NCBI GenBank assembly: GCA_903845055.1 | Contig: CAIMWF010000033.1 | Location: forward strand, 1 to 64,000 | Direction of reading: 5' to 3' | Length of the DNA: 64,000 nt | DNA from: an uncultured Bacteroidales bacterium | Lineage (GTDB): Bacteria; Bacteroidota; Bacteroidia; Bacteroidales; FEN-979 | In this document: in pieces, positions 1 to 64,000 of the stretch | Layout: each line of letters starts with the position of its first letter | How positions within the stretch are numbered: position 1 is the stretch's first letter | The notes under the pieces: model-generated | The model's input: the letters and a program-made list of their open reading frames with translations, nothing else | Told to the model about the DNA's origin: nothing | Databases searched by the model: none | Program-made: the position numbers and the translations under genes

Positions 1-1
1 C

Positions 2-1093
2 CTGGTAGGGGTCACGGTCATCACTTCCGAGTTTGATTTCAGTATTGAAATTCTCCGGACAGCAAAAAAATTCAATCCGGACATCCTGACCATCGCGGGG
101 GGATTGCATGCCACCCTGTGTCCGGGCGATTTTACCGATGCTTCGGTCGACATCGTGATCCCGGGGCAGTGTCCGCATGTTTTCAGGGAGGTTGTCAGGA
201 GAAAGGAGCAGGATGGAAACTTTTCCGAGGTACCCGGGATCCTGATCAATTCATCCTCCGGCCTTAAGAAAACAGCCGGGAAAGCGGCCCCATGGGACGG
301 CGCCGGCGCCGATTACCTGATGCCCGACCGGTCGCACCTGGAACGCTGGATTGATACGTACAAGGTCGGCAACAGTCCGTTTCCCAGCACTTATGTTTTC
401 ACTTCGCTGGGTTGCCCCTACAAGTGCACGTTTTGTTCCATTTGGACCCAGTTCAGGGGAAAATATTACCAGCGCTCAGTCGAGAGCCTGATCACCGAGC
501 TGAAATCGATCCCGGAATACCCGGTCGTGCGTTTTGCCGATGCCAACACGGTCGTGGATGAACAATTCATGATGCAGCTTTTCCGGCGTATCGAAGAGGA
601 GGGCATCCGCAAGACCTTCATCATGGATATCCGTGCTGATGTGGCGGCCCACCGTCCCGACATCATTGAAAAGCTTGCAAAGGGGGGATTGAAGGTGGTC
701 ATTTGCGGCTTTGAATCCTTCCGAGACCAGGAGCTGAAAAAATACCATAAAAATTCACCGGCCATCGACAACCGCCTGGCGGTAGAAGTGTTCCAGCAAC
801 ACGGTATCATGGTGAGGGGAAATTACGTCATCCCAACCGATTACAACCATGCTGATTTTGAGGCGCTTGCCGAATATGCCGATCTGAACCGGGTCGTTTA
901 TGCCGGCTATACCGTGTTGACCCCCATGCCGGGAACGGTATATCACCAGGAGGTAAAGGAAAAGATCACCGATTACGACTACCGTAAATACAACTTTTTC
1001 AACGCGGTTATGAAGACCACCCTGCCGTATGAAGAATTTCATGCACGGGTGGCAAGCCTGTGGCTGATCAAAAAGGGAAATGATGTCATCTGA
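2..1093 (+). CDS. B12-binding radical SAM protein, 5' partial
   Basis: The reading frame is open from base 2, so the gene starts left of the window. The visible N-terminal part is the end of a cobalamin-binding fold, with the typical GGLHAT element near base 100. It is followed by a radical SAM core whose CxxxCxxC cysteine codons lie at 413, 425 and 434 (CPYKCTFC). These residues bind the [4Fe-4S] cluster that cleaves S-adenosylmethionine; cobalamin-dependent members often methylate, cyclise or rearrange unreactive carbons. The C-terminus follows the BchE/HpnJ-like pattern. The next gene, also a B12-radical SAM protein, starts 45 bases on in the same direction, so the two probably form an operon. 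The substrate is unknown; the context suggests a lipid or polyketide chain. Confidence 0.88.
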   Translation: MVGVTVITSEFDFSIEILRTAKKFNPDILTIAGGLHATLCPGDFTDASVDIVIPGQCPHVFREVVRRKEQDGNFSEVPGILINSSSGLKKTAGKAAPWDGAGADYLMPDRSHLERWIDTYKVGNSPFPSTYVFTSLGCPYKCTFCSIWTQFRGKYYQRSVESLITELKSIPEYPVVRFADANTVVDEQFMMQLFRRIEEEGIRKTFIMDIRADVAAHRPDIIEKLAKGGLKVVICGFESFRDQELKKYHKNSPAIDNRLAVEVFQQHGIMVRGNYVIPTDYNHADFEALAEYADLNRVVYAGYTVLTPMPGTVYHQEVKEKITDYDYRKYNFFNAVMKTTLPYEEFHARVASLWLIKKGNDVI

Positions 1094-1105
1094 GTAAAAT
1101 AATCG

Positions 1106-1122
1106 CCGGGAATCATTCCCGG
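1106..1122 (+). other. short perfect hairpin between two radical SAM genes
   Basis: A 7-base arm CCGGGAA, a 3-base loop and TTCCCGG form a perfect inverted repeat in the 45-base gap between the two radical SAM genes. No T-run follows, so it is not a canonical terminator. It could stabilise or process the joint transcript, or be chance. Confidence 0.35.
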
Positions 1123-1138
1123 TTCACAGGGAAACGCT

Positions 1139-2566
1139 ATGCATAAGGTTTTGCTGCTCAATACGAATACTGAAAAACGGCCCTACCCGGTACCGCCCGT
1201 CGGTCTTTGCATGCTGGCAGCCGGCATTGAAGGACTGTACCATGTGAAAGTTTACGACGGTGTCTTCGATGAAGGCAGGAGCCTGGTTTCCCTGGTGGTT
1301 GAATTCGAACCCGATGTTATCGGGTTCAGTATCCGGAACATAGATGATACGGTGGAGGAGCGGCTCATATTTTATATGGATGAAATTCTTGAAAAGTTTA
1401 TCAGGCCGGTCAGGGCGGTTACCGGCGCACCTTTTATCCTTGGCGGGAGCGGCTTCAGCATTTTCCCTGGTGAGATAATGAAGATGACCGGTGCCGGGTA
1501 CGGAATTGCCGGCGAAGCGGAAGAACTGCTGCCCGTGTTGCTCTCCCGGATACTGGGGAAGCAGGATGTATCGGACCTCCCGAATGTATATACCAGCCCG
1601 GGCATGAAGCCAGGGGCAAAACCCACACCAACCGTCCTGAGGCCCGCAGCCAGGGCATTTCCTGAAATCGACCGCTGGGTTGATTTTACACCATACCGGC
1701 AGAAAGGGGTTTATTCGATCCAGACAAAGCGCGGCTGCTGCCATGGCTGCATTTATTGCACCTACCCGTTGATCGAGGGACGGAAATTCAGGCTCCGGAG
1801 TCCGGCCGGAATTGCCGACGAAATTGAACAGGCCTGTCACCGGCTGGGTGAGGTAACCTTTGAATTTGTCGATTCTACATTCAACGACCCGAAGGGTCAT
1901 GCAGAGGATATCTGCCGTGAGATTATCAGGCGAAAGCTCCGTGTCAGGCTGAGGACGATGGGTATCAACCCGCGGCATGCCAGCATGGAACTTTTTGAAC
2001 TGATGGCCTCGGCCGGTTTCGGGCAGATCGATGCAACCCCCGACAGTGCTTCCCCGAAGATGCTGAAAAACCTTGACAAAGGATTTACCCGGGGGCAGAT
2101 TGAGAAAATGGCAACAATGATCAGGAAATCCGACCTGCCCACCATGTGGTTTTTTTTATTTGGCGGTCCGGGAGAGGATGAGGGCACTTTCGGTGAAACG
2201 GTTGATTTCATCGATCGCTTTATCAGTCCGGATGACCTGGTATACATGCACCTGGGGCTTCGGATATACCCGGATACGCCCCTGTATGAAATTGCGGTGA
2301 AAGAGGGAAAATTAACCCCCGGCCAGTCGGTTTTCCAGCCTGCAGCCTATTATTATTCGGATAAGATATCAAAAAACGCCCTCAGGAATATGATCAGGGA
2401 AGTTTCAGCATCCCGTCACAATTGCCTGCCCGCCGACGAAACAGCACCCTCGCCGGCCATGCTCGCCGAGGCCGGTGAAATGCGCAGGATGAACCAGCTT
2501 ACGGAACCGATGTTCAGGACTTTGCTCCGGATCAGAAGACAATGGAAAACCGATGGCAGGATGTAA
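1139..2566 (+). CDS. B12-binding radical SAM protein
   Basis: 475 residues. Residues 1-150 form a Rossmann-like cobalamin-binding domain that starts directly with a beta strand (HKVLLLNTN) and contains the PPVGLCMLAAG segment typical of this class. The radical SAM core follows, with the CxxxCxxC cluster motif around residue 201 (CCHGCIYC), then a TIM-barrel half carrying the FGGPGE segment. The start is the ATG 45 bases after the preceding homologue. The protein is full length for the family, which includes BchE, HpnJ and fatty-chain-modifying enzymes. It ends 10 bases before the convergent acyltransferase stop. The substrate is not evident. Its location beside ACP, ketosynthase and acyltransferase genes suggests it acts on an acyl chain; that part is inference. 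Confidence 0.9.
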   Translation: MHKVLLLNTNTEKRPYPVPPVGLCMLAAGIEGLYHVKVYDGVFDEGRSLVSLVVEFEPDVIGFSIRNIDDTVEERLIFYMDEILEKFIRPVRAVTGAPFILGGSGFSIFPGEIMKMTGAGYGIAGEAEELLPVLLSRILGKQDVSDLPNVYTSPGMKPGAKPTPTVLRPAARAFPEIDRWVDFTPYRQKGVYSIQTKRGCCHGCIYCTYPLIEGRKFRLRSPAGIADEIEQACHRLGEVTFEFVDSTFNDPKGHAEDICREIIRRKLRVRLRTMGINPRHASMELFELMASAGFGQIDATPDSASPKMLKNLDKGFTRGQIEKMATMIRKSDLPTMWFFLFGGPGEDEGTFGETVDFIDRFISPDDLVYMHLGLRIYPDTPLYEIAVKEGKLTPGQSVFQPAAYYYSDKISKNALRNMIREVSASRHNCLPADETAPSPAMLAEAGEMRRMNQLTEPMFRTLLRIRRQWKTDGRM

Positions 2567-2576
2567 TGGTGACGCT

Positions 2577-3533
2577 TTATTCTGCGGGTGGCAGGTTGCC
2601 GAGTGTGTAAAACCGGTAGTTACCCTCCACAAATTTTGAGTTTTTTACAAGCCCGTTCGAAGGTCCGCATTCAACAAACATATTTACTCCGTTTTGAACC
2701 ATCACCTCCTGCGTGTTCAGCCAGTTGAGCGGGCAACACAGGTTCCGCACCACTTCGTTACGCAACGCTTCCGGGGTTTGCAGGATTTTTTGATCCACCA
2801 GCGATACAACAGGGTTCGCGGCGGGTTGAAATCCGATCGCTCTGATTTTCCGTGCGAAATCAAGAGAGCCCTGTTCAAGCAATCGTGAATGGTATGGCAG
2901 CGATACGCCCAGGTCGCGCGTATGAAGCGCCCCCTCTGCGGCAGCCAGTTCCAGGAGTTTACGGACATCCCCCCTGTACCCTGAAACCACGAACGAGTGA
3001 GAGGCATTCCGGTTGGAAATGGAGGCCTCCAGGTTGTGGTTCCCGATCAGGTCGGTGAGGTCATTACCACTGAGTCCGATGATCGTGCCCATGGAAAAAT
3101 GGTCGTGCGGAAGGGAATCCCGCATGGACTGGTAGGCGATTTGGATCAGTTCAAGACCCGATGCAAAGGTGATGGACCCTGCGTCGAATAATGCGGCATA
3201 GATCCCCATACTGTAGCCCGCGGTCAGGACGGGCCGGAACTTCAACTTTCGCAGGATCCCGGCGGCCGTAGATGAATAGATGTAGGTGAGGTACTGCGTT
3301 CTGAGTTCATCATTTTCAAAGGTCTCCCCGCTGAACCCGAAATGTGAAAGCACGGGATCAATGGTTGCCGCGGCGATTGCCAGCCGGGACTGAAAATCCC
3401 GGTTGAACCCGGGAAGGTTTTCCCCGGAATGGTTGCGGTAGCCCTGGGCGAAGGCTGCAAAAATGAATGACTGACGGGAATCGGGTAAACAGTCCGGAGA
3501 ATTAACGCTCGAATTCAAGAAGCCGGTTTTCAT
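2577..3533 (-). CDS. FabD-like acyltransferase (discrete AT)
   Basis: 318 residues, similar over its length to malonyl-CoA:ACP transacylases, which load acyl units onto carrier protein. The nucleophile elbow is GYSMG (GHSLG in FabD) and the catalytic histidine lies in LPYHSRLL. At the place of the FabD arginine that grips the malonyl carboxylate (RGxxMQ), this protein reads IAYQSM, so the arginine appears to be absent. That suggests a mono-acyl or unusual substrate rather than malonyl. The ATG at 3533 is preferred to a TTG six bases upstream. The start overlaps the end of the ACP gene by 32 bases, so the two are translationally linked. Cytoplasmic. Function as an acyltransferase is well supported; specificity is inference. 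Confidence 0.82.
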   Translation of the reverse strand: MKTGFLNSSVNSPDCLPDSRQSFIFAAFAQGYRNHSGENLPGFNRDFQSRLAIAAATIDPVLSHFGFSGETFENDELRTQYLTYIYSSTAAGILRKLKFRPVLTAGYSMGIYAALFDAGSITFASGLELIQIAYQSMRDSLPHDHFSMGTIIGLSGNDLTDLIGNHNLEASISNRNASHSFVVSGYRGDVRKLLELAAAEGALHTRDLGVSLPYHSRLLEQGSLDFARKIRAIGFQPAANPVVSLVDQKILQTPEALRNEVVRNLCCPLNWLNTQEVMVQNGVNMFVECGPSNGLVKNSKFVEGNYRFYTLGNLPPAE

Positions 3534-3810
3534 GTTCAATGATCAGCAACTGCATCTCAATGAGTTGGCCGATGGTGGAAACGGGATGTTTCACTGCGTA
3601 TTTTCCAATGGTTTTCAACTCAATGTCAAGATGATACTTTTTCTTGAAAATTTCTATCAGTTCCAGGAACATCAGCGAATCACCGTCAAGGTCGCTGATT
3701 ATATTAGTTTCGTTGGTGATCCGGGATACGTCGGTTTCACATTCTTCTGCAAAGAAATTATAGACAATCTCTTTCACCTCCGCCTTTATGCTTTCTGTAA
3801 TTGTAGCCAT
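3502..3810 (-). CDS. acyl carrier protein
   Basis: 102 residues from the ATG at 3810; a TTG seven codons upstream is less likely. It has the ACP four-helix pattern with the phosphopantetheine attachment motif DGDSL, Ser45, followed by the acidic helix that docks partner enzymes (FLELIEIF). It is somewhat longer than housekeeping AcpP (about 78 residues) because of a C-terminal tail of about 20 residues. Its stop lies inside the acyltransferase gene, so this ACP is very likely the dedicated carrier for the neighbouring AT and FabF-type ketosynthase. The growing chain would be tethered here in the cytoplasm. Confidence 0.92.
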   Translation of the reverse strand: MATITESIKAEVKEIVYNFFAEECETDVSRITNETNIISDLDGDSLMFLELIEIFKKKYHLDIELKTIGKYAVKHPVSTIGQLIEMQLLIIEHENRLLEFER

Positions 3811-3890
3811 GTCTGTTAAACTTTCGTGCAAAAATATAATTTTTATTGATTAACCATCTTTTACAGGCAGGCAAAACATCATGTTACCGC

Positions 3891-4508
3891 CTATTTTTTT
3901 TCAAGTCGTTGTTTAAGCCCGCAGATAACTTTAACGGGCGAATCAACAATCAGCATGTTGGAGAGCCAATCCGGGATATTCCCCGCCGGGTCGACATGAC
4001 CTTCGAGGACCACGTGCGATAGCTCATTCCCGGCAGGTCTGATGGTCCAGGTTTGCCGGTAACTGGTGATCCTCACCATGTCACTTTTCTCGGGAATGAA
4101 GCCAGGCAAAGGCAATGCGGTGATCGTCCGTACGCCAGTCAGCGGGTCGATGGAGATGGTTACGTCCACGCAAAGGTCCCGGTTCGTAACAGGCCATGGC
4201 AGGTTATAAACAAGGTAGTAACGCGCGCTTTTAAATTTTTCATATTGCAGCACCTTGATCCGGGTAAGATTTTTATCCCACCAGTCCGTATTGTTGACAT
4301 TTTCAATAAGCGCGAAAATTTTTTCAGCCGGTGCATGGATATCGGTCTCACCCCGGTATGATTTTACCGTTTTCCCGGCCTCCGTGCACGTATAAATCTT
4401 AATGCCCTCTTTTTCTTTGATAAAAGTCCATGACTGTGCCGCCGATGAGCCTGGAAGGACCAGTAAACACAGGATTGAAAAAATGAACCGGGTACAGGAA
4501 TTTGTCAT
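3891..4508 (-). CDS. secreted START-domain lipid-binding protein
   Basis: 205 residues. Residues 1-24 are a clear Sec signal peptide ending in SSAAQ, so the protein is exported. The rest matches the START/Bet v1-like fold: the opening SWTFIKEKEGIKIY, the central segment with IHAPAEKIF, and PWPVTNRD, a hallmark of bacterial START proteins. START domains hold a single lipid or hydrophobic ligand in a deep cavity. It lies between the FabF and ACP genes, 91 and 80 bases from them, on the same strand, so it is probably part of the same transcript. A reasonable guess is binding or transport of the locus product in the periplasm; that is inference. Confidence 0.82.
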   Translation of the reverse strand: MTNSCTRFIFSILCLLVLPGSSAAQSWTFIKEKEGIKIYTCTEAGKTVKSYRGETDIHAPAEKIFALIENVNNTDWWDKNLTRIKVLQYEKFKSARYYLVYNLPWPVTNRDLCVDVTISIDPLTGVRTITALPLPGFIPEKSDMVRITSYRQTWTIRPAGNELSHVVLEGHVDPAGNIPDWLSNMLIVDSPVKVICGLKQRLEKK

Positions 4509-4599
4509 GACATCTGCGGTTTGATCCGGAATAACGACAATACCGATTTTCCCTCGAATATGGGTTAACCCCGGCGGTTCACAAATTTTCCAGCCGAAA

Positions 4600-5820
4600 T
4601 CAGGCTGTGTATTTTTTTAATACAAGAATGGCGTTGTGGCCTCCAAAGCCAAAAGAATTCGACATGGCTGTGCGGATATCCTTGATTCTCGGAATATTCG
4701 GCACATAGTCAAGATCGAGGTCGGGGTCGGGATTGCGGTAGTTGATGGTGGGAGGGAGAATCCCTTCCCTGAGGCTCATCGCGGTGATGATTGCCTCGAT
4801 GGCCCCCGCCGCCCCGATTGTATGGCCGATCATCGATTTGGACGATGATACGGGTATTTGACCGGCCAGTTCGCCGAAAACCTTTTTAATGGCCATGGTT
4901 TCGTACCGGTCGTTCAACTCGGTGGAGGTTCCATGGGCATTGATATAGCCAATCTCCTCACGGCCGACGCCTGCATTCTTCAGCGCAAGTTCCATCGTGC
5001 GGGCCATCCCTTCGCCATCCTTCATGGGTGCCATGATGTTGTAGCCTTCGCTGGTAAGCGCATAACCCGCGACACCTGCATGGATGCGCGCGTTGCGTGC
5101 ATGCGCGTGTGCTGCCGATTCGAGAATGAGAACCCCGGCACCCTCCCCGATGACGAAACCGTCGCGGTCGCCCGAAAAGGGCTTGCTTGCCTGGCCGGGA
5201 GGGTCGTTTGCAACGGAAAGAGCGTATAACGCATTAAATCCGTTGATCTCCTCCGCATTGATGATGGAATCGGCTCCACCAACAATGACAATATCCGATT
5301 GCCCGTTCCTGATCATTTCATACCCGAAGGCGATGGCATACGCAGAGGATGCGCAGGCAGTGTTTACGGCAAAGTTCGGCCCCGTCAGTTGGTACTCGAG
5401 CGAAATCCATGCCGGCATCGAGTTGGTCATGGATTTGAATACCGTATTTTGAAGGTTGGTATCCCTCTCTGCGCTGGAGTTGCCCGTGTTGACCACGCCC
5501 ATGATCACACTGCACCGCGTCCGGTCTGCCTCTTCAAACGAAATGCCTGCATCTTCCACGGCTATTTTAGCGGCGGTGACACACATCCGGGTGACCCGGG
5601 TCATCTGGCTGGCGGCACGTTTTTTAATATAACGGCGCGAGAGTTCCTCGAATTCCGCGGGCACCTCGGCTGCGATCCTGGTCGCACAGGAAACCGGATC
5701 GAACAGGGTTATGTGCCGTATACCGCTTTTACCGGCAATCAGGTTTTTCCAGTTTTCCTCCAAAGACAAACCAAGGGATGAGATAATTCCCATCCCGGTG
5801 ATGACAACTTCTTCAGGCAT
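4600..5820 (-). CDS. beta-ketoacyl-ACP synthase II (FabF-type KS)
   Basis: 406 residues, full length for KAS I/II. The complete Cys-His-His triad is present: Cys156 in NTACASSA, His296 in NAHGTST and His333 in SMIGHTIGAAGA, with the conserved lysine in SSSKSMIGH. It would condense malonyl-ACP with an acyl chain by decarboxylative Claisen condensation. It starts 7 bases after the stop of the haem-protein gene, so the two are cotranscribed from the promoter near 6245-6271. It is followed by START, ACP and AT genes on the same strand, so it is a locus-specific ketosynthase rather than the housekeeping copy. No chain-length-factor partner lies next to it. Confidence 0.93.
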   Translation of the reverse strand: MPEEVVITGMGIISSLGLSLEENWKNLIAGKSGIRHITLFDPVSCATRIAAEVPAEFEELSRRYIKKRAASQMTRVTRMCVTAAKIAVEDAGISFEEADRTRCSVIMGVVNTGNSSAERDTNLQNTVFKSMTNSMPAWISLEYQLTGPNFAVNTACASSAYAIAFGYEMIRNGQSDIVIVGGADSIINAEEINGFNALYALSVANDPPGQASKPFSGDRDGFVIGEGAGVLILESAAHAHARNARIHAGVAGYALTSEGYNIMAPMKDGEGMARTMELALKNAGVGREEIGYINAHGTSTELNDRYETMAIKKVFGELAGQIPVSSSKSMIGHTIGAAGAIEAIITAMSLREGILPPTINYRNPDPDLDLDYVPNIPRIKDIRTAMSNSFGFGGHNAILVLKKYTA

Positions 5821-5827
5821 TTTGTGG

Positions 5828-6220
5828 CTATTTCTGCAAACTATTGGCCCACTTGCAAATCATCTCAACCTCGGCCGGGGTCGGGAGCTTATCAGGATTA
5901 TTTTTACGCCATTTTCCCGGGGGCATCGAATTCTTGCTGACCTCTTTACAGATTTCCTTCGCTTTATCCATCTGTTTTGAGGCATCATATTTATCCCACC
6001 CTGAGAAGTTGACCTTGCCTTTGGCCATGAAATTCCCGTCGTCGGAATGGCAGTCCATGCAGGCTCTCTGGACAAACTTATGAATGCTGTCGGGCAGCGC
6101 CGTGCCGGAAACAGTGGGCTTGCTTTCTTTTGAACCGTTTGCAGCCTGCAGGTTGAACACAACCATCACGGCAAACAATACGCTTACGGAGGTAAGCGTT
6201 ATTAACACGAGTTTTTTCAT
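5828..6220 (-). CDS. periplasmic c-type haem-binding protein
   Basis: 130 residues. It begins with an uncleaved or cleavable hydrophobic segment (residues 4-27), so it faces the periplasm. A single haem c attachment motif CMDCH lies near residue 54, and the likely axial methionine is in NSMPPGKW. This matches the small haem-binding domain found in many Bacteroidota. It leads the transcript that continues 7 bases later into the FabF gene, with a near-consensus promoter just upstream. Cotranscription of an electron-transfer protein with a ketosynthase is unusual. It might deliver electrons to a membrane or periplasmic redox step, but no partner oxidase is visible in the window. Confidence 0.85.
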   Translation of the reverse strand: MKKLVLITLTSVSVLFAVMVVFNLQAANGSKESKPTVSGTALPDSIHKFVQRACMDCHSDDGNFMAKGKVNFSGWDKYDASKQMDKAKEICKEVSKNSMPPGKWRKNNPDKLPTPAEVEMICKWANSLQK

Positions 6221-6241
6221 TGTAAACAGGTTTATTTTTTA

Positions 6242-6271
6242 CAAAGATAACCAAGATAAATGTTGCACAAA
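6242..6271 (-). promoter_or_regulatory. Bacteroidota-type promoter for the haem/FabF/ACP operon
   Basis: On the minus strand a TTTG (6271-6268) and a TATCTTTG (6249-6242) are separated by 18 bases, a near-perfect match to the TTTG / TAnnTTTG promoter of this phylum. Transcription would start about 15 bases before the haem-protein ATG. Confidence 0.75.
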
Positions 6272-6374
6272 AAAAAATACGGACATTTGCTGCATCTCTT
6301 TAATTTTAACCGGCCTGTGAGGCTGGTAAGGAGAATGCTATAACCTTAACCTTCATTATTAACCGATTAAATAC

Positions 6375-6812
6375 ATGGCAATTATGCGTCAACTGAATTA
6401 CATCACCGTGGTAATTTTCCTGTCGGTATTTTTTTTATTTTCCTCCTGTAGTAAAAATAACAGCACGCCGGGCGTTGACCAGAAACCGTCGCTCACCTTT
6501 ACGACCCTGAACGGGTATGTTTCCACGGATGCAACCCTTGGCATAAGCTCCCCCTTCAAGGTCGGGCTTTGGGCTGCCTCGAATACCAATTCCGCGGCAA
6601 AGCTTACCAGGCTGACCGTAAGGAGGGTATTTAACAATAATACCATCAGCAACGACACTACCTTCAGCACCAGTGCCCTTCACCTTGACATCAATGCAAC
6701 AAGCAATTCAGGGATGGGAAAGGAGAAATGGTATTTCAGGATCACGGATGATAAAAACCAGTACAGGGAACTCAGCCTGACCATCACTACCATCGTCACC
6801 CTGGGGAAATGA
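6375..6812 (+). CDS. small lipoprotein of unknown function
   Basis: 145 residues (142 if the second ATG, at 6384, is used). The N-terminus is a lipoprotein signal with a run of hydrophobic residues and lipobox FSSC at about Cys25, followed by Lys/Asn, which in Bacteroidota is compatible with export to the outer membrane. The mature part is Thr/Ser/Asn-rich with a beta-strand pattern and no recognised enzyme motif. It is transcribed divergently from the haem/FabF operon, about 150 bases away, and converges on the 3-hydroxyacyl-CoA dehydrogenase gene. I do not recognise the family, and a link to the surrounding lipid locus is only positional. Confidence 0.7.
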   Translation: MAIMRQLNYITVVIFLSVFFLFSSCSKNNSTPGVDQKPSLTFTTLNGYVSTDATLGISSPFKVGLWAASNTNSAAKLTRLTVRRVFNNNTISNDTTFSTSALHLDINATSNSGMGKEKWYFRITDDKNQYRELSLTITTIVTLGK

Positions 6813-6832
6813 AGCAGCGCAGCAGGATCTGA

Positions 6833-7891
6833 TTAATCCTCGAAAAGAAGCCTCTCAAGGGGGCTGAGTTCAATTCCAAAATATTCCTCAATGGCATGAA
6901 TCACCTGGTTTGGGGAGAGGGAGGATTGTACTGCAAATTTCTTGCAGGTTTCAAACCAGGTCTGTCGCAGGTACTCTTCAATTTCGGAAGCATGCGCCGG
7001 ATCCGGGCCGGGTGCTTCGGTAACCGGGTATTGATAAAATCCTTCGCGGGTTTTAACCCCAAGTTTCCCGGCGGCCACCAGTTTGTCCAGGAAGGCAAGG
7101 AACCGTTCGAATCGTTCCCGGTCAGGGTAATCACGCGAGTAGTTCCTGACTGAGTTCGCCATGGTGTCCAACCCGACACTGTCGCAGAAGTCAAAGACAC
7201 CGAATGGAAAAAAATTCTTTTTAACCAGCCGGTCCATCTGCGAAAAGGTGCATTCGTCGTCCTGAACGATCCTGAAGGCCTCATTCTGGAATTCCAGGAA
7301 TATTTTATTGAGGATAAAACTGTTTTTTTCGTCCAGGGTGATGAAACTGCGGCCGATCGTGTGGAGGAAGGATTCAATCTCCTGGTGCACTGCCGGTGAT
7401 GTATTGGGACCAGGTGTAAATTCGACCATGTTTTTCAGCGAAACAGGGTAGAAGAAATGCAGTCCGGCAAACGGTCTCGTGCTGCCAGCCTTCACAAGGT
7501 CCGATGGTTTTATGGAAGATGAATTGGAGGTGAAGATACAACCGGGCTGCACAAAGGTGTCTAGTAGCAGGAACAGTTCCTGCTTCATGGCAAGCACCTC
7601 GGGGATGGCCTCAATAATAAGGTCGCAGTTGTACAGGGTGCGGGGATCTTTCGTGATGATCGTTCTCAGCAGCAAATCCTGATGTGACATGTTGCCTGCT
7701 CCGCCCTCTGTAGTCCGTTTGATGCGCTTTTCAAATTGCCGTAAAAGTTTTTCCAGGTCGGCTTCAGCGCTACAGACCCAGACAATTTCAAAATTAAAAC
7801 CGGAAAGAAAATAGAGGATTCCGGAGCCCATTTTGCCTTCGCCTATAATGCCGACCTTGCGGATTGAGGAGGATTGACGGGGAGTGGACAC
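6833..7891 (-). CDS. 3-hydroxyacyl-CoA dehydrogenase
   Basis: 352 residues. Residues 11-190 are the NAD-binding Rossmann domain (glycine motif GEGKMG). The catalytic His sits in GLHFFYPV and the paired Glu in MVEFTP. The C-terminal helical domain (about 195-290) has the family patterns FILNKIF and GVFDFCD. It oxidises or reduces 3-hydroxyacyl-CoA/3-oxoacyl-CoA with NAD. The best start is GTG at 7891; no ATG lies before the Rossmann motif. The gene sits 31 bases after the radical SAM gene, and the spacer is an ATTAAAA tandem repeat. Next to two crotonases it could form a beta-oxidation-like or reverse-beta-oxidation module of the locus. Confidence 0.9.
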   Translation of the reverse strand: MSTPRQSSSIRKVGIIGEGKMGSGILYFLSGFNFEIVWVCSAEADLEKLLRQFEKRIKRTTEGGAGNMSHQDLLLRTIITKDPRTLYNCDLIIEAIPEVLAMKQELFLLLDTFVQPGCIFTSNSSSIKPSDLVKAGSTRPFAGLHFFYPVSLKNMVEFTPGPNTSPAVHQEIESFLHTIGRSFITLDEKNSFILNKIFLEFQNEAFRIVQDDECTFSQMDRLVKKNFFPFGVFDFCDSVGLDTMANSVRNYSRDYPDRERFERFLAFLDKLVAAGKLGVKTREGFYQYPVTEAPGPDPAHASEIEEYLRQTWFETCKKFAVQSSLSPNQVIHAIEEYFGIELSPLERLLFED

Positions 7892-7900
7892 GTTAATTAA

Positions 7901-7918
7901 ATTAAAAATTAAAAATTA
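7901..7918. repeat. ATTAAAA heptamer tandem repeat
   Basis: Two and a half copies of the 7-base unit ATTAAAA fill the spacer between the dehydrogenase start codon and the upstream radical SAM stop. It is one of several 7-8 base intergenic tandem arrays in this window. Confidence 0.6.
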
Positions 7919-7922
7919 CGGT

Positions 7923-9485
7923 TTAAACCGGGGGTTGTTGGTTGGGTTCGTTTTTTATCCAGGGACCTTTGTCCTGGTCAAGGATCATTTGCCTGAATTC
8001 TTTCATGTTCCGGTGATGGGAGCGGATATGCCTTGTATAGCCCAGGATCGAGAGCATGAACCCGAGTCCCTTGTCGATGGCGATTCGGTCGGTGCGGATG
8101 AGCCCGATAATAAACCAGAATAGTTTCCTGCGCTCCGGGTCGGTTGAAAGAACGAATTCCTTAAAGGTGATCCACGATAGCCGAACCTTCAGGGAAGCGG
8201 GAATATCGCTTCCGGCCCTTGTGAATGCCCCGTTGCTGAACAACGCTTCCGCCTTGGCCCGTATGGTTTTAAAAGAATAGAGCCGGCTGATGGTTTCCAT
8301 GTATTTGTCGAAAAGGTCAATCTGCGACATGTTCATGTAGTGAAGGGTGGGGAAGTGTCCGACGCCGAGTTCCGGTTCACAGTTGAACAGCCGTCCTTCC
8401 TGTTGGAATTTCCTGTGGGTTTCCGTTCCCGGCGCAGCATTCAGCAGGTGAAGGTTGACATACGGGAGGTTGTGCTCCATCGAAAAGTTAAAAATTCTAT
8501 CAAATTCATCGAGGGTGTCGTTATCGAATCCTACAACAAAACTGGCGCTGATGTGGATGCCGGCCGCATGGATCTTGCGAATGGCCTCTGCATAGATGCT
8601 GCCGCCCCGGTTGTGGTGTTTGTGCGATTCATCGAGGCTTTCAGGATTCAGAGATTCAAAACCGACCAGTATGTTGAAACAGCCGGCATCGGCCATGAGG
8701 GTCAACAGCTCATCATCGGTGGCGACATCGAGGCTGCACATGCATCCCCATGATATTTTCAGCGGGATGATGGCGCGCATCAGCTCCTTGACATACTTTT
8801 TATTGATGGTCAGGTTGTCGTCAACGAAGAAAAGGTACTTGACCGGCGCCGCCTTCAGTTCTTCAACCACATTTTCGACATCGCGGTAGCGCATTTTCCT
8901 GCCGAAGGTTTTGGAAACCAGGCAGAAGTCACAGTCGAACGGGCACCCGCGCGAAACCTGGATGGCCACCTGGAAAACCCGGTTCATATCAACGAGATCC
9001 CACCGCGGTGGCTTCTGTGACTTGTAATCCACGTATGTCTGCGTTTCATAAACCGGCTTCAGGCACCCGTTTTCGAAGTCGGCCAGGCATTCCTCCCATT
9101 TACCCTCCGCTTCGCCAACCACCACGCTGTCGCCGTGTTTCAGCGCCTCTTCGCGCGTGTACGAGGCAAATGGTCCGCCATACACCACTTTGGCGCCCAA
9201 CGCCCGGTAACGGTCGCCGATTTCAAAGGCCCTTCTTCCCGTGGCGTCGATGGTAGTGATGCCGACAATATCAGGCCTGGCGTGACCGGGCAGTTCACCA
9301 ATCTCCTCATCGAAGATGCTGATATCATAATGACCCGGGGTAAGCGCTGCGATGGTGGGCAGCGCCAGCGGGATCATCGGCCGTCTTTTTCCAAACATCT
9401 TTGCCAATTCGCTGTTCAGCGGGTAATTGACATATCGCTGCTTCGGACTGATTAAAAATAGGGTATATCGTTTTCTTAAAGGCAT
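7923..9485 (-). CDS. B12-binding radical SAM protein with DUF4070-like C-terminus
   Basis: 520 residues. The N-terminal cobalamin-binding domain (about 1-150) contains the YGGPFAS segment. The radical SAM core has CPFDCDFC near residue 191 and the FVDDNL motif typical of this group. The C-terminal 120 residues resemble DUF4070, found in B12-radical SAM proteins related to HpnJ. The ATG at 9485 is followed at once by the first beta strand. It is the third cobalamin-dependent radical SAM protein of the locus and lies between the FabH-like synthase and the dehydrogenase on the same strand. The reaction is unknown; likely candidates are methylation, ring formation or rearrangement of an acyl chain. 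Confidence 0.9.
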   Translation of the reverse strand: MPLRKRYTLFLISPKQRYVNYPLNSELAKMFGKRRPMIPLALPTIAALTPGHYDISIFDEEIGELPGHARPDIVGITTIDATGRRAFEIGDRYRALGAKVVYGGPFASYTREEALKHGDSVVVGEAEGKWEECLADFENGCLKPVYETQTYVDYKSQKPPRWDLVDMNRVFQVAIQVSRGCPFDCDFCLVSKTFGRKMRYRDVENVVEELKAAPVKYLFFVDDNLTINKKYVKELMRAIIPLKISWGCMCSLDVATDDELLTLMADAGCFNILVGFESLNPESLDESHKHHNRGGSIYAEAIRKIHAAGIHISASFVVGFDNDTLDEFDRIFNFSMEHNLPYVNLHLLNAAPGTETHRKFQQEGRLFNCEPELGVGHFPTLHYMNMSQIDLFDKYMETISRLYSFKTIRAKAEALFSNGAFTRAGSDIPASLKVRLSWITFKEFVLSTDPERRKLFWFIIGLIRTDRIAIDKGLGFMLSILGYTRHIRSHHRNMKEFRQMILDQDKGPWIKNEPNQQPPV

Positions 9486-9548
9486 ATCCGGAAACTACAA
9501 TTGTGTATAAACTTTTTTATTCGAGTTACCAAGATACAATAATTATCC

Positions 9549-9569
9549 AGGCAACAGGCAATAGGCAAT
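9549..9569. repeat. AGGCAAY heptamer tandem repeat, three copies
   Basis: AGGCAAC, AGGCAAT and AGGCAAT follow one another exactly, in the non-coding spacer between the radical SAM gene and the FabH-like gene. Confidence 0.7.
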
Positions 9570-9590
9570 ACAACATACTATTCCCTAATT

Positions 9591-9622
9591 TCGCTACCTC
9601 GCTACCTCGCTACTTCGCTACC
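9591..9622. repeat. TCGCTACC octamer tandem repeat, four copies
   Basis: Four 8-base units (TCGCTACC, TCGCTACC, TCGCTACT, TCGCTACC) run into the 3' end of the FabH-like gene. The gene's TAG stop (9620-9618 on the minus strand) is supplied by the first unit that the ribosome meets. The same octamer occurs again at 22823-22846. Confidence 0.85.
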
Positions 9623-10742
9623 TTTTTTCTATCACATATCCTGCCTGCATGAATTTGCTCACTTCGGTCACGAAGCTTACGACGAGATCGCCCGGGTTGA
9701 AGGTTTCCTCTTTCCTGATCCTGTCGAGGCAGAGGAGTGCCATCGGGGGACCAATGTAGCCCATTGAAGACATCTTCGTCCACAGCGTCTTCCGGTCGAT
9801 ACCAAGCACGGCGCATTCATCCATGATCAGTTCCGAGATATGCTTTGATGGAAAATTGACCTGGAAGAATTTTATCCTGCCAGGGTCGATGGGATGGAGG
9901 GCCAGCATCCGTTCCAGGCCGTGAATGAAAACAGATCCGCCCGACTCATGAAAATTGGCACGGAGCTCCTCCTGGAACATCTGCGCCAGGTGATGGTATC
10001 CGAGTTCAAATTCCTTCGCCGGATTCATGAAATAGGCCGGGCGCCTGTTGCCCATGGCGGAGGGTTTGAACCCGCCTGCCGATTCGATGTAATTGTATTC
10101 GATGAACAATCCGTCGCGATGCTGGTCCGACGCCTGCAAAACCACGGCTGCAGCGCCGTCGCTGAGAAAATAACGTAAAAAAAGTTCTTCTTTCTTCACG
10201 ATGGGCTGGTTGTAATATTCAGCAACCAGTTCCGACGAAGAGATACCCGATGAGATGACCAGCGCATTCCGGTACCTGCCGTTCCTGACCAGGTCGGAAC
10301 CAAGCAGCAACGCCTTGTAGGCCGAAGTACAATTGGCATGCACCGAAATTTCGGCACACCGTTCGATGCCCAGGGCCTCCTGTATACGCACGCTGGCCGT
10401 GGGCATCTGGTCCTGGTGGGCACTCCCGTATACAATCAGGTCAATGTCACCGGCTTTGAGACCGGCATCGGCTATGGCCTCTTTCGCAGCCTTGGCCGAC
10501 ATGGTAATGTTGTCCTCTGTGAATTCACGGGTTACCGGGTCAATGGCAAAATGGTAATAATCCACCTCCAGCATTTCCTTCATGAGGATTCTCACCCGGG
10601 TGAGCCATTTTCGGATCTTTTCGGGGGCCCCGGTCAGATTGCCGAGGTAATGGTCAACCTCATCGGCAGGGATGGGTTTCCCGGGGAGAAACGAGCCGCT
10701 CCCGGTTATTTTTACAAATATGTCACCATGTTTTTCAGGCAT
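9618..10742 (-). CDS. beta-ketoacyl-ACP synthase III-like protein
   Basis: 374 residues, thiolase fold of the KAS III group but about 50 residues longer than FabH. The nucleophilic cysteine is in HANCTSAYKAL. At the position of the FabH HQAN histidine the sequence reads FQVN, and the later catalytic Asn segment (GNTSAAS) reads GYIGPP. The usual His and Asn therefore seem to be missing or shifted, possibly to the His of PSKHI. It may start or join chains, or act as an acyl-transferring or non-decarboxylative variant. HMG-CoA synthase was considered and does not fit. The gene lies 44 bases after the first crotonase stop on the same strand; its own stop codon falls in an octamer repeat. Confidence 0.8.
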   Translation of the reverse strand: MPEKHGDIFVKITGSGSFLPGKPIPADEVDHYLGNLTGAPEKIRKWLTRVRILMKEMLEVDYYHFAIDPVTREFTEDNITMSAKAAKEAIADAGLKAGDIDLIVYGSAHQDQMPTASVRIQEALGIERCAEISVHANCTSAYKALLLGSDLVRNGRYRNALVISSGISSSELVAEYYNQPIVKKEELFLRYFLSDGAAAVVLQASDQHRDGLFIEYNYIESAGGFKPSAMGNRRPAYFMNPAKEFELGYHHLAQMFQEELRANFHESGGSVFIHGLERMLALHPIDPGRIKFFQVNFPSKHISELIMDECAVLGIDRKTLWTKMSSMGYIGPPMALLCLDRIRKEETFNPGDLVVSFVTEVSKFMQAGYVIEKR

Positions 10743-10786
10743 CTCTTGCCGGATTATTTTATCATGTTTTTTTCGGCAGGCTCATT

Positions 10787-11524
10787 TCAGTCCTGCACCT
10801 GTTTTTTTCGCCGCAGGTATTTTTCAATATAAACCTGCCTGAATTCCACATGGAAAGGTTCGGGCAGGGAGATCGCCAGGGTCAGCGCAATGTCCTTCAG
10901 TTCGCGTTTCGGTACCACGGCATCCACCATGTTCAGGTTCCCTGCTTCGGTTGCAGGCAGCGTCATCCCGCGAAGGATAAGTTCCAGCGCCCTGGCCTTT
11001 CCTGCCAGGGTCACCATCCGCCCGATTCCGCCAATCCCCGGCATGAGGTTGAAGGAGGTTTCGGGCAGGCCGATCACGGCGTCATCGGAACAAATCCTGA
11101 AATGACTGAAGAGTGCGAGTTCAAATGCCGAACCGAGACAAACCCCGCCGATGGCTGAAATGACGGGAACATTCATTTTCTCAAGTTTTTGAAAACACCG
11201 GTAATTTTCAAGCATCGACTCGTTGGACAAATTTGCCAGCAATTCGGACAGATCGGCCCCCGACGAAAAATGACGGCCGTTCCCGTGAATGATGATCGCC
11301 TTCAGTCCTGCATCATCCGATACCGAGTCAACCCAATCACTGAACTCACGGAAGAACTGAATTGTCATCTGGTTGGAGGGGGGCTGGCCTATCCTGAGCC
11401 AGCCAACGCGGTTTTCGGTATGCCACCGCAGGGTTTGATAACCGTGTGATGCAGCCACACCGCCAGCCTGGGGTTTTGCTCCCGCTGATTTTCCATTGAA
11501 TATTTCCAGCACGTTTTCAGTCAT
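10787..11524 (-). CDS. enoyl-CoA hydratase/crotonase family protein (copy 1)
   Basis: 245 residues from the ATG at 11524, which overlaps the upstream crotonase stop by 8 bases; a longer frame upstream would overlap too far. Crotonase hallmarks are present: the oxyanion-hole segment SSGADLSEL, the second oxyanion region GVCLGSAFELAL with the first catalytic-type Glu, and GLPETSFNLMPGIGG with the second. Family members hydrate, dehydrate, decarboxylate or isomerise acyl-CoA or acyl-ACP thioesters. It shares little with its neighbour beyond the core, which suggests two different steps. The AFE in place of the usual GGxE spacing around the second oxyanion glycine is a mild deviation. Confidence 0.88.
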   Translation of the reverse strand: MTENVLEIFNGKSAGAKPQAGGVAASHGYQTLRWHTENRVGWLRIGQPPSNQMTIQFFREFSDWVDSVSDDAGLKAIIIHGNGRHFSSGADLSELLANLSNESMLENYRCFQKLEKMNVPVISAIGGVCLGSAFELALFSHFRICSDDAVIGLPETSFNLMPGIGGIGRMVTLAGKARALELILRGMTLPATEAGNLNMVDAVVPKRELKDIALTLAISLPEPFHVEFRQVYIEKYLRRKKQVQD

Positions 11525-12314
11525 TTCCAATGTTTGATGCAGGGTTTGTCGTAAGGACCGTGTTATTTTCCTCCGTTTTCCGCCTGGCCGATTCATCCGC
11601 CGCAAGTTCGCAAAAAAGCCGGACCTCCCCGGCAGCAGCCTCTTCCCGACCAAGTAAAATACTGTTCCTGATGGCTGTCATGACATGTCGGATCACCTTC
11701 ACCGGGCGTTCCCTGGTCATCTTCAGCATCAGTTCCAGCGAATATTCCCAGGCTTTGTCCTTCGGGGCGATATGATCGACCAGCCCGATCTCCCTGGCCC
11801 GGGCAGCGGAGACAATGTCACCTCCCAGGATCATCCTGGCCGACTGAAAGGTGCCTGCAATAGCGGGAAGGCGGTATGTGCCGCCCATTCCCGGCATCAG
11901 ATTGAGGTTGACTTCGGGAAATGCCAGCAATGCATTTTCAGAGGCAACCCTGAAATGACACGCCAGTGCGATCTCGAGGCCTCCGCCGAAACAGACCCTG
12001 TTGATGGCTGCAATGACCGGTATGTCCATAAGTTCGATGTATCGGAGCAGTTCGTGTCCCTTAACCATTACATCCTCCAGTCCGGCCGGCTGACCGGCAA
12101 GGGTGAAAATCTTTCCAAGATCTCCGCCGGCCGAAAAATTTCTCCCTTCTCCTCGGATGATCAGTCCCTTCAGCGTTTCATTATTTAACCAGTCCTGCAA
12201 AAGGGGCAGGGGAATAAATTCGGGCAGCGGTAAATAATTTTCCGGCGGATCGCTCAGGGTCAGGATCCCGATCGATTCAATAATTTCAAAGGTCACATTT
12301 TTCCCGTAGTACAT
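11517..12314 (-). CDS. enoyl-CoA hydratase/crotonase family protein (copy 2)
   Basis: 265 residues from the ATG at 12314. A TTG nine bases upstream is less likely. Conserved elements are the SAGGDLGKI oxyanion segment, GVCFGGGLEIAL (canonical GG and Glu) and AFPEVNLNLMPGMGG with the second Glu, so hydratase-type chemistry is possible. It begins 12 bases after the thioesterase stop and overlaps the other crotonase by 8 bases, so the genes are tightly cotranscribed. Tandem crotonases recall the paired ECH genes of beta-branching polyketide cassettes, but the HMG-CoA-synthase-like member that would be expected beside them is not recognisable. Confidence 0.9.
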   Translation of the reverse strand: MYYGKNVTFEIIESIGILTLSDPPENYLPLPEFIPLPLLQDWLNNETLKGLIIRGEGRNFSAGGDLGKIFTLAGQPAGLEDVMVKGHELLRYIELMDIPVIAAINRVCFGGGLEIALACHFRVASENALLAFPEVNLNLMPGMGGTYRLPAIAGTFQSARMILGGDIVSAARAREIGLVDHIAPKDKAWEYSLELMLKMTRERPVKVIRHVMTAIRNSILLGREEAAAGEVRLFCELAADESARRKTEENNTVLTTNPASNIGND

Positions 12315-12326
12315 GGAGAACAAATT

Positions 12327-12722
12327 TTAAATAAGTTCAAGGATTGCAGCCGGGACCTCCCCGGCGATCCTGTCTTTGCCAAGAAAAATCAGCTTTGTTG
12401 TTGCCCTTGCCGAGGGCAGATTTGTGGTCAGGTTGGTAATCTTCTGCTGAAAAACAAGATAGGGTTTTTCCTCAAAACAAAAAGATTCGACCGACAATTC
12501 GTCGAAAAGCCTGATTTCCCGCTGGTAACGGATATGAATATCGGTCACGACCGGGAAATTGTCATCCTCCTTCAGAAACCCGTATAAACCCAGTTCCCGG
12601 AAATATTCCCACCTGGCATGTTCGAAATAATTCAGGTATACCGCATTGTTTATATGATTATACGAATCAAGTTCGTAACCCCGGGCTGTAAATGTGATGG
12701 TAATTTTTTTCGCCATGGTCAT
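12327..12722 (-). CDS. 4-hydroxybenzoyl-CoA-type thioesterase
   Basis: 131 residues with a single hotdog fold. The signature ELDSYNHINNAVYLNYFE matches the 4HBT/YbgC family, in which the aspartate after the first strand activates water or forms an adduct; here that acidic residue is Asp in LDSYNH. It would release an acyl chain from CoA or ACP. Its ATG overlaps the TGA of the hotdog dehydratase gene (ATGA, 12719-12722), which implies coupled translation. A second ATG two codons in is possible. It is probably the chain-release or editing step of the locus; substrate unknown. Confidence 0.88.
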   Translation of the reverse strand: MTMAKKITITFTARGYELDSYNHINNAVYLNYFEHARWEYFRELGLYGFLKEDDNFPVVTDIHIRYQREIRLFDELSVESFCFEEKPYLVFQQKITNLTTNLPSARATTKLIFLGKDRIAGEVPAAILELI

Positions 12723-13102
12723 TCAGGTTCAAATATTCCTTTAAACTTTAAAAATACCGTTTCACCGGAAATGATGGATGCGGTCACTGAATGTAACTGG
12801 TTCGTCGCCGGCTTGATGATGACCTTCAATTCGACAAGGGGAGCCTTTTCGGGATTGATGATGGCCAGGAATTTGATATTGTCCGATTCGACAAGCCTGA
12901 CCGGGCGGCCGAGCGCCATTTCAACCACCTCCCTGATCATCTGGACCTGGCATACGCCGGGTACTACCGGATTGCCGGGAAAATGTCCCCCGAAAATGGG
13001 GTCGGCAGGATTAAGTGCCGCAATCATCACAAATTCCTGCAGGGCATTATCAGGGTCAGGTATTGTAAACGACTGAATATCATAGAAACTACCGGAAAGC
13101 AT
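12719..13102 (-). CDS. FabZ-like hotdog protein, catalytic Glu replaced by Gln
   Basis: 127 residues from the ATG at 13102. A TTG 33 bases upstream falls inside the likely promoter -7 element and is not preferred. The dehydratase motif GHFPGNPVVPGV is intact, with the catalytic His. The position of the second catalytic residue, Glu in FabZ (VEALAQ), reads VQMIRE, so Gln stands there. It may still bind beta-hydroxyacyl-ACP and dehydrate slowly, or isomerise, or act as a structural partner. It is the first gene of a tight minus-strand run: hotdog, thioesterase, two crotonases, FabH-like. Fold assignment is firm; activity is uncertain. Confidence 0.85.
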   Translation of the reverse strand: MLSGSFYDIQSFTIPDPDNALQEFVMIAALNPADPIFGGHFPGNPVVPGVCQVQMIREVVEMALGRPVRLVESDNIKFLAIINPEKAPLVELKVIIKPATNQLHSVTASIISGETVFLKFKGIFEPE

Positions 13103-13132
13103 TTTCAAAAACCTTTTATAATTGTTAAAGGG

Positions 13133-13140
13133 CAAAAATA
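13133..13140 (-). promoter_or_regulatory. promoter -7 element TATTTTTG for the hotdog-to-FabH operon
   Basis: The minus strand reads TATTTTTG here, matching TAnnTTTG, about 30 bases before the ATG at 13102. I see no convincing TTTG at the -33 position, so this is moderate evidence only. Confidence 0.45.
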
Positions 13141-13301
13141 GGGAAAAATATTTACTGTTATATAGATAGCGGATAACGGTTTTAAATGGGGGAGAGGTAC
13201 CATGATGCAGGCTGTTTGCTTTGAAGAATGGAAAAGTGCAGCACCTGGTCTGTTTTATCCTTCATATGAAACAAAAAACCACTAATTTCGGCCCCCTTAA
13301 A

Positions 13302-13329
13302 TCGTCATTCGTCAATCGTCATTCGTAAC
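13302..13329. repeat. TCGTCAT heptamer tandem repeat abutting a start codon
   Basis: TCGTCAT, TCGTCAA, TCGTCAT and TCGTAAC are head-to-tail 7-base units. The last base is immediately followed by the ATG of the short-chain dehydrogenase, so the whole translation-initiation leader of that gene is repeat. Confidence 0.75.
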
Positions 13330-14178
13330 ATGAACTCCCTACCCCTCAGCAACAAAGTCATCCTCGTTACCGGTGCCTCCTCCGGGATCGGTGCAGCGGC
13401 AGCCAGGGCATTCAGCGCCGCCGGGGCGAAGGTCGCAGTTGCCTCGCGAAGGAAAGAAAAGCTTGAACAACTGGCCGCCGGGATGAACGATTCGCTTGTC
13501 ATCGGCGTCGACCTGAGCCTTGAAAACGAGGCCAGGGAGATGATCAGGCTGGTGGTTGCCCATTACGGCCGGATTGACGTACTGGTCAACAATGCAGCTG
13601 CGATCATTGTCGACCGGTCCGACTCGGTTAAAAGCGCCGACCTGATCAATGCCTTCCGCACCAACCTGGTTGCGCCGGTTGTGGCGACCCAGGAGGCCCT
13701 GGTCTCCATGCGGAAGCAGGGTGGGGGTCAAATCATCAATGTCGGATCGCCCGGTTTCATGATGGGGATTCCATTTTACGCCCCTTATGTTTGCTCGAAA
13801 GCCGCCCTTTCGGCATGGACCCGTACCATCCAGTCCGAGTGGGCCGGTTCGGGAATCACGGTCAGTGAGTATTTCCCGGGGTACATAGCCACCGATTCGC
13901 TCCCCGATTCAAGGCTTGGCAACGTGGAGCAGGATTTCCTGATGGAAGAGCACCAGAATTTCATCGCAAAAATGTTCACCAAACCCAAAACCCCTGATCA
14001 TGTTGCACGGCAGCTGGTGCAGCTGGTCATCCGGCCGCGGGCCATCACATACTCCGATTTCGGGGTAAAGATCGGTGCCTTTATTTCAAACATCAGTGGT
14101 TTCAGGCTGGCCATTGCACGGCAGATGGCTTCGACGGCCAGGAAAAAGAAAAATCTAACCATGTTCAGCGGGCAATGA
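13330..14178 (+). CDS. short-chain dehydrogenase/reductase (SDR)
   Basis: 282 residues, classical SDR. The cofactor motif TGASSGIG lies at residues 15-22, NNAA at about 90, the catalytic Tyr and Lys are in YVCSKAAL, and the Ser is in INVGSPG. NADP is likely, given the basic residues after the second strand (ASRRKEK). SDRs of this type serve as 3-oxoacyl-ACP reductases or act on sterol-like or aliphatic alcohols. A C-terminal extension of about 40 residues with two hydrophobic stretches could bring it to the membrane. It is divergent from the hotdog/thioesterase/crotonase operon and faces the EXPERA protein gene downstream, so it may be the ketoreductase of the locus. Confidence 0.9.
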   Translation: MNSLPLSNKVILVTGASSGIGAAAARAFSAAGAKVAVASRRKEKLEQLAAGMNDSLVIGVDLSLENEAREMIRLVVAHYGRIDVLVNNAAAIIVDRSDSVKSADLINAFRTNLVAPVVATQEALVSMRKQGGGQIINVGSPGFMMGIPFYAPYVCSKAALSAWTRTIQSEWAGSGITVSEYFPGYIATDSLPDSRLGNVEQDFLMEEHQNFIAKMFTKPKTPDHVARQLVQLVIRPRAITYSDFGVKIGAFISNISGFRLAIARQMASTARKKKNLTMFSGQ

Positions 14179-14241
14179 GCCGGGTTATCCGGAAAACAAA
14201 CCCTTTATACCAATAATTCACTTTAAACCAGATTTTCGACC

Positions 14242-14748
14242 ATGAGACAAGCCATCCCCCTTAAAGACCGGAAAACGGATTACATTTACCTGGCATTTTT
14301 CTTCCTGAATGTGCTTTATATTACTTACATCGTTGATCTTGAACAACTTGTTATTCCAGATCCCGATCATTTCAGGTATCCGATCTGGCCGCTTCCGTTC
14401 CTGGTTGACATGGTTCACTGGTGGGGAAGCAGTTTTGATCCGCTGCAGTGGGCGCGTCCCACGTGGTGGAAGGCGACCATCTGGCTTGATGTTTTGTTTT
14501 TCGGACCCTATTATGTGGCGGCCATTTATGCCTTTGTCAAGGGAAAAGACTGGATCAGGGTCCCGACATTAATCTATTCTTCGATCCTGTTTACAAACGT
14601 CTTTATCATCATGAGCGAAGAATACTGGGGACCCCATGCCACGAATTGCGTCGCCATCGTAACCCTGGCCAACGCTCCCTGGTTTTTGTTTCCCATCTTC
14701 CTGGTTTGGAAAATGTGGAAACACGAGCATCCCTTTACCAAAGAATAA
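14242..14748 (+). CDS. EXPERA-domain integral membrane protein
   Basis: 168 residues with four hydrophobic helices. The sequence pattern matches EXPERA proteins (emopamil-binding protein, TM6SF, sigma-2 receptor TMEM97): a Trp-rich loop with HWWGSSFDPLQWAR after the first helix, then WWKATIWLDVLFFGPYY and a C-terminal helix. Eukaryotic EBP isomerises a sterol double bond, while other members bind sterols. The bacterial role is unknown. It is 63 bases after the SDR in the same direction, probably cotranscribed, and ends the lipid-like locus. A role in handling or isomerising the locus product in the inner membrane is inference. Confidence 0.75.
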   Translation: MRQAIPLKDRKTDYIYLAFFFLNVLYITYIVDLEQLVIPDPDHFRYPIWPLPFLVDMVHWWGSSFDPLQWARPTWWKATIWLDVLFFGPYYVAAIYAFVKGKDWIRVPTLIYSSILFTNVFIIMSEEYWGPHATNCVAIVTLANAPWFLFPIFLVWKMWKHEHPFTKE

Positions 14749-14766
14749 TCCTGTCGCGCGGATCTC

Positions 14767-16005
14767 TTATTTTGCCAGGTCAAGGTCCATTTTTGCCACA
14801 ATCTTTTTAAATTTTTCCATATCCTTCGGATCAACCGGTTTGGTAGGAGGGGATTCGAGTTTCAATGGGTCGGTGGGGCTGCCGTTGCGGTAAACCCTGA
14901 AATCGAGATGGGGCCCGGTGGCCAGCCCGCTGCTTCCCACGTACCCGATCACCTCACCCTGCTGCACATGACTGCCCGCTTTCAGACCTTTGGCATATCC
15001 CGACAGATGGGCATAGGTGGTTGAGAATGCGGTATTGTGACGGATGCTGATAAACCTTCCATAACCGCCATGAAACCCGAGCTGGTCAATGCGCCCTTCG
15101 CCCAGCGCGACCACAGGCGTTCCCGAGGGCGCCGCGTAATCCACGCCGTAATGCGGACGCGCAATGCGCAGGATGGGGTGCATGCGCGATGCGGTGAATC
15201 TTGAACTGATTCGCGAAAATTTCAACGGTGCCTTCAGGAACGACCGCTGCAGGCTCACACCCTGTTCGTCGAAAAACGCCTTCTTGCCATCCTGTTCAAA
15301 GTAATAGGCGTGGAATTCCTTGCCGTTGCTGGTAAAGGTGGATGCAAGGATCCTGTCGATCCCAACCATCGTGTTTTCCACGAAAACCTCCTCGTAGATC
15401 ACCTTGAAATGATCTCCCTTCTGCAAACCGTAAAAATCTATGGTCCATGCATATACGTCCGAAAGGGCCATTCCGAGGTTCACATCCAGGTGGTTTTCGA
15501 CAAAACAGTTCCACAACGAACTTTTAATTGTCCCGGTCGAGGTTTTGATCACCCGTGTTATCTTTTTCTTATCCTTGTAAACCCTGAGGGAATCCCTGAA
15601 ATCGTAGACAACGAAATCGATGGGGTTTATCTCGTATATAAAATAGAGGGTGCGCTTCGTGGAATCCCTGGTGGTGATGCGTGCATAAATGTTGCCGGTA
15701 TGGATCTTCCTCACATCAAACACGTAACTGGTCTCCCGCGCGATTCTGTCGATCATCCCCCCCGGGATGTGTGCGGAAAGGAGCGACGACAGATTCTGGT
15801 TGTTGCCAACGGAACCATAGGTTATTTCAAGACTGTCAAGCCCGATCTTGTAGGCCGTTTTGGGTTGTGGAACAGGCACTTTTACCGGGGCCTGGATACT
15901 TTTCCCGAAAGGGAATATGAATGCGATGACCGTTACAATGATCAAGACGAGAAAAACGGCGGCAACAGAGTAGGTGCGGAGGGAGATATTCTGCTTAAAC
16001 GTCAT
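14767..16005 (-). CDS. M23-family peptidoglycan metallopeptidase
   Basis: 412 residues. An N-terminal membrane anchor at about 12-32 is followed by a linker and a periplasmic region of about 240 residues. The LytM fold (about 275-380) has the zinc motif HYGVDYAAPSGTP (HxxxD), the segment TTYAHLSGY and GPHLDFRV. In classical enzymes the last motif is HxH; here it is HxD, so an Asp would replace one zinc-binding His. The overall pattern resembles MepM-type D,D-endopeptidases that cut peptide cross-links. The protein ends in an acidic and Lys-rich tail. It converges with the EXPERA gene, with 18 bases between the stops. Confidence 0.88.
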   Translation of the reverse strand: MTFKQNISLRTYSVAAVFLVLIIVTVIAFIFPFGKSIQAPVKVPVPQPKTAYKIGLDSLEITYGSVGNNQNLSSLLSAHIPGGMIDRIARETSYVFDVRKIHTGNIYARITTRDSTKRTLYFIYEINPIDFVVYDFRDSLRVYKDKKKITRVIKTSTGTIKSSLWNCFVENHLDVNLGMALSDVYAWTIDFYGLQKGDHFKVIYEEVFVENTMVGIDRILASTFTSNGKEFHAYYFEQDGKKAFFDEQGVSLQRSFLKAPLKFSRISSRFTASRMHPILRIARPHYGVDYAAPSGTPVVALGEGRIDQLGFHGGYGRFISIRHNTAFSTTYAHLSGYAKGLKAGSHVQQGEVIGYVGSSGLATGPHLDFRVYRNGSPTDPLKLESPPTKPVDPKDMEKFKKIVAKMDLDLAK

Positions 16006-16040
16006 GCGTTGGATGTAAAAGTTTGCGGGTGTTTAGATAA

Positions 16041-16061
16041 TTACGATTTACGATTTACGAT
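16041..16061. repeat. TTACGAT heptamer tandem repeat, three copies
   Basis: Three exact copies of TTACGAT lie in the gap between the metallophosphoesterase stop (16094) and the M23 start (16005). It is of the same style as the other 7-8 base arrays in this window. Confidence 0.75.
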
Positions 16062-16093
16062 TTTGAGCGGGACAGGCTATTTAAGATCAAAAC

Positions 16094-17284
16094 TCAGTCG
16101 AATGTAAGGGTAATGTGAACGATCTCGGGCCGGTTGCCAAGCCTGACAGGTGGTCCCCAGGTTCCGAAGCCATTTGAAACATAAAAGTGGGTGGCGCCGG
16201 TTTGTTTGTAACCGCTGCTCAGTTCATACATGGCCGAGGTGACGTAGTTAAACGGCCAGAGTTGACCGTGGTGGGTATGCCCTGACAATTGCAGGTCGAC
16301 ACCCTGTTTAACTGCCTCTTCGAGGTGAAATGGCTGGTGATCCATCAGGATCACGGGGAAGGTGCGGTCGACCGGTTGCATGATGTCGGCGAGTTCCTTC
16401 CGCTTTTTTCCGGTGAAACGTGATTTGTCCCGATCGTCGCGGCCCACGAGCCAATACCGGCCCCCCACAAGCACCGAAGTGTCCCGCAGCATGATGATAC
16501 CGTGTGCGGTGAGGTACTTCACCGCAGCTTCCGCTCCACCAATGTATTCGTGATTGCCTGTGATGGCATATACGCCATATTTCGAACGGATCCCTGCAAG
16601 GTTAGCCCCCAGGTCGTTTTTAATGACAGGCGCCAGGTCTTCATCCACGATATCTCCGGCGAACAATACCAAATCAGGGTGCAGACCGTTGATTTCGGCG
16701 ACCAGCCGGTTGGCCTTCCGCTTGGCAATGAGGGTGCCGAGATGGATGTCCGACGCCATCACAATGTTCAGTTCCTTCGCTCCGGTCACTTTTTTGGCGA
16801 TGTGCAGCGAGAGGTTCATGATCCTCGGGTTCCTCGCATTGATAAAGCCGGCGAGGACGACCAGGGTGACAACCGCGATGGTGATTAACAGCGCCAGGGA
16901 TTTTGTTTTTGCATAATCAATGTAAAATGCCTGCGGAAAAAAATGGGTGAAATGGTTGACCAGCCTTGCAAAGTCGACGAAAAGGGCCACCAGGATAAAG
17001 TACAGCATGAAGGCAAGCCAGAAGGATCCGACCCAGGTAATGACACCGGTAAAACCGCACGGGTAAGCCCTTTCCATGATGCGGGCCAGGACAAACGAGG
17101 AGGCAATGAACCAGAATCCTGCAATATACCATGGGCGCCAGCAGGAGACTGCAGGAATTGCCTGGAGTCCCCTGATGAAAATATAACTGTTTACAAGTCC
17201 GTATATGGCCAGGACGATGGTGAAAAAGATTACGAAGGCGCTGGTTTTCAATTTTTTTTTGGTTATTTGTGATTTTGGCTGCAA
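16094..17284 (-). CDS. membrane-anchored metallophosphoesterase
   Basis: 396 residues. Four to five hydrophobic helices occupy residues 15-160, followed by a calcineurin-like phosphoesterase domain. All metal motifs are visible: ASDIHLG, AGDIVDED, ITGNHEY, MDHQP and SGHTHHGQ. It resembles YkuE/YaeI-type enzymes that act on lipid head groups or phosphoesters at the membrane. The start is uncertain: a TTG at 17284 overlaps a TATCTTTG element (17289-17282). If that is the promoter, the next TTG at 17251 is the true start. No in-frame ATG precedes the first helix. It is divergent from the sodium:solute symporter. Confidence 0.87.
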   Translation of the reverse strand: MQPKSQITKKKLKTSAFVIFFTIVLAIYGLVNSYIFIRGLQAIPAVSCWRPWYIAGFWFIASSFVLARIMERAYPCGFTGVITWVGSFWLAFMLYFILVALFVDFARLVNHFTHFFPQAFYIDYAKTKSLALLITIAVVTLVVLAGFINARNPRIMNLSLHIAKKVTGAKELNIVMASDIHLGTLIAKRKANRLVAEINGLHPDLVLFAGDIVDEDLAPVIKNDLGANLAGIRSKYGVYAITGNHEYIGGAEAAVKYLTAHGIIMLRDTSVLVGGRYWLVGRDDRDKSRFTGKKRKELADIMQPVDRTFPVILMDHQPFHLEEAVKQGVDLQLSGHTHHGQLWPFNYVTSAMYELSSGYKQTGATHFYVSNGFGTWGPPVRLGNRPEIVHITLTFD

Positions 17285-17319
17285 AGATACCGTTTCATAA
17301 AAAATAACTGTTAAATTTG
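17282..17319. promoter_or_regulatory. divergent promoter region, two -7 elements
   Basis: The minus strand has TATCTTTG (17289-17282) facing the phosphoesterase, and the plus strand has TAAATTTG (17312-17319) facing the symporter. Neither has a good TTTG at -33, so these are tentative. The intergenic region is short and AT-rich. Confidence 0.4.
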
Positions 17320-17395
17320 TTCATCCTAAATCAACCTGCACGGCAGGTTCGTGACCCCAGAAATGACCTTAGATTTACTTTTTAACCCATAGAAA

Positions 17396-19129
17396 ATGAC
17401 CGGAGCAAGCTTTACCCTCAGTTGGATTGACTACACCGTGATGATTGTTTATTTTGCCTTTGTGCTAGGCATCGGATGGGCGCTGAAGCGTTACATGAAA
17501 GATGCCAATGCCTTCCTCGAAGCCGGCCGTTCAATGCCGGCTTGGGTGGCCGGACTGGCCTTTATCTCGACCAACCTTGGAGCGCTTGAGGTAATGGGCA
17601 TGACCGGTTCGGGTGCGAAATACGGCATGTTAACCACCCATTTTTACTGGGTGGGCGCCATCCCGGCCATGGTTTTCCTGGCGCTCTTCATGATGCCTTT
17701 TTATTATGGATCGAAAGCACGTTCGGTGCCTGAATACCTGAAGCTCAGGTTCGATGAAAAGACACGCGGTCTTAATGCCATTCTCTTTGCCGTGATGACG
17801 ATCCTGGCCTCCGGTATTTCCATGTATGCGCTTGCCATACTGATGGAACGTGTCCTTGGCTGGAACTTCCACCTGAGCCTCGTTCTTTCGGCAGCCATCG
17901 TGCTGGGTTATACCTATCTTGGAGGTCTTTCGTCCGCCATTTACAACGAGGTGCTCCAGTTTTTCATCATTGTCATCGGGTTGCTTCCCATCGTGATCTT
18001 GTGCATGCAGGACCTTGGCGGCTGGGCCGGCATGAAGGAACAACTCGTGCCGATCGTTTCCGCCAAAGGGTTTGCGCCCGACACCTGGACCACCACCTGG
18101 AAATATACCGGGTCGGCGGCCGCCAACCCACTGGGGGTTGAATGGTACGGCATTTTTGCGGGGCTTGGCTTTGTCCTTTCTTTCGGGTACTGGTGCACCA
18201 ACTTCCTGATCGTACAGCGCGCCATGTCGGCCGAATCGCCTACAGCAGCAAGAAATACGCCCCTCATTGGCGCCCTTCCGAAAATGTTCATCCCTTTTCT
18301 CATCATCGTTCCCGGAATTGCCGCCCTGGTGTTGCTCAACAAGCACGGATCGGGATTTACCCTTCCTGAAATTTCCCCGGGTCATTACAATTACGATTAC
18401 ACCATCATCGCACTGCTTAAACAATACCTGCCCGCCGGCGTCCTCGGGCTTGGAATCACCGCCCTGCTGGCCTCTTTCATGTCGGGAATGGCCGGCAATG
18501 TTTCCGCCTTCAACACCGTATGGACCTACGACATTTACCAGAGCTACATCCGCCCGGTGACCAGCGACAAGGCAGCCGACGACAAGCACTACCTTTTTGT
18601 AGGACGCATGGCAACCATATTCGGCGTTATCGTCAGCATAGCCGCCGCCTACCTTGCCAGCCTTTTCGGGAATATCATGGATTTTCTCCAGACCATATTT
18701 TCCATGATCAACGCCCCGCTGTTCGCAGTTATTTTCCTGGGCATGTTCTGGAAAAGGACGACCGGGCATGCAGCCTTCACGGGTTTGCTGGCCGGTTTTA
18801 CAATCGCACTGCTGCACCATGGATTGACTGTGCCCGCAGGTGCCGCAACCCTCGTAAAGGGGGGGTGGATATGCAATCTCCATACCTATCCGGTTGAAAT
18901 GGCCCAGAATTTCTGGACCGCGATCTTTGCCTTCTCAACCAGCGCCCTCATCACGGTGGTGTTGTCGGTACTTACAAAACAAAAGAAATCGGATGATGAC
19001 CTGCGCGGACTTGTTTACTCCCTCACTCCGAAACTTGGCGTTGAGCAGGTTGCCTGGTACCGCCGGTCAACCACCCTGGCCATTCTCGTCCTTGCCATCG
19101 GCACAATTCTGACTATTTTATTCTGGTAA
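17396..19129 (+). CDS. sodium:solute symporter (SSS family)
   Basis: 577 residues with about 13-14 transmembrane helices. Family patterns include the first helix region with GRSMPAWVAGLAFISTNLGA, where the core helix carries Na+-site residues, and YNEVLQFFIIVIGLLP. It imports a solute, in this subfamily often a sugar or related polyol, driven by sodium. A large C-terminal part contains an extra helix near residue 560. It is followed by a tiny membrane protein, an alkyltransferase and a carbohydrate-active fusion, all in the same direction. That supports a sugar-type substrate, but the sequence alone does not prove it. Confidence 0.9.
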   Translation: MTGASFTLSWIDYTVMIVYFAFVLGIGWALKRYMKDANAFLEAGRSMPAWVAGLAFISTNLGALEVMGMTGSGAKYGMLTTHFYWVGAIPAMVFLALFMMPFYYGSKARSVPEYLKLRFDEKTRGLNAILFAVMTILASGISMYALAILMERVLGWNFHLSLVLSAAIVLGYTYLGGLSSAIYNEVLQFFIIVIGLLPIVILCMQDLGGWAGMKEQLVPIVSAKGFAPDTWTTTWKYTGSAAANPLGVEWYGIFAGLGFVLSFGYWCTNFLIVQRAMSAESPTAARNTPLIGALPKMFIPFLIIVPGIAALVLLNKHGSGFTLPEISPGHYNYDYTIIALLKQYLPAGVLGLGITALLASFMSGMAGNVSAFNTVWTYDIYQSYIRPVTSDKAADDKHYLFVGRMATIFGVIVSIAAAYLASLFGNIMDFLQTIFSMINAPLFAVIFLGMFWKRTTGHAAFTGLLAGFTIALLHHGLTVPAGAATLVKGGWICNLHTYPVEMAQNFWTAIFAFSTSALITVVLSVLTKQKKSDDDLRGLVYSLTPKLGVEQVAWYRRSTTLAILVLAIGTILTILFW

Positions 19130-19176
19130 TTTATTTTATTATTCCTGCATTCATTTATTCGATAATTAACAATGTT

Positions 19177-19389
19177 ATGGGTATAGATATAAAATTTCCG
19201 ATCGGCCTCATGTTTACCATTTTGGGATTGCTGCTGACCGTTTTCGGATTGGTTACCTATGGTGACGCCCAGTTGTACAAGCCATCGCTGGGTATCAACG
19301 TCAACCTCTGGTCAGGCCTTGGGATGCTTGTCTTCGGCCTCATCATGCTCTTTTTCGCGTGGCAGAGTAAAAAGACAAAAACACCCTGA
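19177..19389 (+). CDS. small two-helix membrane protein
   Basis: 70 residues with two hydrophobic helices (about 8-30 and 44-62) joined by a short polar loop and a Lys-rich C-terminal end. No family is recognised. It follows the symporter by 47 bases and ends one base before the alkyltransferase ATG. Small membrane proteins of this kind are common downstream of SSS transporters in Bacteroidota and may be accessory subunits; that is inference from position. Confidence 0.75.
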   Translation: MGIDIKFPIGLMFTILGLLLTVFGLVTYGDAQLYKPSLGINVNLWSGLGMLVFGLIMLFFAWQSKKTKTP

Positions 19390-19390
19390 A

Positions 19391-19882
19391 ATGAACCAGC
19401 TTCAGCGAGCCTTTCTGAAGACGCCGATCGGGTATATCGACCTGGAGGGATCAGATGCGGGTATCCGCAGTCTCTATTTTCTCGATTTCCGGGTAAAAGT
19501 TCACCGGGTGCCTTCGTGTCTTAAAAAGGCTGTTGAACAGCTGGAGGAATACTTCGCCGGGCAGAGAGACACCTTTGATGTGAAACTCGACCTGCAGGGA
19601 TCCCCGTTCCAGCTGATGATCTGGCAGGAACTCCTGAAAATTCCCTATGGATCCACCACAACCTATCTCGACCTTGCAAAACGCATCGGGAATCCCGGGG
19701 CGCTACGCGCCATCGGCGGGGCGAATGGTAAAAACCCGGTTTCCATCATGGTCCCCTGTCACCGCGTGATCGGCCAGAGCGGCAAACTCGTGGGTTACCG
19801 GGGTGGTCTGCCAAGGAAAAAGTGGCTGCTCGAACACGAACATGCCTTTGCCCAGCGAGACCTTTTCTACGGAAAACTCTGA
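19391..19882 (+). CDS. methylated-DNA-[protein]-cysteine S-methyltransferase
   Basis: 163 residues from the ATG directly after the small membrane gene. The active-site motif is VPCHRVIG, with the Cys that takes the methyl group from O6-methylguanine, preceded by the winged-helix Arg/Tyr region (PYGSTTTYLDLA) and followed by GYRGGLPRKKWLL. The length is that of Ogt/MGMT single-domain enzymes. It repairs alkylated DNA by a suicide reaction in the cytoplasm. Its presence between a transporter and a glycosidase is probably accidental cotranscription rather than a functional link. Confidence 0.94.
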   Translation: MNQLQRAFLKTPIGYIDLEGSDAGIRSLYFLDFRVKVHRVPSCLKKAVEQLEEYFAGQRDTFDVKLDLQGSPFQLMIWQELLKIPYGSTTTYLDLAKRIGNPGALRAIGGANGKNPVSIMVPCHRVIGQSGKLVGYRGGLPRKKWLLEHEHAFAQRDLFYGKL

Positions 19883-22796
19883 TTCCTGTTTCTTTTTTTT
19901 CCTGAAAGGATTACGGAATACTTTACATGCGTTGAAAAAAATATCCCTCCTCTTCTGCCTGTTCCTCTCCTCAGCCTGTATGCTCACCGGGCAGAACATG
20001 CTGACGGGATTAATTTTTGATCCCATATCGCCTTTCAATATTACAGCGGTTGAATCAACAGCAGGGATGCTCAGGTTCGCCCGCAGCCAGCCGCTTTTTT
20101 CCATCCTTGCCGACAGTATTAAAGTCAATTCAGTTACCAGGTCCGGGAATTCCGGCGACACGCTATGGTTCGATCTTGCCGATACCATCCATGGCTGGGC
20201 GGTCATAGACAGGAATTTCCAACCCGGGTTGAAGATATTGATCCGTTTCAGGAACGGGGGCAGGGGGCTCCGCAGGCTTGAAAACATCGTTCCGACCGGT
20301 GAAGGGGATGAGAAGGTTTACATTACGGCAGCCGGCAGCAAGGAATGGCCGGGGTATCTCTGCCGCTCGCGCCTCTACCGGCCTGGCTGCGGACCGGTGG
20401 GCGTCCTCCTGCCCGACAATGCCTGGCACCTTGGCTTTGCAGATTTCAGGATCAACGACACGATTTCACTCGTTGCCCTGGCCAGGCGGGGGCAATGTGA
20501 CAAAGAACGCTCCGATGTGGACCGCTGGAAGGTAACCCTCAGGCCCTGCGGATGGGTGGAATACAATATATACCTCGATTGCCACGCGGGCGACTGGCAC
20601 AACGGGCTCAGGATGATGTTCAGGGATCGCTGGCTGTATGACCTGCCGGCATTCAACAACAGCCTGTTCGAACGACGCGACCTGGCCTGGATTCGGAATT
20701 CCTGTATCATGCTGCTCCAGTTTGCCTGGGATAAAAAATATTATGATTGCCGGAAGCAGGAATACACCTTCTATGACAACCTGCATGAATATGATTCCCT
20801 AACCGGTGGCTTCGACATTTACACCCTATGGCCGACCTGGCCCCGGCTTGGGCTCGACCAGCGGAACCAGTGGGACATGTACCGCGATCTTCCGGGGGGC
20901 CTGGCCGAATTGCGCAGCCAGGTTGATTTTACACATCGCGCAGGAAAACGTTATTTTATCTCTTATAATCCCTGGGACGAAGGCAGCAGGAAAGAAGATC
21001 AGCTGAAGGGGATGGAGGATCTGCTGCGTGCTACCAATGCCGACGGCGTGGTGCTGGACACAAGGGGAGCGTCGAGCAGAGAACTGCAGGAATCGGCCGA
21101 CCGTGTGAAGCCGGGAATCATCATGTACAGCGAGGGAATGGCGGTTCCGAAAGACATGCCAGGGATCGTGAGCGGGCGTGTGCACGACGCACTGGTACTG
21201 CCTCCGCCGCTCAACCTGAACAAATACATCAAACCCGAATTTGCCATCTTCAGGGTACTGCAGCTGGCCGACGACCGGATCCATCGTGAACTTGCCATCT
21301 CTTTTTTCAATGGTTACGGTGTGGAGATCAATACCATGCGACCGGGGCGGCCGGCATGGATCGCGGAGGAGTTTGCCTGGATGGGCAGGACCACCCGCAT
21401 CCTTCGGGAAAATAATTCGGTCTTCCACAATGACAGCTTCTATCCCCTGGTGCCAACCCTGGCGGACTCCGTTTATGTAAACAGGTGGGAGTCAAATGGA
21501 AAAACAATATTTACAATCTACAGTGCCAATCCATCCGGTCATCATGGCCCTCTTTTCGAAACAGCAATTCCGGGCAGCAGCAGCCATGTGGTTGACCTCT
21601 GGAACCATCTTCAGGTTGTTGCATCAACCAGGGACATGGAGATGGTCATCCCGGTTTCCGTTGACCCATTTCCCAGGTCGTGGCTGAACAGCCGGCGGGA
21701 GGGGAATGCAGGCTGTATCGCGGTGTTCCCGGCTTTGCTTTGGGTGAAGGAGGGAATGGATTCGCTTATTTTCAGTGCAAAAGCCGGGAAAACTGTGGTT
21801 TTAACACCAGGTGATCCGGGTTATTCAGCCAGGCAGTTTCGTTTTAATACCGGACGGAATGCCGTTGCGTGGAATTATTTTTCAAATAACATACCCGGGA
21901 AGGTTGTCATACAGCTTTTCGACACGACGGAACTGCTTGATGAGAGGGTTGTGTTCCCGGTTAAAGGTAATATCGTGAAAGATTCACCCGTAAAAACACC
22001 CCGGACCCCTGACCGGGATGGAGGAACAAATGGCAAGCCAAAACTGGTTAGCATACCCCTGGCCACCCCCAGGACTAAACATGCCCCCGCCGGGATGGCT
22101 GAAATTCCTGCCGGGAATTTCAGGTTCTATACCCTCCGCGATCGCGGTACGCTCGAACCCTTCATTCCTTTTCCCGATTTCCGGGACACCCTTACGGTGA
22201 CCATGCCCCGTTATTTCATGGACGTAACCCCGGTAACCAATGCAAAGTTTCAGCAATTTATTGCACAGTCATCTTATATACCGAAAGATACGTCCAATTA
22301 CCTGAAACATTGGTTGAATGGAAAACCGGTTAAAGGGACTGAAAACATGCCGGTGGTCTTTGTAAGTCCCGGTGATGCAGCTGCCTATGCCAAATGGGCC
22401 GGGAAGAGGCTTCCGGCAGAAATGGAGTGGCAATACGCGGCACAGGGAAACGACGGCAGGAAATATCCATGGGGAAACCATGCTGATTCAACAAGGTGCA
22501 ATTCAAACCTGAATTTCGAAACACCGGTCGGTCAGTTCCCCGGCGGTGCCAGCCCTTTCGGGGTGACGGACATGGTTGGGAATGTCTGGCAGATGACCGC
22601 CGATGAATACGACAACGGGTGTTATTATTACAGGATCATTCGCGGTGGCAGTTATTATCACCCGACGCAGAGCATTTGGTATGTAACCGGCGGACCATTG
22701 CCCGTCGACCATCCCGAAATGTTGCTCCTGCTGGCACCGGGCCTCGACCGCAACGCAACCGTCGGCTTCCGGTGCGTCAAGGACGCCCGTCCCTGA
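19842..22796 (+). CDS. secreted glycosidase-like protein fused to a SUMF1 domain
   Basis: 984 residues from the ATG at 19842, which overlaps the alkyltransferase end by 41 bases; a TTG at 19932 right before the signal peptide is an alternative. A hydrophobic signal ends around ACMLTGQ. Residues about 60-720 form a beta-sandwich plus barrel-like region with DGVVLDTRG and MYSEGM motifs, like retaining glycosidases of the alpha-galactosidase clan. Residues about 751-984 are a formylglycine-generating-enzyme (SUMF1) fold, with DVTPVTNAKF, GKRLPAEMEWQYAA and GNVWQMTADEY. The two catalytic cysteines expected after RGGSY are absent, so sulfatase-activating chemistry is unlikely. The domain may bind carbohydrate or act as a structural module. 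Exported, periplasmic or surface. Confidence 0.75.
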   Translation: MPLPSETFSTENSDSCFFFFLKGLRNTLHALKKISLLFCLFLSSACMLTGQNMLTGLIFDPISPFNITAVESTAGMLRFARSQPLFSILADSIKVNSVTRSGNSGDTLWFDLADTIHGWAVIDRNFQPGLKILIRFRNGGRGLRRLENIVPTGEGDEKVYITAAGSKEWPGYLCRSRLYRPGCGPVGVLLPDNAWHLGFADFRINDTISLVALARRGQCDKERSDVDRWKVTLRPCGWVEYNIYLDCHAGDWHNGLRMMFRDRWLYDLPAFNNSLFERRDLAWIRNSCIMLLQFAWDKKYYDCRKQEYTFYDNLHEYDSLTGGFDIYTLWPTWPRLGLDQRNQWDMYRDLPGGLAELRSQVDFTHRAGKRYFISYNPWDEGSRKEDQLKGMEDLLRATNADGVVLDTRGASSRELQESADRVKPGIIMYSEGMAVPKDMPGIVSGRVHDALVLPPPLNLNKYIKPEFAIFRVLQLADDRIHRELAISFFNGYGVEINTMRPGRPAWIAEEFAWMGRTTRILRENNSVFHNDSFYPLVPTLADSVYVNRWESNGKTIFTIYSANPSGHHGPLFETAIPGSSSHVVDLWNHLQVVASTRDMEMVIPVSVDPFPRSWLNSRREGNAGCIAVFPALLWVKEGMDSLIFSAKAGKTVVLTPGDPGYSARQFRFNTGRNAVAWNYFSNNIPGKVVIQLFDTTELLDERVVFPVKGNIVKDSPVKTPRTPDRDGGTNGKPKLVSIPLATPRTKHAPAGMAEIPAGNFRFYTLRDRGTLEPFIPFPDFRDTLTVTMPRYFMDVTPVTNAKFQQFIAQSSYIPKDTSNYLKHWLNGKPVKGTENMPVVFVSPGDAAAYAKWAGKRLPAEMEWQYAAQGNDGRKYPWGNHADSTRCNSNLNFETPVGQFPGGASPFGVTDMVGNVWQMTADEYDNGCYYYRIIRGGSYYHPTQSIWYVTGGPLPVDHPEMLLLLAPGLDRNATVGFRCVKDARP

Positions 22797-22822
22797 AAAT
22801 GTTATTATTTTATTCCGCCATT

Positions 22823-22846
22823 TCGCTACCTCGCTACCTCGCTACC
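22823..22846. repeat. TCGCTACC octamer tandem repeat, three copies
   Basis: Three exact 8-base copies lie at the 3' end of the FAD/Fe-S oxidoreductase gene. Read on the minus strand the array encodes the last six residues, GSEVAR, and then the TAG stop. The same octamer occurs at 9591-9622, also at a gene end. Confidence 0.85.
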
Positions 22847-25800
22847 TTTCAATGCGTCAAACAACACCTCAACCGGGTGCAATGCCTTTCGCCCGGTTCC
22901 ATCCATGATCTGGTGGCGGCATGAAGTGCCGGGTGCAGCAATGATGACTTCTGCCGGGGATTTCCTGATAGCGGGGAACAATACCATTTCACCGACCTTC
23001 ATGGAAACTTCGTAATGTTCCTTTTCATAACCGAAAGAACCGGCCATGCCGCAGCAACCCGACCTGATCTCCTCAACCTGGTAATTAACCGGGAGGGAAA
23101 GCATGATTTTCGTTGAACCGGTCGATGCCAGTGCCTTCTGGTGGCAATGGCCATGGAGTTTAACCACGCCGGAGCGATCGGTAAACAATATTGAGAGGCC
23201 GGCAGTCCCTGGACCGGATTTTGAAACGGCTTCCATGCCACCTGTGGCGAGACGTGCGACGAATTCGTCAAACAACAGGGCATTCCCGGCGAGGTTGAAA
23301 GCGTCCTGTTTCAGACCCGGATCCACCAGTTCGGGGTACTCGTCCCGAAAGGTGAGGATAGCCGAAGGTTCAATGCCGATCAGCGGTGATCCTGCAGTTA
23401 CAAGATCCTTCAGCTTCATTACATTTTCGTTTGCGAGTTTCTTCGCTTTCCTGACCAGCCCTTTTGACAGAAAGGTGCGCCCGCTTTCGGCATGATCGGG
23501 AATGATTACCCGGTAACCGAAAACATTCAGCAGTTTGATGGCTTTGATGCCGATTTCAACATCGTTGAAGTTGGAAAATTCATCGACAAAAAGATAAACG
23601 ACCGGTGCCTCTCTGACCTGGTTGGAGGAGGGACCGGAGTTGTGTTTTGCAGCCCATGCCCTCAGCGTTGTGCTGTAAAGCAATGGGATGGCGCGTTGGG
23701 GCGCAAATCCAAGCAGTTTTTTCGTAACCCCTGAAATAACCCGGTTTCCCTGGAAAAAATTAAAGAGGGAAGGGGCAAGGCTCCCGACCCTGCTGATGGC
23801 GGTGATGTTCGCGATGAGACGCGAACGCAGCGGTATCCCGTTTGCATCGTAATAATGTTGCAGGAATTCAGCTTTGAGTTTGGCCATGTCCACGTTCGAA
23901 GGGCATTCCGACTTGCACGCCTTGCACGAGAGGCAAAGATCCATTACTTCGTATATTTCACGATGGTCGAAGGGGTTTGTCTTTTGAGAGGTGGTCAGGA
24001 ATTCCCTCAGGATGTTGGCCCTGGCCCGCGTGGTGGTGGTTTCGTCCTTTACGGCCATATAGGATGGGCACATCCAGTTTCCGGTGATCACTGTGTTGCG
24101 GCAATCGCCCGAACCGTTGCACTGTTCTGCAGCCCGCAGGATCCCGTGGCTCCCTGAAAAATCGAATACTGTTTCGATTTCCACGACCGGCTTTCCCGGT
24201 TCAAAGCGCAGGCTGGAATTCATTCTTGGGGTATCGGTTATTTTGTTCGGGTTGAAAATATGACCGGGATCCCAAAGCGCTTTGATGGCCCTGAAAAGGT
24301 TGTAGTTTTCCTGGCCAAGCATGAGCGGGATGAATTCCCCGCGAAGGCGGCCGTCGCCGTGCTCGCCGGAAAGCGAGCCGTTGAATTTTTTTACCAGTTT
24401 GGCTGTCTCACATGCAACGGTGTGGAACAGTTCAACATCGGCAGGATTTTTAAGATTGAGCACCGGGCGCAGGTGAAGTTCTCCCGAACCTATGTGGGCG
24501 TAGTACACGCAATTAAGGCCAAAACGGGCCAGCATGGCGTCAAATTCGGCGATATAGGCAGGCAGAACCTCAGGGTTAACTGCTGTGTCTTCCGTGACAG
24601 GGACCGGCTTGCGGTCGCCGGGATAATTGGACAGAACGCCGAGTCCTGCCTTGCGCAGGTCCCATACTTTCTTTACATCAGGTGGAAAGACGATCGGGAA
24701 ATGGTAGCCGAGCCCGGTATCCTTCAGTTCAGCCATGAGTTTACCATATATATCCATGATCTCCTCGCGGGTTTCCCGGGCAAATTCGATGATCAGGATG
24801 GCACCCGGGTCGCCTTCTATGAAAAAGCGGTTTTGCCGCTGGGTGATGTTGTCCCTGGTACAGTCCATAATGGCCTTGTCCATGAGTTCAACAGATCCCG
24901 GCTGGTATTGCAGCGCTACCAGGTTGGCTTTCAGGGAATCGGCGATGGTATGGCAATGCACGCAGATGAGGGCTTTTTCTTTGGGCGGAAGCGGAACGAG
25001 GTTGAGTTTTATTTCCGTCATGAACATCAGCGTTCCCTCGGAACCCGCAATCAATTTTGAAAAATTAAATCCCGGGATGCCAGATTCATACAGGTAATCC
25101 TGTTCAGTATCCTTCGTATTTTTTAATTTGTAATGATTGGTTTCTTCTGAAAAAGGTTCCGTATCCATTAGCAGATCAAGGGCATAGCCGGTGTTTCTCC
25201 GGTGGATGGACCGGTCGGGGTATTCTCTGCGGATGTTCTCCCGGTTCGCAGGGTCCGTGAGTATCTTGCTGATCTGCTGGTAAATTCTGTTTTCGAGGGT
25301 ATCACCGGTAAGTTTCTCCGTGAACTCCCCGGGCGACAATTTCCTGAATTCCACCTCCGATGCGTCGCTCAGGAATCCCCTGACCGATATGACATGATCG
25401 CGCGTGCTGCCATACAGGATGGAATGGGCGCCACAGGAGTTGTTCCCCACCATCCCGCCGATCATGCACCTGCTGGAGGTGCTGGTTTCTGGACCGAAGA
25501 AAAGCCCGTGGGATGCGGCGACCTTATTCAGTTCGTCGAGGATGACCCCGGGTTCAACTCGAACCCAGTGCTCTTCGGCGTTTAGTTCGAGGATGCGGGT
25601 CATGTGCCGTGAAACATCCACCACCAGGCCATTTCCTACCACCTGCCCGGCGAGGGAAGTTCCGGCTGTCCTCGGGATCAGGGAAAAATGTTCTTCATTT
25701 GCAATACGGATCAGTTTCCGGATATCCTCGCTGTGTTTTGGCAATGCCACCCCCAGGGGCAACTCCCGGTAGGCGGAGGCGTCGGTGGCATAGAGGATGC

Positions 25801-25885
25801 GGTGCGTATTACCCGTATGGATCTCCCCGGCAAAACCAGGCCTGAACAAATCGATCTTCTTCTGAAAATTTTCCTGGTCCATCAT
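22826..25885 (-). CDS. FAD-linked and Fe-S oxidoreductase, YdiJ-like D-2-hydroxyglutarate dehydrogenase
   Basis: 1,019 residues from the ATG pair at 25885/25882. Residues about 30-550 are a VAO-type FAD domain (TAGTSLAGQVVG, MIGGMVGNNSCGAHS) plus an FAD-oxidase C-terminal domain with GEHGDGR. Residues about 590-690 hold cysteine motifs for two [4Fe-4S] clusters, one ending in CPSY and one CLSCKACKSECP. The C-terminal region has CCG-type motifs (HGHCHQK, GCCGMAGSFGYE). This architecture and length match E. coli YdiJ, which oxidises D-2-hydroxyglutarate to 2-oxoglutarate. A D-lactate or glycolate oxidase of the same build is the alternative. A DUF1338 gene that would make D-2-hydroxyglutarate lies two genes upstream on the same strand. 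Confidence 0.88.
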   Translation of the reverse strand: MMDQENFQKKIDLFRPGFAGEIHTGNTHRILYATDASAYRELPLGVALPKHSEDIRKLIRIANEEHFSLIPRTAGTSLAGQVVGNGLVVDVSRHMTRILELNAEEHWVRVEPGVILDELNKVAASHGLFFGPETSTSSRCMIGGMVGNNSCGAHSILYGSTRDHVISVRGFLSDASEVEFRKLSPGEFTEKLTGDTLENRIYQQISKILTDPANRENIRREYPDRSIHRRNTGYALDLLMDTEPFSEETNHYKLKNTKDTEQDYLYESGIPGFNFSKLIAGSEGTLMFMTEIKLNLVPLPPKEKALICVHCHTIADSLKANLVALQYQPGSVELMDKAIMDCTRDNITQRQNRFFIEGDPGAILIIEFARETREEIMDIYGKLMAELKDTGLGYHFPIVFPPDVKKVWDLRKAGLGVLSNYPGDRKPVPVTEDTAVNPEVLPAYIAEFDAMLARFGLNCVYYAHIGSGELHLRPVLNLKNPADVELFHTVACETAKLVKKFNGSLSGEHGDGRLRGEFIPLMLGQENYNLFRAIKALWDPGHIFNPNKITDTPRMNSSLRFEPGKPVVEIETVFDFSGSHGILRAAEQCNGSGDCRNTVITGNWMCPSYMAVKDETTTTRARANILREFLTTSQKTNPFDHREIYEVMDLCLSCKACKSECPSNVDMAKLKAEFLQHYYDANGIPLRSRLIANITAISRVGSLAPSLFNFFQGNRVISGVTKKLLGFAPQRAIPLLYSTTLRAWAAKHNSGPSSNQVREAPVVYLFVDEFSNFNDVEIGIKAIKLLNVFGYRVIIPDHAESGRTFLSKGLVRKAKKLANENVMKLKDLVTAGSPLIGIEPSAILTFRDEYPELVDPGLKQDAFNLAGNALLFDEFVARLATGGMEAVSKSGPGTAGLSILFTDRSGVVKLHGHCHQKALASTGSTKIMLSLPVNYQVEEIRSGCCGMAGSFGYEKEHYEVSMKVGEMVLFPAIRKSPAEVIIAAPGTSCRHQIMDGTGRKALHPVEVLFDALKGSEVAR

Positions 25886-25934
25886 AAATGGTGTCAATGA
25901 GTAATTAAAGTAGAATGGATGGCGGTGCCCGAAG

Positions 25935-27374
25935 CTACTTCATCGGTTTTAACAGGTCAAACCAGGCCGGCGAACTTTTCAGGGCTTCGAACTCAGGCTG
26001 CTGCATCATCCTTCCTTTGTCGGAAAATCCTTTGCCCGCGGCAACCTTTATTTGGTTCAGCGCCGCTTCATTTTCAGATCTTCCGGCAAGCAAAACGGCC
26101 TTCATGTAATTGGGTTCGGGGTTGGGAGGGTCGGAAATTTCGTACACCGAGATGATTCTTGAAGCCAACTCGGGCTCGTGGTGCGCCATCGCTGAGTTCG
26201 CATAGGAGTAACACAGCAGGCTCAGGTAAGCTTTAAGGCGGGAGTTCATCAGGGTATCTTCCGGGTTTTTTCCCTTCATGTTTTTGCTTCCCATCATCTC
26301 CACTTTATGATTCCACCACGGGAGGTCCTTCGATGCAAGCGACTCCTGCAGGAAAGCCTGTTCAACACTTTCCTTTTTCAGGATTGCATTACGGTAATCC
26401 ACCTGGTTTTTATAAGCGGGCAGTTTCCTCAGACGATCCAGCTCAACGCTGAACCATTCGGCAGAAGCCAGTCCGGCGGCAAACTGGGCGGCTTCGCGGC
26501 ATGCATCCGATGCGGCAATCAGGCGGTTCGCGGCTTTTAAAACAGTTACCTTCTTTCGCATATCCTCAAGGATTGCGGCAACTGTTGAATCGCTGGATGG
26601 CATGGTCCGGTCGCGCATGGCATTCAGCAGGTTCCACCTGATGGCTTCTTCCATCACCTCCGTGGGCGGCCAGGTATGAATTCCTGCGAAGGTCGTGATG
26701 AAGTGCCGTATCCCCGCCCCGGTCATCGGTTCTTCAAGCGCCAGCATTTCACCCATGTTGAAATCGCCTGTTCCCACAATACCAAAATAGCTGAACCGGT
26801 TGACCGTGGGCAATGTTCCCCCTGGAAGTCCCGCCCCGCAACCGATCACGGCATTGATGATCGGGAAGTCCATGGCCGCGATGGCTGCAACCCTGGAACC
26901 GCCAGAGAATCCCGCCATGCAGAAACTGCTGGTATCGACCGGGTAAACCGCAAGCACCTCAGTGATCAAAGCTGAGACAATGGCCCAGGTCTCGTTGACC
27001 GGCAGCCCGTTTTTTGAATTGTTGGAACCGATCAGGATGAAGCCATAACGGTCGGCAAGTTCCATGTATTTCTTAACAGGAATGGCACCGGCGCCATGCG
27101 GGTCAAAGGCAACGATGACGGGCCATCTCCTGATGCCGGCTTTCAAAGTATTGCCTTTCCCGCTCCCGGCGGTCGTGCCTCCCGGAATAAATTTTTTGGG
27201 CAGGTACAGGGCGTAGGAAATATCCCTTGCGGTAAACCCTTGAATATTATCGTGCAGGGTTCCTGCTTCCGGCAACTTATAAGTCGGAGCGTTTTTTTTC
27301 GCATCCCCGGTGGAACATCCTGCCGTGGCTGCCATCAAGCCCAGCAGTACGAAGATACTCAATCTCCTTCTCAT
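25935..27374 (-). CDS. alpha/beta-hydrolase-like lipoprotein
   Basis: 479 residues. A lipoprotein signal with lipobox TAGC lies at about residues 17-20. Residues 50-245 look like an esterase/PHB-depolymerase fold: VIVAFDPHGAG oxyanion strand, nucleophile elbow GFSGGSR, and the later acid and His (GTGDFN, GIHTWPP). Residues 255-479 are helical and TPR-like, with Ala-rich repeats such as NYMKAVLLAG. Its ATG overlaps the DUF1338 stop (ATGA at 27371-27374), so the genes are translationally coupled; the FAD oxidoreductase follows after about 50 bases. It is probably anchored to a membrane with its active site outside the cytoplasm. The substrate is unknown. Confidence 0.78.
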   Translation of the reverse strand: MRRRLSIFVLLGLMAATAGCSTGDAKKNAPTYKLPEAGTLHDNIQGFTARDISYALYLPKKFIPGGTTAGSGKGNTLKAGIRRWPVIVAFDPHGAGAIPVKKYMELADRYGFILIGSNNSKNGLPVNETWAIVSALITEVLAVYPVDTSSFCMAGFSGGSRVAAIAAMDFPIINAVIGCGAGLPGGTLPTVNRFSYFGIVGTGDFNMGEMLALEEPMTGAGIRHFITTFAGIHTWPPTEVMEEAIRWNLLNAMRDRTMPSSDSTVAAILEDMRKKVTVLKAANRLIAASDACREAAQFAAGLASAEWFSVELDRLRKLPAYKNQVDYRNAILKKESVEQAFLQESLASKDLPWWNHKVEMMGSKNMKGKNPEDTLMNSRLKAYLSLLCYSYANSAMAHHEPELASRIISVYEISDPPNPEPNYMKAVLLAGRSENEAALNQIKVAAGKGFSDKGRMMQQPEFEALKSSPAWFDLLKPMK

Positions 27375-28177
27375 TTTTTATAGAAATTTGTTGATTCGAA
27401 AATCTTATCCGCCGATTTTGCGATGAAACCGCTGTACAGGTTCCCGTCGGCGTCGGGATATCGCCGGGCGAATTCATAATAGCAACCCGGAATTTCAAAG
27501 GTCCCTTCCGAAAAAACAACGGAAACCTTCTCCGCCCTGGTACTCGATTGTTCCAGCAGTTCAGCGGGTGTTCCCTGGATTTCACCCCCTCCATTGTTCA
27601 ATAAAAACCCGTGTGACTTCAAAAATGCGTTGACCTTCTCTATTGAATCATATTTGTTCAGCCGGTTCACACTGACGGTGAAATGGTTGGCGCAGAAGCC
27701 ATTCACGTATAGCCAGGCGGCATATTCCGATTCAGTCCGCAGTTTTTCATAAACCGCGTAGGAGGGTGTTCCTGAAAGGTTGCCGGCATATACCAGACCT
27801 TCGTTTCCGTATGCTTCCGGAGGGATTTCAGCAATCCAGTTGCTCACCGTTTTCCTGAGAAAGGGGCTGAATTCATCCACGAGTAATTCGCTGATGAATA
27901 CCCGCGGGGCGTTTTTATCCGTCTTGTGTTCATAATGTTTTGCATAGAGTTTCTTGGCTTCGAAATGGTAATCCCTCACGAAGGCATAGCCGTTGCTTGT
28001 GAAGACTGACGCCAGGACGTCAATGCCGGTAAGCTGGTTACTGAAAGTCCTGAAGGCAACATGGTCGTTGATAACGGTTTCGCCTTCAGCCATAAAAAGA
28101 TCGAAAATTTTCTTTGTCGACGGGTTGTGAAGGGTATACTCGCTCCATAAACGGTTAAAAATATCCTGGTAATTCAT
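27371..28177 (-). CDS. DUF1338 protein, 2-oxoadipate dioxygenase/decarboxylase-like (HglS-type)
   Basis: 268 residues from the ATG at 28177; a longer frame upstream would begin ahead of the likely promoter. It belongs to the DUF1338 family, in which Pseudomonas HglS converts 2-oxoadipate with O2 and iron to D-2-hydroxyglutarate. The metal and substrate residues of HglS can be placed: His39 and Arg43 in HVAFRTF, His165 in ANHFTV, and Glu235 in YYEFARR. It is shorter than the Pseudomonas enzyme (about 460 residues), as are many Bacteroidota versions. Next to a YdiJ-like dehydrogenase it would form the end of lysine or 2-oxoadipate breakdown to 2-oxoglutarate. Confidence 0.85.
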   Translation of the reverse strand: MNYQDIFNRLWSEYTLHNPSTKKIFDLFMAEGETVINDHVAFRTFSNQLTGIDVLASVFTSNGYAFVRDYHFEAKKLYAKHYEHKTDKNAPRVFISELLVDEFSPFLRKTVSNWIAEIPPEAYGNEGLVYAGNLSGTPSYAVYEKLRTESEYAAWLYVNGFCANHFTVSVNRLNKYDSIEKVNAFLKSHGFLLNNGGGEIQGTPAELLEQSSTRAEKVSVVFSEGTFEIPGCYYEFARRYPDADGNLYSGFIAKSADKIFESTNFYKK

Positions 28178-28195
28178 TGGGATTGGTTTTGAGAT

Positions 28196-28226
28196 CAAAA
28201 ATACGTAAAAGATCATTACCGGTGAA
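28196..28226 (-). promoter_or_regulatory. putative promoter for the DUF1338 operon
   Basis: The minus strand reads TATTTTTG (28203-28196) with a TTTC (28227-28224) 20 bases upstream, close to the TTTG / TAnnTTTG model. It supports the ATG at 28177 as the start. Confidence 0.5.
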
Positions 28227-28344
28227 ACAGGAGCGTGGTGTAAAAAGGGGTAGGGTGATATATCACAAACAGTTAATTAACAGTTAGATGCAATTCAATG
28301 AACATTTTGAACCGGCGAAAAACACTGAATATCTTCAAATTGCG

Positions 28345-28352
28345 TACATTTG
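28345..28352 (+). promoter_or_regulatory. promoter -7 element TACATTTG before the acyl-CoA dehydrogenase
   Basis: TACATTTG matches TAnnTTTG. No clear TTTG lies at the -33 position. If it is used, transcription begins near 28358, which favours the ATG at 28430 over an earlier in-frame ATG at 28298. Confidence 0.45.
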
Positions 28353-28429
28353 CAGCATATTTCAATAATTTAGTACCTGATTACGTGCGAAGTGTATCAT
28401 GTAAAAGGTTAACCTCAATATTCATTTTA

Positions 28430-29986
28430 ATGACCATAACTCAACCAGTAATAAATCCTGCCGCGGGGGCCGTGGCGGGTCACACAGATATCCAACCGTT
28501 TCCTGCATTTCTTGAAGGCCTGCAGCACCAGATCCGAAAAGTATTCCGTGGGCATGCCGAACACGATCCGCACAACCTGAACCGCGGGGTTCCACCGGCG
28601 GTAATATCGGAGATCATGTCGCATAATCCCTTGTCGGTCAGTATTCCAAAGGCCAACGGGGGAAGGGGAGGGGTTACCGCTGAAATCCTCGCGGTATTGT
28701 CTGCGGCATCTTATGAGTCACTTGCCTTATCGCTCACGATCGGGATCAATTCCGCCCTATTTATTCAGCCGGTATCGAAATTTGCCTCCCAGGAGATGAA
28801 GCGTTTGGTGTTTAAAAAATTCCTTTCCGAAAGCAGCATGGGAGGACTCATGATCACCGAACCCGATTTCGGAAGCAATGCGCTGCACATGCAAACCAGT
28901 TTCACCGACAGGGGCGACCATTACCGTATCAACGGAACCAAACACTGGGCCGGGTTGACGGGGTATGCCCGTTACTGGCTGCTGACGGCGCGCGAGCGCA
29001 CTCCTTCCGGCGATCTGAAGAGGGACATCCAGTTTTTTATTTGCGATGTAAAGGAAACCGGGCAACGCATTGAAGTTGAAGAACTTTTTGATAACCTCGG
29101 TCTTTACCAGATCCCATACGGCCGGAACCGGATCGATGTCAGTGTCCCCAGGAACCACCGCCTCGAGCCTGAAACGACCGGGATCAACATTCTGCTTGAC
29201 CTTCTTCACAGGAGCAGGCTGCAGTTCCCTGGCATGGCACATGGTTTTATCCACAGGATGATGGATGAGGCGATCGAACATTGCAAACAGCGATGGGTGG
29301 GCGGCCACAGTCTTTTCGGGTACGACCAGGTTCAGAAACGCCTTTCACACCTGCAGGCTTCCTATACGATTTCGTCGGCCATGTGCGCCTACAGCTGCGA
29401 TAAGGCGGGAATTGAACAGGATCTCTCCACATCCGGACTGGTGGCCAATACCTTCAAGTCGGTGGTTACCGACATGATGCAGTCTGCCGCACAATCGCTT
29501 GTGCAACTGGTTGGGGCGAAAGCTTACCGGTTTAACCACATCGGCGGACGAGGCATCATCGACAGCCGGCCTTTCCAGATATTTGAAGGTTCCAACGACA
29601 TCTTATATGCGCAGATCACCGAGGGTGTCGTCAAACTGATGAAAAAGGTAAAAGAGAACAACCTTTACCGTTTCCTGAATGCTTTCCACCTTACTGGCAA
29701 CAGCGCTGCCAGCATCAGGAACCAGCTCGATTTTGATCTCGACATGCAGCTTCCGCAACGCAAAATGGTTGAACTGGGCCAGGCCATTGGCCGGATCGTC
29801 TCCATGGAAATGGTGATGGCACTCGGCGACAGGGGGTTCAGAAATGATCTCATCGAAAATGCGCTTACCATCCTGCGCAGCGAAATTGCCGGGTTGATGG
29901 GGAATTTCAGGGTGGCGGAGCCCACCCTGGTGGTTGCCGACTATCAGCAGGGCAGTTCATGGCAGGATATTGCTGGTCGCTTTTAG
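28430..29986 (+). CDS. acyl-CoA dehydrogenase
   Basis: 518 residues from the ATG at 28430; an in-frame ATG at 28298 would add 44 residues lacking family similarity. Acyl-CoA dehydrogenase features run in order: N-terminal helical domain, middle beta domain with GGLMITEPDFGSNA and INGTKHWAG, and C-terminal helical domain with QIFEGSNDILYAQ, where the catalytic Glu of this FAD enzyme group normally sits. It is longer than typical short-chain enzymes (about 380) because of a C-terminal extension of about 100 residues, which recalls the very-long-chain or unusual ACAD types. Function: FAD-dependent alpha,beta-dehydrogenation of an acyl-CoA. It stands alone, divergent from the DUF1338 operon. Substrate unknown. 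Confidence 0.88.
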   Translation: MTITQPVINPAAGAVAGHTDIQPFPAFLEGLQHQIRKVFRGHAEHDPHNLNRGVPPAVISEIMSHNPLSVSIPKANGGRGGVTAEILAVLSAASYESLALSLTIGINSALFIQPVSKFASQEMKRLVFKKFLSESSMGGLMITEPDFGSNALHMQTSFTDRGDHYRINGTKHWAGLTGYARYWLLTARERTPSGDLKRDIQFFICDVKETGQRIEVEELFDNLGLYQIPYGRNRIDVSVPRNHRLEPETTGINILLDLLHRSRLQFPGMAHGFIHRMMDEAIEHCKQRWVGGHSLFGYDQVQKRLSHLQASYTISSAMCAYSCDKAGIEQDLSTSGLVANTFKSVVTDMMQSAAQSLVQLVGAKAYRFNHIGGRGIIDSRPFQIFEGSNDILYAQITEGVVKLMKKVKENNLYRFLNAFHLTGNSAASIRNQLDFDLDMQLPQRKMVELGQAIGRIVSMEMVMALGDRGFRNDLIENALTILRSEIAGLMGNFRVAEPTLVVADYQQGSSWQDIAGRF

Positions 29987-30091
29987 CCCCATTTGCCATG
30001 GTAACAACATGTTAATAAATAATTTTTCTCAATCAATCAGTAACTTGCAAATATTTATGTAAAAAAATTAACAAAGCATGTTAAATTATTT

Positions 30092-30099
30092 TATCTTTG
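30092..30099 (+). promoter_or_regulatory. promoter -7 element TATCTTTG before the response regulator
   Basis: TATCTTTG matches TAnnTTTG in an AT-rich leader about 90 bases before the ATG. No TTTG is visible at -33. The 203-base gap holds no other feature that I can name. Confidence 0.45.
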
Positions 30100-30189
30100 T
30101 TAGCCTTTTGAACATAAACTAAGTTAATCCCTTGCATTTTAACGGTTGGAACATTCCTCCGGTTTTACAAATGCATAATAGGAACGAAC

Positions 30190-31548
30190 ATGGAAAAGAT
30201 TCTGATTATTGATGATGAGCAGATATACAGAACAATGCTAAAGCACACCCTGGTCAAGGAAGGTTATACAACCATTGAGGCCGAGAACGGGGAAACAGGG
30301 CTGGAGCTTGTAGTTTCGGAAGAACCCGATCTTGTCCTGACAGATTTCAGGATGCCCGGCATGGATGGCCTCGAGGTTCTCGCCGAAATCCATAAGATCA
30401 ACCCCCGCCTCCCGGTTGTATTGTTTACAGCGTTCGGTGATGTTGCACTCACCATCCGGTCCATTCAGGTTGGTGCCTTCGATTTTCTTGAAAAACCGTT
30501 CAATCCCATCCAGTTAAAGATTACGGTTCACAATGCACTTAACTCAGTCAGGCTGAGCCAGAGCCTCAACGAGGTCCTCGATACCGGTGTTTCCGGCGAA
30601 AGCATGCCTGGCGATAATGTTGCAATGGGGAAAACGACCCAGATGAAGGAGATCTTCAAAAACATCGGGCGGATTTCGCTCAACAAGGTAAACGTGCTCA
30701 TCCAGGGCGAAACCGGGACCGGTAAGGAACTTATGGCCCGGCTGATCCATTTTGCCGGAATCACCCGGTTAAATCCCTTCGTGATCCTGAATTGCAGCAC
30801 CCTGAGCGAAACATTGCTTGAAGCAGAACTGTTCGGACAGGTAAAGGAATCTTACACAGGATCGGTTCTCGAAAAAAAAGGCAAACTGGAACTTGCCGGG
30901 GATGGTACGATTTTCCTGGATGAAATAGCGGATATATCACTCAACACGCAGGTAAAGCTGCTGCGCGTGATCCAGGACCTTGAATACGAGCGGGTCGACG
31001 GTCATGAAACCCTCAGTATGAAAGCCCGGATCATTGCTGCTACGTGCCGTGATCTTGAAGCACTGGTAAAGGAAGGGAAGTTCAGGGAGGATCTCTATTA
31101 CCGTCTTAAAGTTTTCACCATCTCGCTGCCGCCGCTGCGCGAGCGCAAGGAGGATATGCGTGACCTGGTCATCCATTTCCTGCATAAGCTCAACAAGCGG
31201 ATGAATAAAAATGTGATTAAAATCGGCGACGGGGTGATCGAGATGCTGCAGTCACATGATTGGTTCGGTAACCTGCGGGAACTGGAAAATACCATCCTTC
31301 AGGCGATTGTCATGTCAAAGAGTGATGTTCTTGAAAAGGACAACATCACCATCAATAAAATCCAGCAGTCTCATGTTGTCCAGGAGGCGCTTCCGCACTT
31401 CAGGTCGCTCGCAGATGTTGAAAAATACCATATCGACCGGATTCTCAAGGAGGTAAAATGGAACAAGGTGGAGGCATCGCGCATCCTCGAGATCACGCGG
31501 CCCACGCTGAATGCCAAGATTGAAAAATACGGTCTGATCAGGAACTGA
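30190..31548 (+). CDS. NtrC-family response regulator, degenerate GAFTGA motif
   Basis: 452 residues. Residues 1-120 are a receiver domain with phospho-acceptor Asp52 (LTDFRMPGMDG) and Lys102. Residues about 148-375 are an AAA+ domain with Walker A GETGTGKE (173-180) and Walker B IFLDEIAD. The loop that touches sigma-54, GAFTGA in classical activators, reads ESYTGS at 220-225. The C-terminus is a Fis-type helix-turn-helix (residues about 410-452). Without a canonical GAFTGA it may not remodel sigma-54 holoenzyme, or may work with a changed partner. No histidine kinase gene is adjacent. The target genes cannot be named from the sequence. Confidence 0.88.
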   Translation: MEKILIIDDEQIYRTMLKHTLVKEGYTTIEAENGETGLELVVSEEPDLVLTDFRMPGMDGLEVLAEIHKINPRLPVVLFTAFGDVALTIRSIQVGAFDFLEKPFNPIQLKITVHNALNSVRLSQSLNEVLDTGVSGESMPGDNVAMGKTTQMKEIFKNIGRISLNKVNVLIQGETGTGKELMARLIHFAGITRLNPFVILNCSTLSETLLEAELFGQVKESYTGSVLEKKGKLELAGDGTIFLDEIADISLNTQVKLLRVIQDLEYERVDGHETLSMKARIIAATCRDLEALVKEGKFREDLYYRLKVFTISLPPLRERKEDMRDLVIHFLHKLNKRMNKNVIKIGDGVIEMLQSHDWFGNLRELENTILQAIVMSKSDVLEKDNITINKIQQSHVVQEALPHFRSLADVEKYHIDRILKEVKWNKVEASRILEITRPTLNAKIEKYGLIRN

Positions 31549-32112
31549 CCAGCGATTCGCCGATATTTTTTTCCTCTTAATAATACCGGGTTTGTCGGAG
31601 CAAATCCAATCCTTTCTTATTATCCATCCTTTACCATCCACAGAGCTGTGACCGCTCTTGCTTTGGTCCCTGCCCATAGCGGGAAATGACACGGAACATA
31701 TCATCGCCAACCGGGTTCATTTTTCCGGTAAACGGCAAGTGGCAGGTCAAAAATCCGAAATCAGGTTTTTTTGCTTTTACATCGACCATATTCCACGGCT
31801 GAAAGAGTTGATTTTACCCGTGCGGCCGGCGATGTTAAATTTGCCTTAACATCATGGATTTGTGCATCAAAAAGATGACCGACCTGATTTCGGATATTCC
31901 CTGTTCATTTTTGGTTTTTGGTTCAGATAAACAAATTTTCGGGGATTTCTGATTGATCGGTTCCGGAACAGCCACTGGCGCATAAATCCGCGAGGCTTCC
32001 GGTGGCGGGATTTTGAGTACCCGGGCCGGAGAAACAGGGAGATTGCCGGGCCCGCATCTCCCTGTTTTAACAAAAATCAAATTTCGGACGTTAACCTAAA
32101 AAATGTCGGATT
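31549..32112. other. 564-base intergenic region without a convincing gene
   Basis: Short open frames here have no start context, no family pattern and no codon bias like their neighbours. The only clear structure is a hairpin with a T-run at 32032-32068. A TAAATTTG lies at 31836-31843 but has no -33 partner. A small RNA ending at that hairpin is possible but unproven. Confidence 0.5.
32032..32068 (+). terminator. terminator-like hairpin 45 bases before a gene
   Basis: A 12-base perfect stem (AAACAGGGAGAT / ATCTCCCTGTTT) with a 12-base GC-rich palindromic loop is followed by TTTT. It lies just upstream of the T9SS gene ATG. It could end an upstream small transcript or act as a leader attenuator. 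Confidence 0.6.
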
Positions 32113-33960
32113 ATGAAAAATATTATATTGATTATTCCTGCCGTCTGCATTTGCGCTGTTTCCCTTGCACAACTGCAAAGAGCCGTGCCTTCTGCGTCAT
32201 TGCAAAACATGACCATGCCCGCTTTGGTCAAGGTCGATGACATGAATCCCTTCGGCCGTGCCGGCAACAACTTTGTGAACTCCAAATCGGTTGCTGATGG
32301 CGACATTGGTGTCTCCCTGGTGTATGATCAGCAGACCAATTCGTCCATGCCGGGGCGTCTTTTCCTCTGGCCCGACGGATCACTGTCGGCCGTGTGGATG
32401 AAGAGCGATGTCGCCGGGTATCCTGACCGCGGTACCGGTTACAATTACAATAACGGCACCAACTGGGGTGCCGCCCCCGATGCAAGAATTGAAAGCGTGA
32501 AAGCCGGCTGGCCCACGATCAGCCGGTGGATGGGCAACGGGGAACTGGTCATTTCACACAATGCCACCGTCGATCTTGTCATGAACACCCGACCGGTCAA
32601 GGGGACCGGGGCATGGACGGAAAAAATGGCCCCGACATCCCCGTCAGCCAATGCACCGCTGGTATGGCCGGCGGTTATCACCAACGGTTCCAATTTCCAG
32701 AACATCCATATTCTCGCAATGACCCGCAAGGTTTCCAACGGCGGTAACATTTACCGTGGTCTTGACGGGGCCCTGCTCTATTACCGGTCGCCCGACGGTG
32801 GCACTACCTGGGACAAGCAGGGGATCCAGTTCCCGGGTCTTGATTCATCGAACTATAAAGGTTTTGACGGTGACGAATATTCATGGATTGAACCGCACGG
32901 CGATACCATTGCCTTCCTCTGTGGCGGAAACTGGGTGGACACCTTCCTGATGAAGTCGTATGATAACGGGAATACCTGGACAAAGGTCCCCATCCTGCCT
33001 AATTATTATTGTAAAAATCCTGAAAATCATGTTACACCAAGATTCATTTGCAGTGATGGTTCATTTTCAGGTGTGATGGACAAGAATGGTGTTTTCCACG
33101 TGGCGTTCGGCCGCATGCGGGCGCTTGACGATGGTACGGGGCACAAATATGCACCGGGGACCGATGGGATTGTCTATTGGAATTCTACCATGCCTGTGCT
33201 GGATACCGCCATTGTAACCGATCTTGACACACTGATCGCACATCATCTCTGCGTCGGGTATGTGGCCTCCGATGCGACCGGCGACACCATCGTCAATTTC
33301 CCGTCGTATGGCGTGAGCCTGTCAAGTTTCCCGCAACTGGTCCTCGACAGTTACAACAATCTTTACTTCATCTGGTCGTCCGTCACCGTGGGCAATCCTT
33401 CACCTGACCAATACAATTACCGTCACATATGGGGAAGGGCATGGTTCAACGGGAAACCTGCATGGTCGGAAATGAAGGATTTCAACTCCGATTTCATCTA
33501 CATTTTCCAGGAATATGTCTACCCCTCCGTTGCCAGGGGAATGAAAAACAACAACCTGCAGTTGCTCGTACAAACCTCGGCACAGCCGGGTTCAAATGTG
33601 AAGGACCCGACGATCCCGGTGCACAACGTCAACATGCAGTATCGTGAAATTCCTGCCGCAGACTTCATCACCGAGGGCACAGCTGAGGCCCGGGAGGGGC
33701 GTGGTTGCCTGGTAGGCCCCGGTTTCCCGAACCCGGTTGCAGGCACGGTAACGATCCCGGTATATGTGGACTATCCAGCACACATCACCATTGAAGTGCA
33801 TGATATCATGGGCGAAATAAAAATCACCAGCGACAGGGGGATGGTGAACACCGGCGCGGCGAAATTTACCATCGATTGTTCATCCCTGGAAAAGGGGATC
33901 TATTTTTATACAATAAGGATCGGCGGGAAATCTTATACACAAAAGATGGTACGGGAATAA
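32113..33960 (+). CDS. secreted BNR/Asp-box protein with type IX sorting domain
   Basis: 615 residues. A signal peptide (1-19) ends in SLAQ. The body has repeated beta-propeller-like strands with two Asp-box motifs, SPDGGTTW and SYDNGNTW, as in sialidase-fold and BNR proteins, plus a HATLY-free metal-poor core. The C-terminal 85 residues are a type IX secretion sorting domain: GFPNPVAGTVTIP at its start, then HITIEVHDIMG and EKGIYFYTIRIGG near the end. The protein is therefore moved across the outer membrane and attached or released at the surface. No catalytic residues can be assigned. It may be a surface glycan-binding or glycosidase-like protein. Confidence 0.85.
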   Translation: MKNIILIIPAVCICAVSLAQLQRAVPSASLQNMTMPALVKVDDMNPFGRAGNNFVNSKSVADGDIGVSLVYDQQTNSSMPGRLFLWPDGSLSAVWMKSDVAGYPDRGTGYNYNNGTNWGAAPDARIESVKAGWPTISRWMGNGELVISHNATVDLVMNTRPVKGTGAWTEKMAPTSPSANAPLVWPAVITNGSNFQNIHILAMTRKVSNGGNIYRGLDGALLYYRSPDGGTTWDKQGIQFPGLDSSNYKGFDGDEYSWIEPHGDTIAFLCGGNWVDTFLMKSYDNGNTWTKVPILPNYYCKNPENHVTPRFICSDGSFSGVMDKNGVFHVAFGRMRALDDGTGHKYAPGTDGIVYWNSTMPVLDTAIVTDLDTLIAHHLCVGYVASDATGDTIVNFPSYGVSLSSFPQLVLDSYNNLYFIWSSVTVGNPSPDQYNYRHIWGRAWFNGKPAWSEMKDFNSDFIYIFQEYVYPSVARGMKNNNLQLLVQTSAQPGSNVKDPTIPVHNVNMQYREIPAADFITEGTAEAREGRGCLVGPGFPNPVAGTVTIPVYVDYPAHITIEVHDIMGEIKITSDRGMVNTGAAKFTIDCSSLEKGIYFYTIRIGGKSYTQKMVRE

Positions 33961-33983
33961 AAAAGGTGGAAATGCAAGGGGAG

Positions 33984-34021
33984 GGGGGAGGCTGTCCGAT
34001 TGCGACAGGCTCCCCCTTTTT
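33984..34021 (+). terminator. rho-independent terminator of the T9SS gene
   Basis: Arms GGGAG-G-CTGTC and GACAG-G-CTCCC (one internal G-G mismatch) are followed by a T-rich run. It lies about 25 bases after the stop codon at 33960. Confidence 0.8.
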
Positions 34022-34111
34022 CTTATCCGCCTTTTCTCCTGTCAGCCAAAATCGTGGGAACGGGACCTGGAAAGAACAATAACACCGTGAAAATTAACAA
34101 GTAAATCAAAG

Positions 34112-34149
34112 ATACCGCTTGGTCGGTATCATTTTTATTTCTATCTTTG
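34112..34149 (+). promoter_or_regulatory. rpsA promoter overlapped by an inverted repeat
   Basis: TTG (34120-34122), 19 bases, then TATCTTTG (34142-34149) gives a good Bacteroidota promoter for rpsA. A 7-base inverted repeat, GATACCG / CGGTATC (34112-34118 and 34125-34131), spans the -33 region and could be an operator. A TATCTTTG also lies on the minus strand at 34115-34108 but lacks a -33 element. Confidence 0.6.
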
Positions 34150-34212
34150 CACCCCATTTTTGTAGGGGAAAATGGAAATCGTTCTTTATATAATTCCCTG
34201 ACAGCCAATTAA

Positions 34213-34263
34213 ATGTTAAATCCGGATGGCGCAAGCGCGTCACCACAAAGCAAATTTGAATGA
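34213..34263 (+). promoter_or_regulatory. 16-codon leader frame overlapping the rpsA start
   Basis: A short frame with its own ATG at 34213 encodes 16 residues and stops at TGA 34261-34263, overlapping the rpsA ATG as ATGA. It could couple translation of the S1 message to its leader; it may also be chance. The 299-base gap before rpsA otherwise holds the upstream terminator and the rpsA promoter. Confidence 0.3.
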
Positions 34264-36440
34264 CTCCTGAAGAAACCAATGTTAACATGGAGCAGAATCC
34301 TGAGCCCATTGTTGAACAAGTTGTGAACGCAGAAACCGAAGCCCCTGTTGTGGCAGAAGTGAAAGCAGAAATTATTGAAGAACCTGTTGCCGAGGTTGTT
34401 GCAGAACCCGTTGCGGATGTTGTTGCAGAACATGAAGCAGAGGTTGTTGCGGAACATGAAACAGAGGTTGTTGCGGAACCTGTTGCAGAGGTTGTTGCAG
34501 AACCCGTTGCCGAGGTTGTTGCAGAACCCGTAGCAGTGCCGGTTGTGCACGAACCGGTAAGAACAAGCAGGCCGAAACCGGCCCCTCCGGTAGCTCCCGC
34601 CGATTTTGACTGGGATGCGATCGGGAAAAAACATGAAATTTATTCGAATGACGAACGTCGCAAGCTCGAAGAGGCTTATGACCAGACGCTCCGCGCCATC
34701 CAGGATCACGAAGTGATCGAAGGGACAGTGGTCACCATGACCAACCGCGAAGTTATCGTCAACATCGGGTTTAAAAGCGATGGTGTGATCCAGATCAACG
34801 AATTCCGCTACAATCCTGAACTCAAGATCGGTGATAAAGTTGAAGTTTACATCGAGAACCAGGAAGATACCACCGGACAGTTGCTCCTTTCGCATAAAAA
34901 GGCACGTATCCTGAAATCATGGGAACGCATTAACGATGCATATGAAAAACAGGAGATCATCAAAGGGTACGTTAAATCACGCACCAAGGGCGGTCTGATC
35001 GTTGATATCTTCGGAATCGAAGCATTCCTCCCCGGTTCGCAGATTGATGTCAAGCCCATCAGGGATTACGATGTCTTTGTTGATAAGGTTATGGAATTCA
35101 AGGTTGTGAAGATCAACCACGAATACAAGAACGTGGTTGTTTCGCACAAGGCCCTCATCGAAGACGAACTCGAAGCCCAGAAGGCAGAGATCATCAAGAA
35201 GCTTGAAAAGGGACAGATCCTCGAAGGTACCGTCAAGAACATCACCAGCTATGGTGTATTTGTTGACCTTGGCGGCGTCGACGGCCTCATCCACATCACC
35301 GACCTGAGCTGGGGACGCATCAACCACCCCGAAGAGATTGTCAAGCTTGATCAGAAAATCAAGGTGGTCATCCTTGACTTTGATGAAAACAAGAAACGTA
35401 TCGCCCTGGGTCTGAAGCAGCTTACCCCGCACCCCTGGGATTCACTCAGCCAGGATCTGAAGATCGGCGACAAGGTTACCGGAAAAGTTGTGGTAATCGC
35501 CGATTACGGCGCATTTGTTGAAATTACCACCGGCGTTGAAGGCCTGATCCATGTCTCCGAAATGTCATGGTCGCAGCACCTTCGTACCGCACACGATTTC
35601 CTGAAGGTCGGCCAGATCGTAGAAGCAGTGATCCTCACACTCGACCGCGATGAGCGCAAGATGTCGATGGGTATCAAACAGCTTATCCCCGATCCATGGG
35701 CCAATATCCGTGAAAAATACCCGCTCAAATCGAAGCACACTGCTACGGTTCGCAACTTCACCAACTTCGGCATCTTTGTTGAACTGGAAGAGGGCGTCGA
35801 CGGGCTCATTCACATTTCCGACCTGAGCTGGTCCAAAAAGATCAAACATCCTGCCGAATTTACCAAGATCGGTGAAAACATCGAGGTCATGGTGCTTGAT
35901 GTTGATGTTGAAAACCGCCGCCTCAGCCTTGGTCACAAACAACTTGAAGAAAACCCCTGGGATGTTTTTGAAAACGTCTTTGCAGTCGGTTCTGTTCACG
36001 TTGGTACCATCGTAAGCCTGAGCGACAAGGGTGCCATCATCGCACTGCCATACGGTGTCGAAGGTTTTGCACCGCTCCGTCACCTTGGCAAGGAAGACAA
36101 CTCCCTGGCGAAGGAAGAAGAATCGATGGATTTCAAAGTAATCGAATTCTCCAAGGAGAATAAGAAGATCATCCTCTCCCACAGCAAAATCCACCAGGAT
36201 GTGGCCAATGCCGAGAAGAACAAGGAAGCTAAATCAGACCTGAAGAAGGTGAACGATACCAAAAAGGCTGTCAAAAAACTCAAGGATAACCTTGAGAAAA
36301 CGACCCTTGGCGATATCGATGCACTTGCAAACCTGAAGGCCGACATGGTGAAGGCCGAAAACCTTGCACGCGATTCCAAACCGGTTGCGGAAAACACTCC
36401 CGAAGCCGAAACCGAAAGCGAAGAGGCTGAAGCTGAATAA
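34260..36440 (+). CDS. rpsA: 30S ribosomal protein S1 with acidic repeat N-terminus
   Basis: 726 residues, longer than E. coli S1 (557). Residues 1-115 are a disordered acidic extension with an 8-residue repeat (EPVAEVVA and EHEAEVVA forms, residues 41-92). Six S1 OB-fold domains follow, recognisable by segments such as TSYGVFVDLGGVDGLIHI, ADYGAFVEITTGVEGLIHV and TNFGIFVELEEGVDGLIHI; the last is the most divergent. The C-terminus is Lys/Glu-rich. S1 helps load mRNA on the small subunit, which matters in Bacteroidota, where Shine-Dalgarno pairing is weak. A strong promoter and possible leader control precede it; rnz starts six bases after the stop. Confidence 0.95.
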   Translation: MTPEETNVNMEQNPEPIVEQVVNAETEAPVVAEVKAEIIEEPVAEVVAEPVADVVAEHEAEVVAEHETEVVAEPVAEVVAEPVAEVVAEPVAVPVVHEPVRTSRPKPAPPVAPADFDWDAIGKKHEIYSNDERRKLEEAYDQTLRAIQDHEVIEGTVVTMTNREVIVNIGFKSDGVIQINEFRYNPELKIGDKVEVYIENQEDTTGQLLLSHKKARILKSWERINDAYEKQEIIKGYVKSRTKGGLIVDIFGIEAFLPGSQIDVKPIRDYDVFVDKVMEFKVVKINHEYKNVVVSHKALIEDELEAQKAEIIKKLEKGQILEGTVKNITSYGVFVDLGGVDGLIHITDLSWGRINHPEEIVKLDQKIKVVILDFDENKKRIALGLKQLTPHPWDSLSQDLKIGDKVTGKVVVIADYGAFVEITTGVEGLIHVSEMSWSQHLRTAHDFLKVGQIVEAVILTLDRDERKMSMGIKQLIPDPWANIREKYPLKSKHTATVRNFTNFGIFVELEEGVDGLIHISDLSWSKKIKHPAEFTKIGENIEVMVLDVDVENRRLSLGHKQLEENPWDVFENVFAVGSVHVGTIVSLSDKGAIIALPYGVEGFAPLRHLGKEDNSLAKEEESMDFKVIEFSKENKKIILSHSKIHQDVANAEKNKEAKSDLKKVNDTKKAVKKLKDNLEKTTLGDIDALANLKADMVKAENLARDSKPVAENTPEAETESEEAEAE
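34380..34535 (+). repeat. 24-base in-frame tandem repeat in rpsA
   Basis: About six and a half copies of a 24-base unit encode the 8-residue acidic repeat of S1 (residues 41-92). Copy number is likely to vary between relatives by slippage. Confidence 0.8.
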
Positions 36441-36445
36441 CTGAT

Positions 36446-37237
36446 ATGACCTTCTCGTTGACAGTGCTGGGCAGCAATGCTGCTATACCGGCAAACAACA
36501 GGAACCTAAGCGCTCATTTGCTCAACGCAAATGAGCGCTTGTTTTTAATCGACTGCGGTGAGGGAACCCAGCACCAGTTGAGGAAATACCACGTTTCCAT
36601 CGGTAAAATTCGTCACGTCCTGATCAGCCACCTGCACGGGGACCATTTTTTCGGACTCATCGGGCTGCTCAATTCCATGCACCTGCTTGGACGCAGGGAG
36701 GTCCTGCATCTTTATGCACCTGCCCGGCTGCAGGAGATCATCGATATTCAGCTGGATGCCTCCCTGACCCGGCTTAATTTTCAAATAGTGTTTCAGCCCC
36801 TTTGCTTTGAAGGGTTGCAGCTCCTCTTTGAAAATGAAAGGCTGCAGGTTCACAGTTTCCCACTCCTCCATAGCGTGCCTGCCTGCGGTTTCATCTTCAG
36901 GGAAATAAATCCCCCGCGCAACGTGCCTTTAGCCAGGTCATATGCCTATTGCAGCGACACAGGGTACTGCGAGCAGATTATACCTTACATCACGGAAGTG
37001 GGGCTGCTTTACCATGAAGCCACCTTTATGCAGGATCTTGCTTCGGCAGCTGCCGACAAACTGCATTCCACCGCCATGGAGGCCGCCGCCATCGCCCTGA
37101 AAGCCCGTGCCCGGAAACTGCTGGTCGGCCACTTTTCGGCCCGTTATGAGGATGTTGAACCATTGGTGGCAGAGGCAAGGACTATTTTTCCTGAAACCTA
37201 CCCGGCGGAAGAGGGTTCGGTGATAAATATTTTTTAG
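36446..37237 (+). CDS. rnz: ribonuclease Z (tRNA 3' endonuclease)
   Basis: 263 residues. The metallo-beta-lactamase fold has the zinc motif SHLHGDHFFGLIGLL (HxHxDH), a substrate segment IDCGEGTQHQ, a middle CSDTGY with the bridging aspartate, and a C-terminal VGHFSARYED with the last zinc His. It trims the 3' trailer of tRNA precursors in the cytoplasm. It is shorter than E. coli RNase BN/Z (305 residues) and lacks part of the flexible arm, a common Bacteroidota variant. It starts six bases after rpsA. A perfect 14-base stem hairpin with a T-run sits inside its 5' coding region (36508-36546). Confidence 0.9.
   Translation: MTFSLTVLGSNAAIPANNRNLSAHLLNANERLFLIDCGEGTQHQLRKYHVSIGKIRHVLISHLHGDHFFGLIGLLNSMHLLGRREVLHLYAPARLQEIIDIQLDASLTRLNFQIVFQPLCFEGLQLLFENERLQVHSFPLLHSVPACGFIFREINPPRNVPLARSYAYCSDTGYCEQIIPYITEVGLLYHEATFMQDLASAAADKLHSTAMEAAAIALKARARKLLVGHFSARYEDVEPLVAEARTIFPETYPAEEGSVINIF
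36508..36546 (+). terminator. terminator-like hairpin inside the rnz coding sequence
   Basis: AAGCGCTCATTTGC (36508-36521), a 5-base loop and GCAAATGAGCGCTT (36527-36540) form a perfect 14-base stem; TTTTT follows within one base. It lies 62 bases into rnz, where the encoded residues are conserved, so the hairpin is part of coding DNA. It looks like an intrinsic terminator for the rpsA message. Confidence 0.7.
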
Positions 37238-37254
37238 GGTATCCGATTTTTACA

Positions 37255-37262
37255 TACTTTTG
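37255..37262 (+). promoter_or_regulatory. promoter -7 element TACTTTTG before the cobalamin riboswitch
   Basis: TACTTTTG matches TAnnTTTG and lies 18 bases after the rnz stop. Transcription would begin near 37268, just ahead of the riboswitch core. The -33 region is T-rich without a clear TTTG. Confidence 0.5.
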
Positions 37263-37274
37263 TCCCGAATTTGT

Positions 37275-37460
37275 TGCTGGTTCACGGTCCAGTCTCCACT
37301 GACCCGTGTGAAAAGGGAATCCGGTTAAAATCCGGAGCTGTTCCCGCAGCTGTACGCTCCTCAAATGTTTTTAACCTCTTTTGTCACTGTCCTGCTGTCA
37401 CGGGATGGGAAGACCTTGAAAAACAGAGCAAGCCAGAAGACCTGCCGCCGACATCTTTCG
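37275..37460 (+). promoter_or_regulatory. cobalamin riboswitch
   Basis: The leader holds the conserved parts of the adenosylcobalamin-type aptamer: GGGAATCCGG near 37315, the TTCCCGCAGCTGTA junction near 37341, the paired ACTGT and ATGGGAAGAC segments, and the B12 box GCCAGAAGACCTGCC at 37432-37446. It ends about 45 bases before the ATG of the BtuG-like lipoprotein. In Bacteroidota these elements turn off corrinoid-uptake genes when B12 is plentiful. Confidence 0.9.
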
Positions 37461-37504
37461 TAGCTTTCGGGAAAAAAAGTGAAGAACCCTAATCTTTAAA
37501 TACA

Positions 37505-38581
37505 ATGAAAACCAAGTTCAACCTGTTCCTGCTTGCCATGTTCATCGTGGCAGTGATCTCTTCGTGCAAAAAAGAAGACAATACGGTTTATAAATCAGCC
37601 GGGCCATACGCCAACGGGGCCTTTATCTCGAATGAAGGCACCTTCGGAATGGCAAATGCATCGGTCAGCTATTATGACTTTGCCGGGGATTCGGTTCGGA
37701 ATTCCATTTATACGGTTGTAAACAAACACCCGCTGGGCAAACTGTTGCAATCCATCTACATCACTTCGGGAAAAGCCTATATGATGCTCAATTTGTCGGA
37801 TACGGTTGCCGTGACCACGGTCGACGATTTCAAAGCGACCGGGACCATTACCGGTCTCAATTCTCCCCGGTTCATGACCTCATACAACAACAAGGGATAC
37901 ATTTCCGAATGGGGCGAAACCGGCGTGGTCAAAGTGGTCGATCTCTCCCTGAATACAGTGATCCGTACCGTGAAGGTGGGAACCGGCCCTGAAGGGGTGT
38001 TGGTTGCCGGTGGGAACATTCTGGTTTGCAACGGGGGGGCCTACACGGTTGACTCGACGATTTCGGTCATCAACCCGGCCAATGACCAGGTTTCACTGAC
38101 AGTTCAGGTGGGCGATAACCCCAAACAGATGGTTATCGACCGCAACAACGACATCTGGGTGATCTGTTACGGTTATATCAAATATGATACGAATTTCAAC
38201 ATCGTGAAGGAAACTCCATCCAAACTGGTTAAACTTTCAGGACAATCTTATCAGAAAGTAAGCGAATTTATCATTTCATCCTCACAGCACCCCCAGCATA
38301 TCGATATCAGTTTCGATAAATCGACCATCTATTATGGCGGCGGTTTCGGGTATGCAGGTATCTATGCGATGAACATCACTGCAACAGCCCTTCCGGCTGC
38401 ACCCTTGATTCCCACCAGGATGTTTTATGGTTTTAACGTTAACCCTGCCAACGGGGATATCTACGCCCTTGACGCCACGGATTATACCAATCCCGGGGTT
38501 CTGTACCGTTATTCATCGCTTGGAATTCTTATTAAGCACTACACTGTTGGCGTTGCGCCAAACGGGGTTGCTTTTAATTAA
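37505..38581 (+). CDS. BtuG-like beta-propeller lipoprotein (DUF5074/YncE family)
   Basis: 358 residues. Lipobox ISSC (Cys about 21) follows a signal peptide, and the next residues KKED are compatible with surface export in this phylum. The rest is a seven-bladed YncE-like propeller: repeated blocks with SYNNKGYISEWGETGVVKVVD, VGTGPEGVLV and VGVAPNGVAFN. Bacteroides BtuG proteins, which capture cobalamin with very high affinity and hand it to BtuB, have this build. A cobalamin riboswitch directly upstream makes a corrinoid role likely here. No BtuB gene lies beside it; a TonB receptor begins at the right end of the window. Confidence 0.82.
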   Translation: MKTKFNLFLLAMFIVAVISSCKKEDNTVYKSAGPYANGAFISNEGTFGMANASVSYYDFAGDSVRNSIYTVVNKHPLGKLLQSIYITSGKAYMMLNLSDTVAVTTVDDFKATGTITGLNSPRFMTSYNNKGYISEWGETGVVKVVDLSLNTVIRTVKVGTGPEGVLVAGGNILVCNGGAYTVDSTISVINPANDQVSLTVQVGDNPKQMVIDRNNDIWVICYGYIKYDTNFNIVKETPSKLVKLSGQSYQKVSEFIISSSQHPQHIDISFDKSTIYYGGGFGYAGIYAMNITATALPAAPLIPTRMFYGFNVNPANGDIYALDATDYTNPGVLYRYSSLGILIKHYTVGVAPNGVAFN

Positions 38582-38646
38582 GAATTGACCGCAACGAGAC
38601 TACAATCAAGTAAACTTATCGGGCATGCCATTGCGGGATTTGCGGA

Positions 38647-39660
38647 TCATTTCTTCAGCAGCCATGCATCCTTGTAGGTCTTTTTAACCTCCCTGAGTTT
38701 TGCCGTGGCCTCCGGTTTGGAAGGTGATTCAAAGACCGACACCCTGATTTTATCGTCCTGCCTCAGAACTTTGGCACCCGGGTAATCGGCTGCCTTAAGC
38801 GAGTTAACCAATTTACCGGCGGCATCGGGAGACAGGTTGGTCTTCACAATGATGTACCATGTCCTGGCCACCGTATCATTTTTGGTTGCCGGTTTCTGAG
38901 CAGGCCCGGCGGTTCCCGGGGTGACGGGCACGGCATGATTGACCGGGACGCTGTCATGTGCCACTGGTTTTGTTTTGAGGGGCTTGCTCTTTTTGATGAT
39001 CACCGCCGATTTTGCGGAGTCGGGAGCGTGATTTTCGGGGATACTGCCGCAAACCCAGGCATTGCCTTCCGGATCGGGAGCCTCACCAAACCAGGCACAG
39101 GCATAGTTCGCCGAGACTGCGATGCCGATGGCATTCCATGTTTTTCCCTGCCATTTTCCGGTATTCAGCAGGAAACTATTGAAATATTCTTCCGTTTTCC
39201 ATACCATGAAAATACTGTCGTTCACCAGGGTTGTATTTTCCCAGTAAACAATTTCCAATGCCTTCGCCGGGTAGGTGGTCAGTTCGCGTGGCTTGTCCCA
39301 GACTGAATTTTTCTTGTTTTCATCACGGGGATAACAGAACGGTTTTCCGCCTCCTTTGCCCGACCAGGAATGAAAATTGCACCCTCCCTGGTCGGGATGG
39401 TGAAGGGCCAGGTCCCTGACATGCAGCGCAGCCACATAACAAAGCGATTTAGACAGCTGAACCGGGGGGAGGTCATGCTGCTGACGGTATTCCGTGATCA
39501 TGTTGTACAATTCCATTACAGATGCGTTGATGCAAAAGTTTGCCGGTACAGGTTTCCCCTGGAACTCGGGGGTCTGCCCGTGAAGGCTGAACTGCATGAC
39601 CATGACCGGGACCAGCAGTCCCAAAATGCGCAGACAATATTTCATTTTCGGTTGTTTCAT
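38647..39660 (-). CDS. CAP-domain protein with C-terminal SPOR domain
   Basis: 337 residues. A signal peptide (about 1-29) is followed by a CAP/SCP-like domain (about 45-205): helix MITEYRQQHDLPPV, the FHSWSGKG segment and GIAVSANYACAWFGEA. A Lys/Pro/Thr linker leads to a C-terminal SPOR-like domain (about 265-337, TWYIIVKTN to the end), a fold that binds denuded peptidoglycan. The protein is therefore periplasmic and probably located at the septum or wall. Its ATG overlaps the stop of the upstream GH172-type gene (ATGA at 39657-39660), so it is translated as the last member of that unit. CAP function in bacteria is poorly known. Confidence 0.78.
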   Translation of the reverse strand: MKQPKMKYCLRILGLLVPVMVMQFSLHGQTPEFQGKPVPANFCINASVMELYNMITEYRQQHDLPPVQLSKSLCYVAALHVRDLALHHPDQGGCNFHSWSGKGGGKPFCYPRDENKKNSVWDKPRELTTYPAKALEIVYWENTTLVNDSIFMVWKTEEYFNSFLLNTGKWQGKTWNAIGIAVSANYACAWFGEAPDPEGNAWVCGSIPENHAPDSAKSAVIIKKSKPLKTKPVAHDSVPVNHAVPVTPGTAGPAQKPATKNDTVARTWYIIVKTNLSPDAAGKLVNSLKAADYPGAKVLRQDDKIRVSVFESPSKPEATAKLREVKKTYKDAWLLKK

Positions 39661-41654
39661 TTGTTCACCACGGTGTTGTTGTTCATGCCGGCACTGACCC
39701 TGACTTTGTTTTCGCGATCAAGCAACCGGGCGTAAAACCCATAGGCCCCCAGGTCATTTTCGATTTTGATCATCAGCTTGTTCCATCCCGGCCTTACCGG
39801 GAGATGGATCTCGGCCTGGTCAGGCTCTGCTATCCGTTCACCGAGATACCGGTACATTTCCCTGTCATTAAAAAAAACCTTGGCTCCGTCGTCGCTGCCG
39901 ATCATCAGGGGTATGGTACAGCTTTCGTCTGAATGGATGTAGGTCAACGCATAACCCACAACCATTTCATGAGGAATGAACTGATCGGTCAGGGACAGGA
40001 ACCCGTTTTCAGGTGTTTGTACGAATTTCCAGCGAATAGGTTTCCTTCCCGCCCCTGTATATACCTGGAGGAGGTCGGCCGACTTTTCGGGAAGGTATGC
40101 GGAATCAAGGCCCCTGCGCCCCGTACCTGCTTTCCTGGGATTTGGAAAGGGCCCGAGGATGGACCATTCGGGAATGTAAGTGCGTTTTGGCTCCATGCTG
40201 ACCCCGTCAAGACCAATGGAATAACCCTTCGAAAAAGAATCTTTTCCTGTGACTACGATCCTGAATACGGCCGTTCCCGTTACGTTCTTAAGTCCCGGAA
40301 GCGTGACCTTGCCGCTTGGCATTGTATATGGCGAATACCCGCTGATGGTTCCCGCCTTTATATTGTTGACAAATACCTCGGCATTGCCATATTCGGGCCC
40401 CCTGGTATAGTAAAGGTTCATGTCGTAGACTGCTTCCCGCAGATTTCCCAGGTACATTTCAAAGAAGGATTTATCATGTGCCGCGATCACCATCTGCCTG
40501 TTGCCACCCCATTCGGGTCCGTAATCCGACATATCCATCACCTTTGAAGTCAAACCTTCCATCTTATATTTGAGTGATTCGGCTTCATGCATCCGCGCGG
40601 GCTTCACGATGCGTAAAGGGATCCGCTGACCGGCAATGGGGAATGGGGGGAAAGGGGCGTGCGGCTCCAGTTGATACCAGTAAACGGTTGAACTGTAATC
40701 AGCAATATCCTGGTTCTCGTTGCCATGTTCAATGGTAAACTTGATATTTTTCTTGAAAGGAATCGGGTCCATGATGTATTGACGGTAGGCGGCGATCTGA
40801 CCGAGAGAATCGTTCTTGTATATCAACCCCGTGTAGGGACCTGCAAATTCACCCTTGTTGAAATACCAGCCACCCGAGAAGAGGTCTTCTGTTCCAGTTC
40901 CATGGATGGATGGCCTTTTCTCTCCATCGACATATATCATTTCATCACCCTCAAGGTAGGAAAGTCCGCCTGTGTATGATTGCATGTTCAGGTTCATGCC
41001 CACGATATGTCCCTTGCCCACTGCCCTGAGCAGAACATAATTAGAATCATAACCGGTGCGGATGCTCCGGTTCCATTGCGCATGAAAATAGGCTACATCC
41101 GGATCAAGGGCACCTTCAAATTTCTGATAATCCACCTGGTAAAAAAATCCTGGAATCTCCTGCCGTGTCTCATTGGCAATTTCGATGCGTGCCCTGCTCT
41201 CAAAAGGCATCGGGTAGTAGCACACATAGCCGCCGCTTGTCATCCCCAGGTATTGAGAAATATAAAGTTTGTATTTAAAACCGCAGCCGAAGAAGTCTCC
41301 CAGGGGAACTTCCACCGACGGCCTTGGCTCGTCATCCCAGAAGATACGGAGCACCACCCTGCGCAAAAAATAGGGATCCCGTGAATCAATTGCAAACCAG
41401 AACCTGACGATCATGCCGGGACCTTCAACATTAAAGATGGTGGTCTTTTTACCCGGTTCGATGGTGATCCGGTCATTATTCCTGCCGGTAGTGTCATAGC
41501 TAGAAACCTGGATCAGCTTGCTGTTCTTCAGGTAGGGGAGGGCTGAGGGAGAAACCAGGTTCTGAATGTCGGCCCGGTTGCCGGTGTTGCATGACGAAGA
41601 TCCCAGCAACAGGATCAGCAGCGCAATTGCAGGTTGAGCCAAAAACAGTTTCAT
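39657..41654 (-). CDS. GH172-type (DUF2961) glycoside hydrolase lipoprotein
   Basis: 665 residues from the ATG at 41654; an upstream in-frame start would precede the signal. The lipobox is GSSSC (Cys22). The DUF2961/GH172 core, about residues 30-400, has the hallmark YLEGDEMIYVDGE and HGTGTEDLFSGGW. Glu235 and Glu256 sit 21 residues apart, the spacing of the two catalytic glutamates in alpha-fructo/arabinofuranosidases. Residues about 500-640 resemble PA14/carbohydrate-binding domains, with DDGAKVFFNDREMYRYLG. It probably cleaves furanosides and sits in a membrane facing the periplasm or outside. It is coupled to the CAP-SPOR gene and follows the first MGH1-like gene on the same strand. Confidence 0.85.
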   Translation of the reverse strand: MKLFLAQPAIALLILLLGSSSCNTGNRADIQNLVSPSALPYLKNSKLIQVSSYDTTGRNNDRITIEPGKKTTIFNVEGPGMIVRFWFAIDSRDPYFLRRVVLRIFWDDEPRPSVEVPLGDFFGCGFKYKLYISQYLGMTSGGYVCYYPMPFESRARIEIANETRQEIPGFFYQVDYQKFEGALDPDVAYFHAQWNRSIRTGYDSNYVLLRAVGKGHIVGMNLNMQSYTGGLSYLEGDEMIYVDGEKRPSIHGTGTEDLFSGGWYFNKGEFAGPYTGLIYKNDSLGQIAAYRQYIMDPIPFKKNIKFTIEHGNENQDIADYSSTVYWYQLEPHAPFPPFPIAGQRIPLRIVKPARMHEAESLKYKMEGLTSKVMDMSDYGPEWGGNRQMVIAAHDKSFFEMYLGNLREAVYDMNLYYTRGPEYGNAEVFVNNIKAGTISGYSPYTMPSGKVTLPGLKNVTGTAVFRIVVTGKDSFSKGYSIGLDGVSMEPKRTYIPEWSILGPFPNPRKAGTGRRGLDSAYLPEKSADLLQVYTGAGRKPIRWKFVQTPENGFLSLTDQFIPHEMVVGYALTYIHSDESCTIPLMIGSDDGAKVFFNDREMYRYLGERIAEPDQAEIHLPVRPGWNKLMIKIENDLGAYGFYARLLDRENKVRVSAGMNNNTVVNK

Positions 41655-41680
41655 AGGTGGAGATTTAACCTCCAAAGGTA

Positions 41681-43825
41681 CTACTTCTGGTTTTCATCGA
41701 TCAACAATTTTGCAATGACTGCATCCCAGATATAATTGGGGGGGCAGTTCAATGCTTCGTTGTCGGGACTGTAAGATTCCCAGTAGTTGTGGTTTTTTGA
41801 TAACTGTACGGTAACGCAATTGATCATCTTCGCCGCAAGCAGATGGGCGAGACCGGTATAACCATATTTCCGCAGGCCGTCGTAGACCATATAATCCCAG
41901 AGCATCCATACCGGACCGTTCCATTTACAGCAATAATCAACATTCGGATTGTACCAGGAATCCTGTGCAGAGAGGGTCGGGACCCCGTATTTTCGCCAGA
42001 AACGCGTGGTGTCAGTAAGGGTTTGGATCAACCGTTCGGCCCTGTCCCTGGGAGCGGCCTCTGCCCACAGGGCAAGGAACCCGATGATTTCCTGGCGCTT
42101 CAGGTCGCGGGTCATGAATGTAAAGGAGTAATCTTTTTTATTCACCGAATAGTAAAATCCCGAAGGTTCATCCCACATGCGCTCATTCACGAGCTTTGTC
42201 GTATGTTCGGCAAGTGCGAGCCATTTTTCCGCCTCCTCATTTTTACCGAGGAGCGTGGCCATTTTTGAAAGGCTGCGTTCTTCCTTTATCACCATGAGGG
42301 TGAGGTCGAGACATTCTAGTTCATCGGAAATATCCTCCTTGTCGACATCGAGATAACGTTCAGCCGAAACCTGGAACACGGCGTTGTACCAGTCGCGCAC
42401 ATTCTCGATAATACCATATGGACCCCATTCAAAGGTGCCGTCGTGGTTGCTGTCGCGGTTTTTAATCAGCCATTCAACATACTTGCTTCCCGAAGCATAT
42501 GCGTCGTCCAGGAACTTCCTGTCCTTGTTGATCTTATATACCTCCAGGTTTATCCAGCTGAAAAAGGGGGCGGAGGTGGTCGACATGTTTTTATGAGGGT
42601 AGTCCTGCATCCCTCTCGGGCCATGCCGATAGGCGATAAGGCCGTCGTCGCGCTGCTGGTCGATGTACACCCGCTGGGAACCCTCTGCCGAAACAGGATC
42701 AAGGTATGCATAAGCCATCATGGACAGTGATTCGTGAAGTACCTGGTGCCCGTGTCCCCAGCCCCAGATTGGATTCCGCGAAAACACGTAGAAGTTGTAC
42801 TTTGACTGTCCTGCAGGTGGGTACATGCACCCGCGTGCCAGGTTGAATGCGCCGAGGTAAGCCAGTTTTTCCGGGGTGCTCCTGAATGCAATCCTGGGAA
42901 TCTTTGAAAAAAGGATCAGGTTATCTTCGTAATAACTCCTCAGCATGAAGGTCTTTACAGAATCCACGATTTTTTCAAGCTTTCCCAAATCCTCCTTCTG
43001 ATCCTGGCATCCCCTGAGGTACCTGAAATTTACCGATTCACCGGGTTTCAGCCTCTTTTTTAAATGAAGGGCGATAAAATCAACCATCCCGTCTGATCTC
43101 ATGTTCAGTGAATCAACCCTTTTATTTGAATAGAAATCGGTTTTAATGGCATTGTAAAAATCGGACATATCACCGCGGTAACCGCCATGGGATACAGACT
43201 TGCAACCGGCTGAAAAAAAGTCAGTTACGCGTGTCGGGTACCCGTACTCTGTCTTCAGGCTGCTGATCAGACGGTATGGGCTCTCGGTCCGTTTTGTAAC
43301 GTAGCCATCCGATTCCGGATCAAAGTGGTCGATCTCCAGAGAATCATTACCTGTTTCAAGAATGGGATAGGCTGCTACCTCATGTGCAATCCTGTCGATA
43401 TTTTTTACCTCCATGTCTACCAGCGCCACCGAGGAACTGTAGACGAAAAAGGTCTCCTTCACATGGATGCCGCGAAAAGGTTCATATTCTAATATGGCCA
43501 TGTCAGGAAATGAGAACCTGACAACCGGCTTGACTAGATATTCGCCGATGCCTGTAACAGCCACCTCGTCGATTTTCCAGATACAGAACATCCGGCCTGC
43601 CTGGTCCGACGTATAGGTCACCGGCCGGCTGTCCGAATAGTAATCCATTTTATAGGCTTTATCTCCATAGAGCCGCGACCTTGCCATGGTGGCAGCATAA
43701 GTTGTGTAGAGAGGGTCACCTGCCCGGGCACTTATGCGCACGTAGTCCTCGACGGGCTTGAATTGCTGGGCGACCATGGTAAAAGCGGAAAGCAGGAGGG
43801 AAAAGAAAAGCAATGATCGGTTCAT
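41681..43825 (-). CDS. MGH1-like glycosidase, secreted (copy 1)
   Basis: 714 residues. A signal peptide at 1-19 (ends MVAQ) is followed by a beta-sandwich N-terminal region and an (alpha/alpha)6 barrel of the GH63/GH37 type. Typical segments are GWGHGHQVLHES, DSNHDGTFEWGPYG and the aromatic-rich WNGPVWMLWDYMVYDGL. Family members hydrolyse alpha-glucosidic or related bonds. Its stop is 26 bases before the start of the GH172-type lipoprotein on the same strand. It is a paralogue of the 44738-46816 gene, with similar layout and motif spacing. The exact glycan is not predictable. Confidence 0.83.
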   Translation of the reverse strand: MNRSLLFFSLLLSAFTMVAQQFKPVEDYVRISARAGDPLYTTYAATMARSRLYGDKAYKMDYYSDSRPVTYTSDQAGRMFCIWKIDEVAVTGIGEYLVKPVVRFSFPDMAILEYEPFRGIHVKETFFVYSSSVALVDMEVKNIDRIAHEVAAYPILETGNDSLEIDHFDPESDGYVTKRTESPYRLISSLKTEYGYPTRVTDFFSAGCKSVSHGGYRGDMSDFYNAIKTDFYSNKRVDSLNMRSDGMVDFIALHLKKRLKPGESVNFRYLRGCQDQKEDLGKLEKIVDSVKTFMLRSYYEDNLILFSKIPRIAFRSTPEKLAYLGAFNLARGCMYPPAGQSKYNFYVFSRNPIWGWGHGHQVLHESLSMMAYAYLDPVSAEGSQRVYIDQQRDDGLIAYRHGPRGMQDYPHKNMSTTSAPFFSWINLEVYKINKDRKFLDDAYASGSKYVEWLIKNRDSNHDGTFEWGPYGIIENVRDWYNAVFQVSAERYLDVDKEDISDELECLDLTLMVIKEERSLSKMATLLGKNEEAEKWLALAEHTTKLVNERMWDEPSGFYYSVNKKDYSFTFMTRDLKRQEIIGFLALWAEAAPRDRAERLIQTLTDTTRFWRKYGVPTLSAQDSWYNPNVDYCCKWNGPVWMLWDYMVYDGLRKYGYTGLAHLLAAKMINCVTVQLSKNHNYWESYSPDNEALNCPPNYIWDAVIAKLLIDENQK

Positions 43826-44146
43826 CCTTGACGAATGTTAAATTTGAGGATGAAAGTATGGAATTTCCGCATAGGGAAGATGAAGCATCGGTTAAAATTT
43901 ATTGCCGGAGAACTATATTGCAGGAAATTTAAAATTTTGGGGAGAGGAGCGTCGGGTATTTGGCTTGCTTTTGTATTTTAGCAAAGCGAACTGTGCCACA
44001 TAATACCATGCGGCCTGTATTTTTAACGTACGGATATTTATATAGTTAAGTGGATGTCTTCATTCGTTTCACATGGTTGATACAATGCGAAGACCCAGGT
44101 AAGCGTTACATAAACCATACATACATCAAACTTAAATCAAAGAAAT
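43826..44146. other. 321-base intergenic region between divergent genes
   Basis: AT-rich leader between the MGH1-like gene (minus) and the peroxidase-related gene (plus). No gene, hairpin or good TAnnTTTG promoter was found. Weak TA-rich stretches such as TATTTTTAA near 44015 are noted only. Confidence 0.5.
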
Positions 44147-44677
44147 ATGTCACTATTGAAATTAGTTGAAAAAGATGAGGCTACCGGACGGGTTGCCGAA
44201 ATTTATGAGTCCATGACCAGCACGATGGGGTTTATCCCGAATGCTTTTAAGGTATTCAGCCCCAGCCCTTACGTGCTCGACAGGCAATACAGCAACCTCG
44301 GTTTTTACATGCGCCACAAGACCCTGGCGGGGAATTTACTCGCATTCATCCGGCTCCTGGTTTCCGACCAGGAACAGTGCAGCTATTGTGTCGGCATGAA
44401 TTCCGGGATCCTGCTGCAGTACGGTGTTTTGCCTGAGGCGATTGCCGAAATAAAGCTGGATCCCACGAAAGCACCTCTAAACGAAAAGGACCTGGCCATG
44501 CTGTTGTTCGTCCTCAGTGTGACAAAAAATTCCAATGCCATTGTGCAGGAGGATGTCGACAAACTCAGGAACCTGGGCTGGACCGATGAGGAAATACTGG
44601 AAGCCTCCTATCACGGAGCCACTGCAAGCGGTGTTGATAAGATTTTCAATGCTTTTAAAATCCCGTCTGATTTTTAA
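44147..44677 (+). CDS. AhpD/carboxymuconolactone decarboxylase-like protein
   Basis: 176 residues, all-helical CMD fold. The active-site CxxC is CSYC (about residues 80-83), preceded by the helix LLVSDQEQ. The His that normally follows in AhpD-type peroxidases (CxxCxxxH) appears as Asn in CVGMNSG, so peroxide activity may be altered. The C-terminus with GVDKIFNAF matches the family. It might reduce peroxides or alkylhydroperoxides in the cytoplasm. It stands alone between glycosidase genes and converges on the 44738 gene, with a perfect bidirectional terminator between them. Confidence 0.82.
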   Translation: MSLLKLVEKDEATGRVAEIYESMTSTMGFIPNAFKVFSPSPYVLDRQYSNLGFYMRHKTLAGNLLAFIRLLVSDQEQCSYCVGMNSGILLQYGVLPEAIAEIKLDPTKAPLNEKDLAMLLFVLSVTKNSNAIVQEDVDKLRNLGWTDEEILEASYHGATASGVDKIFNAFKIPSDF

Positions 44678-44687
44678 CTTTCCATTG

Positions 44688-44728
44688 ATTTCGCCAGGTT
44701 CACGGAACCTGGCGAAATTTATTTTTTT
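44688..44728. terminator. bidirectional terminator with a 14-base perfect stem
   Basis: ATTTCGCCAGGTTC, a 3-base loop and GAACCTGGCGAAAT are flanked by T-runs on one side and A/T-rich sequence on the other. It separates the AhpD-like gene from the convergent MGH1-like gene. Confidence 0.88.
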
Positions 44729-44737
44729 CGGGGATTG

Positions 44738-46816
44738 TTATTTCTGCGCCGCTTCATCGATCAGGAATCGTGCGGCGATTCCCGCCCATATGTAGGTTTT
44801 GTTCCACCCGGCCTGGAGATCATCGGCACTGTAAAATTCCCAGAAAACATGGTCTTTCTTCAGGTGATGGATCATGTTTGTCATCACCTTTCGCGAAAGG
44901 TCACGGGCTTCCTTTTCATAGCCGTAATCGCGCAACCCACGGTAGAGCAGGTATTCCCATTGCACCCACACCGGGCCGTTCCAGTAGCCGATCGGGCAGT
45001 AGTAATCGCTGGCGGCCGACAATGACGGTACTCCATAAGGCCTCCGGAATTCGGTTGAATCATTCATTTTTTCAACCAGGAACCCTGCCTGTATTTTATC
45101 CGCGACCCCCGCCCAAAGCGGTAGAAATCCGATGATCTCCCTGATTTTCAAATCGGAAGGCGATTTAAAACCAAATGTGTGGTTCGCTTTGCTGATATTG
45201 TAGTAAAACCTGGTTTCCGGGTCCCAAAGGAATTTGTTGATAAGTGCAGCCCTGTGCTCAGCCTCTTCGATAAATTGCTGTGATTCCTTCCTTAGCCCAA
45301 GCAGGCCGGCCATTTCAGCAAGTGATTTCGCCTCCTTTACCAGCATGGAATTCACATCGGGCCCTTCGAAATTTGCAGCCAGGCCCACCTTGTCCCATAC
45401 CGCTACGCGGGCGTCCCTGACCGATTCGAGTTCGGCATTGCCGCCCCATTCACAAAGTCCATCATGATCGGCATCCCTGTTATTAACATAAAACCGATAG
45501 AATTTAAGACCGGAATCATAGGCTTCACGCAGGAATTTCCTGTCGCCTGTGATTTTGAATATCTCGATATTTTCAAAGTTGAACCAGGGCGCCGAACTGG
45601 TTTGCTGCCCGTTGGTTTCAATGGATTCGTCGAGGAATGGACCAGTCCTGTAATTGATATACCCGTCGGGTTGCTGACGCTCCATGTAGACCCGTTGTGA
45701 ATTCATAGCACCCACCGGTTCCATGTATGCATAGGCAGTCATGGCAAGACTTTCGTGAAAAACCTGGCCACCATATCCCCAGCCCCATTTCGGTTCGCGG
45801 GAAAAAATATAATAATTGTGAGAACATTTCCCCCCGGGGGGCATCATGCACTGGCGCAACAGCGAAAATGCGCTCCAGTATAACAACTCATCGTCACTGC
45901 GTGCAAACTTCAACCGTGGAATTCCTGCACAGGCCTGTTCGTCCTCCCTTAACACATGTTCAAGATCAGGGAAGGTGGTCTCTCGTTTTCCATCAAGACT
46001 GACGACAACCCGCAGCGACTTTGTTTCACCCGGCTGAAGCAGATACCGGCAGGTGTCGGTGATCCCGCAAATGAAACGGCTGGTATGTTTCTGCAGTTCT
46101 TCCTGCCGGGCGATTTCCGAGGAGGGATGATCCTTCGGGAAACAAAATCCTGCTATGTTGTCATAGCCCGCCAGTGAATACCAGCCTTCCAGTGTATCGG
46201 TCAGCGGAATATGGTGTTCAACCATCCAGTCATCGCGTTTTTTTATCAGTTCAAACCGAAATATGCCGGGCGCCGGTCGCTGATCAGCAGCCATGGCCGA
46301 GGTGGAGGAGGGATAATACAGGTAGGGCAGGGCCGACATCTCAACCGGGAAGACCCCCTCATTGATGAACCTGTACTGAACGACAGCGGTGACCGAACTG
46401 TAAACATTAAAAACGACCTCAACCCTGAGATCCCTGAAAGGGTAGTAATTGTATTTTACAAGGTCGCTGTAGGATGTGGTGACAACTGGTTCACGAAACA
46501 ATTCATTTAGTTTGATTACCAGTCGTTTGTCCTTCATAAATGCGATGCCCATGTTTGGACCCGCAGCCGAAATGAATTCGATTCCCGATTCTTCATCATT
46601 CCAGCGGAACTGGTATCCCTGGTCGCTTGTATACTCCGACCTTGCCGGCGGGGCGGCATATGTGGTAAAGAGTGCGTCGGTTCGCATGGCATGAAGATTG
46701 GAAAGAAACTGGCCATAACCCGTTCCGGGATGAAGCATCAGCAACAGGAGTGCGCTAAGGCAGGTCAACCGGCCCCATGGGTTATTTGAGGCTGAAAGTG
46801 ACGTTTTTTTCAACAT
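44738..46816 (-). CDS. MGH1-like glycosidase, secreted (copy 2)
   Basis: 692 residues from the ATG at 46816, which overlaps the upstream glycosidase stop by 35 bases; a longer upstream frame has no signal peptide, whereas residues 15-35 after this ATG form one ending in GYGQ. An (alpha/alpha)6 barrel follows, with GWGYGGQVFHES, NRDADHDGLCEWGGNAE and YWNGPVWVQWEYLLYRGL, parallel to the first MGH1-like copy. It probably acts on the same kind of glycan with different linkage preference. With the 1,170-residue glycosidase and the HAD gene it forms a minus-strand transcript. Confidence 0.83.
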   Translation of the reverse strand: MLKKTSLSASNNPWGRLTCLSALLLLMLHPGTGYGQFLSNLHAMRTDALFTTYAAPPARSEYTSDQGYQFRWNDEESGIEFISAAGPNMGIAFMKDKRLVIKLNELFREPVVTTSYSDLVKYNYYPFRDLRVEVVFNVYSSVTAVVQYRFINEGVFPVEMSALPYLYYPSSTSAMAADQRPAPGIFRFELIKKRDDWMVEHHIPLTDTLEGWYSLAGYDNIAGFCFPKDHPSSEIARQEELQKHTSRFICGITDTCRYLLQPGETKSLRVVVSLDGKRETTFPDLEHVLREDEQACAGIPRLKFARSDDELLYWSAFSLLRQCMMPPGGKCSHNYYIFSREPKWGWGYGGQVFHESLAMTAYAYMEPVGAMNSQRVYMERQQPDGYINYRTGPFLDESIETNGQQTSSAPWFNFENIEIFKITGDRKFLREAYDSGLKFYRFYVNNRDADHDGLCEWGGNAELESVRDARVAVWDKVGLAANFEGPDVNSMLVKEAKSLAEMAGLLGLRKESQQFIEEAEHRAALINKFLWDPETRFYYNISKANHTFGFKSPSDLKIREIIGFLPLWAGVADKIQAGFLVEKMNDSTEFRRPYGVPSLSAASDYYCPIGYWNGPVWVQWEYLLYRGLRDYGYEKEARDLSRKVMTNMIHHLKKDHVFWEFYSADDLQAGWNKTYIWAGIAARFLIDEAAQK

Positions 46817-49800
46817 ATTTATCTGTTGATTTTTCAAAATCGACCGCGAACCTGTATATGCCGTTTTTCTGATCGAGGAACCTCGCATTTTCTGCGATTT
46901 CCATCGGGGAGGCGGGAGAATAGATTTCGATAATGCCCGAGCTTCCGCTTTTTCCCTCCACGGTGACCTGGTAACCTGACCTGGAGATGTGTGTTTCAAT
47001 GATCCTCAAACCTTCGGATGGTTCACCGGGCTTCGGATCACTTTCCACTGGCAACAGGGAAATTCCGGGTCCTGTATCTACCGTCAGGCGCGAGGTTGAC
47101 CGCAGTTCGAAATTTGTCAATAGGGTCAGCCCCTGTGGGGTTTTAAAGGTGACAAACGGAGCAGTATGCCCATCCAGGGTCACCCTGTTGATTTGGGTGG
47201 CGGGCGGAAAGACCGGCATGAATTCGATATGCAGGGATTTGCCTGCTGCAAGGGAGAAATCAAAATCCGAGGTGTATACGGGCGTTTCAGCCCTATTCAT
47301 CATTTGCCGGTGGAAATGAAAATCCACCGAACGGCTGTCAATCCTGATATTGCGCACATCCAGCGAATCCCATTGCGCAGGCAGGCGGGGGGAGAGGCCG
47401 AGTTTGTTTTCCTGGGCCCTTACATCGAGCCCCAGCATACCCTCCAGGGCCGGCTGCAATACCATGGTTTCTGACCAGCATTGGTGGGCGCAAACACCCG
47501 AAGGCTGGTATTCAGCCCCGTTCAGTACCTCCTCCGTAAACCCCAGCCCCCAGTTCTTATAAATATCAAGGTTGTTCATCATATGGGTATACCCCTGGAG
47601 GTAATTCCCCGACCCGTATTCGGCGAGAGAAACCCACCCGGTAAACAGCGGCCATACGCTGCCGTAATGGTAGCCGGTTGGTTTGAACCAGCGGGAGTCG
47701 TCGCGGATGATCCTTACGCCCCAGTTGGTGGAAAAGGCATTACCTGCGTATTGTTTCAGGCAGATCGTGGCTTTTGAAGGATCAATCGCCTTGAACAAAA
47801 TGGGAACGGCTGGCAGAACGGTTGGTTCACGGCGGTAGCTTCCGTCCCTGTTCTTTCCATAGGCGAAAAATTTCTGTTGGTCGCTCCAGAAACTGGTATT
47901 GATCACATTTCTGACCTCTTCCGATTCCCAGCCATATTTCGGGCCATCGGGATCGTGCATGAAGGCGGCCATGTTTGAGGCCTCCGTGAGGGCGGCAAAC
48001 CATGATCCGGCCATGTAAAGTGTTGCATGTGAGCCATACAGTTCACCGCCTTCAACCCACCCATGCCCCACGTTGGTATTTTCGATCAGGTGATCATGAT
48101 CGGTGTCGGTGGAATAGCAGAATTGTATGGCATGTTTCACGTTGGGCCATATCCGGCGCAGGAAGGCCGTATCGTTGGTATGCCTGAAATACTTTCCCGC
48201 CAGCACGATGTACAGGGGTGTTGCGTCGGCCGCGTCATAATGAATGATCCCCGAAGTGCTTGCCTCATGAAGGATCTTGCCGGTAAGGTCCTGGTAATTA
48301 TTAAAGAATTCAAGCTCCGATTTTACTTTACCGAAATCACCGTAGTCGAGCAGCGCAAAGCTGCTCCACTCGCCATCGCGGCCAAAATACCAGCCATATC
48401 CTGGTCTGCCGTTTACTTTGTGACCGCCATCCCAGCCGTGCCGGGTGGTTGAATATCCCGCTACAAGGGCTTTGCCCATTCCCGGGGTATTTACAAAAAA
48501 ACGGTCGGCAGACACCAGCGCCCAACGGTAACCGGTATTGAAATTCTCGTCGGGCGAGGTGATCAACAGGCTTTTAGAAAGAAGTTCATAACTATGGATG
48601 AGCGCATTCGCGTAAATTTGTGAAGGATGGCGCAGGGCCGTCTCGAAAAGGCTGTTGATTGCTGCTTTTCCCTCGCTGCCGGCCGTATAAACGATGTCGA
48701 GGTTATCATTCATTTCGAGAGGGTACTGCAGCAGGCATGATGCCTGGATCTTGTCGGTCGGGATACCGTGGAACGAACTGTCGGATCTGGAATATCCGAA
48801 CCCGTCATAGGCTCCTTCGAGGTGCCTTGCCGGGTAACGGTTGCCACCAAGCTTGACAAACATGTTGCCTCCCTGGTTTTCAGCCATGAATGCGTATGTG
48901 TCAGGGTCCCAGGAATAGCAGAGCGACCCGGTGGCATTTTCGGAATAGGGCCACATCAGCCTCAGGTTTGTTTTCAACCGGATGATCAGTTCAGCAGGAT
49001 AAACCCCACGGTATTCATAATGGATAACGCCGCTGGGCGCTCCAGGATCATTTACGATCATTTCCCTGAGGTAGGCCCTGGGAAATTTATACTGTCTTGA
49101 AAAATATGCCGGGTTGACCACAATTTCCGGTCGTTCATCATCAAGCCAGTAAATGGTATCCTTGTATGCGAACCTGATACCTGCTTCATAATCCCTGAAT
49201 GCCATGAAGGGATGGGCCCACACCTCTTCGATGCCTCCCTTTTCGGTCCCCATGGTCAATAAACGCTCCCCCGCAACATCCCAGAAATTCCCTGAGCCGA
49301 AATTCTTTGTCAGGTTCAACCCTGCATCCGGCTCGGCCCATTTTACCGGAGGGGGAATCGCCTTCAGCAACTGGTCGGTAGGTGCAGGTTCAGGGCACCT
49401 GGTAACTGTGGACATCGTGTAATCCCAGTAAGATGATGGTATCCCGGTATTTTTTTCCGAGAGGTACCGGATGCAGTTTAACGTAAATAGTTCCAGGTGT
49501 GGCCTGTTGAGGTTTGGAGTGCCGAAATTGATATAACCGCCCACTGCGACCACTTTTCCTTTTCCCGGGGTATATTCGAACACGATTTTTGACTGTTCAC
49601 GCAGGAAAATGTAGTCCCAGTCAACAGCCAGGACCTTCCCGTTTGACGGCACCTGTGCTCCGAAGAAACCGGAGATGCGGGTCGTCTGATCCGTCATCGG
49701 GCGGTTGATGTAAGCACCGCCATGGAGACCATCAAACACAGGATGGTCCCTGAAAGCGTGGATGCCCAGTTTCCGGCCATTTCCGTCGTCGATGCATTTT

Positions 49801-50294
49801 TTGGTGCTGTCGGTGATTGCAACCGGCTCATAACCAAGCACGTTGAGAAAGTGGACTGCGCGGAGCGTAAGCAAAAGACGGCCACCCGATGCAACATATG
49901 CCTGCAGCATCCGAACCAGCTTTGGATTTGTTTCAGCGGGAGAAAGAACAGTGGTATCCATCCTGTGGATCCATACGACGGAGTATCTTGCAAGCGTTTT
50001 GGTCCGTTTTACAATTTCACCGATCGTAACGAATTCAACAGCAAAATCATGGTTAGCAGATATGAAATCAAAGGCACTCTTCGTTTCAGGGTCGGATTGT
50101 TCATAGGGGAGGAGGGAAGCAAAGCCGATCAATTGTCTACCGGTATCACCTGGTTTTGAACCTTGTGGCTTCCTGGGTTGAATGGAATGCATCCTGGTTG
50201 CCTGGCCTTTGTTCGCCTGTCCAAACGCTTCACCAATAATAGTAACAAAAATATATATAATACAGATAATAAGATATTTACTGCAACTCATCAT
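46782..50294 (-). CDS. 1,170-residue glycosidase with glutamine-amidotransferase-like N-terminus
   Basis: A signal peptide (residues 8-26) is followed by a class-I GATase-like sandwich (about 50-280, with VWIHRMD and ASGGRLLLTLRA) without an obvious catalytic Cys. Then come a beta-rich module and a large (alpha/alpha)6 glycosidase domain (about 560-1010) with TDHDHLIENTNVGHGWVEGG and a SVWPLFTGWVSLAEYGSG segment, as in debranching or GH78/GH116-type six-hairpin enzymes. C-terminal beta domains follow (about 1020-1170). Exported, periplasmic or surface. Its ATG overlaps the HAD gene stop as ATGA. It is the largest enzyme of the glycan cluster; the linkage it cuts is unknown. Confidence 0.78.
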   Translation of the reverse strand: MMSCSKYLIICIIYIFVTIIGEAFGQANKGQATRMHSIQPRKPQGSKPGDTGRQLIGFASLLPYEQSDPETKSAFDFISANHDFAVEFVTIGEIVKRTKTLARYSVVWIHRMDTTVLSPAETNPKLVRMLQAYVASGGRLLLTLRAVHFLNVLGYEPVAITDSTKKCIDDGNGRKLGIHAFRDHPVFDGLHGGAYINRPMTDQTTRISGFFGAQVPSNGKVLAVDWDYIFLREQSKIVFEYTPGKGKVVAVGGYINFGTPNLNRPHLELFTLNCIRYLSEKNTGIPSSYWDYTMSTVTRCPEPAPTDQLLKAIPPPVKWAEPDAGLNLTKNFGSGNFWDVAGERLLTMGTEKGGIEEVWAHPFMAFRDYEAGIRFAYKDTIYWLDDERPEIVVNPAYFSRQYKFPRAYLREMIVNDPGAPSGVIHYEYRGVYPAELIIRLKTNLRLMWPYSENATGSLCYSWDPDTYAFMAENQGGNMFVKLGGNRYPARHLEGAYDGFGYSRSDSSFHGIPTDKIQASCLLQYPLEMNDNLDIVYTAGSEGKAAINSLFETALRHPSQIYANALIHSYELLSKSLLITSPDENFNTGYRWALVSADRFFVNTPGMGKALVAGYSTTRHGWDGGHKVNGRPGYGWYFGRDGEWSSFALLDYGDFGKVKSELEFFNNYQDLTGKILHEASTSGIIHYDAADATPLYIVLAGKYFRHTNDTAFLRRIWPNVKHAIQFCYSTDTDHDHLIENTNVGHGWVEGGELYGSHATLYMAGSWFAALTEASNMAAFMHDPDGPKYGWESEEVRNVINTSFWSDQQKFFAYGKNRDGSYRREPTVLPAVPILFKAIDPSKATICLKQYAGNAFSTNWGVRIIRDDSRWFKPTGYHYGSVWPLFTGWVSLAEYGSGNYLQGYTHMMNNLDIYKNWGLGFTEEVLNGAEYQPSGVCAHQCWSETMVLQPALEGMLGLDVRAQENKLGLSPRLPAQWDSLDVRNIRIDSRSVDFHFHRQMMNRAETPVYTSDFDFSLAAGKSLHIEFMPVFPPATQINRVTLDGHTAPFVTFKTPQGLTLLTNFELRSTSRLTVDTGPGISLLPVESDPKPGEPSEGLRIIETHISRSGYQVTVEGKSGSSGIIEIYSPASPMEIAENARFLDQKNGIYRFAVDFEKSTDKYVEKNVTFSLK

Positions 50295-50938
50295 AACAAA
50301 TTATTTAACTCAATCAATGAAGGTATCAGCAAAATGCCGAGCTGTTCCAGGCGTTCCCGGCTATGGTGGCCGTTGGGAACCAGGATGCATTCCACACCTA
50401 TTTCACCGGCTACCTCCGCGTCATGACGCGTATCGCCGATGAACAGCATCTGCTCCCTGGGGATGTCAAGATCACTGACCAGTCTGAATCCCACATCGTT
50501 TTTACCGTATGCGTAATGGTCATCGAGACCATAAATATGGCTGAAGAAACCGGATACGCCCAGTGCGATCGATTCAGATACAAGCTCATTTTGCTCCCGG
50601 GCTGATAATATCGATTGTGTGTAACCGTGACTCCTGAAATTTGCCAGCACCTCGAAAGCGCCTTGCTGCAGCCGGGTTTCACGCTGGCGGAGGTTGTAGC
50701 GGTTGATGAATTCTGTCCCAACAACATCAAAGGGTTCTTTGTCAAAGTCATACCCGAGTTTCGCGTAATAATCCTTAACGGGGAAATCAAACAGTTCCAT
50801 GTATTCATCCACTGTTCTGGGGGGGAGATTACGCTCGCCGAGCATCCCGTTCATTACATCAACGCAGAGCCAGGCATCGTCGAGGAGGGTCCCGTTCCAG
50901 TCCCAGATGATGTGGGTGAATTTCTTTAGATCGATCAT
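50291..50938 (-). CDS. HAD-family phosphatase, phosphoglycolate-phosphatase-like
   Basis: 215 residues. Motif I is DWNGTLLDD with the nucleophilic Asp, motif III is in the Lys region near 140, and motif IV is FIGDTRHDAEVA. The cap is helical. The ATG at 50938 is used; the preceding codon is TTG. It hydrolyses a small phosphate ester such as a sugar phosphate or phosphoglycolate in the cytoplasm. It leads a minus-strand unit with the big glycosidase, coupled by an ATGA overlap. A link to sugar metabolism is plausible. Confidence 0.87.
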   Translation of the reverse strand: MIDLKKFTHIIWDWNGTLLDDAWLCVDVMNGMLGERNLPPRTVDEYMELFDFPVKDYYAKLGYDFDKEPFDVVGTEFINRYNLRQRETRLQQGAFEVLANFRSHGYTQSILSAREQNELVSESIALGVSGFFSHIYGLDDHYAYGKNDVGFRLVSDLDIPREQMLFIGDTRHDAEVAGEIGVECILVPNGHHSRERLEQLGILLIPSLIELNNLL

Positions 50939-50948
50939 CAATTATCTG

Positions 50949-50956
50949 TAGTTTTG
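50949..50956 (+). promoter_or_regulatory. promoter -7 element TAGTTTTG before the radical SAM gene
   Basis: TAGTTTTG matches TAnnTTTG, 38 bases before the ATG at 50994. A TTTA at 50925-50928 could be a weak -33, at 20 bases spacing. Confidence 0.4.
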
Positions 50957-50993
50957 TGACGGGTAAAATTAACGAAAATTTGATCGTCACCGC

Positions 50994-51932
50994 ATGAATT
51001 ATGACGCCTTTACAGGTCCGCTCGAACAGTTGCGGGATTGTGCGCTGTGCCCGCGCATGTGCCATGTCAACAGGTTCAGGGCCGGAAGGGGAGTTTGCAA
51101 AAGCGATGCTTCCTTCAACATAGCTTCGGTTTGCATACATCACGGAGAGGAACCTCCCGTGAGCGGGAGCACGGGCATCTGCAACATTTTCTTTGCAGGG
51201 TGCAATCTACGCTGCATCTATTGCCAGAACTTCCAGATCAGCGACCCGTCGGCAAGCCATGCCGCTCACCGTATGGCTTTGCATGATGTCATTTCGGCCA
51301 TCACCCGTATCCTCGACCAGGGGATCAACCGGGTTGGCTTTGTTTCTCCGTCTCATGATATACCGCAGATGCAGGTCATCATCAACATTATTCAATCTTT
51401 GGGATATCATCCTGTGTGGGTCTACAACTCAAACGGGTATGACAAGGTTGAGACGCTGCGTGCTCTCGAAGGTGTGATTGACGTTTACCTTCCCGATTTC
51501 AAATACATGGAACGTGAACTTGCCCTCAATTACTCAGGTGTTGCCGATTACCCAAAAGTTGCAATGGCCGCGTTAAAAGAGATGATGCGACAGAAAGGTG
51601 CGGTATTGCACCTGGCAGCCGACGATACGGTTGCGTCAGGGATCATCGTTCGCCATCTGGTGTTGCCCGGCCATATTGAAAACAGTCTCCGTGTCGTAAG
51701 GTTTCTCGCTGAAGATTTGTCTGCCAGGATACATGTTTCGCTGATGGCACAGTATTACCCGGTTGATCGGGTGGCTGCTCACCCGAAACTGGGCAGTTGC
51801 ATCACTGAATCCGAATACCGGCAGGTCATCAATGAGATGGAAAAGGTTGGTCTTGGAAATGGCTGGATACAGGAATTTGAAAGCAGGGATTTTTACCGGC
51901 CCGATTTCAATAAGCCTCATCCCTTCGCCTGA
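50994..51932 (+). CDS. radical SAM protein, PflA/AmmeMemoRadiSam-like
   Basis: 312 residues. A Cys-rich N-terminal segment (CALCPRMCHVNRF, and GVCKS) may bind an extra cluster. The radical SAM motif is GCNLRCIYCQN (CxxxCxxC), with GSTGICNIFF before it. The pattern resembles PflA-like activating enzymes and AmmeMemoRadiSam family members. It would generate a 5'-deoxyadenosyl radical, perhaps to activate a glycyl-radical enzyme, but no such partner is in the window. It is divergent from the HAD phosphatase. Substrate unknown. Confidence 0.87.
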   Translation: MNYDAFTGPLEQLRDCALCPRMCHVNRFRAGRGVCKSDASFNIASVCIHHGEEPPVSGSTGICNIFFAGCNLRCIYCQNFQISDPSASHAAHRMALHDVISAITRILDQGINRVGFVSPSHDIPQMQVIINIIQSLGYHPVWVYNSNGYDKVETLRALEGVIDVYLPDFKYMERELALNYSGVADYPKVAMAALKEMMRQKGAVLHLAADDTVASGIIVRHLVLPGHIENSLRVVRFLAEDLSARIHVSLMAQYYPVDRVAAHPKLGSCITESEYRQVINEMEKVGLGNGWIQEFESRDFYRPDFNKPHPFA

Positions 51933-52043
51933 AATCAGGCTGGTTGCCACATTCATCGTCAAAAGAACGGGGAACAAAGAAAATCCTTGGGATGTTAGGG
52001 TAATCTTTTTAATTTTGGTGTCTGCCACTTCAACCAATTTTAA

Positions 52044-52099
52044 TCCTCAAATCCTCAAATTTTCCAATCTTCAAATCCACAAATTCTCAAATTATCAAA
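52044..52099. repeat. TCCTCAAA octamer tandem repeat, about seven copies
   Basis: Head-to-tail 8-base units (TCCTCAAA twice, then TTTTCCAA, TCTTCAAA, TCCACAAA, TTCTCAAA, TTATCAAA) fill the leader of the C1 peptidase gene and end 16 bases before its ATG. Confidence 0.8.
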
Positions 52100-52114
52100 T
52101 CAAATCCCAACGCT

Positions 52115-53329
52115 ATGAAGACCATTATTCAGCTCTTTTTAACCTGTCTGTTCCTTTCCGCTGCATCTGCCGGGTATACCCAGAATAAGGATAAGGAAAA
52201 GAAATCCGATTCAGGCTATGTATTTACGATGGTAAAACAGCTCCCTGCCACTTCGGTCAAGAACCAGTATCGTTCGGGAACCTGCTGGAGCTATTCCGCC
52301 ATATCATTCCTTGAATCGGAACTGCTGCGCACCGGCAAGGATACCTTCGATCTGTCAGAAATGTTTTGCGTCCGTAACTGCTACTCCGACAAGGCTTCTC
52401 TTTACATCCGGTTCAATGGCAAGCATAATTTCGGAGGTGGCGGCGCTTCCCATGACGTTACAAGTGTGCTGAAAAAATACGGCATGGTCCCCAACCAGGT
52501 TTACAATGGGATGACCATCAACGAACCGAACCCCGTTCATGGAGAAATGGATGCGGTGCTGAGTGCCGATGTGGATGCTGTTTTGAAAAATGCGAACAAA
52601 AAACTGACGCCGGTATGGCACCAGGGATTTGACGGCCTCCTCGATACCTATCTTGGCAAGGTTCCTGAAAAATTTACATACAAGGGAAATGATTATACGC
52701 CGAAATCGTTTGGCGATATGCTCGGTCTGAATCCTGACGATTATGTCGAACTTACCTCCTATACCCACCATCCATTCTATTCAAAATTTATCCTCGAGGT
52801 TCCCGATAATTGGGAAATGGGCGAAGTGTATAATCTTCCGCTCGACGACCTGATCAGTGTGATCGACAACTCCATCGACAAGGGTTATACGGTTGTTTGG
52901 GGTGCTGATGTAAGCGAAAAGGGGTTTGCCTGGAAAAGCGGCCTGGCAGTTGTACCCGATAAGAATGCCAGCGAGGCTGCCGGCATGGAAAGTGCAAAAT
53001 GGTCCAAACTTTCGGATGCCGAAAAGGACAAAATGCTTTACAAATTCGACAAACCCATGCCTGAGAAAAAAATCACCCAGGAGATGCGCCAGACGGAATT
53101 TGACAATTACCAAACCACCGATGACCACGGCATGCACCTGACCGGCATCGCCAAAGACCAGAACGGGAACAAATATTATTATATCAAGAATTCATGGGGA
53201 ACCGAAGGCAGCCCTTATAAAGGCTACTTCTATGCTTCTGAACCCTATGTCCGCCTGAAGACCATGGACATTATGGTAAACAAAAACTCCATTCCCAGGG
53301 AGATCAGGAAAAAACTCGGCATCAATTAA
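52115..53329 (+). CDS. papain-family (C1) cysteine peptidase, secreted
   Basis: 404 residues. A signal peptide at 1-22 ends GYTQ. The catalytic Cys is in RSGTCWSYSA, the His in DDHGMHLTG and the Asn in IKNSWG, so the triad is complete; the His is followed by the NGNKYYYIKNSWG segment typical of bleomycin-hydrolase and aminopeptidase C types. Several Bacteroidota aminopeptidase-C-like enzymes have this layout and a signal peptide. It probably trims peptides in the periplasm. The octamer repeat occupies its leader; a terminator follows the stop. Confidence 0.9.
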   Translation: MKTIIQLFLTCLFLSAASAGYTQNKDKEKKSDSGYVFTMVKQLPATSVKNQYRSGTCWSYSAISFLESELLRTGKDTFDLSEMFCVRNCYSDKASLYIRFNGKHNFGGGGASHDVTSVLKKYGMVPNQVYNGMTINEPNPVHGEMDAVLSADVDAVLKNANKKLTPVWHQGFDGLLDTYLGKVPEKFTYKGNDYTPKSFGDMLGLNPDDYVELTSYTHHPFYSKFILEVPDNWEMGEVYNLPLDDLISVIDNSIDKGYTVVWGADVSEKGFAWKSGLAVVPDKNASEAAGMESAKWSKLSDAEKDKMLYKFDKPMPEKKITQEMRQTEFDNYQTTDDHGMHLTGIAKDQNGNKYYYIKNSWGTEGSPYKGYFYASEPYVRLKTMDIMVNKNSIPREIRKKLGIN

Positions 53330-53350
53330 CTTTGTACCGGAGGATAAAGG

Positions 53351-53392
53351 CAAGGCTGCTTCTTATGTCAGAGGCGGCCTTGTTTTATTTTA
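53351..53392. terminator. terminator between convergent C1 peptidase and aat genes
   Basis: CAAGGCTGC (53351-53359) and GCGGCCTTG (53374-53382), with one G-T pair, are followed by TTTTATTTTA. It lies between the peptidase stop and the aat stop and overlaps the end of aat by a few bases. Confidence 0.7.
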
Positions 53393-54068
53393 CCATCCAC
53401 TTCCCTTTAACCGTCGGTCGTTTCAAGGCTTCGGCAAGAAGGTCAAGGTAACTGGTCCTCGGGATCAGGGTGGCCCCCAGCCCCACCAGGTGAGAAGTCT
53501 CTACCTGGCAATCGATAAAATTGAATTCCAGTTGTTTGGCAAGTTCCACGAGGTTGAAAAATGCAACTTTTGAAGCATTGTTTTCCTTATGGAACATGCT
53601 TTCACCGAAGAATGCCCCGCCAAGCGACACGCCATAAAGCCCCCCTGCGAGCTTTCCATCATGATATGCCTCCACGGAATGGGCGAATCCCCGGTCGTGC
53701 ATTTCAAGATAAGCTTTGATGAATTCTTCACTGATCCATGTCCCATCCTGGCCGGGTCGGCAGGTTTCAGCGCATGAACGGATTACACCTTCAAAATTGG
53801 TGTCAACCCTTATTTCGAATATTTTTTTCTTTACAAGCCGCTGCAAAGTGCCACTGGCTTTAAACGCCTTCGGAAGAAGCACCAGCCTTGGATCGGGCGA
53901 GTACCAGTAAAAATCATCCTCTTCGACAAACCACGGGAAAATTCCCTGAGCGTAGGCCTGTACCAGGCGTTTTGCGGAGAGATCGCCGCCGATGGCAATC
54001 AGCCCGTCCGGTTCCGCTTCAGCAACCGGCGGAAAGAAGGGTTCCTGCGGTAAAAGGTAAACGGTCAT
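53385..54068 (-). CDS. aat: leucyl/phenylalanyl-tRNA-protein transferase
   Basis: 227 residues from the ATG at 54068; a longer frame upstream would overlap the aminotransferase end. Aat motifs are visible: GIFPWF after an N-terminal YLLPQEPFFPP, then GGLYGVSLGGAFFGESMF, the donor and substrate-binding region, and FIDCQ with the C-terminal end. It adds Leu or Phe from charged tRNA to N-terminal Lys or Arg of proteins, which marks them for ClpAP-type degradation. The gene lies 13 bases after the class III aminotransferase stop on the same strand. Confidence 0.94.
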   Translation of the reverse strand: MTVYLLPQEPFFPPVAEAEPDGLIAIGGDLSAKRLVQAYAQGIFPWFVEEDDFYWYSPDPRLVLLPKAFKASGTLQRLVKKKIFEIRVDTNFEGVIRSCAETCRPGQDGTWISEEFIKAYLEMHDRGFAHSVEAYHDGKLAGGLYGVSLGGAFFGESMFHKENNASKVAFFNLVELAKQLEFNFIDCQVETSHLVGLGATLIPRTSYLDLLAEALKRPTVKGKWMVK

Positions 54069-54081
54069 GGGTTGCCCGGGA

Positions 54082-55272
54082 TCATGATTGGCATTTATCC
54101 AATGCTGAAAGAATCTTGTCGCAGGACTCACCGATTTCTTCCGGGGTGATGGTAAGGGGAGGCGCGATGCGGAATGTGGCGGGTTTGAACAGGTACCAGT
54201 CGATGATCACTCCTTCGCCGATGGCGGCCTGCATAAATGCCGTACGTTTACCCGGATCTGCAAGGTCAAACCCCATAGCAAGCCCCAGGTGTCTTGCACC
54301 GGCAATGGCCGGGTGGGAGGATAACCTATCCATGAAAATTCTGCCTTTTTCAATGGCACCGGCGACCAGGTCACCCGCGGCCAGCACCTCCAGCCCGGCG
54401 AGCGCGGCAGCGCAGCTTACAGGGTGTCCGCCGAAGGTGGTGATGTGACCCAGTTCCGGGTTGAAAGCCAGCGTGTCCATGATGTTCTTTCCGGCAATGA
54501 AAGCGCCAAGGGGCATACCGGCGCCAAGCGCTTTGGCCAGGACGAGGATGTCGGGTGCAAAGTCGTAATGCTCGAAGCTGAACATTTTGCCCGTGCGGCC
54601 CATGCCCATCTGCACATCGTCCACTATGATCAAAACGCCGTCGCGGGCACAGCGTTTTTTCATCTGGTGGAGAAAGTACTCCTCCACCGGAATGATTCCT
54701 GCTTCAGCCTGGACAACCTCCATCACGATGCATGCCGTGCGGGTTGAAATCTTTTCAAGGTGGCAGAAGTTGTTGAATTCCAGGAGCCTCGTATCGGGCA
54801 GAAGCGGCCGGAAGGCGTTTTTCAACGATTCGTTGCCGAGGATGCTGAGACTGCCGTGGGTGCTGCCATGGTATGAATCGGTAAAGGAGATCACCTCGGT
54901 TCGCCCGGTATACCGCTTTGCAAGTTTCATAGCGCCTTCGATGGCCTCGCTGCCTGAGTTGACAAAATAGACCGAGTCAAGTTTTTCGGGCAATAAGCCG
55001 GTCAGGCGCTCTGCAAGGTGGACCTGCGGCGCCTGGATGAACTCACCATACACGTTCAGGTGCAGGTAACGGTCAACCTGGTCATGGATGGCCTTAACAA
55101 CGGCCGGGTGCCGGTGTCCCACGTTGCTTACCGAAATTCCCGCAACAAGATCGCTGTAACGTTTCCCCGAACGATCATACAGGTAGATCCCTTCCGCTTC
55201 AACAATCTCAAGTCCCATCGGAAAGAATGAAGGCAGCCCCAGGTAACGGTAAAATAACTCACGTTCTGTCAT
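54082..55272 (-). CDS. class III pyridoxal-phosphate aminotransferase
   Basis: 396 residues. Family motifs are NSGSEAIEGAMKLAKRYTGR (PLP phosphate region) and DDVQMGMGRTGK (ring stacking), with the Schiff-base lysine in LAKALGAG. The layout and length resemble ornithine, acetylornithine and 4-aminobutyrate aminotransferases. The specific amino donor cannot be told from sequence alone. It is followed by aat and is divergent from the SDR gene. Given the 2-oxoadipate/D-2-hydroxyglutarate genes elsewhere, a lysine-type donor is possible but not shown. Confidence 0.88.
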   Translation of the reverse strand: MTERELFYRYLGLPSFFPMGLEIVEAEGIYLYDRSGKRYSDLVAGISVSNVGHRHPAVVKAIHDQVDRYLHLNVYGEFIQAPQVHLAERLTGLLPEKLDSVYFVNSGSEAIEGAMKLAKRYTGRTEVISFTDSYHGSTHGSLSILGNESLKNAFRPLLPDTRLLEFNNFCHLEKISTRTACIVMEVVQAEAGIIPVEEYFLHQMKKRCARDGVLIIVDDVQMGMGRTGKMFSFEHYDFAPDILVLAKALGAGMPLGAFIAGKNIMDTLAFNPELGHITTFGGHPVSCAAALAGLEVLAAGDLVAGAIEKGRIFMDRLSSHPAIAGARHLGLAMGFDLADPGKRTAFMQAAIGEGVIIDWYLFKPATFRIAPPLTITPEEIGESCDKILSALDKCQS

Positions 55273-55361
55273 GACACGATTTATTTCACGAAATTACTAA
55301 ATGTTCCTTTCCCGATATTCATTAATTTCGCTTTTCGCCATTTCACTATTTTTATTTCGGT

Positions 55362-56156
55362 ATGAAGGATAAAGTTATCATCATCACAGGGGCCTCTTCA
55401 GGTATCGGCAGGGCGCTATCATTCGAATGTGCCCGCCAGGGAGCGCGCCTGGTACTTGCCTCCCGCAAGGCAGTTCCCGACCAGGAGTTGTTGAAAATAT
55501 CGGGTTCGGCACTATTCGTGAAGACAGATGTTTCGCATGAGTCGGACTGTGCGGAGCTGATCCGCCGGGCTGTTGCTGAATTCGGCAGGATCGATGTCCT
55601 CATCAACAACGCGGGCATCTCAATGCGGGCGCTCTTCTCGGAAGTTGACCTGGGGGTTATCCGCCAGCTTATGGACACCAATTTCTGGGGAACGGTTTAC
55701 TGCACCAAGTTTGCACTGCCATACCTGCTTGCATCCAAAGGCTCCCTTGTCGGGATGTCATCCGTTGCAGGATATAAGGGTCTTCCCGGCCGGACCGGCT
55801 ATTCAGCATCAAAATTCGCCATGCAGGGTTTCCTTGAGGTTGTACGCATCGAAAACATGAAAAGGGGACTTCATGTTTTAATTGCCTGTCCCGGTTTTAC
55901 CGCTTCCAACATCCGCAACGTCGCACTGGCGAAAGACGGCTCTCAACAGGGAGAAACACCGCTGGATGAAAGCTCGCTCATGACGGCTGAGGCAGTAGCC
56001 GTCCATATCACCAATGCCATCCGGAAGAAAAGGGAACGTCTCGTTTTGACAACCATGGGAAAAATGACGGTGCTGCTGAACAAATTCTTCCCTAAATTCA
56101 TGGACCGGATGGTTTACAACCATATGGCAAAAGAGCCGAACTCACCGTTTAAATAG
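55362..56156 (+). CDS. short-chain dehydrogenase/reductase (SDR)
   Basis: 264 residues. TGASSGIG lies at residues 9-16, NNAG at about 86, MSSVAG with the Ser at about 140, and YSASKFAM with catalytic Tyr and Lys. It resembles DHRS7B-like SDRs, including a C-terminal basic and hydrophobic tail that can hold it to a membrane. It could reduce a ketone on a lipid or steroid-like molecule with NADP. It is divergent from the class III aminotransferase and converges on xerD, with 15 bases between stops. Substrate unknown. Confidence 0.88.
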   Translation: MKDKVIIITGASSGIGRALSFECARQGARLVLASRKAVPDQELLKISGSALFVKTDVSHESDCAELIRRAVAEFGRIDVLINNAGISMRALFSEVDLGVIRQLMDTNFWGTVYCTKFALPYLLASKGSLVGMSSVAGYKGLPGRTGYSASKFAMQGFLEVVRIENMKRGLHVLIACPGFTASNIRNVALAKDGSQQGETPLDESSLMTAEAVAVHITNAIRKKRERLVLTTMGKMTVLLNKFFPKFMDRMVYNHMAKEPNSPFK

Positions 56157-56171
56157 AAAGATCGCAGGTGA

Positions 56172-57077
56172 TCAGGTGCTCCTCGGATGGTATTGGATTA
56201 TCGTGCTCCGGAGGTAATCCCTGTCAAGGTGGGTATAGATCTCGGTGGTCGTGATCGATTCATGACCGAGCATTTCCTGCACGGCCCGGAGATCTGCTCC
56301 GCCTTCGACCAGGTGCGTGGCAAATGAATGGCGAAAAGTATGCGGACTGATCTTTTTCTGGATTCCCGCCTTTTGTGCAAGATTTTTAACGATGGTAAAG
56401 ATCATCACCCGGGTGAGTTCTGAGCCCCTGCGGTTCAGGAATAAATAGTCCTCCTTGCCCTTTCTTACACCGATATGCGGCCTGATGACCGACAGGTAAT
56501 CGTGAATCTCCTCCTGCGCTACGCTCCCTACCGGCACCAGGCGCTCTTTGTTCCCCTTGCCTGTAATCCTGATAAACCCCTCGTCAAAAAACAAATTGGA
56601 AATTTTGAGACCGACAAGTTCTGAAACACGCAGGCCGCATCCGTAAAGGGTTTCAAGCATCGCCTTGTTTCGCTTGCCTTCAGGAGTGCTCAGGTCGATC
56701 TGCCCGATCAGCAGGTCAATTTCATCCACATTCAGGGTAACGGGCAGTTTCATCCCGATCCTGGGCAGTTCGATGAGCTCTGTCGGGTCTTTCGTCACGA
56801 TGTTCTCAAGGAGCAGGTAATGATAAAAGGCCCTCAGCCCCGATATCACCCGTGCCTGCGTGCGTGCAGTCACACCCAGTTCGGTAATCCACTTCAGGAA
56901 GGCTTTGAGATGATGAAGTTCCACCTCCGCCGGACTTAACGTGAGCCCTTTCATGGTGAAAAACTGGGTTATCTTTGCAACATCGTGCAGGTAGGCCTCA
57001 ACTGAATTCTGTGAGAGGGACTTTTCAAATTTCAGGTAAGCCTTAAAACCACCATGATAGGAATTCCATAGGTTCAT
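56172..57077 (-). CDS. xerD: site-specific tyrosine recombinase XerD
   Basis: 301 residues. The N-terminal SAM-like DNA-binding domain (1-105) is followed by the catalytic domain with all conserved residues: Arg in GLRVSEL, the Lys beta-hairpin near 180, HTFRHSF (HxxR), LGHESI and the nucleophile Tyr in TEIYTHL. It resolves chromosome dimers at dif with XerC. No dif-like site was identified in the window. The ATG at 57077 is well placed. It is divergent from rpmG, with a strong promoter for the latter in between. Confidence 0.95.
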   Translation of the reverse strand: MNLWNSYHGGFKAYLKFEKSLSQNSVEAYLHDVAKITQFFTMKGLTLSPAEVELHHLKAFLKWITELGVTARTQARVISGLRAFYHYLLLENIVTKDPTELIELPRIGMKLPVTLNVDEIDLLIGQIDLSTPEGKRNKAMLETLYGCGLRVSELVGLKISNLFFDEGFIRITGKGNKERLVPVGSVAQEEIHDYLSVIRPHIGVRKGKEDYLFLNRRGSELTRVMIFTIVKNLAQKAGIQKKISPHTFRHSFATHLVEGGADLRAVQEMLGHESITTTEIYTHLDRDYLRSTIIQYHPRST

Positions 57078-57142
57078 TTTTTCAGGGTTTGGTTCCTTTG
57101 CTGAATTGATTCTGATCCGGGAAATAAAAGTATGAAAATATT

Positions 57143-57173
57143 TTTGTTTTTTCCATGAAATGGTTTAATTTTG
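57143..57173 (+). promoter_or_regulatory. strong promoter for rpmG/bL38/ftsY
   Basis: TTTG (57143-57146), 19 bases, TAATTTTG (57166-57173): an almost ideal Bacteroidota promoter, 30 bases before the rpmG ATG. Confidence 0.8.
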
Positions 57174-57202
57174 CAGTCCCGAAAAAATAAAGAATTCATA
57201 CA

Positions 57203-57391
57203 ATGGCAAAAAAGAGCAAAGATCAACGGATTCAGGTTATTTTGGAATGTACGGAGCAGAGGGCCAGTGGGGTACCCGGGATTTCAAGGTACATTACCAC
57301 GAAAAATAAGAAGAATACCCCGGAGAGAATTGAACTGAAAAAGTACAATTCCTATTTAAAGAAAAAAACTGTCCACAAAGAAATTAAATAA
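57203..57391 (+). CDS. rpmG: 50S ribosomal protein L33
   Basis: 62 residues with the L33 pattern: [12 protein letters not shown], then [18 protein letters not shown] and a basic C-terminal tail. The zinc-binding Cys pairs of some L33 proteins are not present here (only one Cys), so this is the Cys-poor form. It binds the 50S E-site region. The stop is 8 bases before the DUF4295 ATG. Confidence 0.96.
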
Positions 57392-57399
57392 CTTGAGAT

Positions 57400-57561
57400 A
57401 TGGCAAAGAAAGTAGTTGCTTCGTTTAAAGCTACCTCCGGGAAAGATTTTACTAAGGTTATCCGTATGGTCAAGTCACCGAAGTCAGGAGCTTATGTTTT
57501 CAAAGAAACCATTGTTGCTAATGAAATGCTGAAAGATTTTTTAGCAAACAAGGAGAACTAA
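57400..57561 (+). CDS. DUF4295 ribosomal protein (bL38)
   Basis: 53 residues, shorter than many automatic gene searches accept. It starts with MAKKVVASFK, has a Lys-rich core and ends ANKEN. It matches the DUF4295 family, a Bacteroidota-specific small protein that to my knowledge was seen as an extra 50S protein (bL38) in a Flavobacterium ribosome structure; that name is from memory. The rpmG-DUF4295-ftsY order is typical for this phylum. It follows L33 by 8 bases and precedes a hairpin. Confidence 0.88.
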   Translation: MAKKVVASFKATSGKDFTKVIRMVKSPKSGAYVFKETIVANEMLKDFLANKEN

Positions 57562-57580
57562 TAACTGTTTGTTTTCATTG

Positions 57581-57616
57581 AAAAGCTTTTTTCCTCCGAA
57601 AAAAGCTTTTTTATTT
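57581..57616 (+). terminator. terminator-like hairpin between bL38 and ftsY
   Basis: AAAAGCTTTTTTC, a 4-base loop and GAAAAAAGCTTTT form a 13-base stem, then a T-rich run. It sits 17 bases before the ftsY ATG, so it may attenuate rather than fully stop transcription into ftsY. Confidence 0.7.
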
Positions 57617-57632
57617 TTATAATAAGTAGTTT

Positions 57633-58583
57633 ATGGGGCTTTTTAATATTTTCTCAAGAGAGAAAAAAGAACGTCTTGACCTGGGACTACAAAAGACGAA
57701 AACCAATATTTTCAGCCGTATTTCCAAGGCGATCGCCGGAAAATCAACCGTTGACGATGAGGTGCTGGACAACCTGGAGGAGATCCTCGTCTCCTCAGAT
57801 GTTGGCGTAGAGACCACCCTCAGGATCATTGAACGCATCCAGAAAAGGGCATCCAAAGACAAATACCTGGGAACGTCCGAATTGAATGCATTGCTGAAGG
57901 AGGAGATTGCAGCACTGCTTCAGGAAAATATAACGAGCGATCTCACTGAATTCAGCATCCCCGCAAACACAAAGCCATATGTTATCATGGTGGTCGGGGT
58001 AAACGGCGTTGGAAAAACCACCACCATCGGCAAACTTGCTTACCAGTTTAAAAAAGCTGGCAAAACAGTCCTGCTTGGAGCAGCCGATACTTTCAGGGCT
58101 GCTGCAGTCGACCAGATCACCATCTGGGCCGAAAGGGTTGGGGTTCCGATTGTCACCCAGGGCATGGGAGCCGATCCTGCGTCCGTGGCATTTGATACCG
58201 TTAAATCGGCCATCGCACGCGATGCGGATGTGGTGATCATCGATACCGCCGGCAGGCTGCACAACAAGATTAACCTGATGAATGAGCTTTCCAAGATCAG
58301 GAAGGTCATCCAGAAACTCATCCCCGACGCACCGCACGAAGTGCTGCTGGTGCTGGATGCCTCCACCGGGCAGAATGCCTTTGAGCAGGCCAAACAGTTT
58401 ACCGCCGCCACCGAAGTAAACGCCCTGGCGCTCACCAAACTCGACGGTACGGCCAAAGGCGGCGTGGTCATCGGGATCTCCGACCAGTTCAGGATCCCTG
58501 TAAAATATATCGGCGTGGGCGAAGGAATCGAAGACCTCCAGGTGTTCAACCGCATCGAATTTGTAGACAGTCTGTTCAACTAA
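57633..58583 (+). CDS. ftsY: signal recognition particle receptor FtsY
   Basis: 316 residues. An N domain (about 1-90) is followed by the G domain with GVNGVGKTTT, DTAGR and TKLDGTAKGG, and the C-terminal NG interface (GVGEGIEDLQVF). The long acidic A domain of E. coli FtsY is lacking, as is usual in this phylum. It docks ribosome-SRP complexes at the membrane. rimO starts 10 bases downstream. Confidence 0.96.
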   Translation: MGLFNIFSREKKERLDLGLQKTKTNIFSRISKAIAGKSTVDDEVLDNLEEILVSSDVGVETTLRIIERIQKRASKDKYLGTSELNALLKEEIAALLQENITSDLTEFSIPANTKPYVIMVVGVNGVGKTTTIGKLAYQFKKAGKTVLLGAADTFRAAAVDQITIWAERVGVPIVTQGMGADPASVAFDTVKSAIARDADVVIIDTAGRLHNKINLMNELSKIRKVIQKLIPDAPHEVLLVLDASTGQNAFEQAKQFTAATEVNALALTKLDGTAKGGVVIGISDQFRIPVKYIGVGEGIEDLQVFNRIEFVDSLFN

Positions 58584-58593
58584 ACTTCCTCCT

Positions 58594-59904
58594 TTGAAAA
58601 CAAAGTCCGGGATCCACAACATCGGAATGATATCGCTGGGTTGTGCAAAAAACCTGGTCGACTCCGAACGACTGATGAAACAGCTGGAGGCAAACCGGTT
58701 CCGGTTGTTTTTCGACCCGGCCGATTTCAAAGGGATTGACACGGTGATCATCAACACCTGCGGCTTTATCAACGATGCCAAACAGGAATCCATTGATACC
58801 ATCCTCGGGTTTGCCAGGGCCAAGCAGGAAAACCTGATCAGCAGGGTCTACGTGATGGGCTGCCTTTCGGAACGGTACAGGGAAAAGCTCCAGGTTGAGA
58901 TCCCTGAAGTCGATGCTTTCTTTGGTGTGAACGATCTTCAGAAAATCATCAAACATATCGGCGGAAGTTACCGGACGGACCTGACCGGCGAACGCAAAAT
59001 CACCACCCCCGGCCATTACACTTACGTAAAAATTGCCGAGGGCTGCGACCGGAAATGCTCCTTTTGCGCCATCCCCATGATCCGCGGTCAGCACCTGAGC
59101 CGGCCCATCGAGGAAATTGCAGGGGAGGTGTCGCACCTGGTGGCCGCAGGGGTAAAGGAGATCAACATCATTTCACAGGATACCACCTATTATGGGCTCG
59201 ACCTCTATAAAAAGAGGCTGATTGCAGAGTTGCTCGAAACTCTTTCAAAGATCGACGGACTTGAATGGATCCGCCTTCATTATACATACCCCGACGGCTT
59301 TCCCCAGGAATTGCTGGAGGTGATGCGCAACACGCCGAAAATATGCAGGTATGTCGATGTCCCGCTCCAGCACATCAACAGCCGTATCCTGAAGTCAATG
59401 CGCCGCGGTCTCGACGGGTCCGGGACCAGGCAGTTCGTGGAGTCGGTTCGCAAAGCCGTTCCCGGCGTCGCCATTCGCACCACCCTGATTGTCGGGTATC
59501 CAGGGGAAACCAGAAAGGAGTTTGAAGAACTCCGGGATTTTGTAAGGGAATCCAGGTTTGACAGGATGGGTGTATTCACCTATTCTCACGAAGAGGATAC
59601 CTCGGCCTTTCTCCTCAGGGACAGTGTTTCAGAGTCTGTCAAACAGGAACGGGCCCGTGAACTGATGGATATCCAGGAAAATATTTCTTTCGAACTCAAC
59701 AGCCATAAGGTTGGACAAACCCTGAAGGTTCTGGTTGACAGGGAAGAGGGTGATTATTATGTTGGACGTTCGGAGCACGATTCCCCCGAAGTTGACAATG
59801 AAGTGCTGATCGCTAAAACCGGCAGCCTGGTTGCTCCGGGATCGTTCTGCTATGTTAAAATTACCAAAGCGGAAAGTTTTGATTTATTTGGCGAATTGAC
59901 ATAA
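58594..59904 (+). CDS. rimO: ribosomal protein S12 methylthiotransferase RimO
   Basis: 436 residues from a TTG start; the next ATG (58627) would leave the N-terminus short. UPF0004 cysteines are in MISLGCAKN, NTCGF and MGCLSER. The radical SAM motif is CDRKCSFC, and a TRAM domain closes the protein (about 365-436). It adds a methylthio group to an aspartate of S12. The stop lies inside the promoter of the next gene. Confidence 0.95.
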   Translation: MKTKSGIHNIGMISLGCAKNLVDSERLMKQLEANRFRLFFDPADFKGIDTVIINTCGFINDAKQESIDTILGFARAKQENLISRVYVMGCLSERYREKLQVEIPEVDAFFGVNDLQKIIKHIGGSYRTDLTGERKITTPGHYTYVKIAEGCDRKCSFCAIPMIRGQHLSRPIEEIAGEVSHLVAAGVKEINIISQDTTYYGLDLYKKRLIAELLETLSKIDGLEWIRLHYTYPDGFPQELLEVMRNTPKICRYVDVPLQHINSRILKSMRRGLDGSGTRQFVESVRKAVPGVAIRTTLIVGYPGETRKEFEELRDFVRESRFDRMGVFTYSHEEDTSAFLLRDSVSESVKQERARELMDIQENISFELNSHKVGQTLKVLVDREEGDYYVGRSEHDSPEVDNEVLIAKTGSLVAPGSFCYVKITKAESFDLFGELT

Positions 59905-59909
59905 TTTTG
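59878..59909 (+). promoter_or_regulatory. promoter of the MORN-protein gene, overlapping the rimO stop
   Basis: TTTG (59878-59881), 20 bases, TAATTTTG (59902-59909): a good match to the phylum promoter. The -7 element contains the rimO TAA stop. Confidence 0.7.
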
Positions 59910-59929
59910 CTTATTCAAAAATATAAACC

Positions 59930-60718
59930 ATGAAAGCAATTGTAATTTTTCTGACCTCTTTGATTTTGCTTTTCCCGGCTCATTCATTTGCCCAGGCAAA
60001 AGCAGCTGATGAAAAAGTACCTGATACGATCAACCGTACTGATTCCTATGGCAACAAGGTAGGCTTCTGGGTTGAAAAACAGGGGGAAATCTCGTACAAG
60101 GGTGAATATGTCGCCAACAAAAAGGAGAAGAACTGGGTGGGATACTATCCCAACAGCTTCATTTACAAGCTTGAATATTATGCCAATGGATTAAAAGACG
60201 GCATTTCGATGCAGTTTGACCGTCACGGCAAGATCACCCTGATCGAGAACTACAAAAAAGGGATGTCCCATGGCCAGACCCTCAATTATGGCACTTTCAG
60301 TGAGACACCCATGGCGGTTACCGATTATGCCAACGGCAAGAGAAACGGCATGTACCGTCTTTATTACGATAACGCTAAGATCCAGGAAGAATCATGGTTC
60401 AGGGACGACCTAAAAAACGGTATATCACGGTGGAACAACAAAAGCGGCCAGAAACTCTGTGAGTATAACTATAAACTCGGGAATTTCGACGGAATACAGA
60501 AGACCTTTTATGAAAACGACACCCTCCAATCGGTTACCAATTACAAGGACAATAAATTGTCGGGCGAATCGAAGGAGTATTACCGCAATGGCCAGCTGAA
60601 ACTGACAGGGAATTACCTCAACGGGCAAAAAGATGGTGCCTGGACCGAATATGACGAACTGGGTAAAGTTGTGAAAGTATATAAGTACAAGGAAGGCGTT
60701 GAGGTCAGGAAAAAATAG
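59930..60718 (+). CDS. secreted MORN-repeat protein (YwqK-like)
   Basis: 262 residues. A signal peptide (1-22) ends HSFAQ. The rest consists of MORN/YwqK-type beta repeats of about 23 residues with YxNGxxxG patterns, for example YYANGLKDG, YKKGMSHG and YRNGQLKLTG. YwqK proteins occur as antitoxins in some toxin systems, but secreted Bacteroidota forms have no defined role. No toxin gene is beside it. It probably folds as a beta sheet on the periplasmic or outer side. Confidence 0.85.
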   Translation: MKAIVIFLTSLILLFPAHSFAQAKAADEKVPDTINRTDSYGNKVGFWVEKQGEISYKGEYVANKKEKNWVGYYPNSFIYKLEYYANGLKDGISMQFDRHGKITLIENYKKGMSHGQTLNYGTFSETPMAVTDYANGKRNGMYRLYYDNAKIQEESWFRDDLKNGISRWNNKSGQKLCEYNYKLGNFDGIQKTFYENDTLQSVTNYKDNKLSGESKEYYRNGQLKLTGNYLNGQKDGAWTEYDELGKVVKVYKYKEGVEVRKK

Positions 60719-60743
60719 GTTGGTAAATTCCCCTGCCACTGCG

Positions 60744-61235
60744 ATGAAAAATCTCAGGAATCCCTTCATTTCCCTCGAAGGATACAATTGTTTCGGCTGC
60801 TCCCCGGGCAACCCGGCCGGGCTGCATCTCACATTCACCGAAGATGGGGACGAGATCGTGAGCCATTGGAATCCTGAGAAGAATTTCCAGGGATATTTCA
60901 ATGTCCTCCACGGCGGCATCCAGGCGACCCTGATGGATGAAATCGCAATCTGGACGGTATATGTCAAGGTGAAAACCGCGGGGTTTACTTCGAAAGCCGA
61001 TATCCGTTATTTAAAACCGGTCGGAATTGACCAGGGACCGTTAACCCTGCGTGCGAGGCTGAAACAGATGCGCAGGAACCTTGCCGATGTGGAAGTCTCA
61101 CTCTTTGATAGGAACAACACCCTCTGTGCCACTGGATTGATGACCTTCTTCACCTTTCCCCCCGGGAAATCAAAAGAGACAATGTATTATCCCGACCACA
61201 GCCGCTTTTATACGGAACCGGGGGAAACTGATTGA
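60744..61235 (+). CDS. PaaI-type hotdog thioesterase
   Basis: 163 residues from the ATG at 60744. The catalytic region HGGIQATLMDEIA with the HGG motif and the Asp/Glu helix matches PaaI thioesterases. An N-terminal Cys pair in NCFGCSPGNPAG is seen in a subset of this family. It hydrolyses acyl-CoA esters in the cytoplasm. It follows the MORN gene by 25 bases and converges on the serine-hydrolase operon. Confidence 0.87.
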   Translation: MKNLRNPFISLEGYNCFGCSPGNPAGLHLTFTEDGDEIVSHWNPEKNFQGYFNVLHGGIQATLMDEIAIWTVYVKVKTAGFTSKADIRYLKPVGIDQGPLTLRARLKQMRRNLADVEVSLFDRNNTLCATGLMTFFTFPPGKSKETMYYPDHSRFYTEPGETD

Positions 61236-61261
61236 CTGGATCTTGCTTGTGATAACGACAT

Positions 61262-62368
61262 TTACATTTCCTGAATGATTTGCCGGAATAACTTTCCCCA
61301 GGCAACCCCCCCCGCTTTTTTGCCGAACCTGACGATCACGATATTTTTCGCGGGACAAACGTAGATGTATTGTCCGAGGATTCCCTTCGCAAAAAAATCC
61401 CCGCCCGGCAAGACCCGCCAGTGATAGGTATAGGGATAACCCTGCGAATCTTTTGAATCGTTTGTAATCTGCAGGGATTCTTTCACCCAGGCCGGCGGGA
61501 TGATGGTGTCTCCTCCCAGGATCCCATGATGGAGGAATATTTCACCAAATTTTGCAAAATCGATGGCGCGGGCGTTCAGGCAGCAAAAGGCCTTGGCCTC
61601 CATGTGGCTTTTGCTGTCGACGCTCCATGTCGCGTCATATTCGCTGCCCATCGGCTGCCAGATTTTTTCGGCAAAATATTCAGGCAGTTTCCTGCCTGTG
61701 GCCCGTTCCAGCGCCATGGCCAGTAATTGGGTGTTGGCACTCTGGTAATTGTACTGCATGCCTGGAGGCTGCTGTGTCTTTAATTGCAGGGTATAACGTT
61801 TAAGATTCAGCCCGTAGTAAAATTTGCCCATGGCACCGAACGGGTTCGTATATCCTTCGTTAAACCTGATCCCCGAACGCATTTCCATAAGATCTTTCAG
61901 GGTGACCATGTGGAAACCGGAGTCGGAAAGTTCAGGCAGGAAATCGGTGACGGGCTGGTCCACCGACTTTATTTTGCCTTCGTGGATTGCGATTCCAACC
62001 AAAGCCGAAACAAATGATTTTGCAACGGAAAAGGAGGGAAGTACAGACTCCTTTGAGAAACCCGCAAAATATTGCTCATATACCAGGGAATCATTCCGGA
62101 GGACCAGGAAGGCCACGGATTTATGATCCGCCAGGAAGGTCTCGAAACTTACATGTTTATTCTTGTCAATAAATGCATCAGGTAATGTTATGACAACACC
62201 TGGCAAATAATGAAATAAAGGTTTTGATTTTGTTGACTTTGCAACCGGGACCGAAGGAAACTTTTTACTGTCGTGGATGTCCGCGAAGTTCCACCAGACG
62301 TAACGGACAACATGACACGATGAAGTTAACAGTAAAAAGAAAAGCAACGGGAAGAGTAAGCGCCGCAT
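61262..62368 (-). CDS. beta-lactamase-family serine hydrolase, lipoprotein
   Basis: 368 residues. The lipobox TSSC lies at about residues 15-18. The SxxK nucleophile motif is SVAKS (Ser114), and the second motif YNYQSAN holds the YxN Tyr. A third motif may be FGKKAGG near the C-terminus, in place of KTG. It resembles class C and EstB-like esterases that cleave small esters or lactams. It is cotranscribed after a small lipoprotein; the stop is near the PaaI gene stop. Periplasmic or surface; substrate unknown. Confidence 0.87.
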   Translation of the reverse strand: MRRLLFPLLFFLLLTSSCHVVRYVWWNFADIHDSKKFPSVPVAKSTKSKPLFHYLPGVVITLPDAFIDKNKHVSFETFLADHKSVAFLVLRNDSLVYEQYFAGFSKESVLPSFSVAKSFVSALVGIAIHEGKIKSVDQPVTDFLPELSDSGFHMVTLKDLMEMRSGIRFNEGYTNPFGAMGKFYYGLNLKRYTLQLKTQQPPGMQYNYQSANTQLLAMALERATGRKLPEYFAEKIWQPMGSEYDATWSVDSKSHMEAKAFCCLNARAIDFAKFGEIFLHHGILGGDTIIPPAWVKESLQITNDSKDSQGYPYTYHWRVLPGGDFFAKGILGQYIYVCPAKNIVIVRFGKKAGGVAWGKLFRQIIQEM

Positions 62369-62374
62369 AACCGG

Positions 62375-62593
62375 TTACCTTGATTTGTTGCGGATCACAT
62401 AGGCCTTCCTTACAGGTTTGGACTTAAAACTGTACTTCGTATTATAGGAACTCTTGTTCTTTTTCAGCTTCATGGTCTTATCCGGGCGGTTGGCATCGCA
62501 GACGGCCTTCCTCGATTTACAGGAAGTTACAGGGAATATCAAGGCAAGCATGACCAGGAAAAGGCCGATATGCGAAAGACGTTTTGCTCTCAT
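62375..62593 (-). CDS. small basic lipoprotein
   Basis: 72 residues. Lipobox VTSC (Cys about 25), then a mature part rich in Lys and Ser and ending in RNKSR. No recognised family. It ends 6 bases before the serine hydrolase ATG, so both are on one transcript. A TAAATTTG element (62632-62625, minus strand) about 32 bases upstream may be its promoter. It may be an accessory to the hydrolase. Confidence 0.75.
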   Translation of the reverse strand: MRAKRLSHIGLFLVMLALIFPVTSCKSRKAVCDANRPDKTMKLKKNKSSYNTKYSFKSKPVRKAYVIRNKSR

Positions 62594-62663
62594 TACAGGT
62601 TTATTGCTGGTGGAACCGTTGGAGCAAATTTAGGAAATAAATAATTACAGACCTTTTTTTTTC

Positions 62664-62671
62664 TATTTTTG
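62664..62671 (+). promoter_or_regulatory. promoter -7 element TATTTTTG before the T9SS protein
   Basis: TATTTTTG matches TAnnTTTG, 33 bases before the ATG at 62705. No clear -33 TTTG. No riboswitch features are seen in this 111-base gap. Confidence 0.4.
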
Positions 62672-62704
62672 TAAGACGGTGTTCCCGTAAAGAAAATATA
62701 CAGG

Positions 62705-63706
62705 ATGACTTCATTTCGCTGGTTTTCTATCGTTTTCATGGTCGCCTGTTCAGCGGCCGCAAATGCACAGTTCCCGCCGCCTGCCGGGCAGTCTGGTACC
62801 ACGGCCATTTACAAAGACAGTTCGGCCTTCATCAGTTGGGCCTCCTATGCCACCATCACCCGGGGTTATATCAATATTGCCGATACAACGGTAACGTACA
62901 ACGGGGTGAATAAAGCCACCTATGGCAGCTACCTTTACGCCAGCGGTCCTGCAGATGAACTGGTGGTTAGTCTGGGCGATCATGGTTCTGCCTTGCTCAC
63001 TTTCGATTCACCAATTGTGAATGGCCCCGGGCCCGATTTTGCCGTTTTTGAAAATGCCTTTGGTGATGATTTCCTGGAACTTGCCTTCGTGGAAGTCAGT
63101 TCCGACGGCCAGCGCTTTGTAAGGTTCCCGGCGGTATCACTCACCCAGGATACGGTGCAGGTGTCAACTTTCGGGACGCTCGATGCTACAAAGATCAACA
63201 ACCTGGCCGGGAAATACCGGCTTACTTACGGCACCCCGTTTGACCTTGATGACATCAAAGACAGTACCGGCATCGACCTGAAACATATCACACACGTAAG
63301 AATCGTTGATGTGGTGGGCTGCATCCAGTCACCTTATGCAACTTTTGATTCCCAGGGGCACCGGGTAAATGATCCATGGCCAACTCCTTTCGATACGGGT
63401 GGATTTGACCTTGATGCCGTGGGGGTGATCCACAACGCCGCGCAGCACGGCGGGATAGGGGAGCAGAACCTGCTTTCGAACCTCTCCATGTATCCCAACC
63501 CTGTTTCCGATTATCTCACGGTTGCGCTTCCCATCACCGGGTGCGTTACATTCAGGATTACCGACCCGGCAGGGCGGATCTTTTTCCGCGCAAGCCTCGA
63601 CAAAAAAAACAGCTTCGATCTTTCCGGCCTTCCCGGGGGCATGTACATCGTCACCTTCACGTCGGAAGGAGGCGCTTCGATTTCGAAAAAACTTGTAAAA
63701 AATTAA
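62705..63706 (+). CDS. type IX-secreted surface protein (possible corrinoid-locus protein)
   Basis: 333 residues. A signal peptide ends NANAQ (about residue 22). The body has a beta-rich fold with DHGSALLTFDSPIVNGPGPD and FAVFENAF, a family pattern often found beside TonB receptors and YncE-like proteins in Bacteroidota. The C-terminal type IX sorting domain contains MYPNPVSDYLTVALP and GGMYIVTFTSEG. It would be exported to the cell surface. It is followed after 22 bases by a TonB-dependent receptor start. A role in corrinoid capture is inference from neighbourhood and family habit. Confidence 0.8.
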   Translation: MTSFRWFSIVFMVACSAAANAQFPPPAGQSGTTAIYKDSSAFISWASYATITRGYINIADTTVTYNGVNKATYGSYLYASGPADELVVSLGDHGSALLTFDSPIVNGPGPDFAVFENAFGDDFLELAFVEVSSDGQRFVRFPAVSLTQDTVQVSTFGTLDATKINNLAGKYRLTYGTPFDLDDIKDSTGIDLKHITHVRIVDVVGCIQSPYATFDSQGHRVNDPWPTPFDTGGFDLDAVGVIHNAAQHGGIGEQNLLSNLSMYPNPVSDYLTVALPITGCVTFRITDPAGRIFFRASLDKKNSFDLSGLPGGMYIVTFTSEGGASISKKLVKN

Positions 63707-63728
63707 TTTTCTGAGGGTAACTCCGATT

Positions 63729-64000
63729 TTGACAAGGACCACCAAATACCTTTCCCTGTTTTCGATGATCCTGCTCGCCGCAATCCTGCCATGGAGGAAC
63801 TATGCGGAAAATCCGGCCGACACACTCAAACTTAAAGAATTTGAGGTCAAGTCAAAATACCTTTACGATAACAACTGTTTCAAAAGAGTAAAGATCGATT
63901 CAGCCATCCTGATAAACCACCTGAACACCGACCTTTCAGGCATCCTGGCACAATATACTACGATCTTTATCAAATCATACGGCATCGGGAATCTTGCCAC
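63729..64000 (+). CDS. TonB-dependent receptor, 3' partial (BtuB-like plug)
   Basis: The frame starts at a TTG at 63729 (or ATG at 63765) and runs off the window. It encodes a signal segment, the mature start with FEVKSKYLYDNN, and a plug-domain stretch, SGILAQYTTIFIKSYGIGNLA, which closely fits the plug of BtuB-like receptors of this phylum. It would import a bulky nutrient through the outer membrane with TonB energy. With the T9SS protein upstream it is likely a corrinoid or related uptake pair, but the barrel is not visible. Confidence 0.75.
   Translation, partial: MTRTTKYLSLFSMILLAAILPWRNYAENPADTLKLKEFEVKSKYLYDNNCFKRVKIDSAILINHLNTDLSGILAQYTTIFIKSYGIGNLA

Follow-up and report, generated by a model that had tools for sequence, protein, structure and literature searches.

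Flexirubin-type lipids are known from Flavobacterium and Chitinophaga, and for C. pinensis the activities of FlxA and FlxY and the cluster running from flxA to flxY have been published (PMC3992019). Ladderane-like clusters with unknown function have been reported in non-anammox bacteria (PMC9902471), and what cobalamin does in radical SAM enzymes that form rings, including ladderane synthase, is termed speculative in a 2026 preprint (PMC13142503). Our literature searches found nothing that joins flexirubin with radical SAM enzymes, nothing on the radical SAM family TIGR04072, and nothing that joins aryl polyene, radical SAM and cobalamin. Here we describe a locus that resembles both kinds of cluster in part, at the start of a 64,000-nucleotide stretch of DNA from an uncultured Bacteroidales bacterium (the window).

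Extent and gene content of the locus

The window begins at a contig end, and its first 141 bases are identical to the last 141 of contig C149. The frame of the first radical SAM gene, rSAM1, runs across this overlap and is completed on C149 (start at L004:17324), which bears out the suggestion of the sequence-only reading that the locus continues to the left. Besides a fourth B12-radical SAM enzyme, C149 encodes FlxY, an acyltransferase of DarH type, a flavoenzyme resembling phytoene desaturase, a GT2 and an O-methyltransferase. FlxA and FlxB are found on a second contig, C99, together with another DarH and a radical SAM that is a true member of TIGR04072 (“ladderane-type”), so that in the window’s genome (G000) the flexirubin-type halves lie on different contigs. 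In a related genome, G020, a contiguous 56-kb cluster runs from FlxA to FlxY with the whole window block inside. The enzyme set that had been named from the letters alone is present, with every frame intact and most proteins clearly matching Pfam or NCBIfam families. It was taken for a discrete lipid- or polyketide-type locus rather than scattered housekeeping genes; the block recurs in related loci and is contiguous in G020, which supports that view. The window’s enzyme set belongs to a larger biosynthetic cluster.

Residue counts below refer to the 80 loci of one relative search, or to these plus the window (KS-III, n=81). They are the best 80 of 109, many stop at contig ends, identity limits vary by gene, and counts of ortholog presence are lower bounds. 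Two sets of related loci overlap (L058, for example, is the same contig as G009:C297), and only one was counted.

Three radical SAM genes lie in the window. The 3’ part of rSAM1 (2..1093, plus strand) matches the Pfam B12-binding and Radical_SAM families, the former with 28.9 bits against a cut-off of 32.1 for a protein cut by the window edge; an ortholog is nearest to the HpnR and BchE models, far under their cut-offs. The best NCBIfam model for rSAM2 (1139..2566, plus) is TIGR04072, ‘rSAM_ladder_B12’, at 306.9 bits against a cut-off of 360, which makes it a diverged relative of that family. HpnJ/BchE-like rSAM3 (7923..9485, minus; Pfam and NCBIfam) has a B12-binding match of 31.2 bits against the same 32.1. 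The CxxxCxxC motif is kept in all orthologs found among the 80 loci (31/31, 23/23 and 41/41, respectively), and from domains and motif together these proteins are predicted to be cobalamin-dependent radical SAM enzymes.

The acyl-handling genes are all on the minus strand. Malonyl-CoA:ACP transferases have a Ser-His pair and a malonyl-binding Arg. The discrete acyltransferase (AT, 2577..3539, start codon uncertain) is MdcH/FabD-like: its Pfam match (E 0.015) and its MdcH and FabD model scores (138.8 and 120.2 bits) are all under cut-off, and it aligns with a FabD structure at E 1.2e-25. It has the Ser and His in 40/40 loci, but the Arg position, taken from the FabD structure alignment, is Ala in 38 of 40 and Ile or Val in the other 2. 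The acyl carrier protein (ACP, 3502..3831, PF00550) keeps its phosphopantetheine Ser (42/42), and the FabF-type ketosynthase (KS, 4600..5820, Pfam) its Cys (55/55) and its His, Lys and His (54/54 of those covered). Equally conserved are the CxxCH of the haem-binding protein (5828..6220, Haem_bd PF14376; 27/27), the catalytic His and Glu of the 3-hydroxyacyl-CoA dehydrogenase family member (3HCDH, 6833..7891, Pfam; 60/60), and both catalytic Glu residues of two crotonase-family proteins identified by Pfam, a (10787..11653, start codon uncertain, overlapping the next gene; 74/74) and b (11517..12323; 72/72). A hotdog thioesterase (TE, 12327..12722, 4HBT) has a relative in 66 of the 80 loci. In the FabA/FabZ-like hotdog protein (12719..13135, Pfam) the His is present in 30/30, and the second position, Glu by family, is Gln in the window copy and varies among the loci (Q14/E8/R6/other 2).

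Other genes proved peripheral. START (3891-4508), SDR (13330-14178) and EBP/EXPERA (14242-14748) proteins, assigned by Pfam, had been counted as integral parts, a view we drop: relatives occur in 0, 3 and 2 of the 80 loci, respectively, and SDR and EXPERA are only loosely tied to the module. A lipoprotein gene (6375-6812) is absent from all mapped related loci, and genes from 14767 on (M23 and later) are flanking. Beyond the window, a 595-aa conserved protein (L004:10578-12365) had no match in Pfam, NCBIfam or PDB sequence searches and no ortholog among the mapped related loci. A 136-aa protein beside rSAM0, whose structure was predicted from six orthologs (pLDDT 81.6), matched no PDB entry (E <=0.001). 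When phage records were searched with the window KS, 29 matched, all below 60% identity.

Flexirubin-type genes and an altered ketosynthase

FlxY and DarH on the adjoining contig score 717.1 and 321.7 bits (cut-offs 520 and 300). On C99, in a scan that took in 10 ORFs of L038, FlxA scores 823.1 (700), FlxB 393.8 (340) and DarH 395.4 (300). The pair that marks a flexirubin cluster, a FlxA tyrosine ammonia-lyase with a FlxY ligase, is thus found on two contigs in G000 and in one cluster in G020. Of 41 genomes, 26 have a FlxA ortholog, and exactly these have one of FlxY as well; KS-III, a ketosynthase related to StlD and DarB, occurs in 21, all within those 26. Flexirubins are orange esters of an aryl polyene with a dialkylresorcinol, located in the outer membrane. 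The dialkylresorcinol synthase DarB (NF053539) is over cut-off in 0/41.

KS-III (9618..10742, minus strand; NCBIfam and structure match) has StlD as its closest solved structure, both by sequence (E 7.5e-17) and by fold (TM ~0.8), and reaches 80.6 bits with the DarB model, far under the cut-off of 550. KS-III condensing enzymes use a Cys-His-Asn triad. Here the Cys is invariant (81/81), but the position of StlD His302 holds Asn (80/81) or Asp (1/81), and the FabH-type Asn position is Tyr in 81/81 (positions from the StlD alignment). Three invariant residues, His250, His251 and His301, are candidates for taking over from the lost His and Asn. A KS-III tree was built from 41 of the 81 sequences. 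This active site, the physical and phylogenetic tie to FlxA and FlxY, and the occurrence in Spirochaetes and further phyla go beyond the sequence-only reading.

We favour the interpretation, with a probability of roughly 55%, that the locus belongs, as one module, to an aryl-polyene lipid cluster of the flexirubin type in bacteria that are probably anaerobic, and that it supplies a second acyl unit and its B12-radical modification. Read this way, it is a new module for acyl assembly and B12-radical chemistry that takes the place expected for a dialkylresorcinol synthase. We base this on the curated cut-offs passed by FlxA, FlxB, FlxY, DarH and the TIGR04072 protein of C99, on the whole block sitting inside the G020 cluster, on the nesting of KS-III in FlxA/FlxY-positive genomes, on its closeness to StlD, with no DarB over cut-off in the 41 genomes, and on intact catalytic residues in the KS, both crotonases, the dehydrogenase, ACP and the radical SAM enzymes. 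Several findings count against it: the separate contigs of G000, the lack of rSAM2 in 4 of the 21 KS-III genomes, and the absence of chemistry for any module member in the literature examined. So does the dispensability of the module, since 3/19 genomes of the genus have FlxA and FlxY without KS-III.

In the scheme we infer, with its substrates, step order and product, FlxA and FlxY (4-coumarate ligase) would start an aryl-polyene acyl chain in Bacteroidales, whose assembly would fall to the C99-type half with its ketosynthases, FlxB reductase and carriers. Using a separate carrier, the window half would make a second acyl unit, loaded by the putative non-malonyl acyltransferase and lengthened by the FabF-type ketosynthase, and the 3-hydroxyacyl dehydrogenase and two crotonases may set its keto/enoyl state. 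B12-radical SAM enzymes could methylate or cyclise this unit without oxygen. The StlD/DarB-like KS, relying on its Cys in the absence of the usual His and Asn, may transfer or join chains in place of the absent dialkylresorcinol synthase. Finally, a BtrH/DarH acyltransferase would join the parts and ABC/MMPL-type exporters bring the product to the envelope. Uncultured, probably anaerobic bacteria from several phyla have this module, which many Bacteroidales link to a flexirubin-like pigment-lipid cluster. With its B12-dependent radical enzymes it probably produces a lipid partner that carries unusual modifications, and the product may be cyclised or branched.

A bolder version, which we hold only tentatively, is that a tyrosine-derived aryl polyene is combined with a second acyl unit, which four B12-radical SAM enzymes, together with an StlD-like KS whose active site is rebuilt, make ring-bearing (possibly fused or strained). 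The result would be an anaerobic membrane lipid or pigment of a new class, with the module also acting alone in Spirochaetes and present in at least four phyla by record titles.

Spread of the module and competing explanations

The block (AT, ACP, KS, 3HCDH, crotonases, TE, KS-III and B12-radical SAM enzymes) also turns up in other MAGs, whose record titles name Bacteroidales, Spirochaetes and further groups. We looked for FlxA and FlxY in 32 of the 80 genomes, picked for spread. The aryl-polyene link is not universal, since 10 of these 32 KS-III genomes have no FlxA ortholog, which also weighs against the favoured interpretation. The ten are six Spirochaetes, none with a FlxA or FlxY ortholog, and four others, of which three have a FlxY ortholog. 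Four of the six Spirochaete loci hold TE, both crotonases, KS-III, 3HCDH, AT, ACP, KS, rSAM1, rSAM2 and a BtrH/DUF4872 gene. Of the other two, one is partial and stops at a contig edge, and one shows only the crotonases and KS-III. One Spirochaete locus has one BtrH gene in view, beside a 336-aa neighbour that matches none of the reference proteins. Because the six lack FlxA and FlxY and four carry the whole block, the module can probably work alone. It is therefore possible, though distinctly less probable than the flexirubin-type interpretation, that it makes a free-standing lipid, such as a methyl-branched or ring-bearing acyl chain, and merely adjoins aryl-polyene genes in Bacteroidales. 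The strict nesting among the 41 relatives and the common cluster in G020 argue against this.

The likeness to ladderane loci noted earlier has substance: rSAM2 has TIGR04072 as its best model, albeit under cut-off, the C99 paralog is a full member (411.7 bits, cut-off 360), and the extended locus holds desaturase-like, PaaK-like ligase and GT classes, with an MMPL class in relatives. Together with the GT2 and the methyltransferase, these fit the classes described for Kuenenia and Desulfotalea. A ladderane-type pathway, which leads to cyclobutane lipids and in which an anaerobic polyunsaturated acyl chain is cyclised by B12-radical SAM enzymes as proposed for anammox bacteria, nonetheless seems unlikely to us. 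The window enzyme is under the family cut-off, FlxA and FlxY indicate an aromatic starter, AT, crotonases and 3HCDH are absent from the published Kuenenia list, and Desulfotalea, with a similar cluster, is described as having yielded no ladderanes.

Still less probable is that nothing here is new and that the radical SAM enzymes do ordinary tailoring in a standard cluster for flexirubin or aryl polyene. The FlxA, FlxB, FlxY and DarH scores agree with it, but no DarB is over cut-off in the 41 genomes, and in its main text the C. pinensis paper does not use the word ‘cobalamin’ and has ‘radical’ only as radical cation (PMC3992019). TIGR04072, moreover, is over cut-off in 1/296 Bacteroidota genomes versus 25/296 for FlxA, in a survey that scored at most five first-look candidates per genome and included no other genome of the window’s family.

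We consider a beta-branching (HMG-CoA-synthase-type) polyketide cassette very improbable, even though AT, ACP, KS, an HCS-like enzyme and two crotonases form the same enzyme classes in one operon. Such cassettes have a decarboxylating KS without Cys. The KS here keeps its Cys throughout, and KS-III scores 102.6 bits with StlD/DarB versus 33.5 and 36.1 with HMG-CoA synthase models, and on these grounds we reject the cassette. A fatty-acid breakdown operon with extra genes, suggested by crotonases and a dehydrogenase of beta-oxidation types, can be dismissed, since carrier, KS, acyltransferase and radical SAM enzymes stand in the same conserved order and no acyl-CoA dehydrogenase is among the block proteins.

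Comparison with known clusters

The module is a defined gene set recurring in many genomes, with at least one contiguous 56-kb cluster, and it offers an aromatic starter that can be tested (tyrosine to coumarate), a KS without the usual catalytic residues, and assayable B12-radical SAM enzymes. Compared by published descriptions rather than by sequence, it shares with the proposed ladderane clusters of Kuenenia and the similar ones of Desulfotalea radical SAM enzymes, a phytoene-desaturase-like enzyme, a PaaK-like ligase, GT, a membrane protein with a putative lipid transport domain and FabF paralogs (PMC2649909, PMC4790861); the family TIGR04072 takes its name from ladderanes. Unlike the present cluster, the Kuenenia list has no tyrosine ammonia-lyase as starter enzyme, no DarH acyltransferase, no StlD-like KS and no enzymes of beta-oxidation type.

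With the flexirubin clusters of Chitinophaga pinensis and Flavobacterium johnsoniae, as far as these are described, it shares FlxA, FlxB, FlxY and DarH-type genes, several FabF-type KS, ACP, thioesterases, GT and an exporter, and the G020 cluster is bounded by flxA and flxY like the C. pinensis polyene cluster (PMC3992019). Unlike them, it lacks a DarB over cut-off in the 41 genomes and has an extra AT, two crotonases, 3HCDH, the altered StlD-like KS and four B12-radical SAM enzymes, with a fifth on C99, and its hosts are uncultured. The module suggests that flexirubin-type lipids are matched, in bacteria that are uncultured and probably anaerobic, by a counterpart that does without the DarB step.

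Extension of the locus across a contig boundary

All of the lipid or polyketide enzymes that the sequence-only reading had listed lie between positions 2 and 14178, with intact frames. The locus had also been expected to continue to the left, and it does. The window starts at base 1 of its contig (C33), and its opening 141 bases repeat exactly the final 141 of C149, another contig of the same draft genome (3.95 Mb, 175 contigs, 95% complete), in what looks like an assembly-graph overlap. Across this overlap the first radical SAM frame (rSAM1) is completed, starting at L004:17324 (L004 being the C149 locus) and ending at window position 1093. Leftward from the window, C149 encodes a GT2/DUF2062 protein, a phytoene-desaturase-like flavoenzyme and a fourth B12-radical SAM enzyme (rSAM0), then 136-aa and 595-aa proteins without assigned family, an O-methyltransferase, an ABC-2 permease and a DarG-like protein, and then a BtrH/DUF4872 acyltransferase, an ACP and an AMP-ligase, beyond which lie amidohydrolase, DUF6580 and MutL genes. 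The 595-aa protein (L004:10578-12365) had no match in Pfam, NCBIfam or PDB sequences and is 71-86% identical among the relatives that possess it. The 136-aa protein (L004:12410-12820) adjoins rSAM0, as it does in 6 of the 7 loci that have its gene among 80 compared, a contig end truncating the seventh; no PDB entry matched its predicted alpha/beta fold with an E of 0.001 or lower.

Scored against family models, the C149 AMP-ligase matched FlxY, the 4-coumarate ligase, at 717.1 bits (cut-off 520), and the BtrH protein matched the acyltransferase DarH at 321.7 bits (cut-off 300); the DarG-like protein stayed below its family cut-offs. A third contig, C99, encodes FlxA, the tyrosine ammonia-lyase (823.1 bits; cut-off 700), FlxB (393.8; 340), DarH (395.4; 300), FabF-type KS and a B12-radical SAM enzyme that passes the ladderane-type model TIGR04072 'rSAM_ladder_B12' (411.7; 360). 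Against the same model rSAM2 of the window (1139-2566) reached 306.9 bits, short of the cut-off of 360. In the related genome G020, C99-type genes, the window block and C149-type genes form a single contiguous run of 56 kb, bounded by FlxA (176968) and FlxY (233002) and lacking the 595-aa gene, and in G008 a stretch of about 73 kb on a single contig holds FlxA, the StlD/DarB-related ketosynthase (KS-III; 9618-10742 in the window) and FlxY. The G020 rSAM3 (L029:7865-9174) is broken into two fragments and lacks part of its sequence, through sequencing error or decay.

Co-occurrence and spread

We compared the window's genome with 40 relatives, a set of 41 related genomes in which counts are not independent events. 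FlxA (at least 53% identity) and FlxY orthologs occur in an identical set of 26; KS-III is found in 21 of these 26 and in none of the other 15. A full-length rSAM2 ortholog (at least 54%) is present in 17 of the 41, so that four KS-III genomes are without it. The fetched relatives keep the genes of the window block in the same order, and the dialkylresorcinol synthase DarB exceeded its family cut-off in none of the 41 genomes.

When one genome for each GTDB species was scanned with an alignment of KS-III, 109 relatives were found, of which the best 80 (59-82% identity) were kept. By their titles 77 of these are MAGs and three are bins of uncultured bacteria, mostly Bacteroidales or Bacteroidetes; other titles name Spirochaetes (6), Chlorobiota (2), Neomarinimicrobiota, Calditrichaceae and a delta proteobacterium. 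In the flanking sequence fetched around the 80 loci, which gives lower bounds, relatives of the crotonases ECHa and ECHb were found in at least 74 and 72, the thioesterase in at least 66, 3HCDH in 60, KS in 55, ACP in 42, rSAM3 in 41, AT in 40, rSAM1 in 31, the hotdog dehydratase in 30, the haem protein in 27, rSAM2 in 23, rSAM0 in 6, SDR in 3 and EXPERA in 2; no START relative was found there. A tree built from 41 of the 81 KS-III sequences groups all six from Spirochaetes (support 91/75) and pairs those from Calditrichaceae and the delta proteobacterium apart from them (100/100). One carrier of the locus (L079, SACF01000019.1) is titled Alphaproteobacteria bacterium INTA.CYC.164; the title looks wrong, since FlxA and FlxY lie at the same places in its genome (G338) as in G006, from the window's genus. 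Two TPA MAG loci (DYSO01000063.1, DYQT01000049.1) are titled Draconibacterium orientale but agree in length with contigs of G007 and G004, which belong to the window's genus; the species name may be a binning label.

FlxA and FlxY were sought in 32 of the 80 KS-III genomes, picked for spread. FlxA orthologs (at least 56%) occur in 20 and FlxY orthologs (at least 59%) in 22, and two further genomes have adjacent FlxA and FlxY relatives at 39-45%. No FlxA ortholog was found in 10 of the 32, including all six Spirochaetes, in which FlxY orthologs were likewise not found. Four of the six Spirochaete loci carry the thioesterase, both crotonases, KS-III, 3HCDH, AT, ACP, KS, rSAM1, rSAM2 and a BtrH gene; one holds part of the block up to a contig edge, and one only the crotonases and KS-III. 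The block therefore does not seem bound to an aryl-polyene starter, bearing in mind that draft genomes can miss genes. At L103:1222-5072, a Spirochaete locus, three extra genes (for a 336-aa, a 495-aa and a PDZ-domain protein) lie between the BtrH/DarG-like genes and rSAM2.

Across 296 evenly sampled Bacteroidota genomes, with up to five candidates scored in each, FlxA exceeded its cut-off in 25 and TIGR04072 in one, the window's own genome. For rSAM0 no match above 37% was found in this sample outside that genome, the only one of its family included.

Relatives' clusters also hold an MMPL-acyltransferase-methyltransferase fusion, an AAT-type acyltransferase, a TonB receptor and a sulfotransferase, all absent inside the cluster of the window's genome and without a match on C149. 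The fusion (L018:9281-13198; about 1300 aa) joins an MMPL transporter, a PlsC-like acyltransferase and a methyltransferase; a 49% relative lies on C85 of the window's genome, apart from the other cluster genes.

Active sites and a proposed assembly route

KS-III is nearest to StlD by sequence (E 7.5e-17), and StlD also ranks first in fold comparison of its AlphaFold model (pLDDT 87.1; TM about 0.8). The catalytic Cys is kept in 81/81 sequences. At the position aligned with StlD His302, the residue mutated in structure 5gk2, 80 of 81 have Asn and one Asp, and at what we take to be the FabH-type catalytic Asn position all 81 have Tyr; His250, His251 and His301 are invariant. The AT keeps its Ser and His (40/40), and at the position of the malonyl-binding Arg, which we assume from FabD and set by alignment to a FabD structure, 38 of 40 sequences have Ala and two Ile or Val. 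Every ortholog covered for KS, the two crotonases, 3HCDH, ACP and the radical SAM motifs retains the catalytic residues. The hotdog dehydratase is constant at its His but not at the second catalytic residue (Q 14, E 8, R 6, other 2); the window's copy (12719-13135) has Gln at this usually acidic position.

Gene content, conservation and active sites suggest a two-part assembly of a putative lipid, with putative substrates at every step. In Bacteroidales, one half would convert tyrosine to an aryl-polyene chain. The window block would use a non-malonyl starter and an ACP of its own to build a second acyl unit, and its beta-oxidation-type enzymes could adjust this unit between 3-keto, 3-hydroxy and 2-enoyl states. 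As StlD is filed with dialkylresorcinol ketosynthases, a natural hypothesis for KS-III by analogy is that it joins a keto chain to an enoyl chain and so forms a ring, but its loss of the His and Asn argues against a plain repeat of the StlD-type reaction; without the classic triad, it may transfer or join chains. The B12-radical SAM enzymes may methylate or cyclise under anoxia, the hosts probably being anaerobes, judging from oxygen-sensitive enzymes and isolate names. DarH-type acyltransferases would then join or place the product, with export by ABC and, in relatives, MMPL proteins.

Comparison with flexirubin and ladderane loci

The G020 cluster resembles the flexirubin polyene cluster of Chitinophaga pinensis, which in excerpts of the published account also extends from flxA to flxY, with tyrosine ammonia-lyase activity demonstrated for FlxA and 4-coumarate ligase activity for FlxY (PMC3992019). 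Among the titles listed by our searches of open-licence PMC papers, none described B12-radical SAM enzymes as part of flexirubin or aryl-polyene clusters. The Kuenenia gene list, as excerpted, comprises radical SAM enzymes, phytoene-desaturase-like enzymes, a phenylacetyl-CoA ligase, GT, methyltransferases and FabF paralogs, and Desulfotalea has a syntenic cluster, ladderanes being undetected in its extracts (Rattray et al., 2009, PMC2649909; Javidpour et al., 2016, PMC4790861). Matched by these partial class descriptions, the extended locus shares the same enzyme classes. Ladderane-type clusters are also described, in excerpts of a Cariaco Basin study, from several non-anammox phyla, where their function is unknown (PMC9902471). 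The locus is real, conserved and widely spread and, within the literature searched, previously undescribed. Read as 'ordinary flexirubin' or as 'ladderane locus', part of the evidence is left uncovered; the locus is a new variant among type II lipid clusters of the flexirubin/ladderane-like kind, and has an unusual ketosynthase and a set of B12-radical SAM enzymes.
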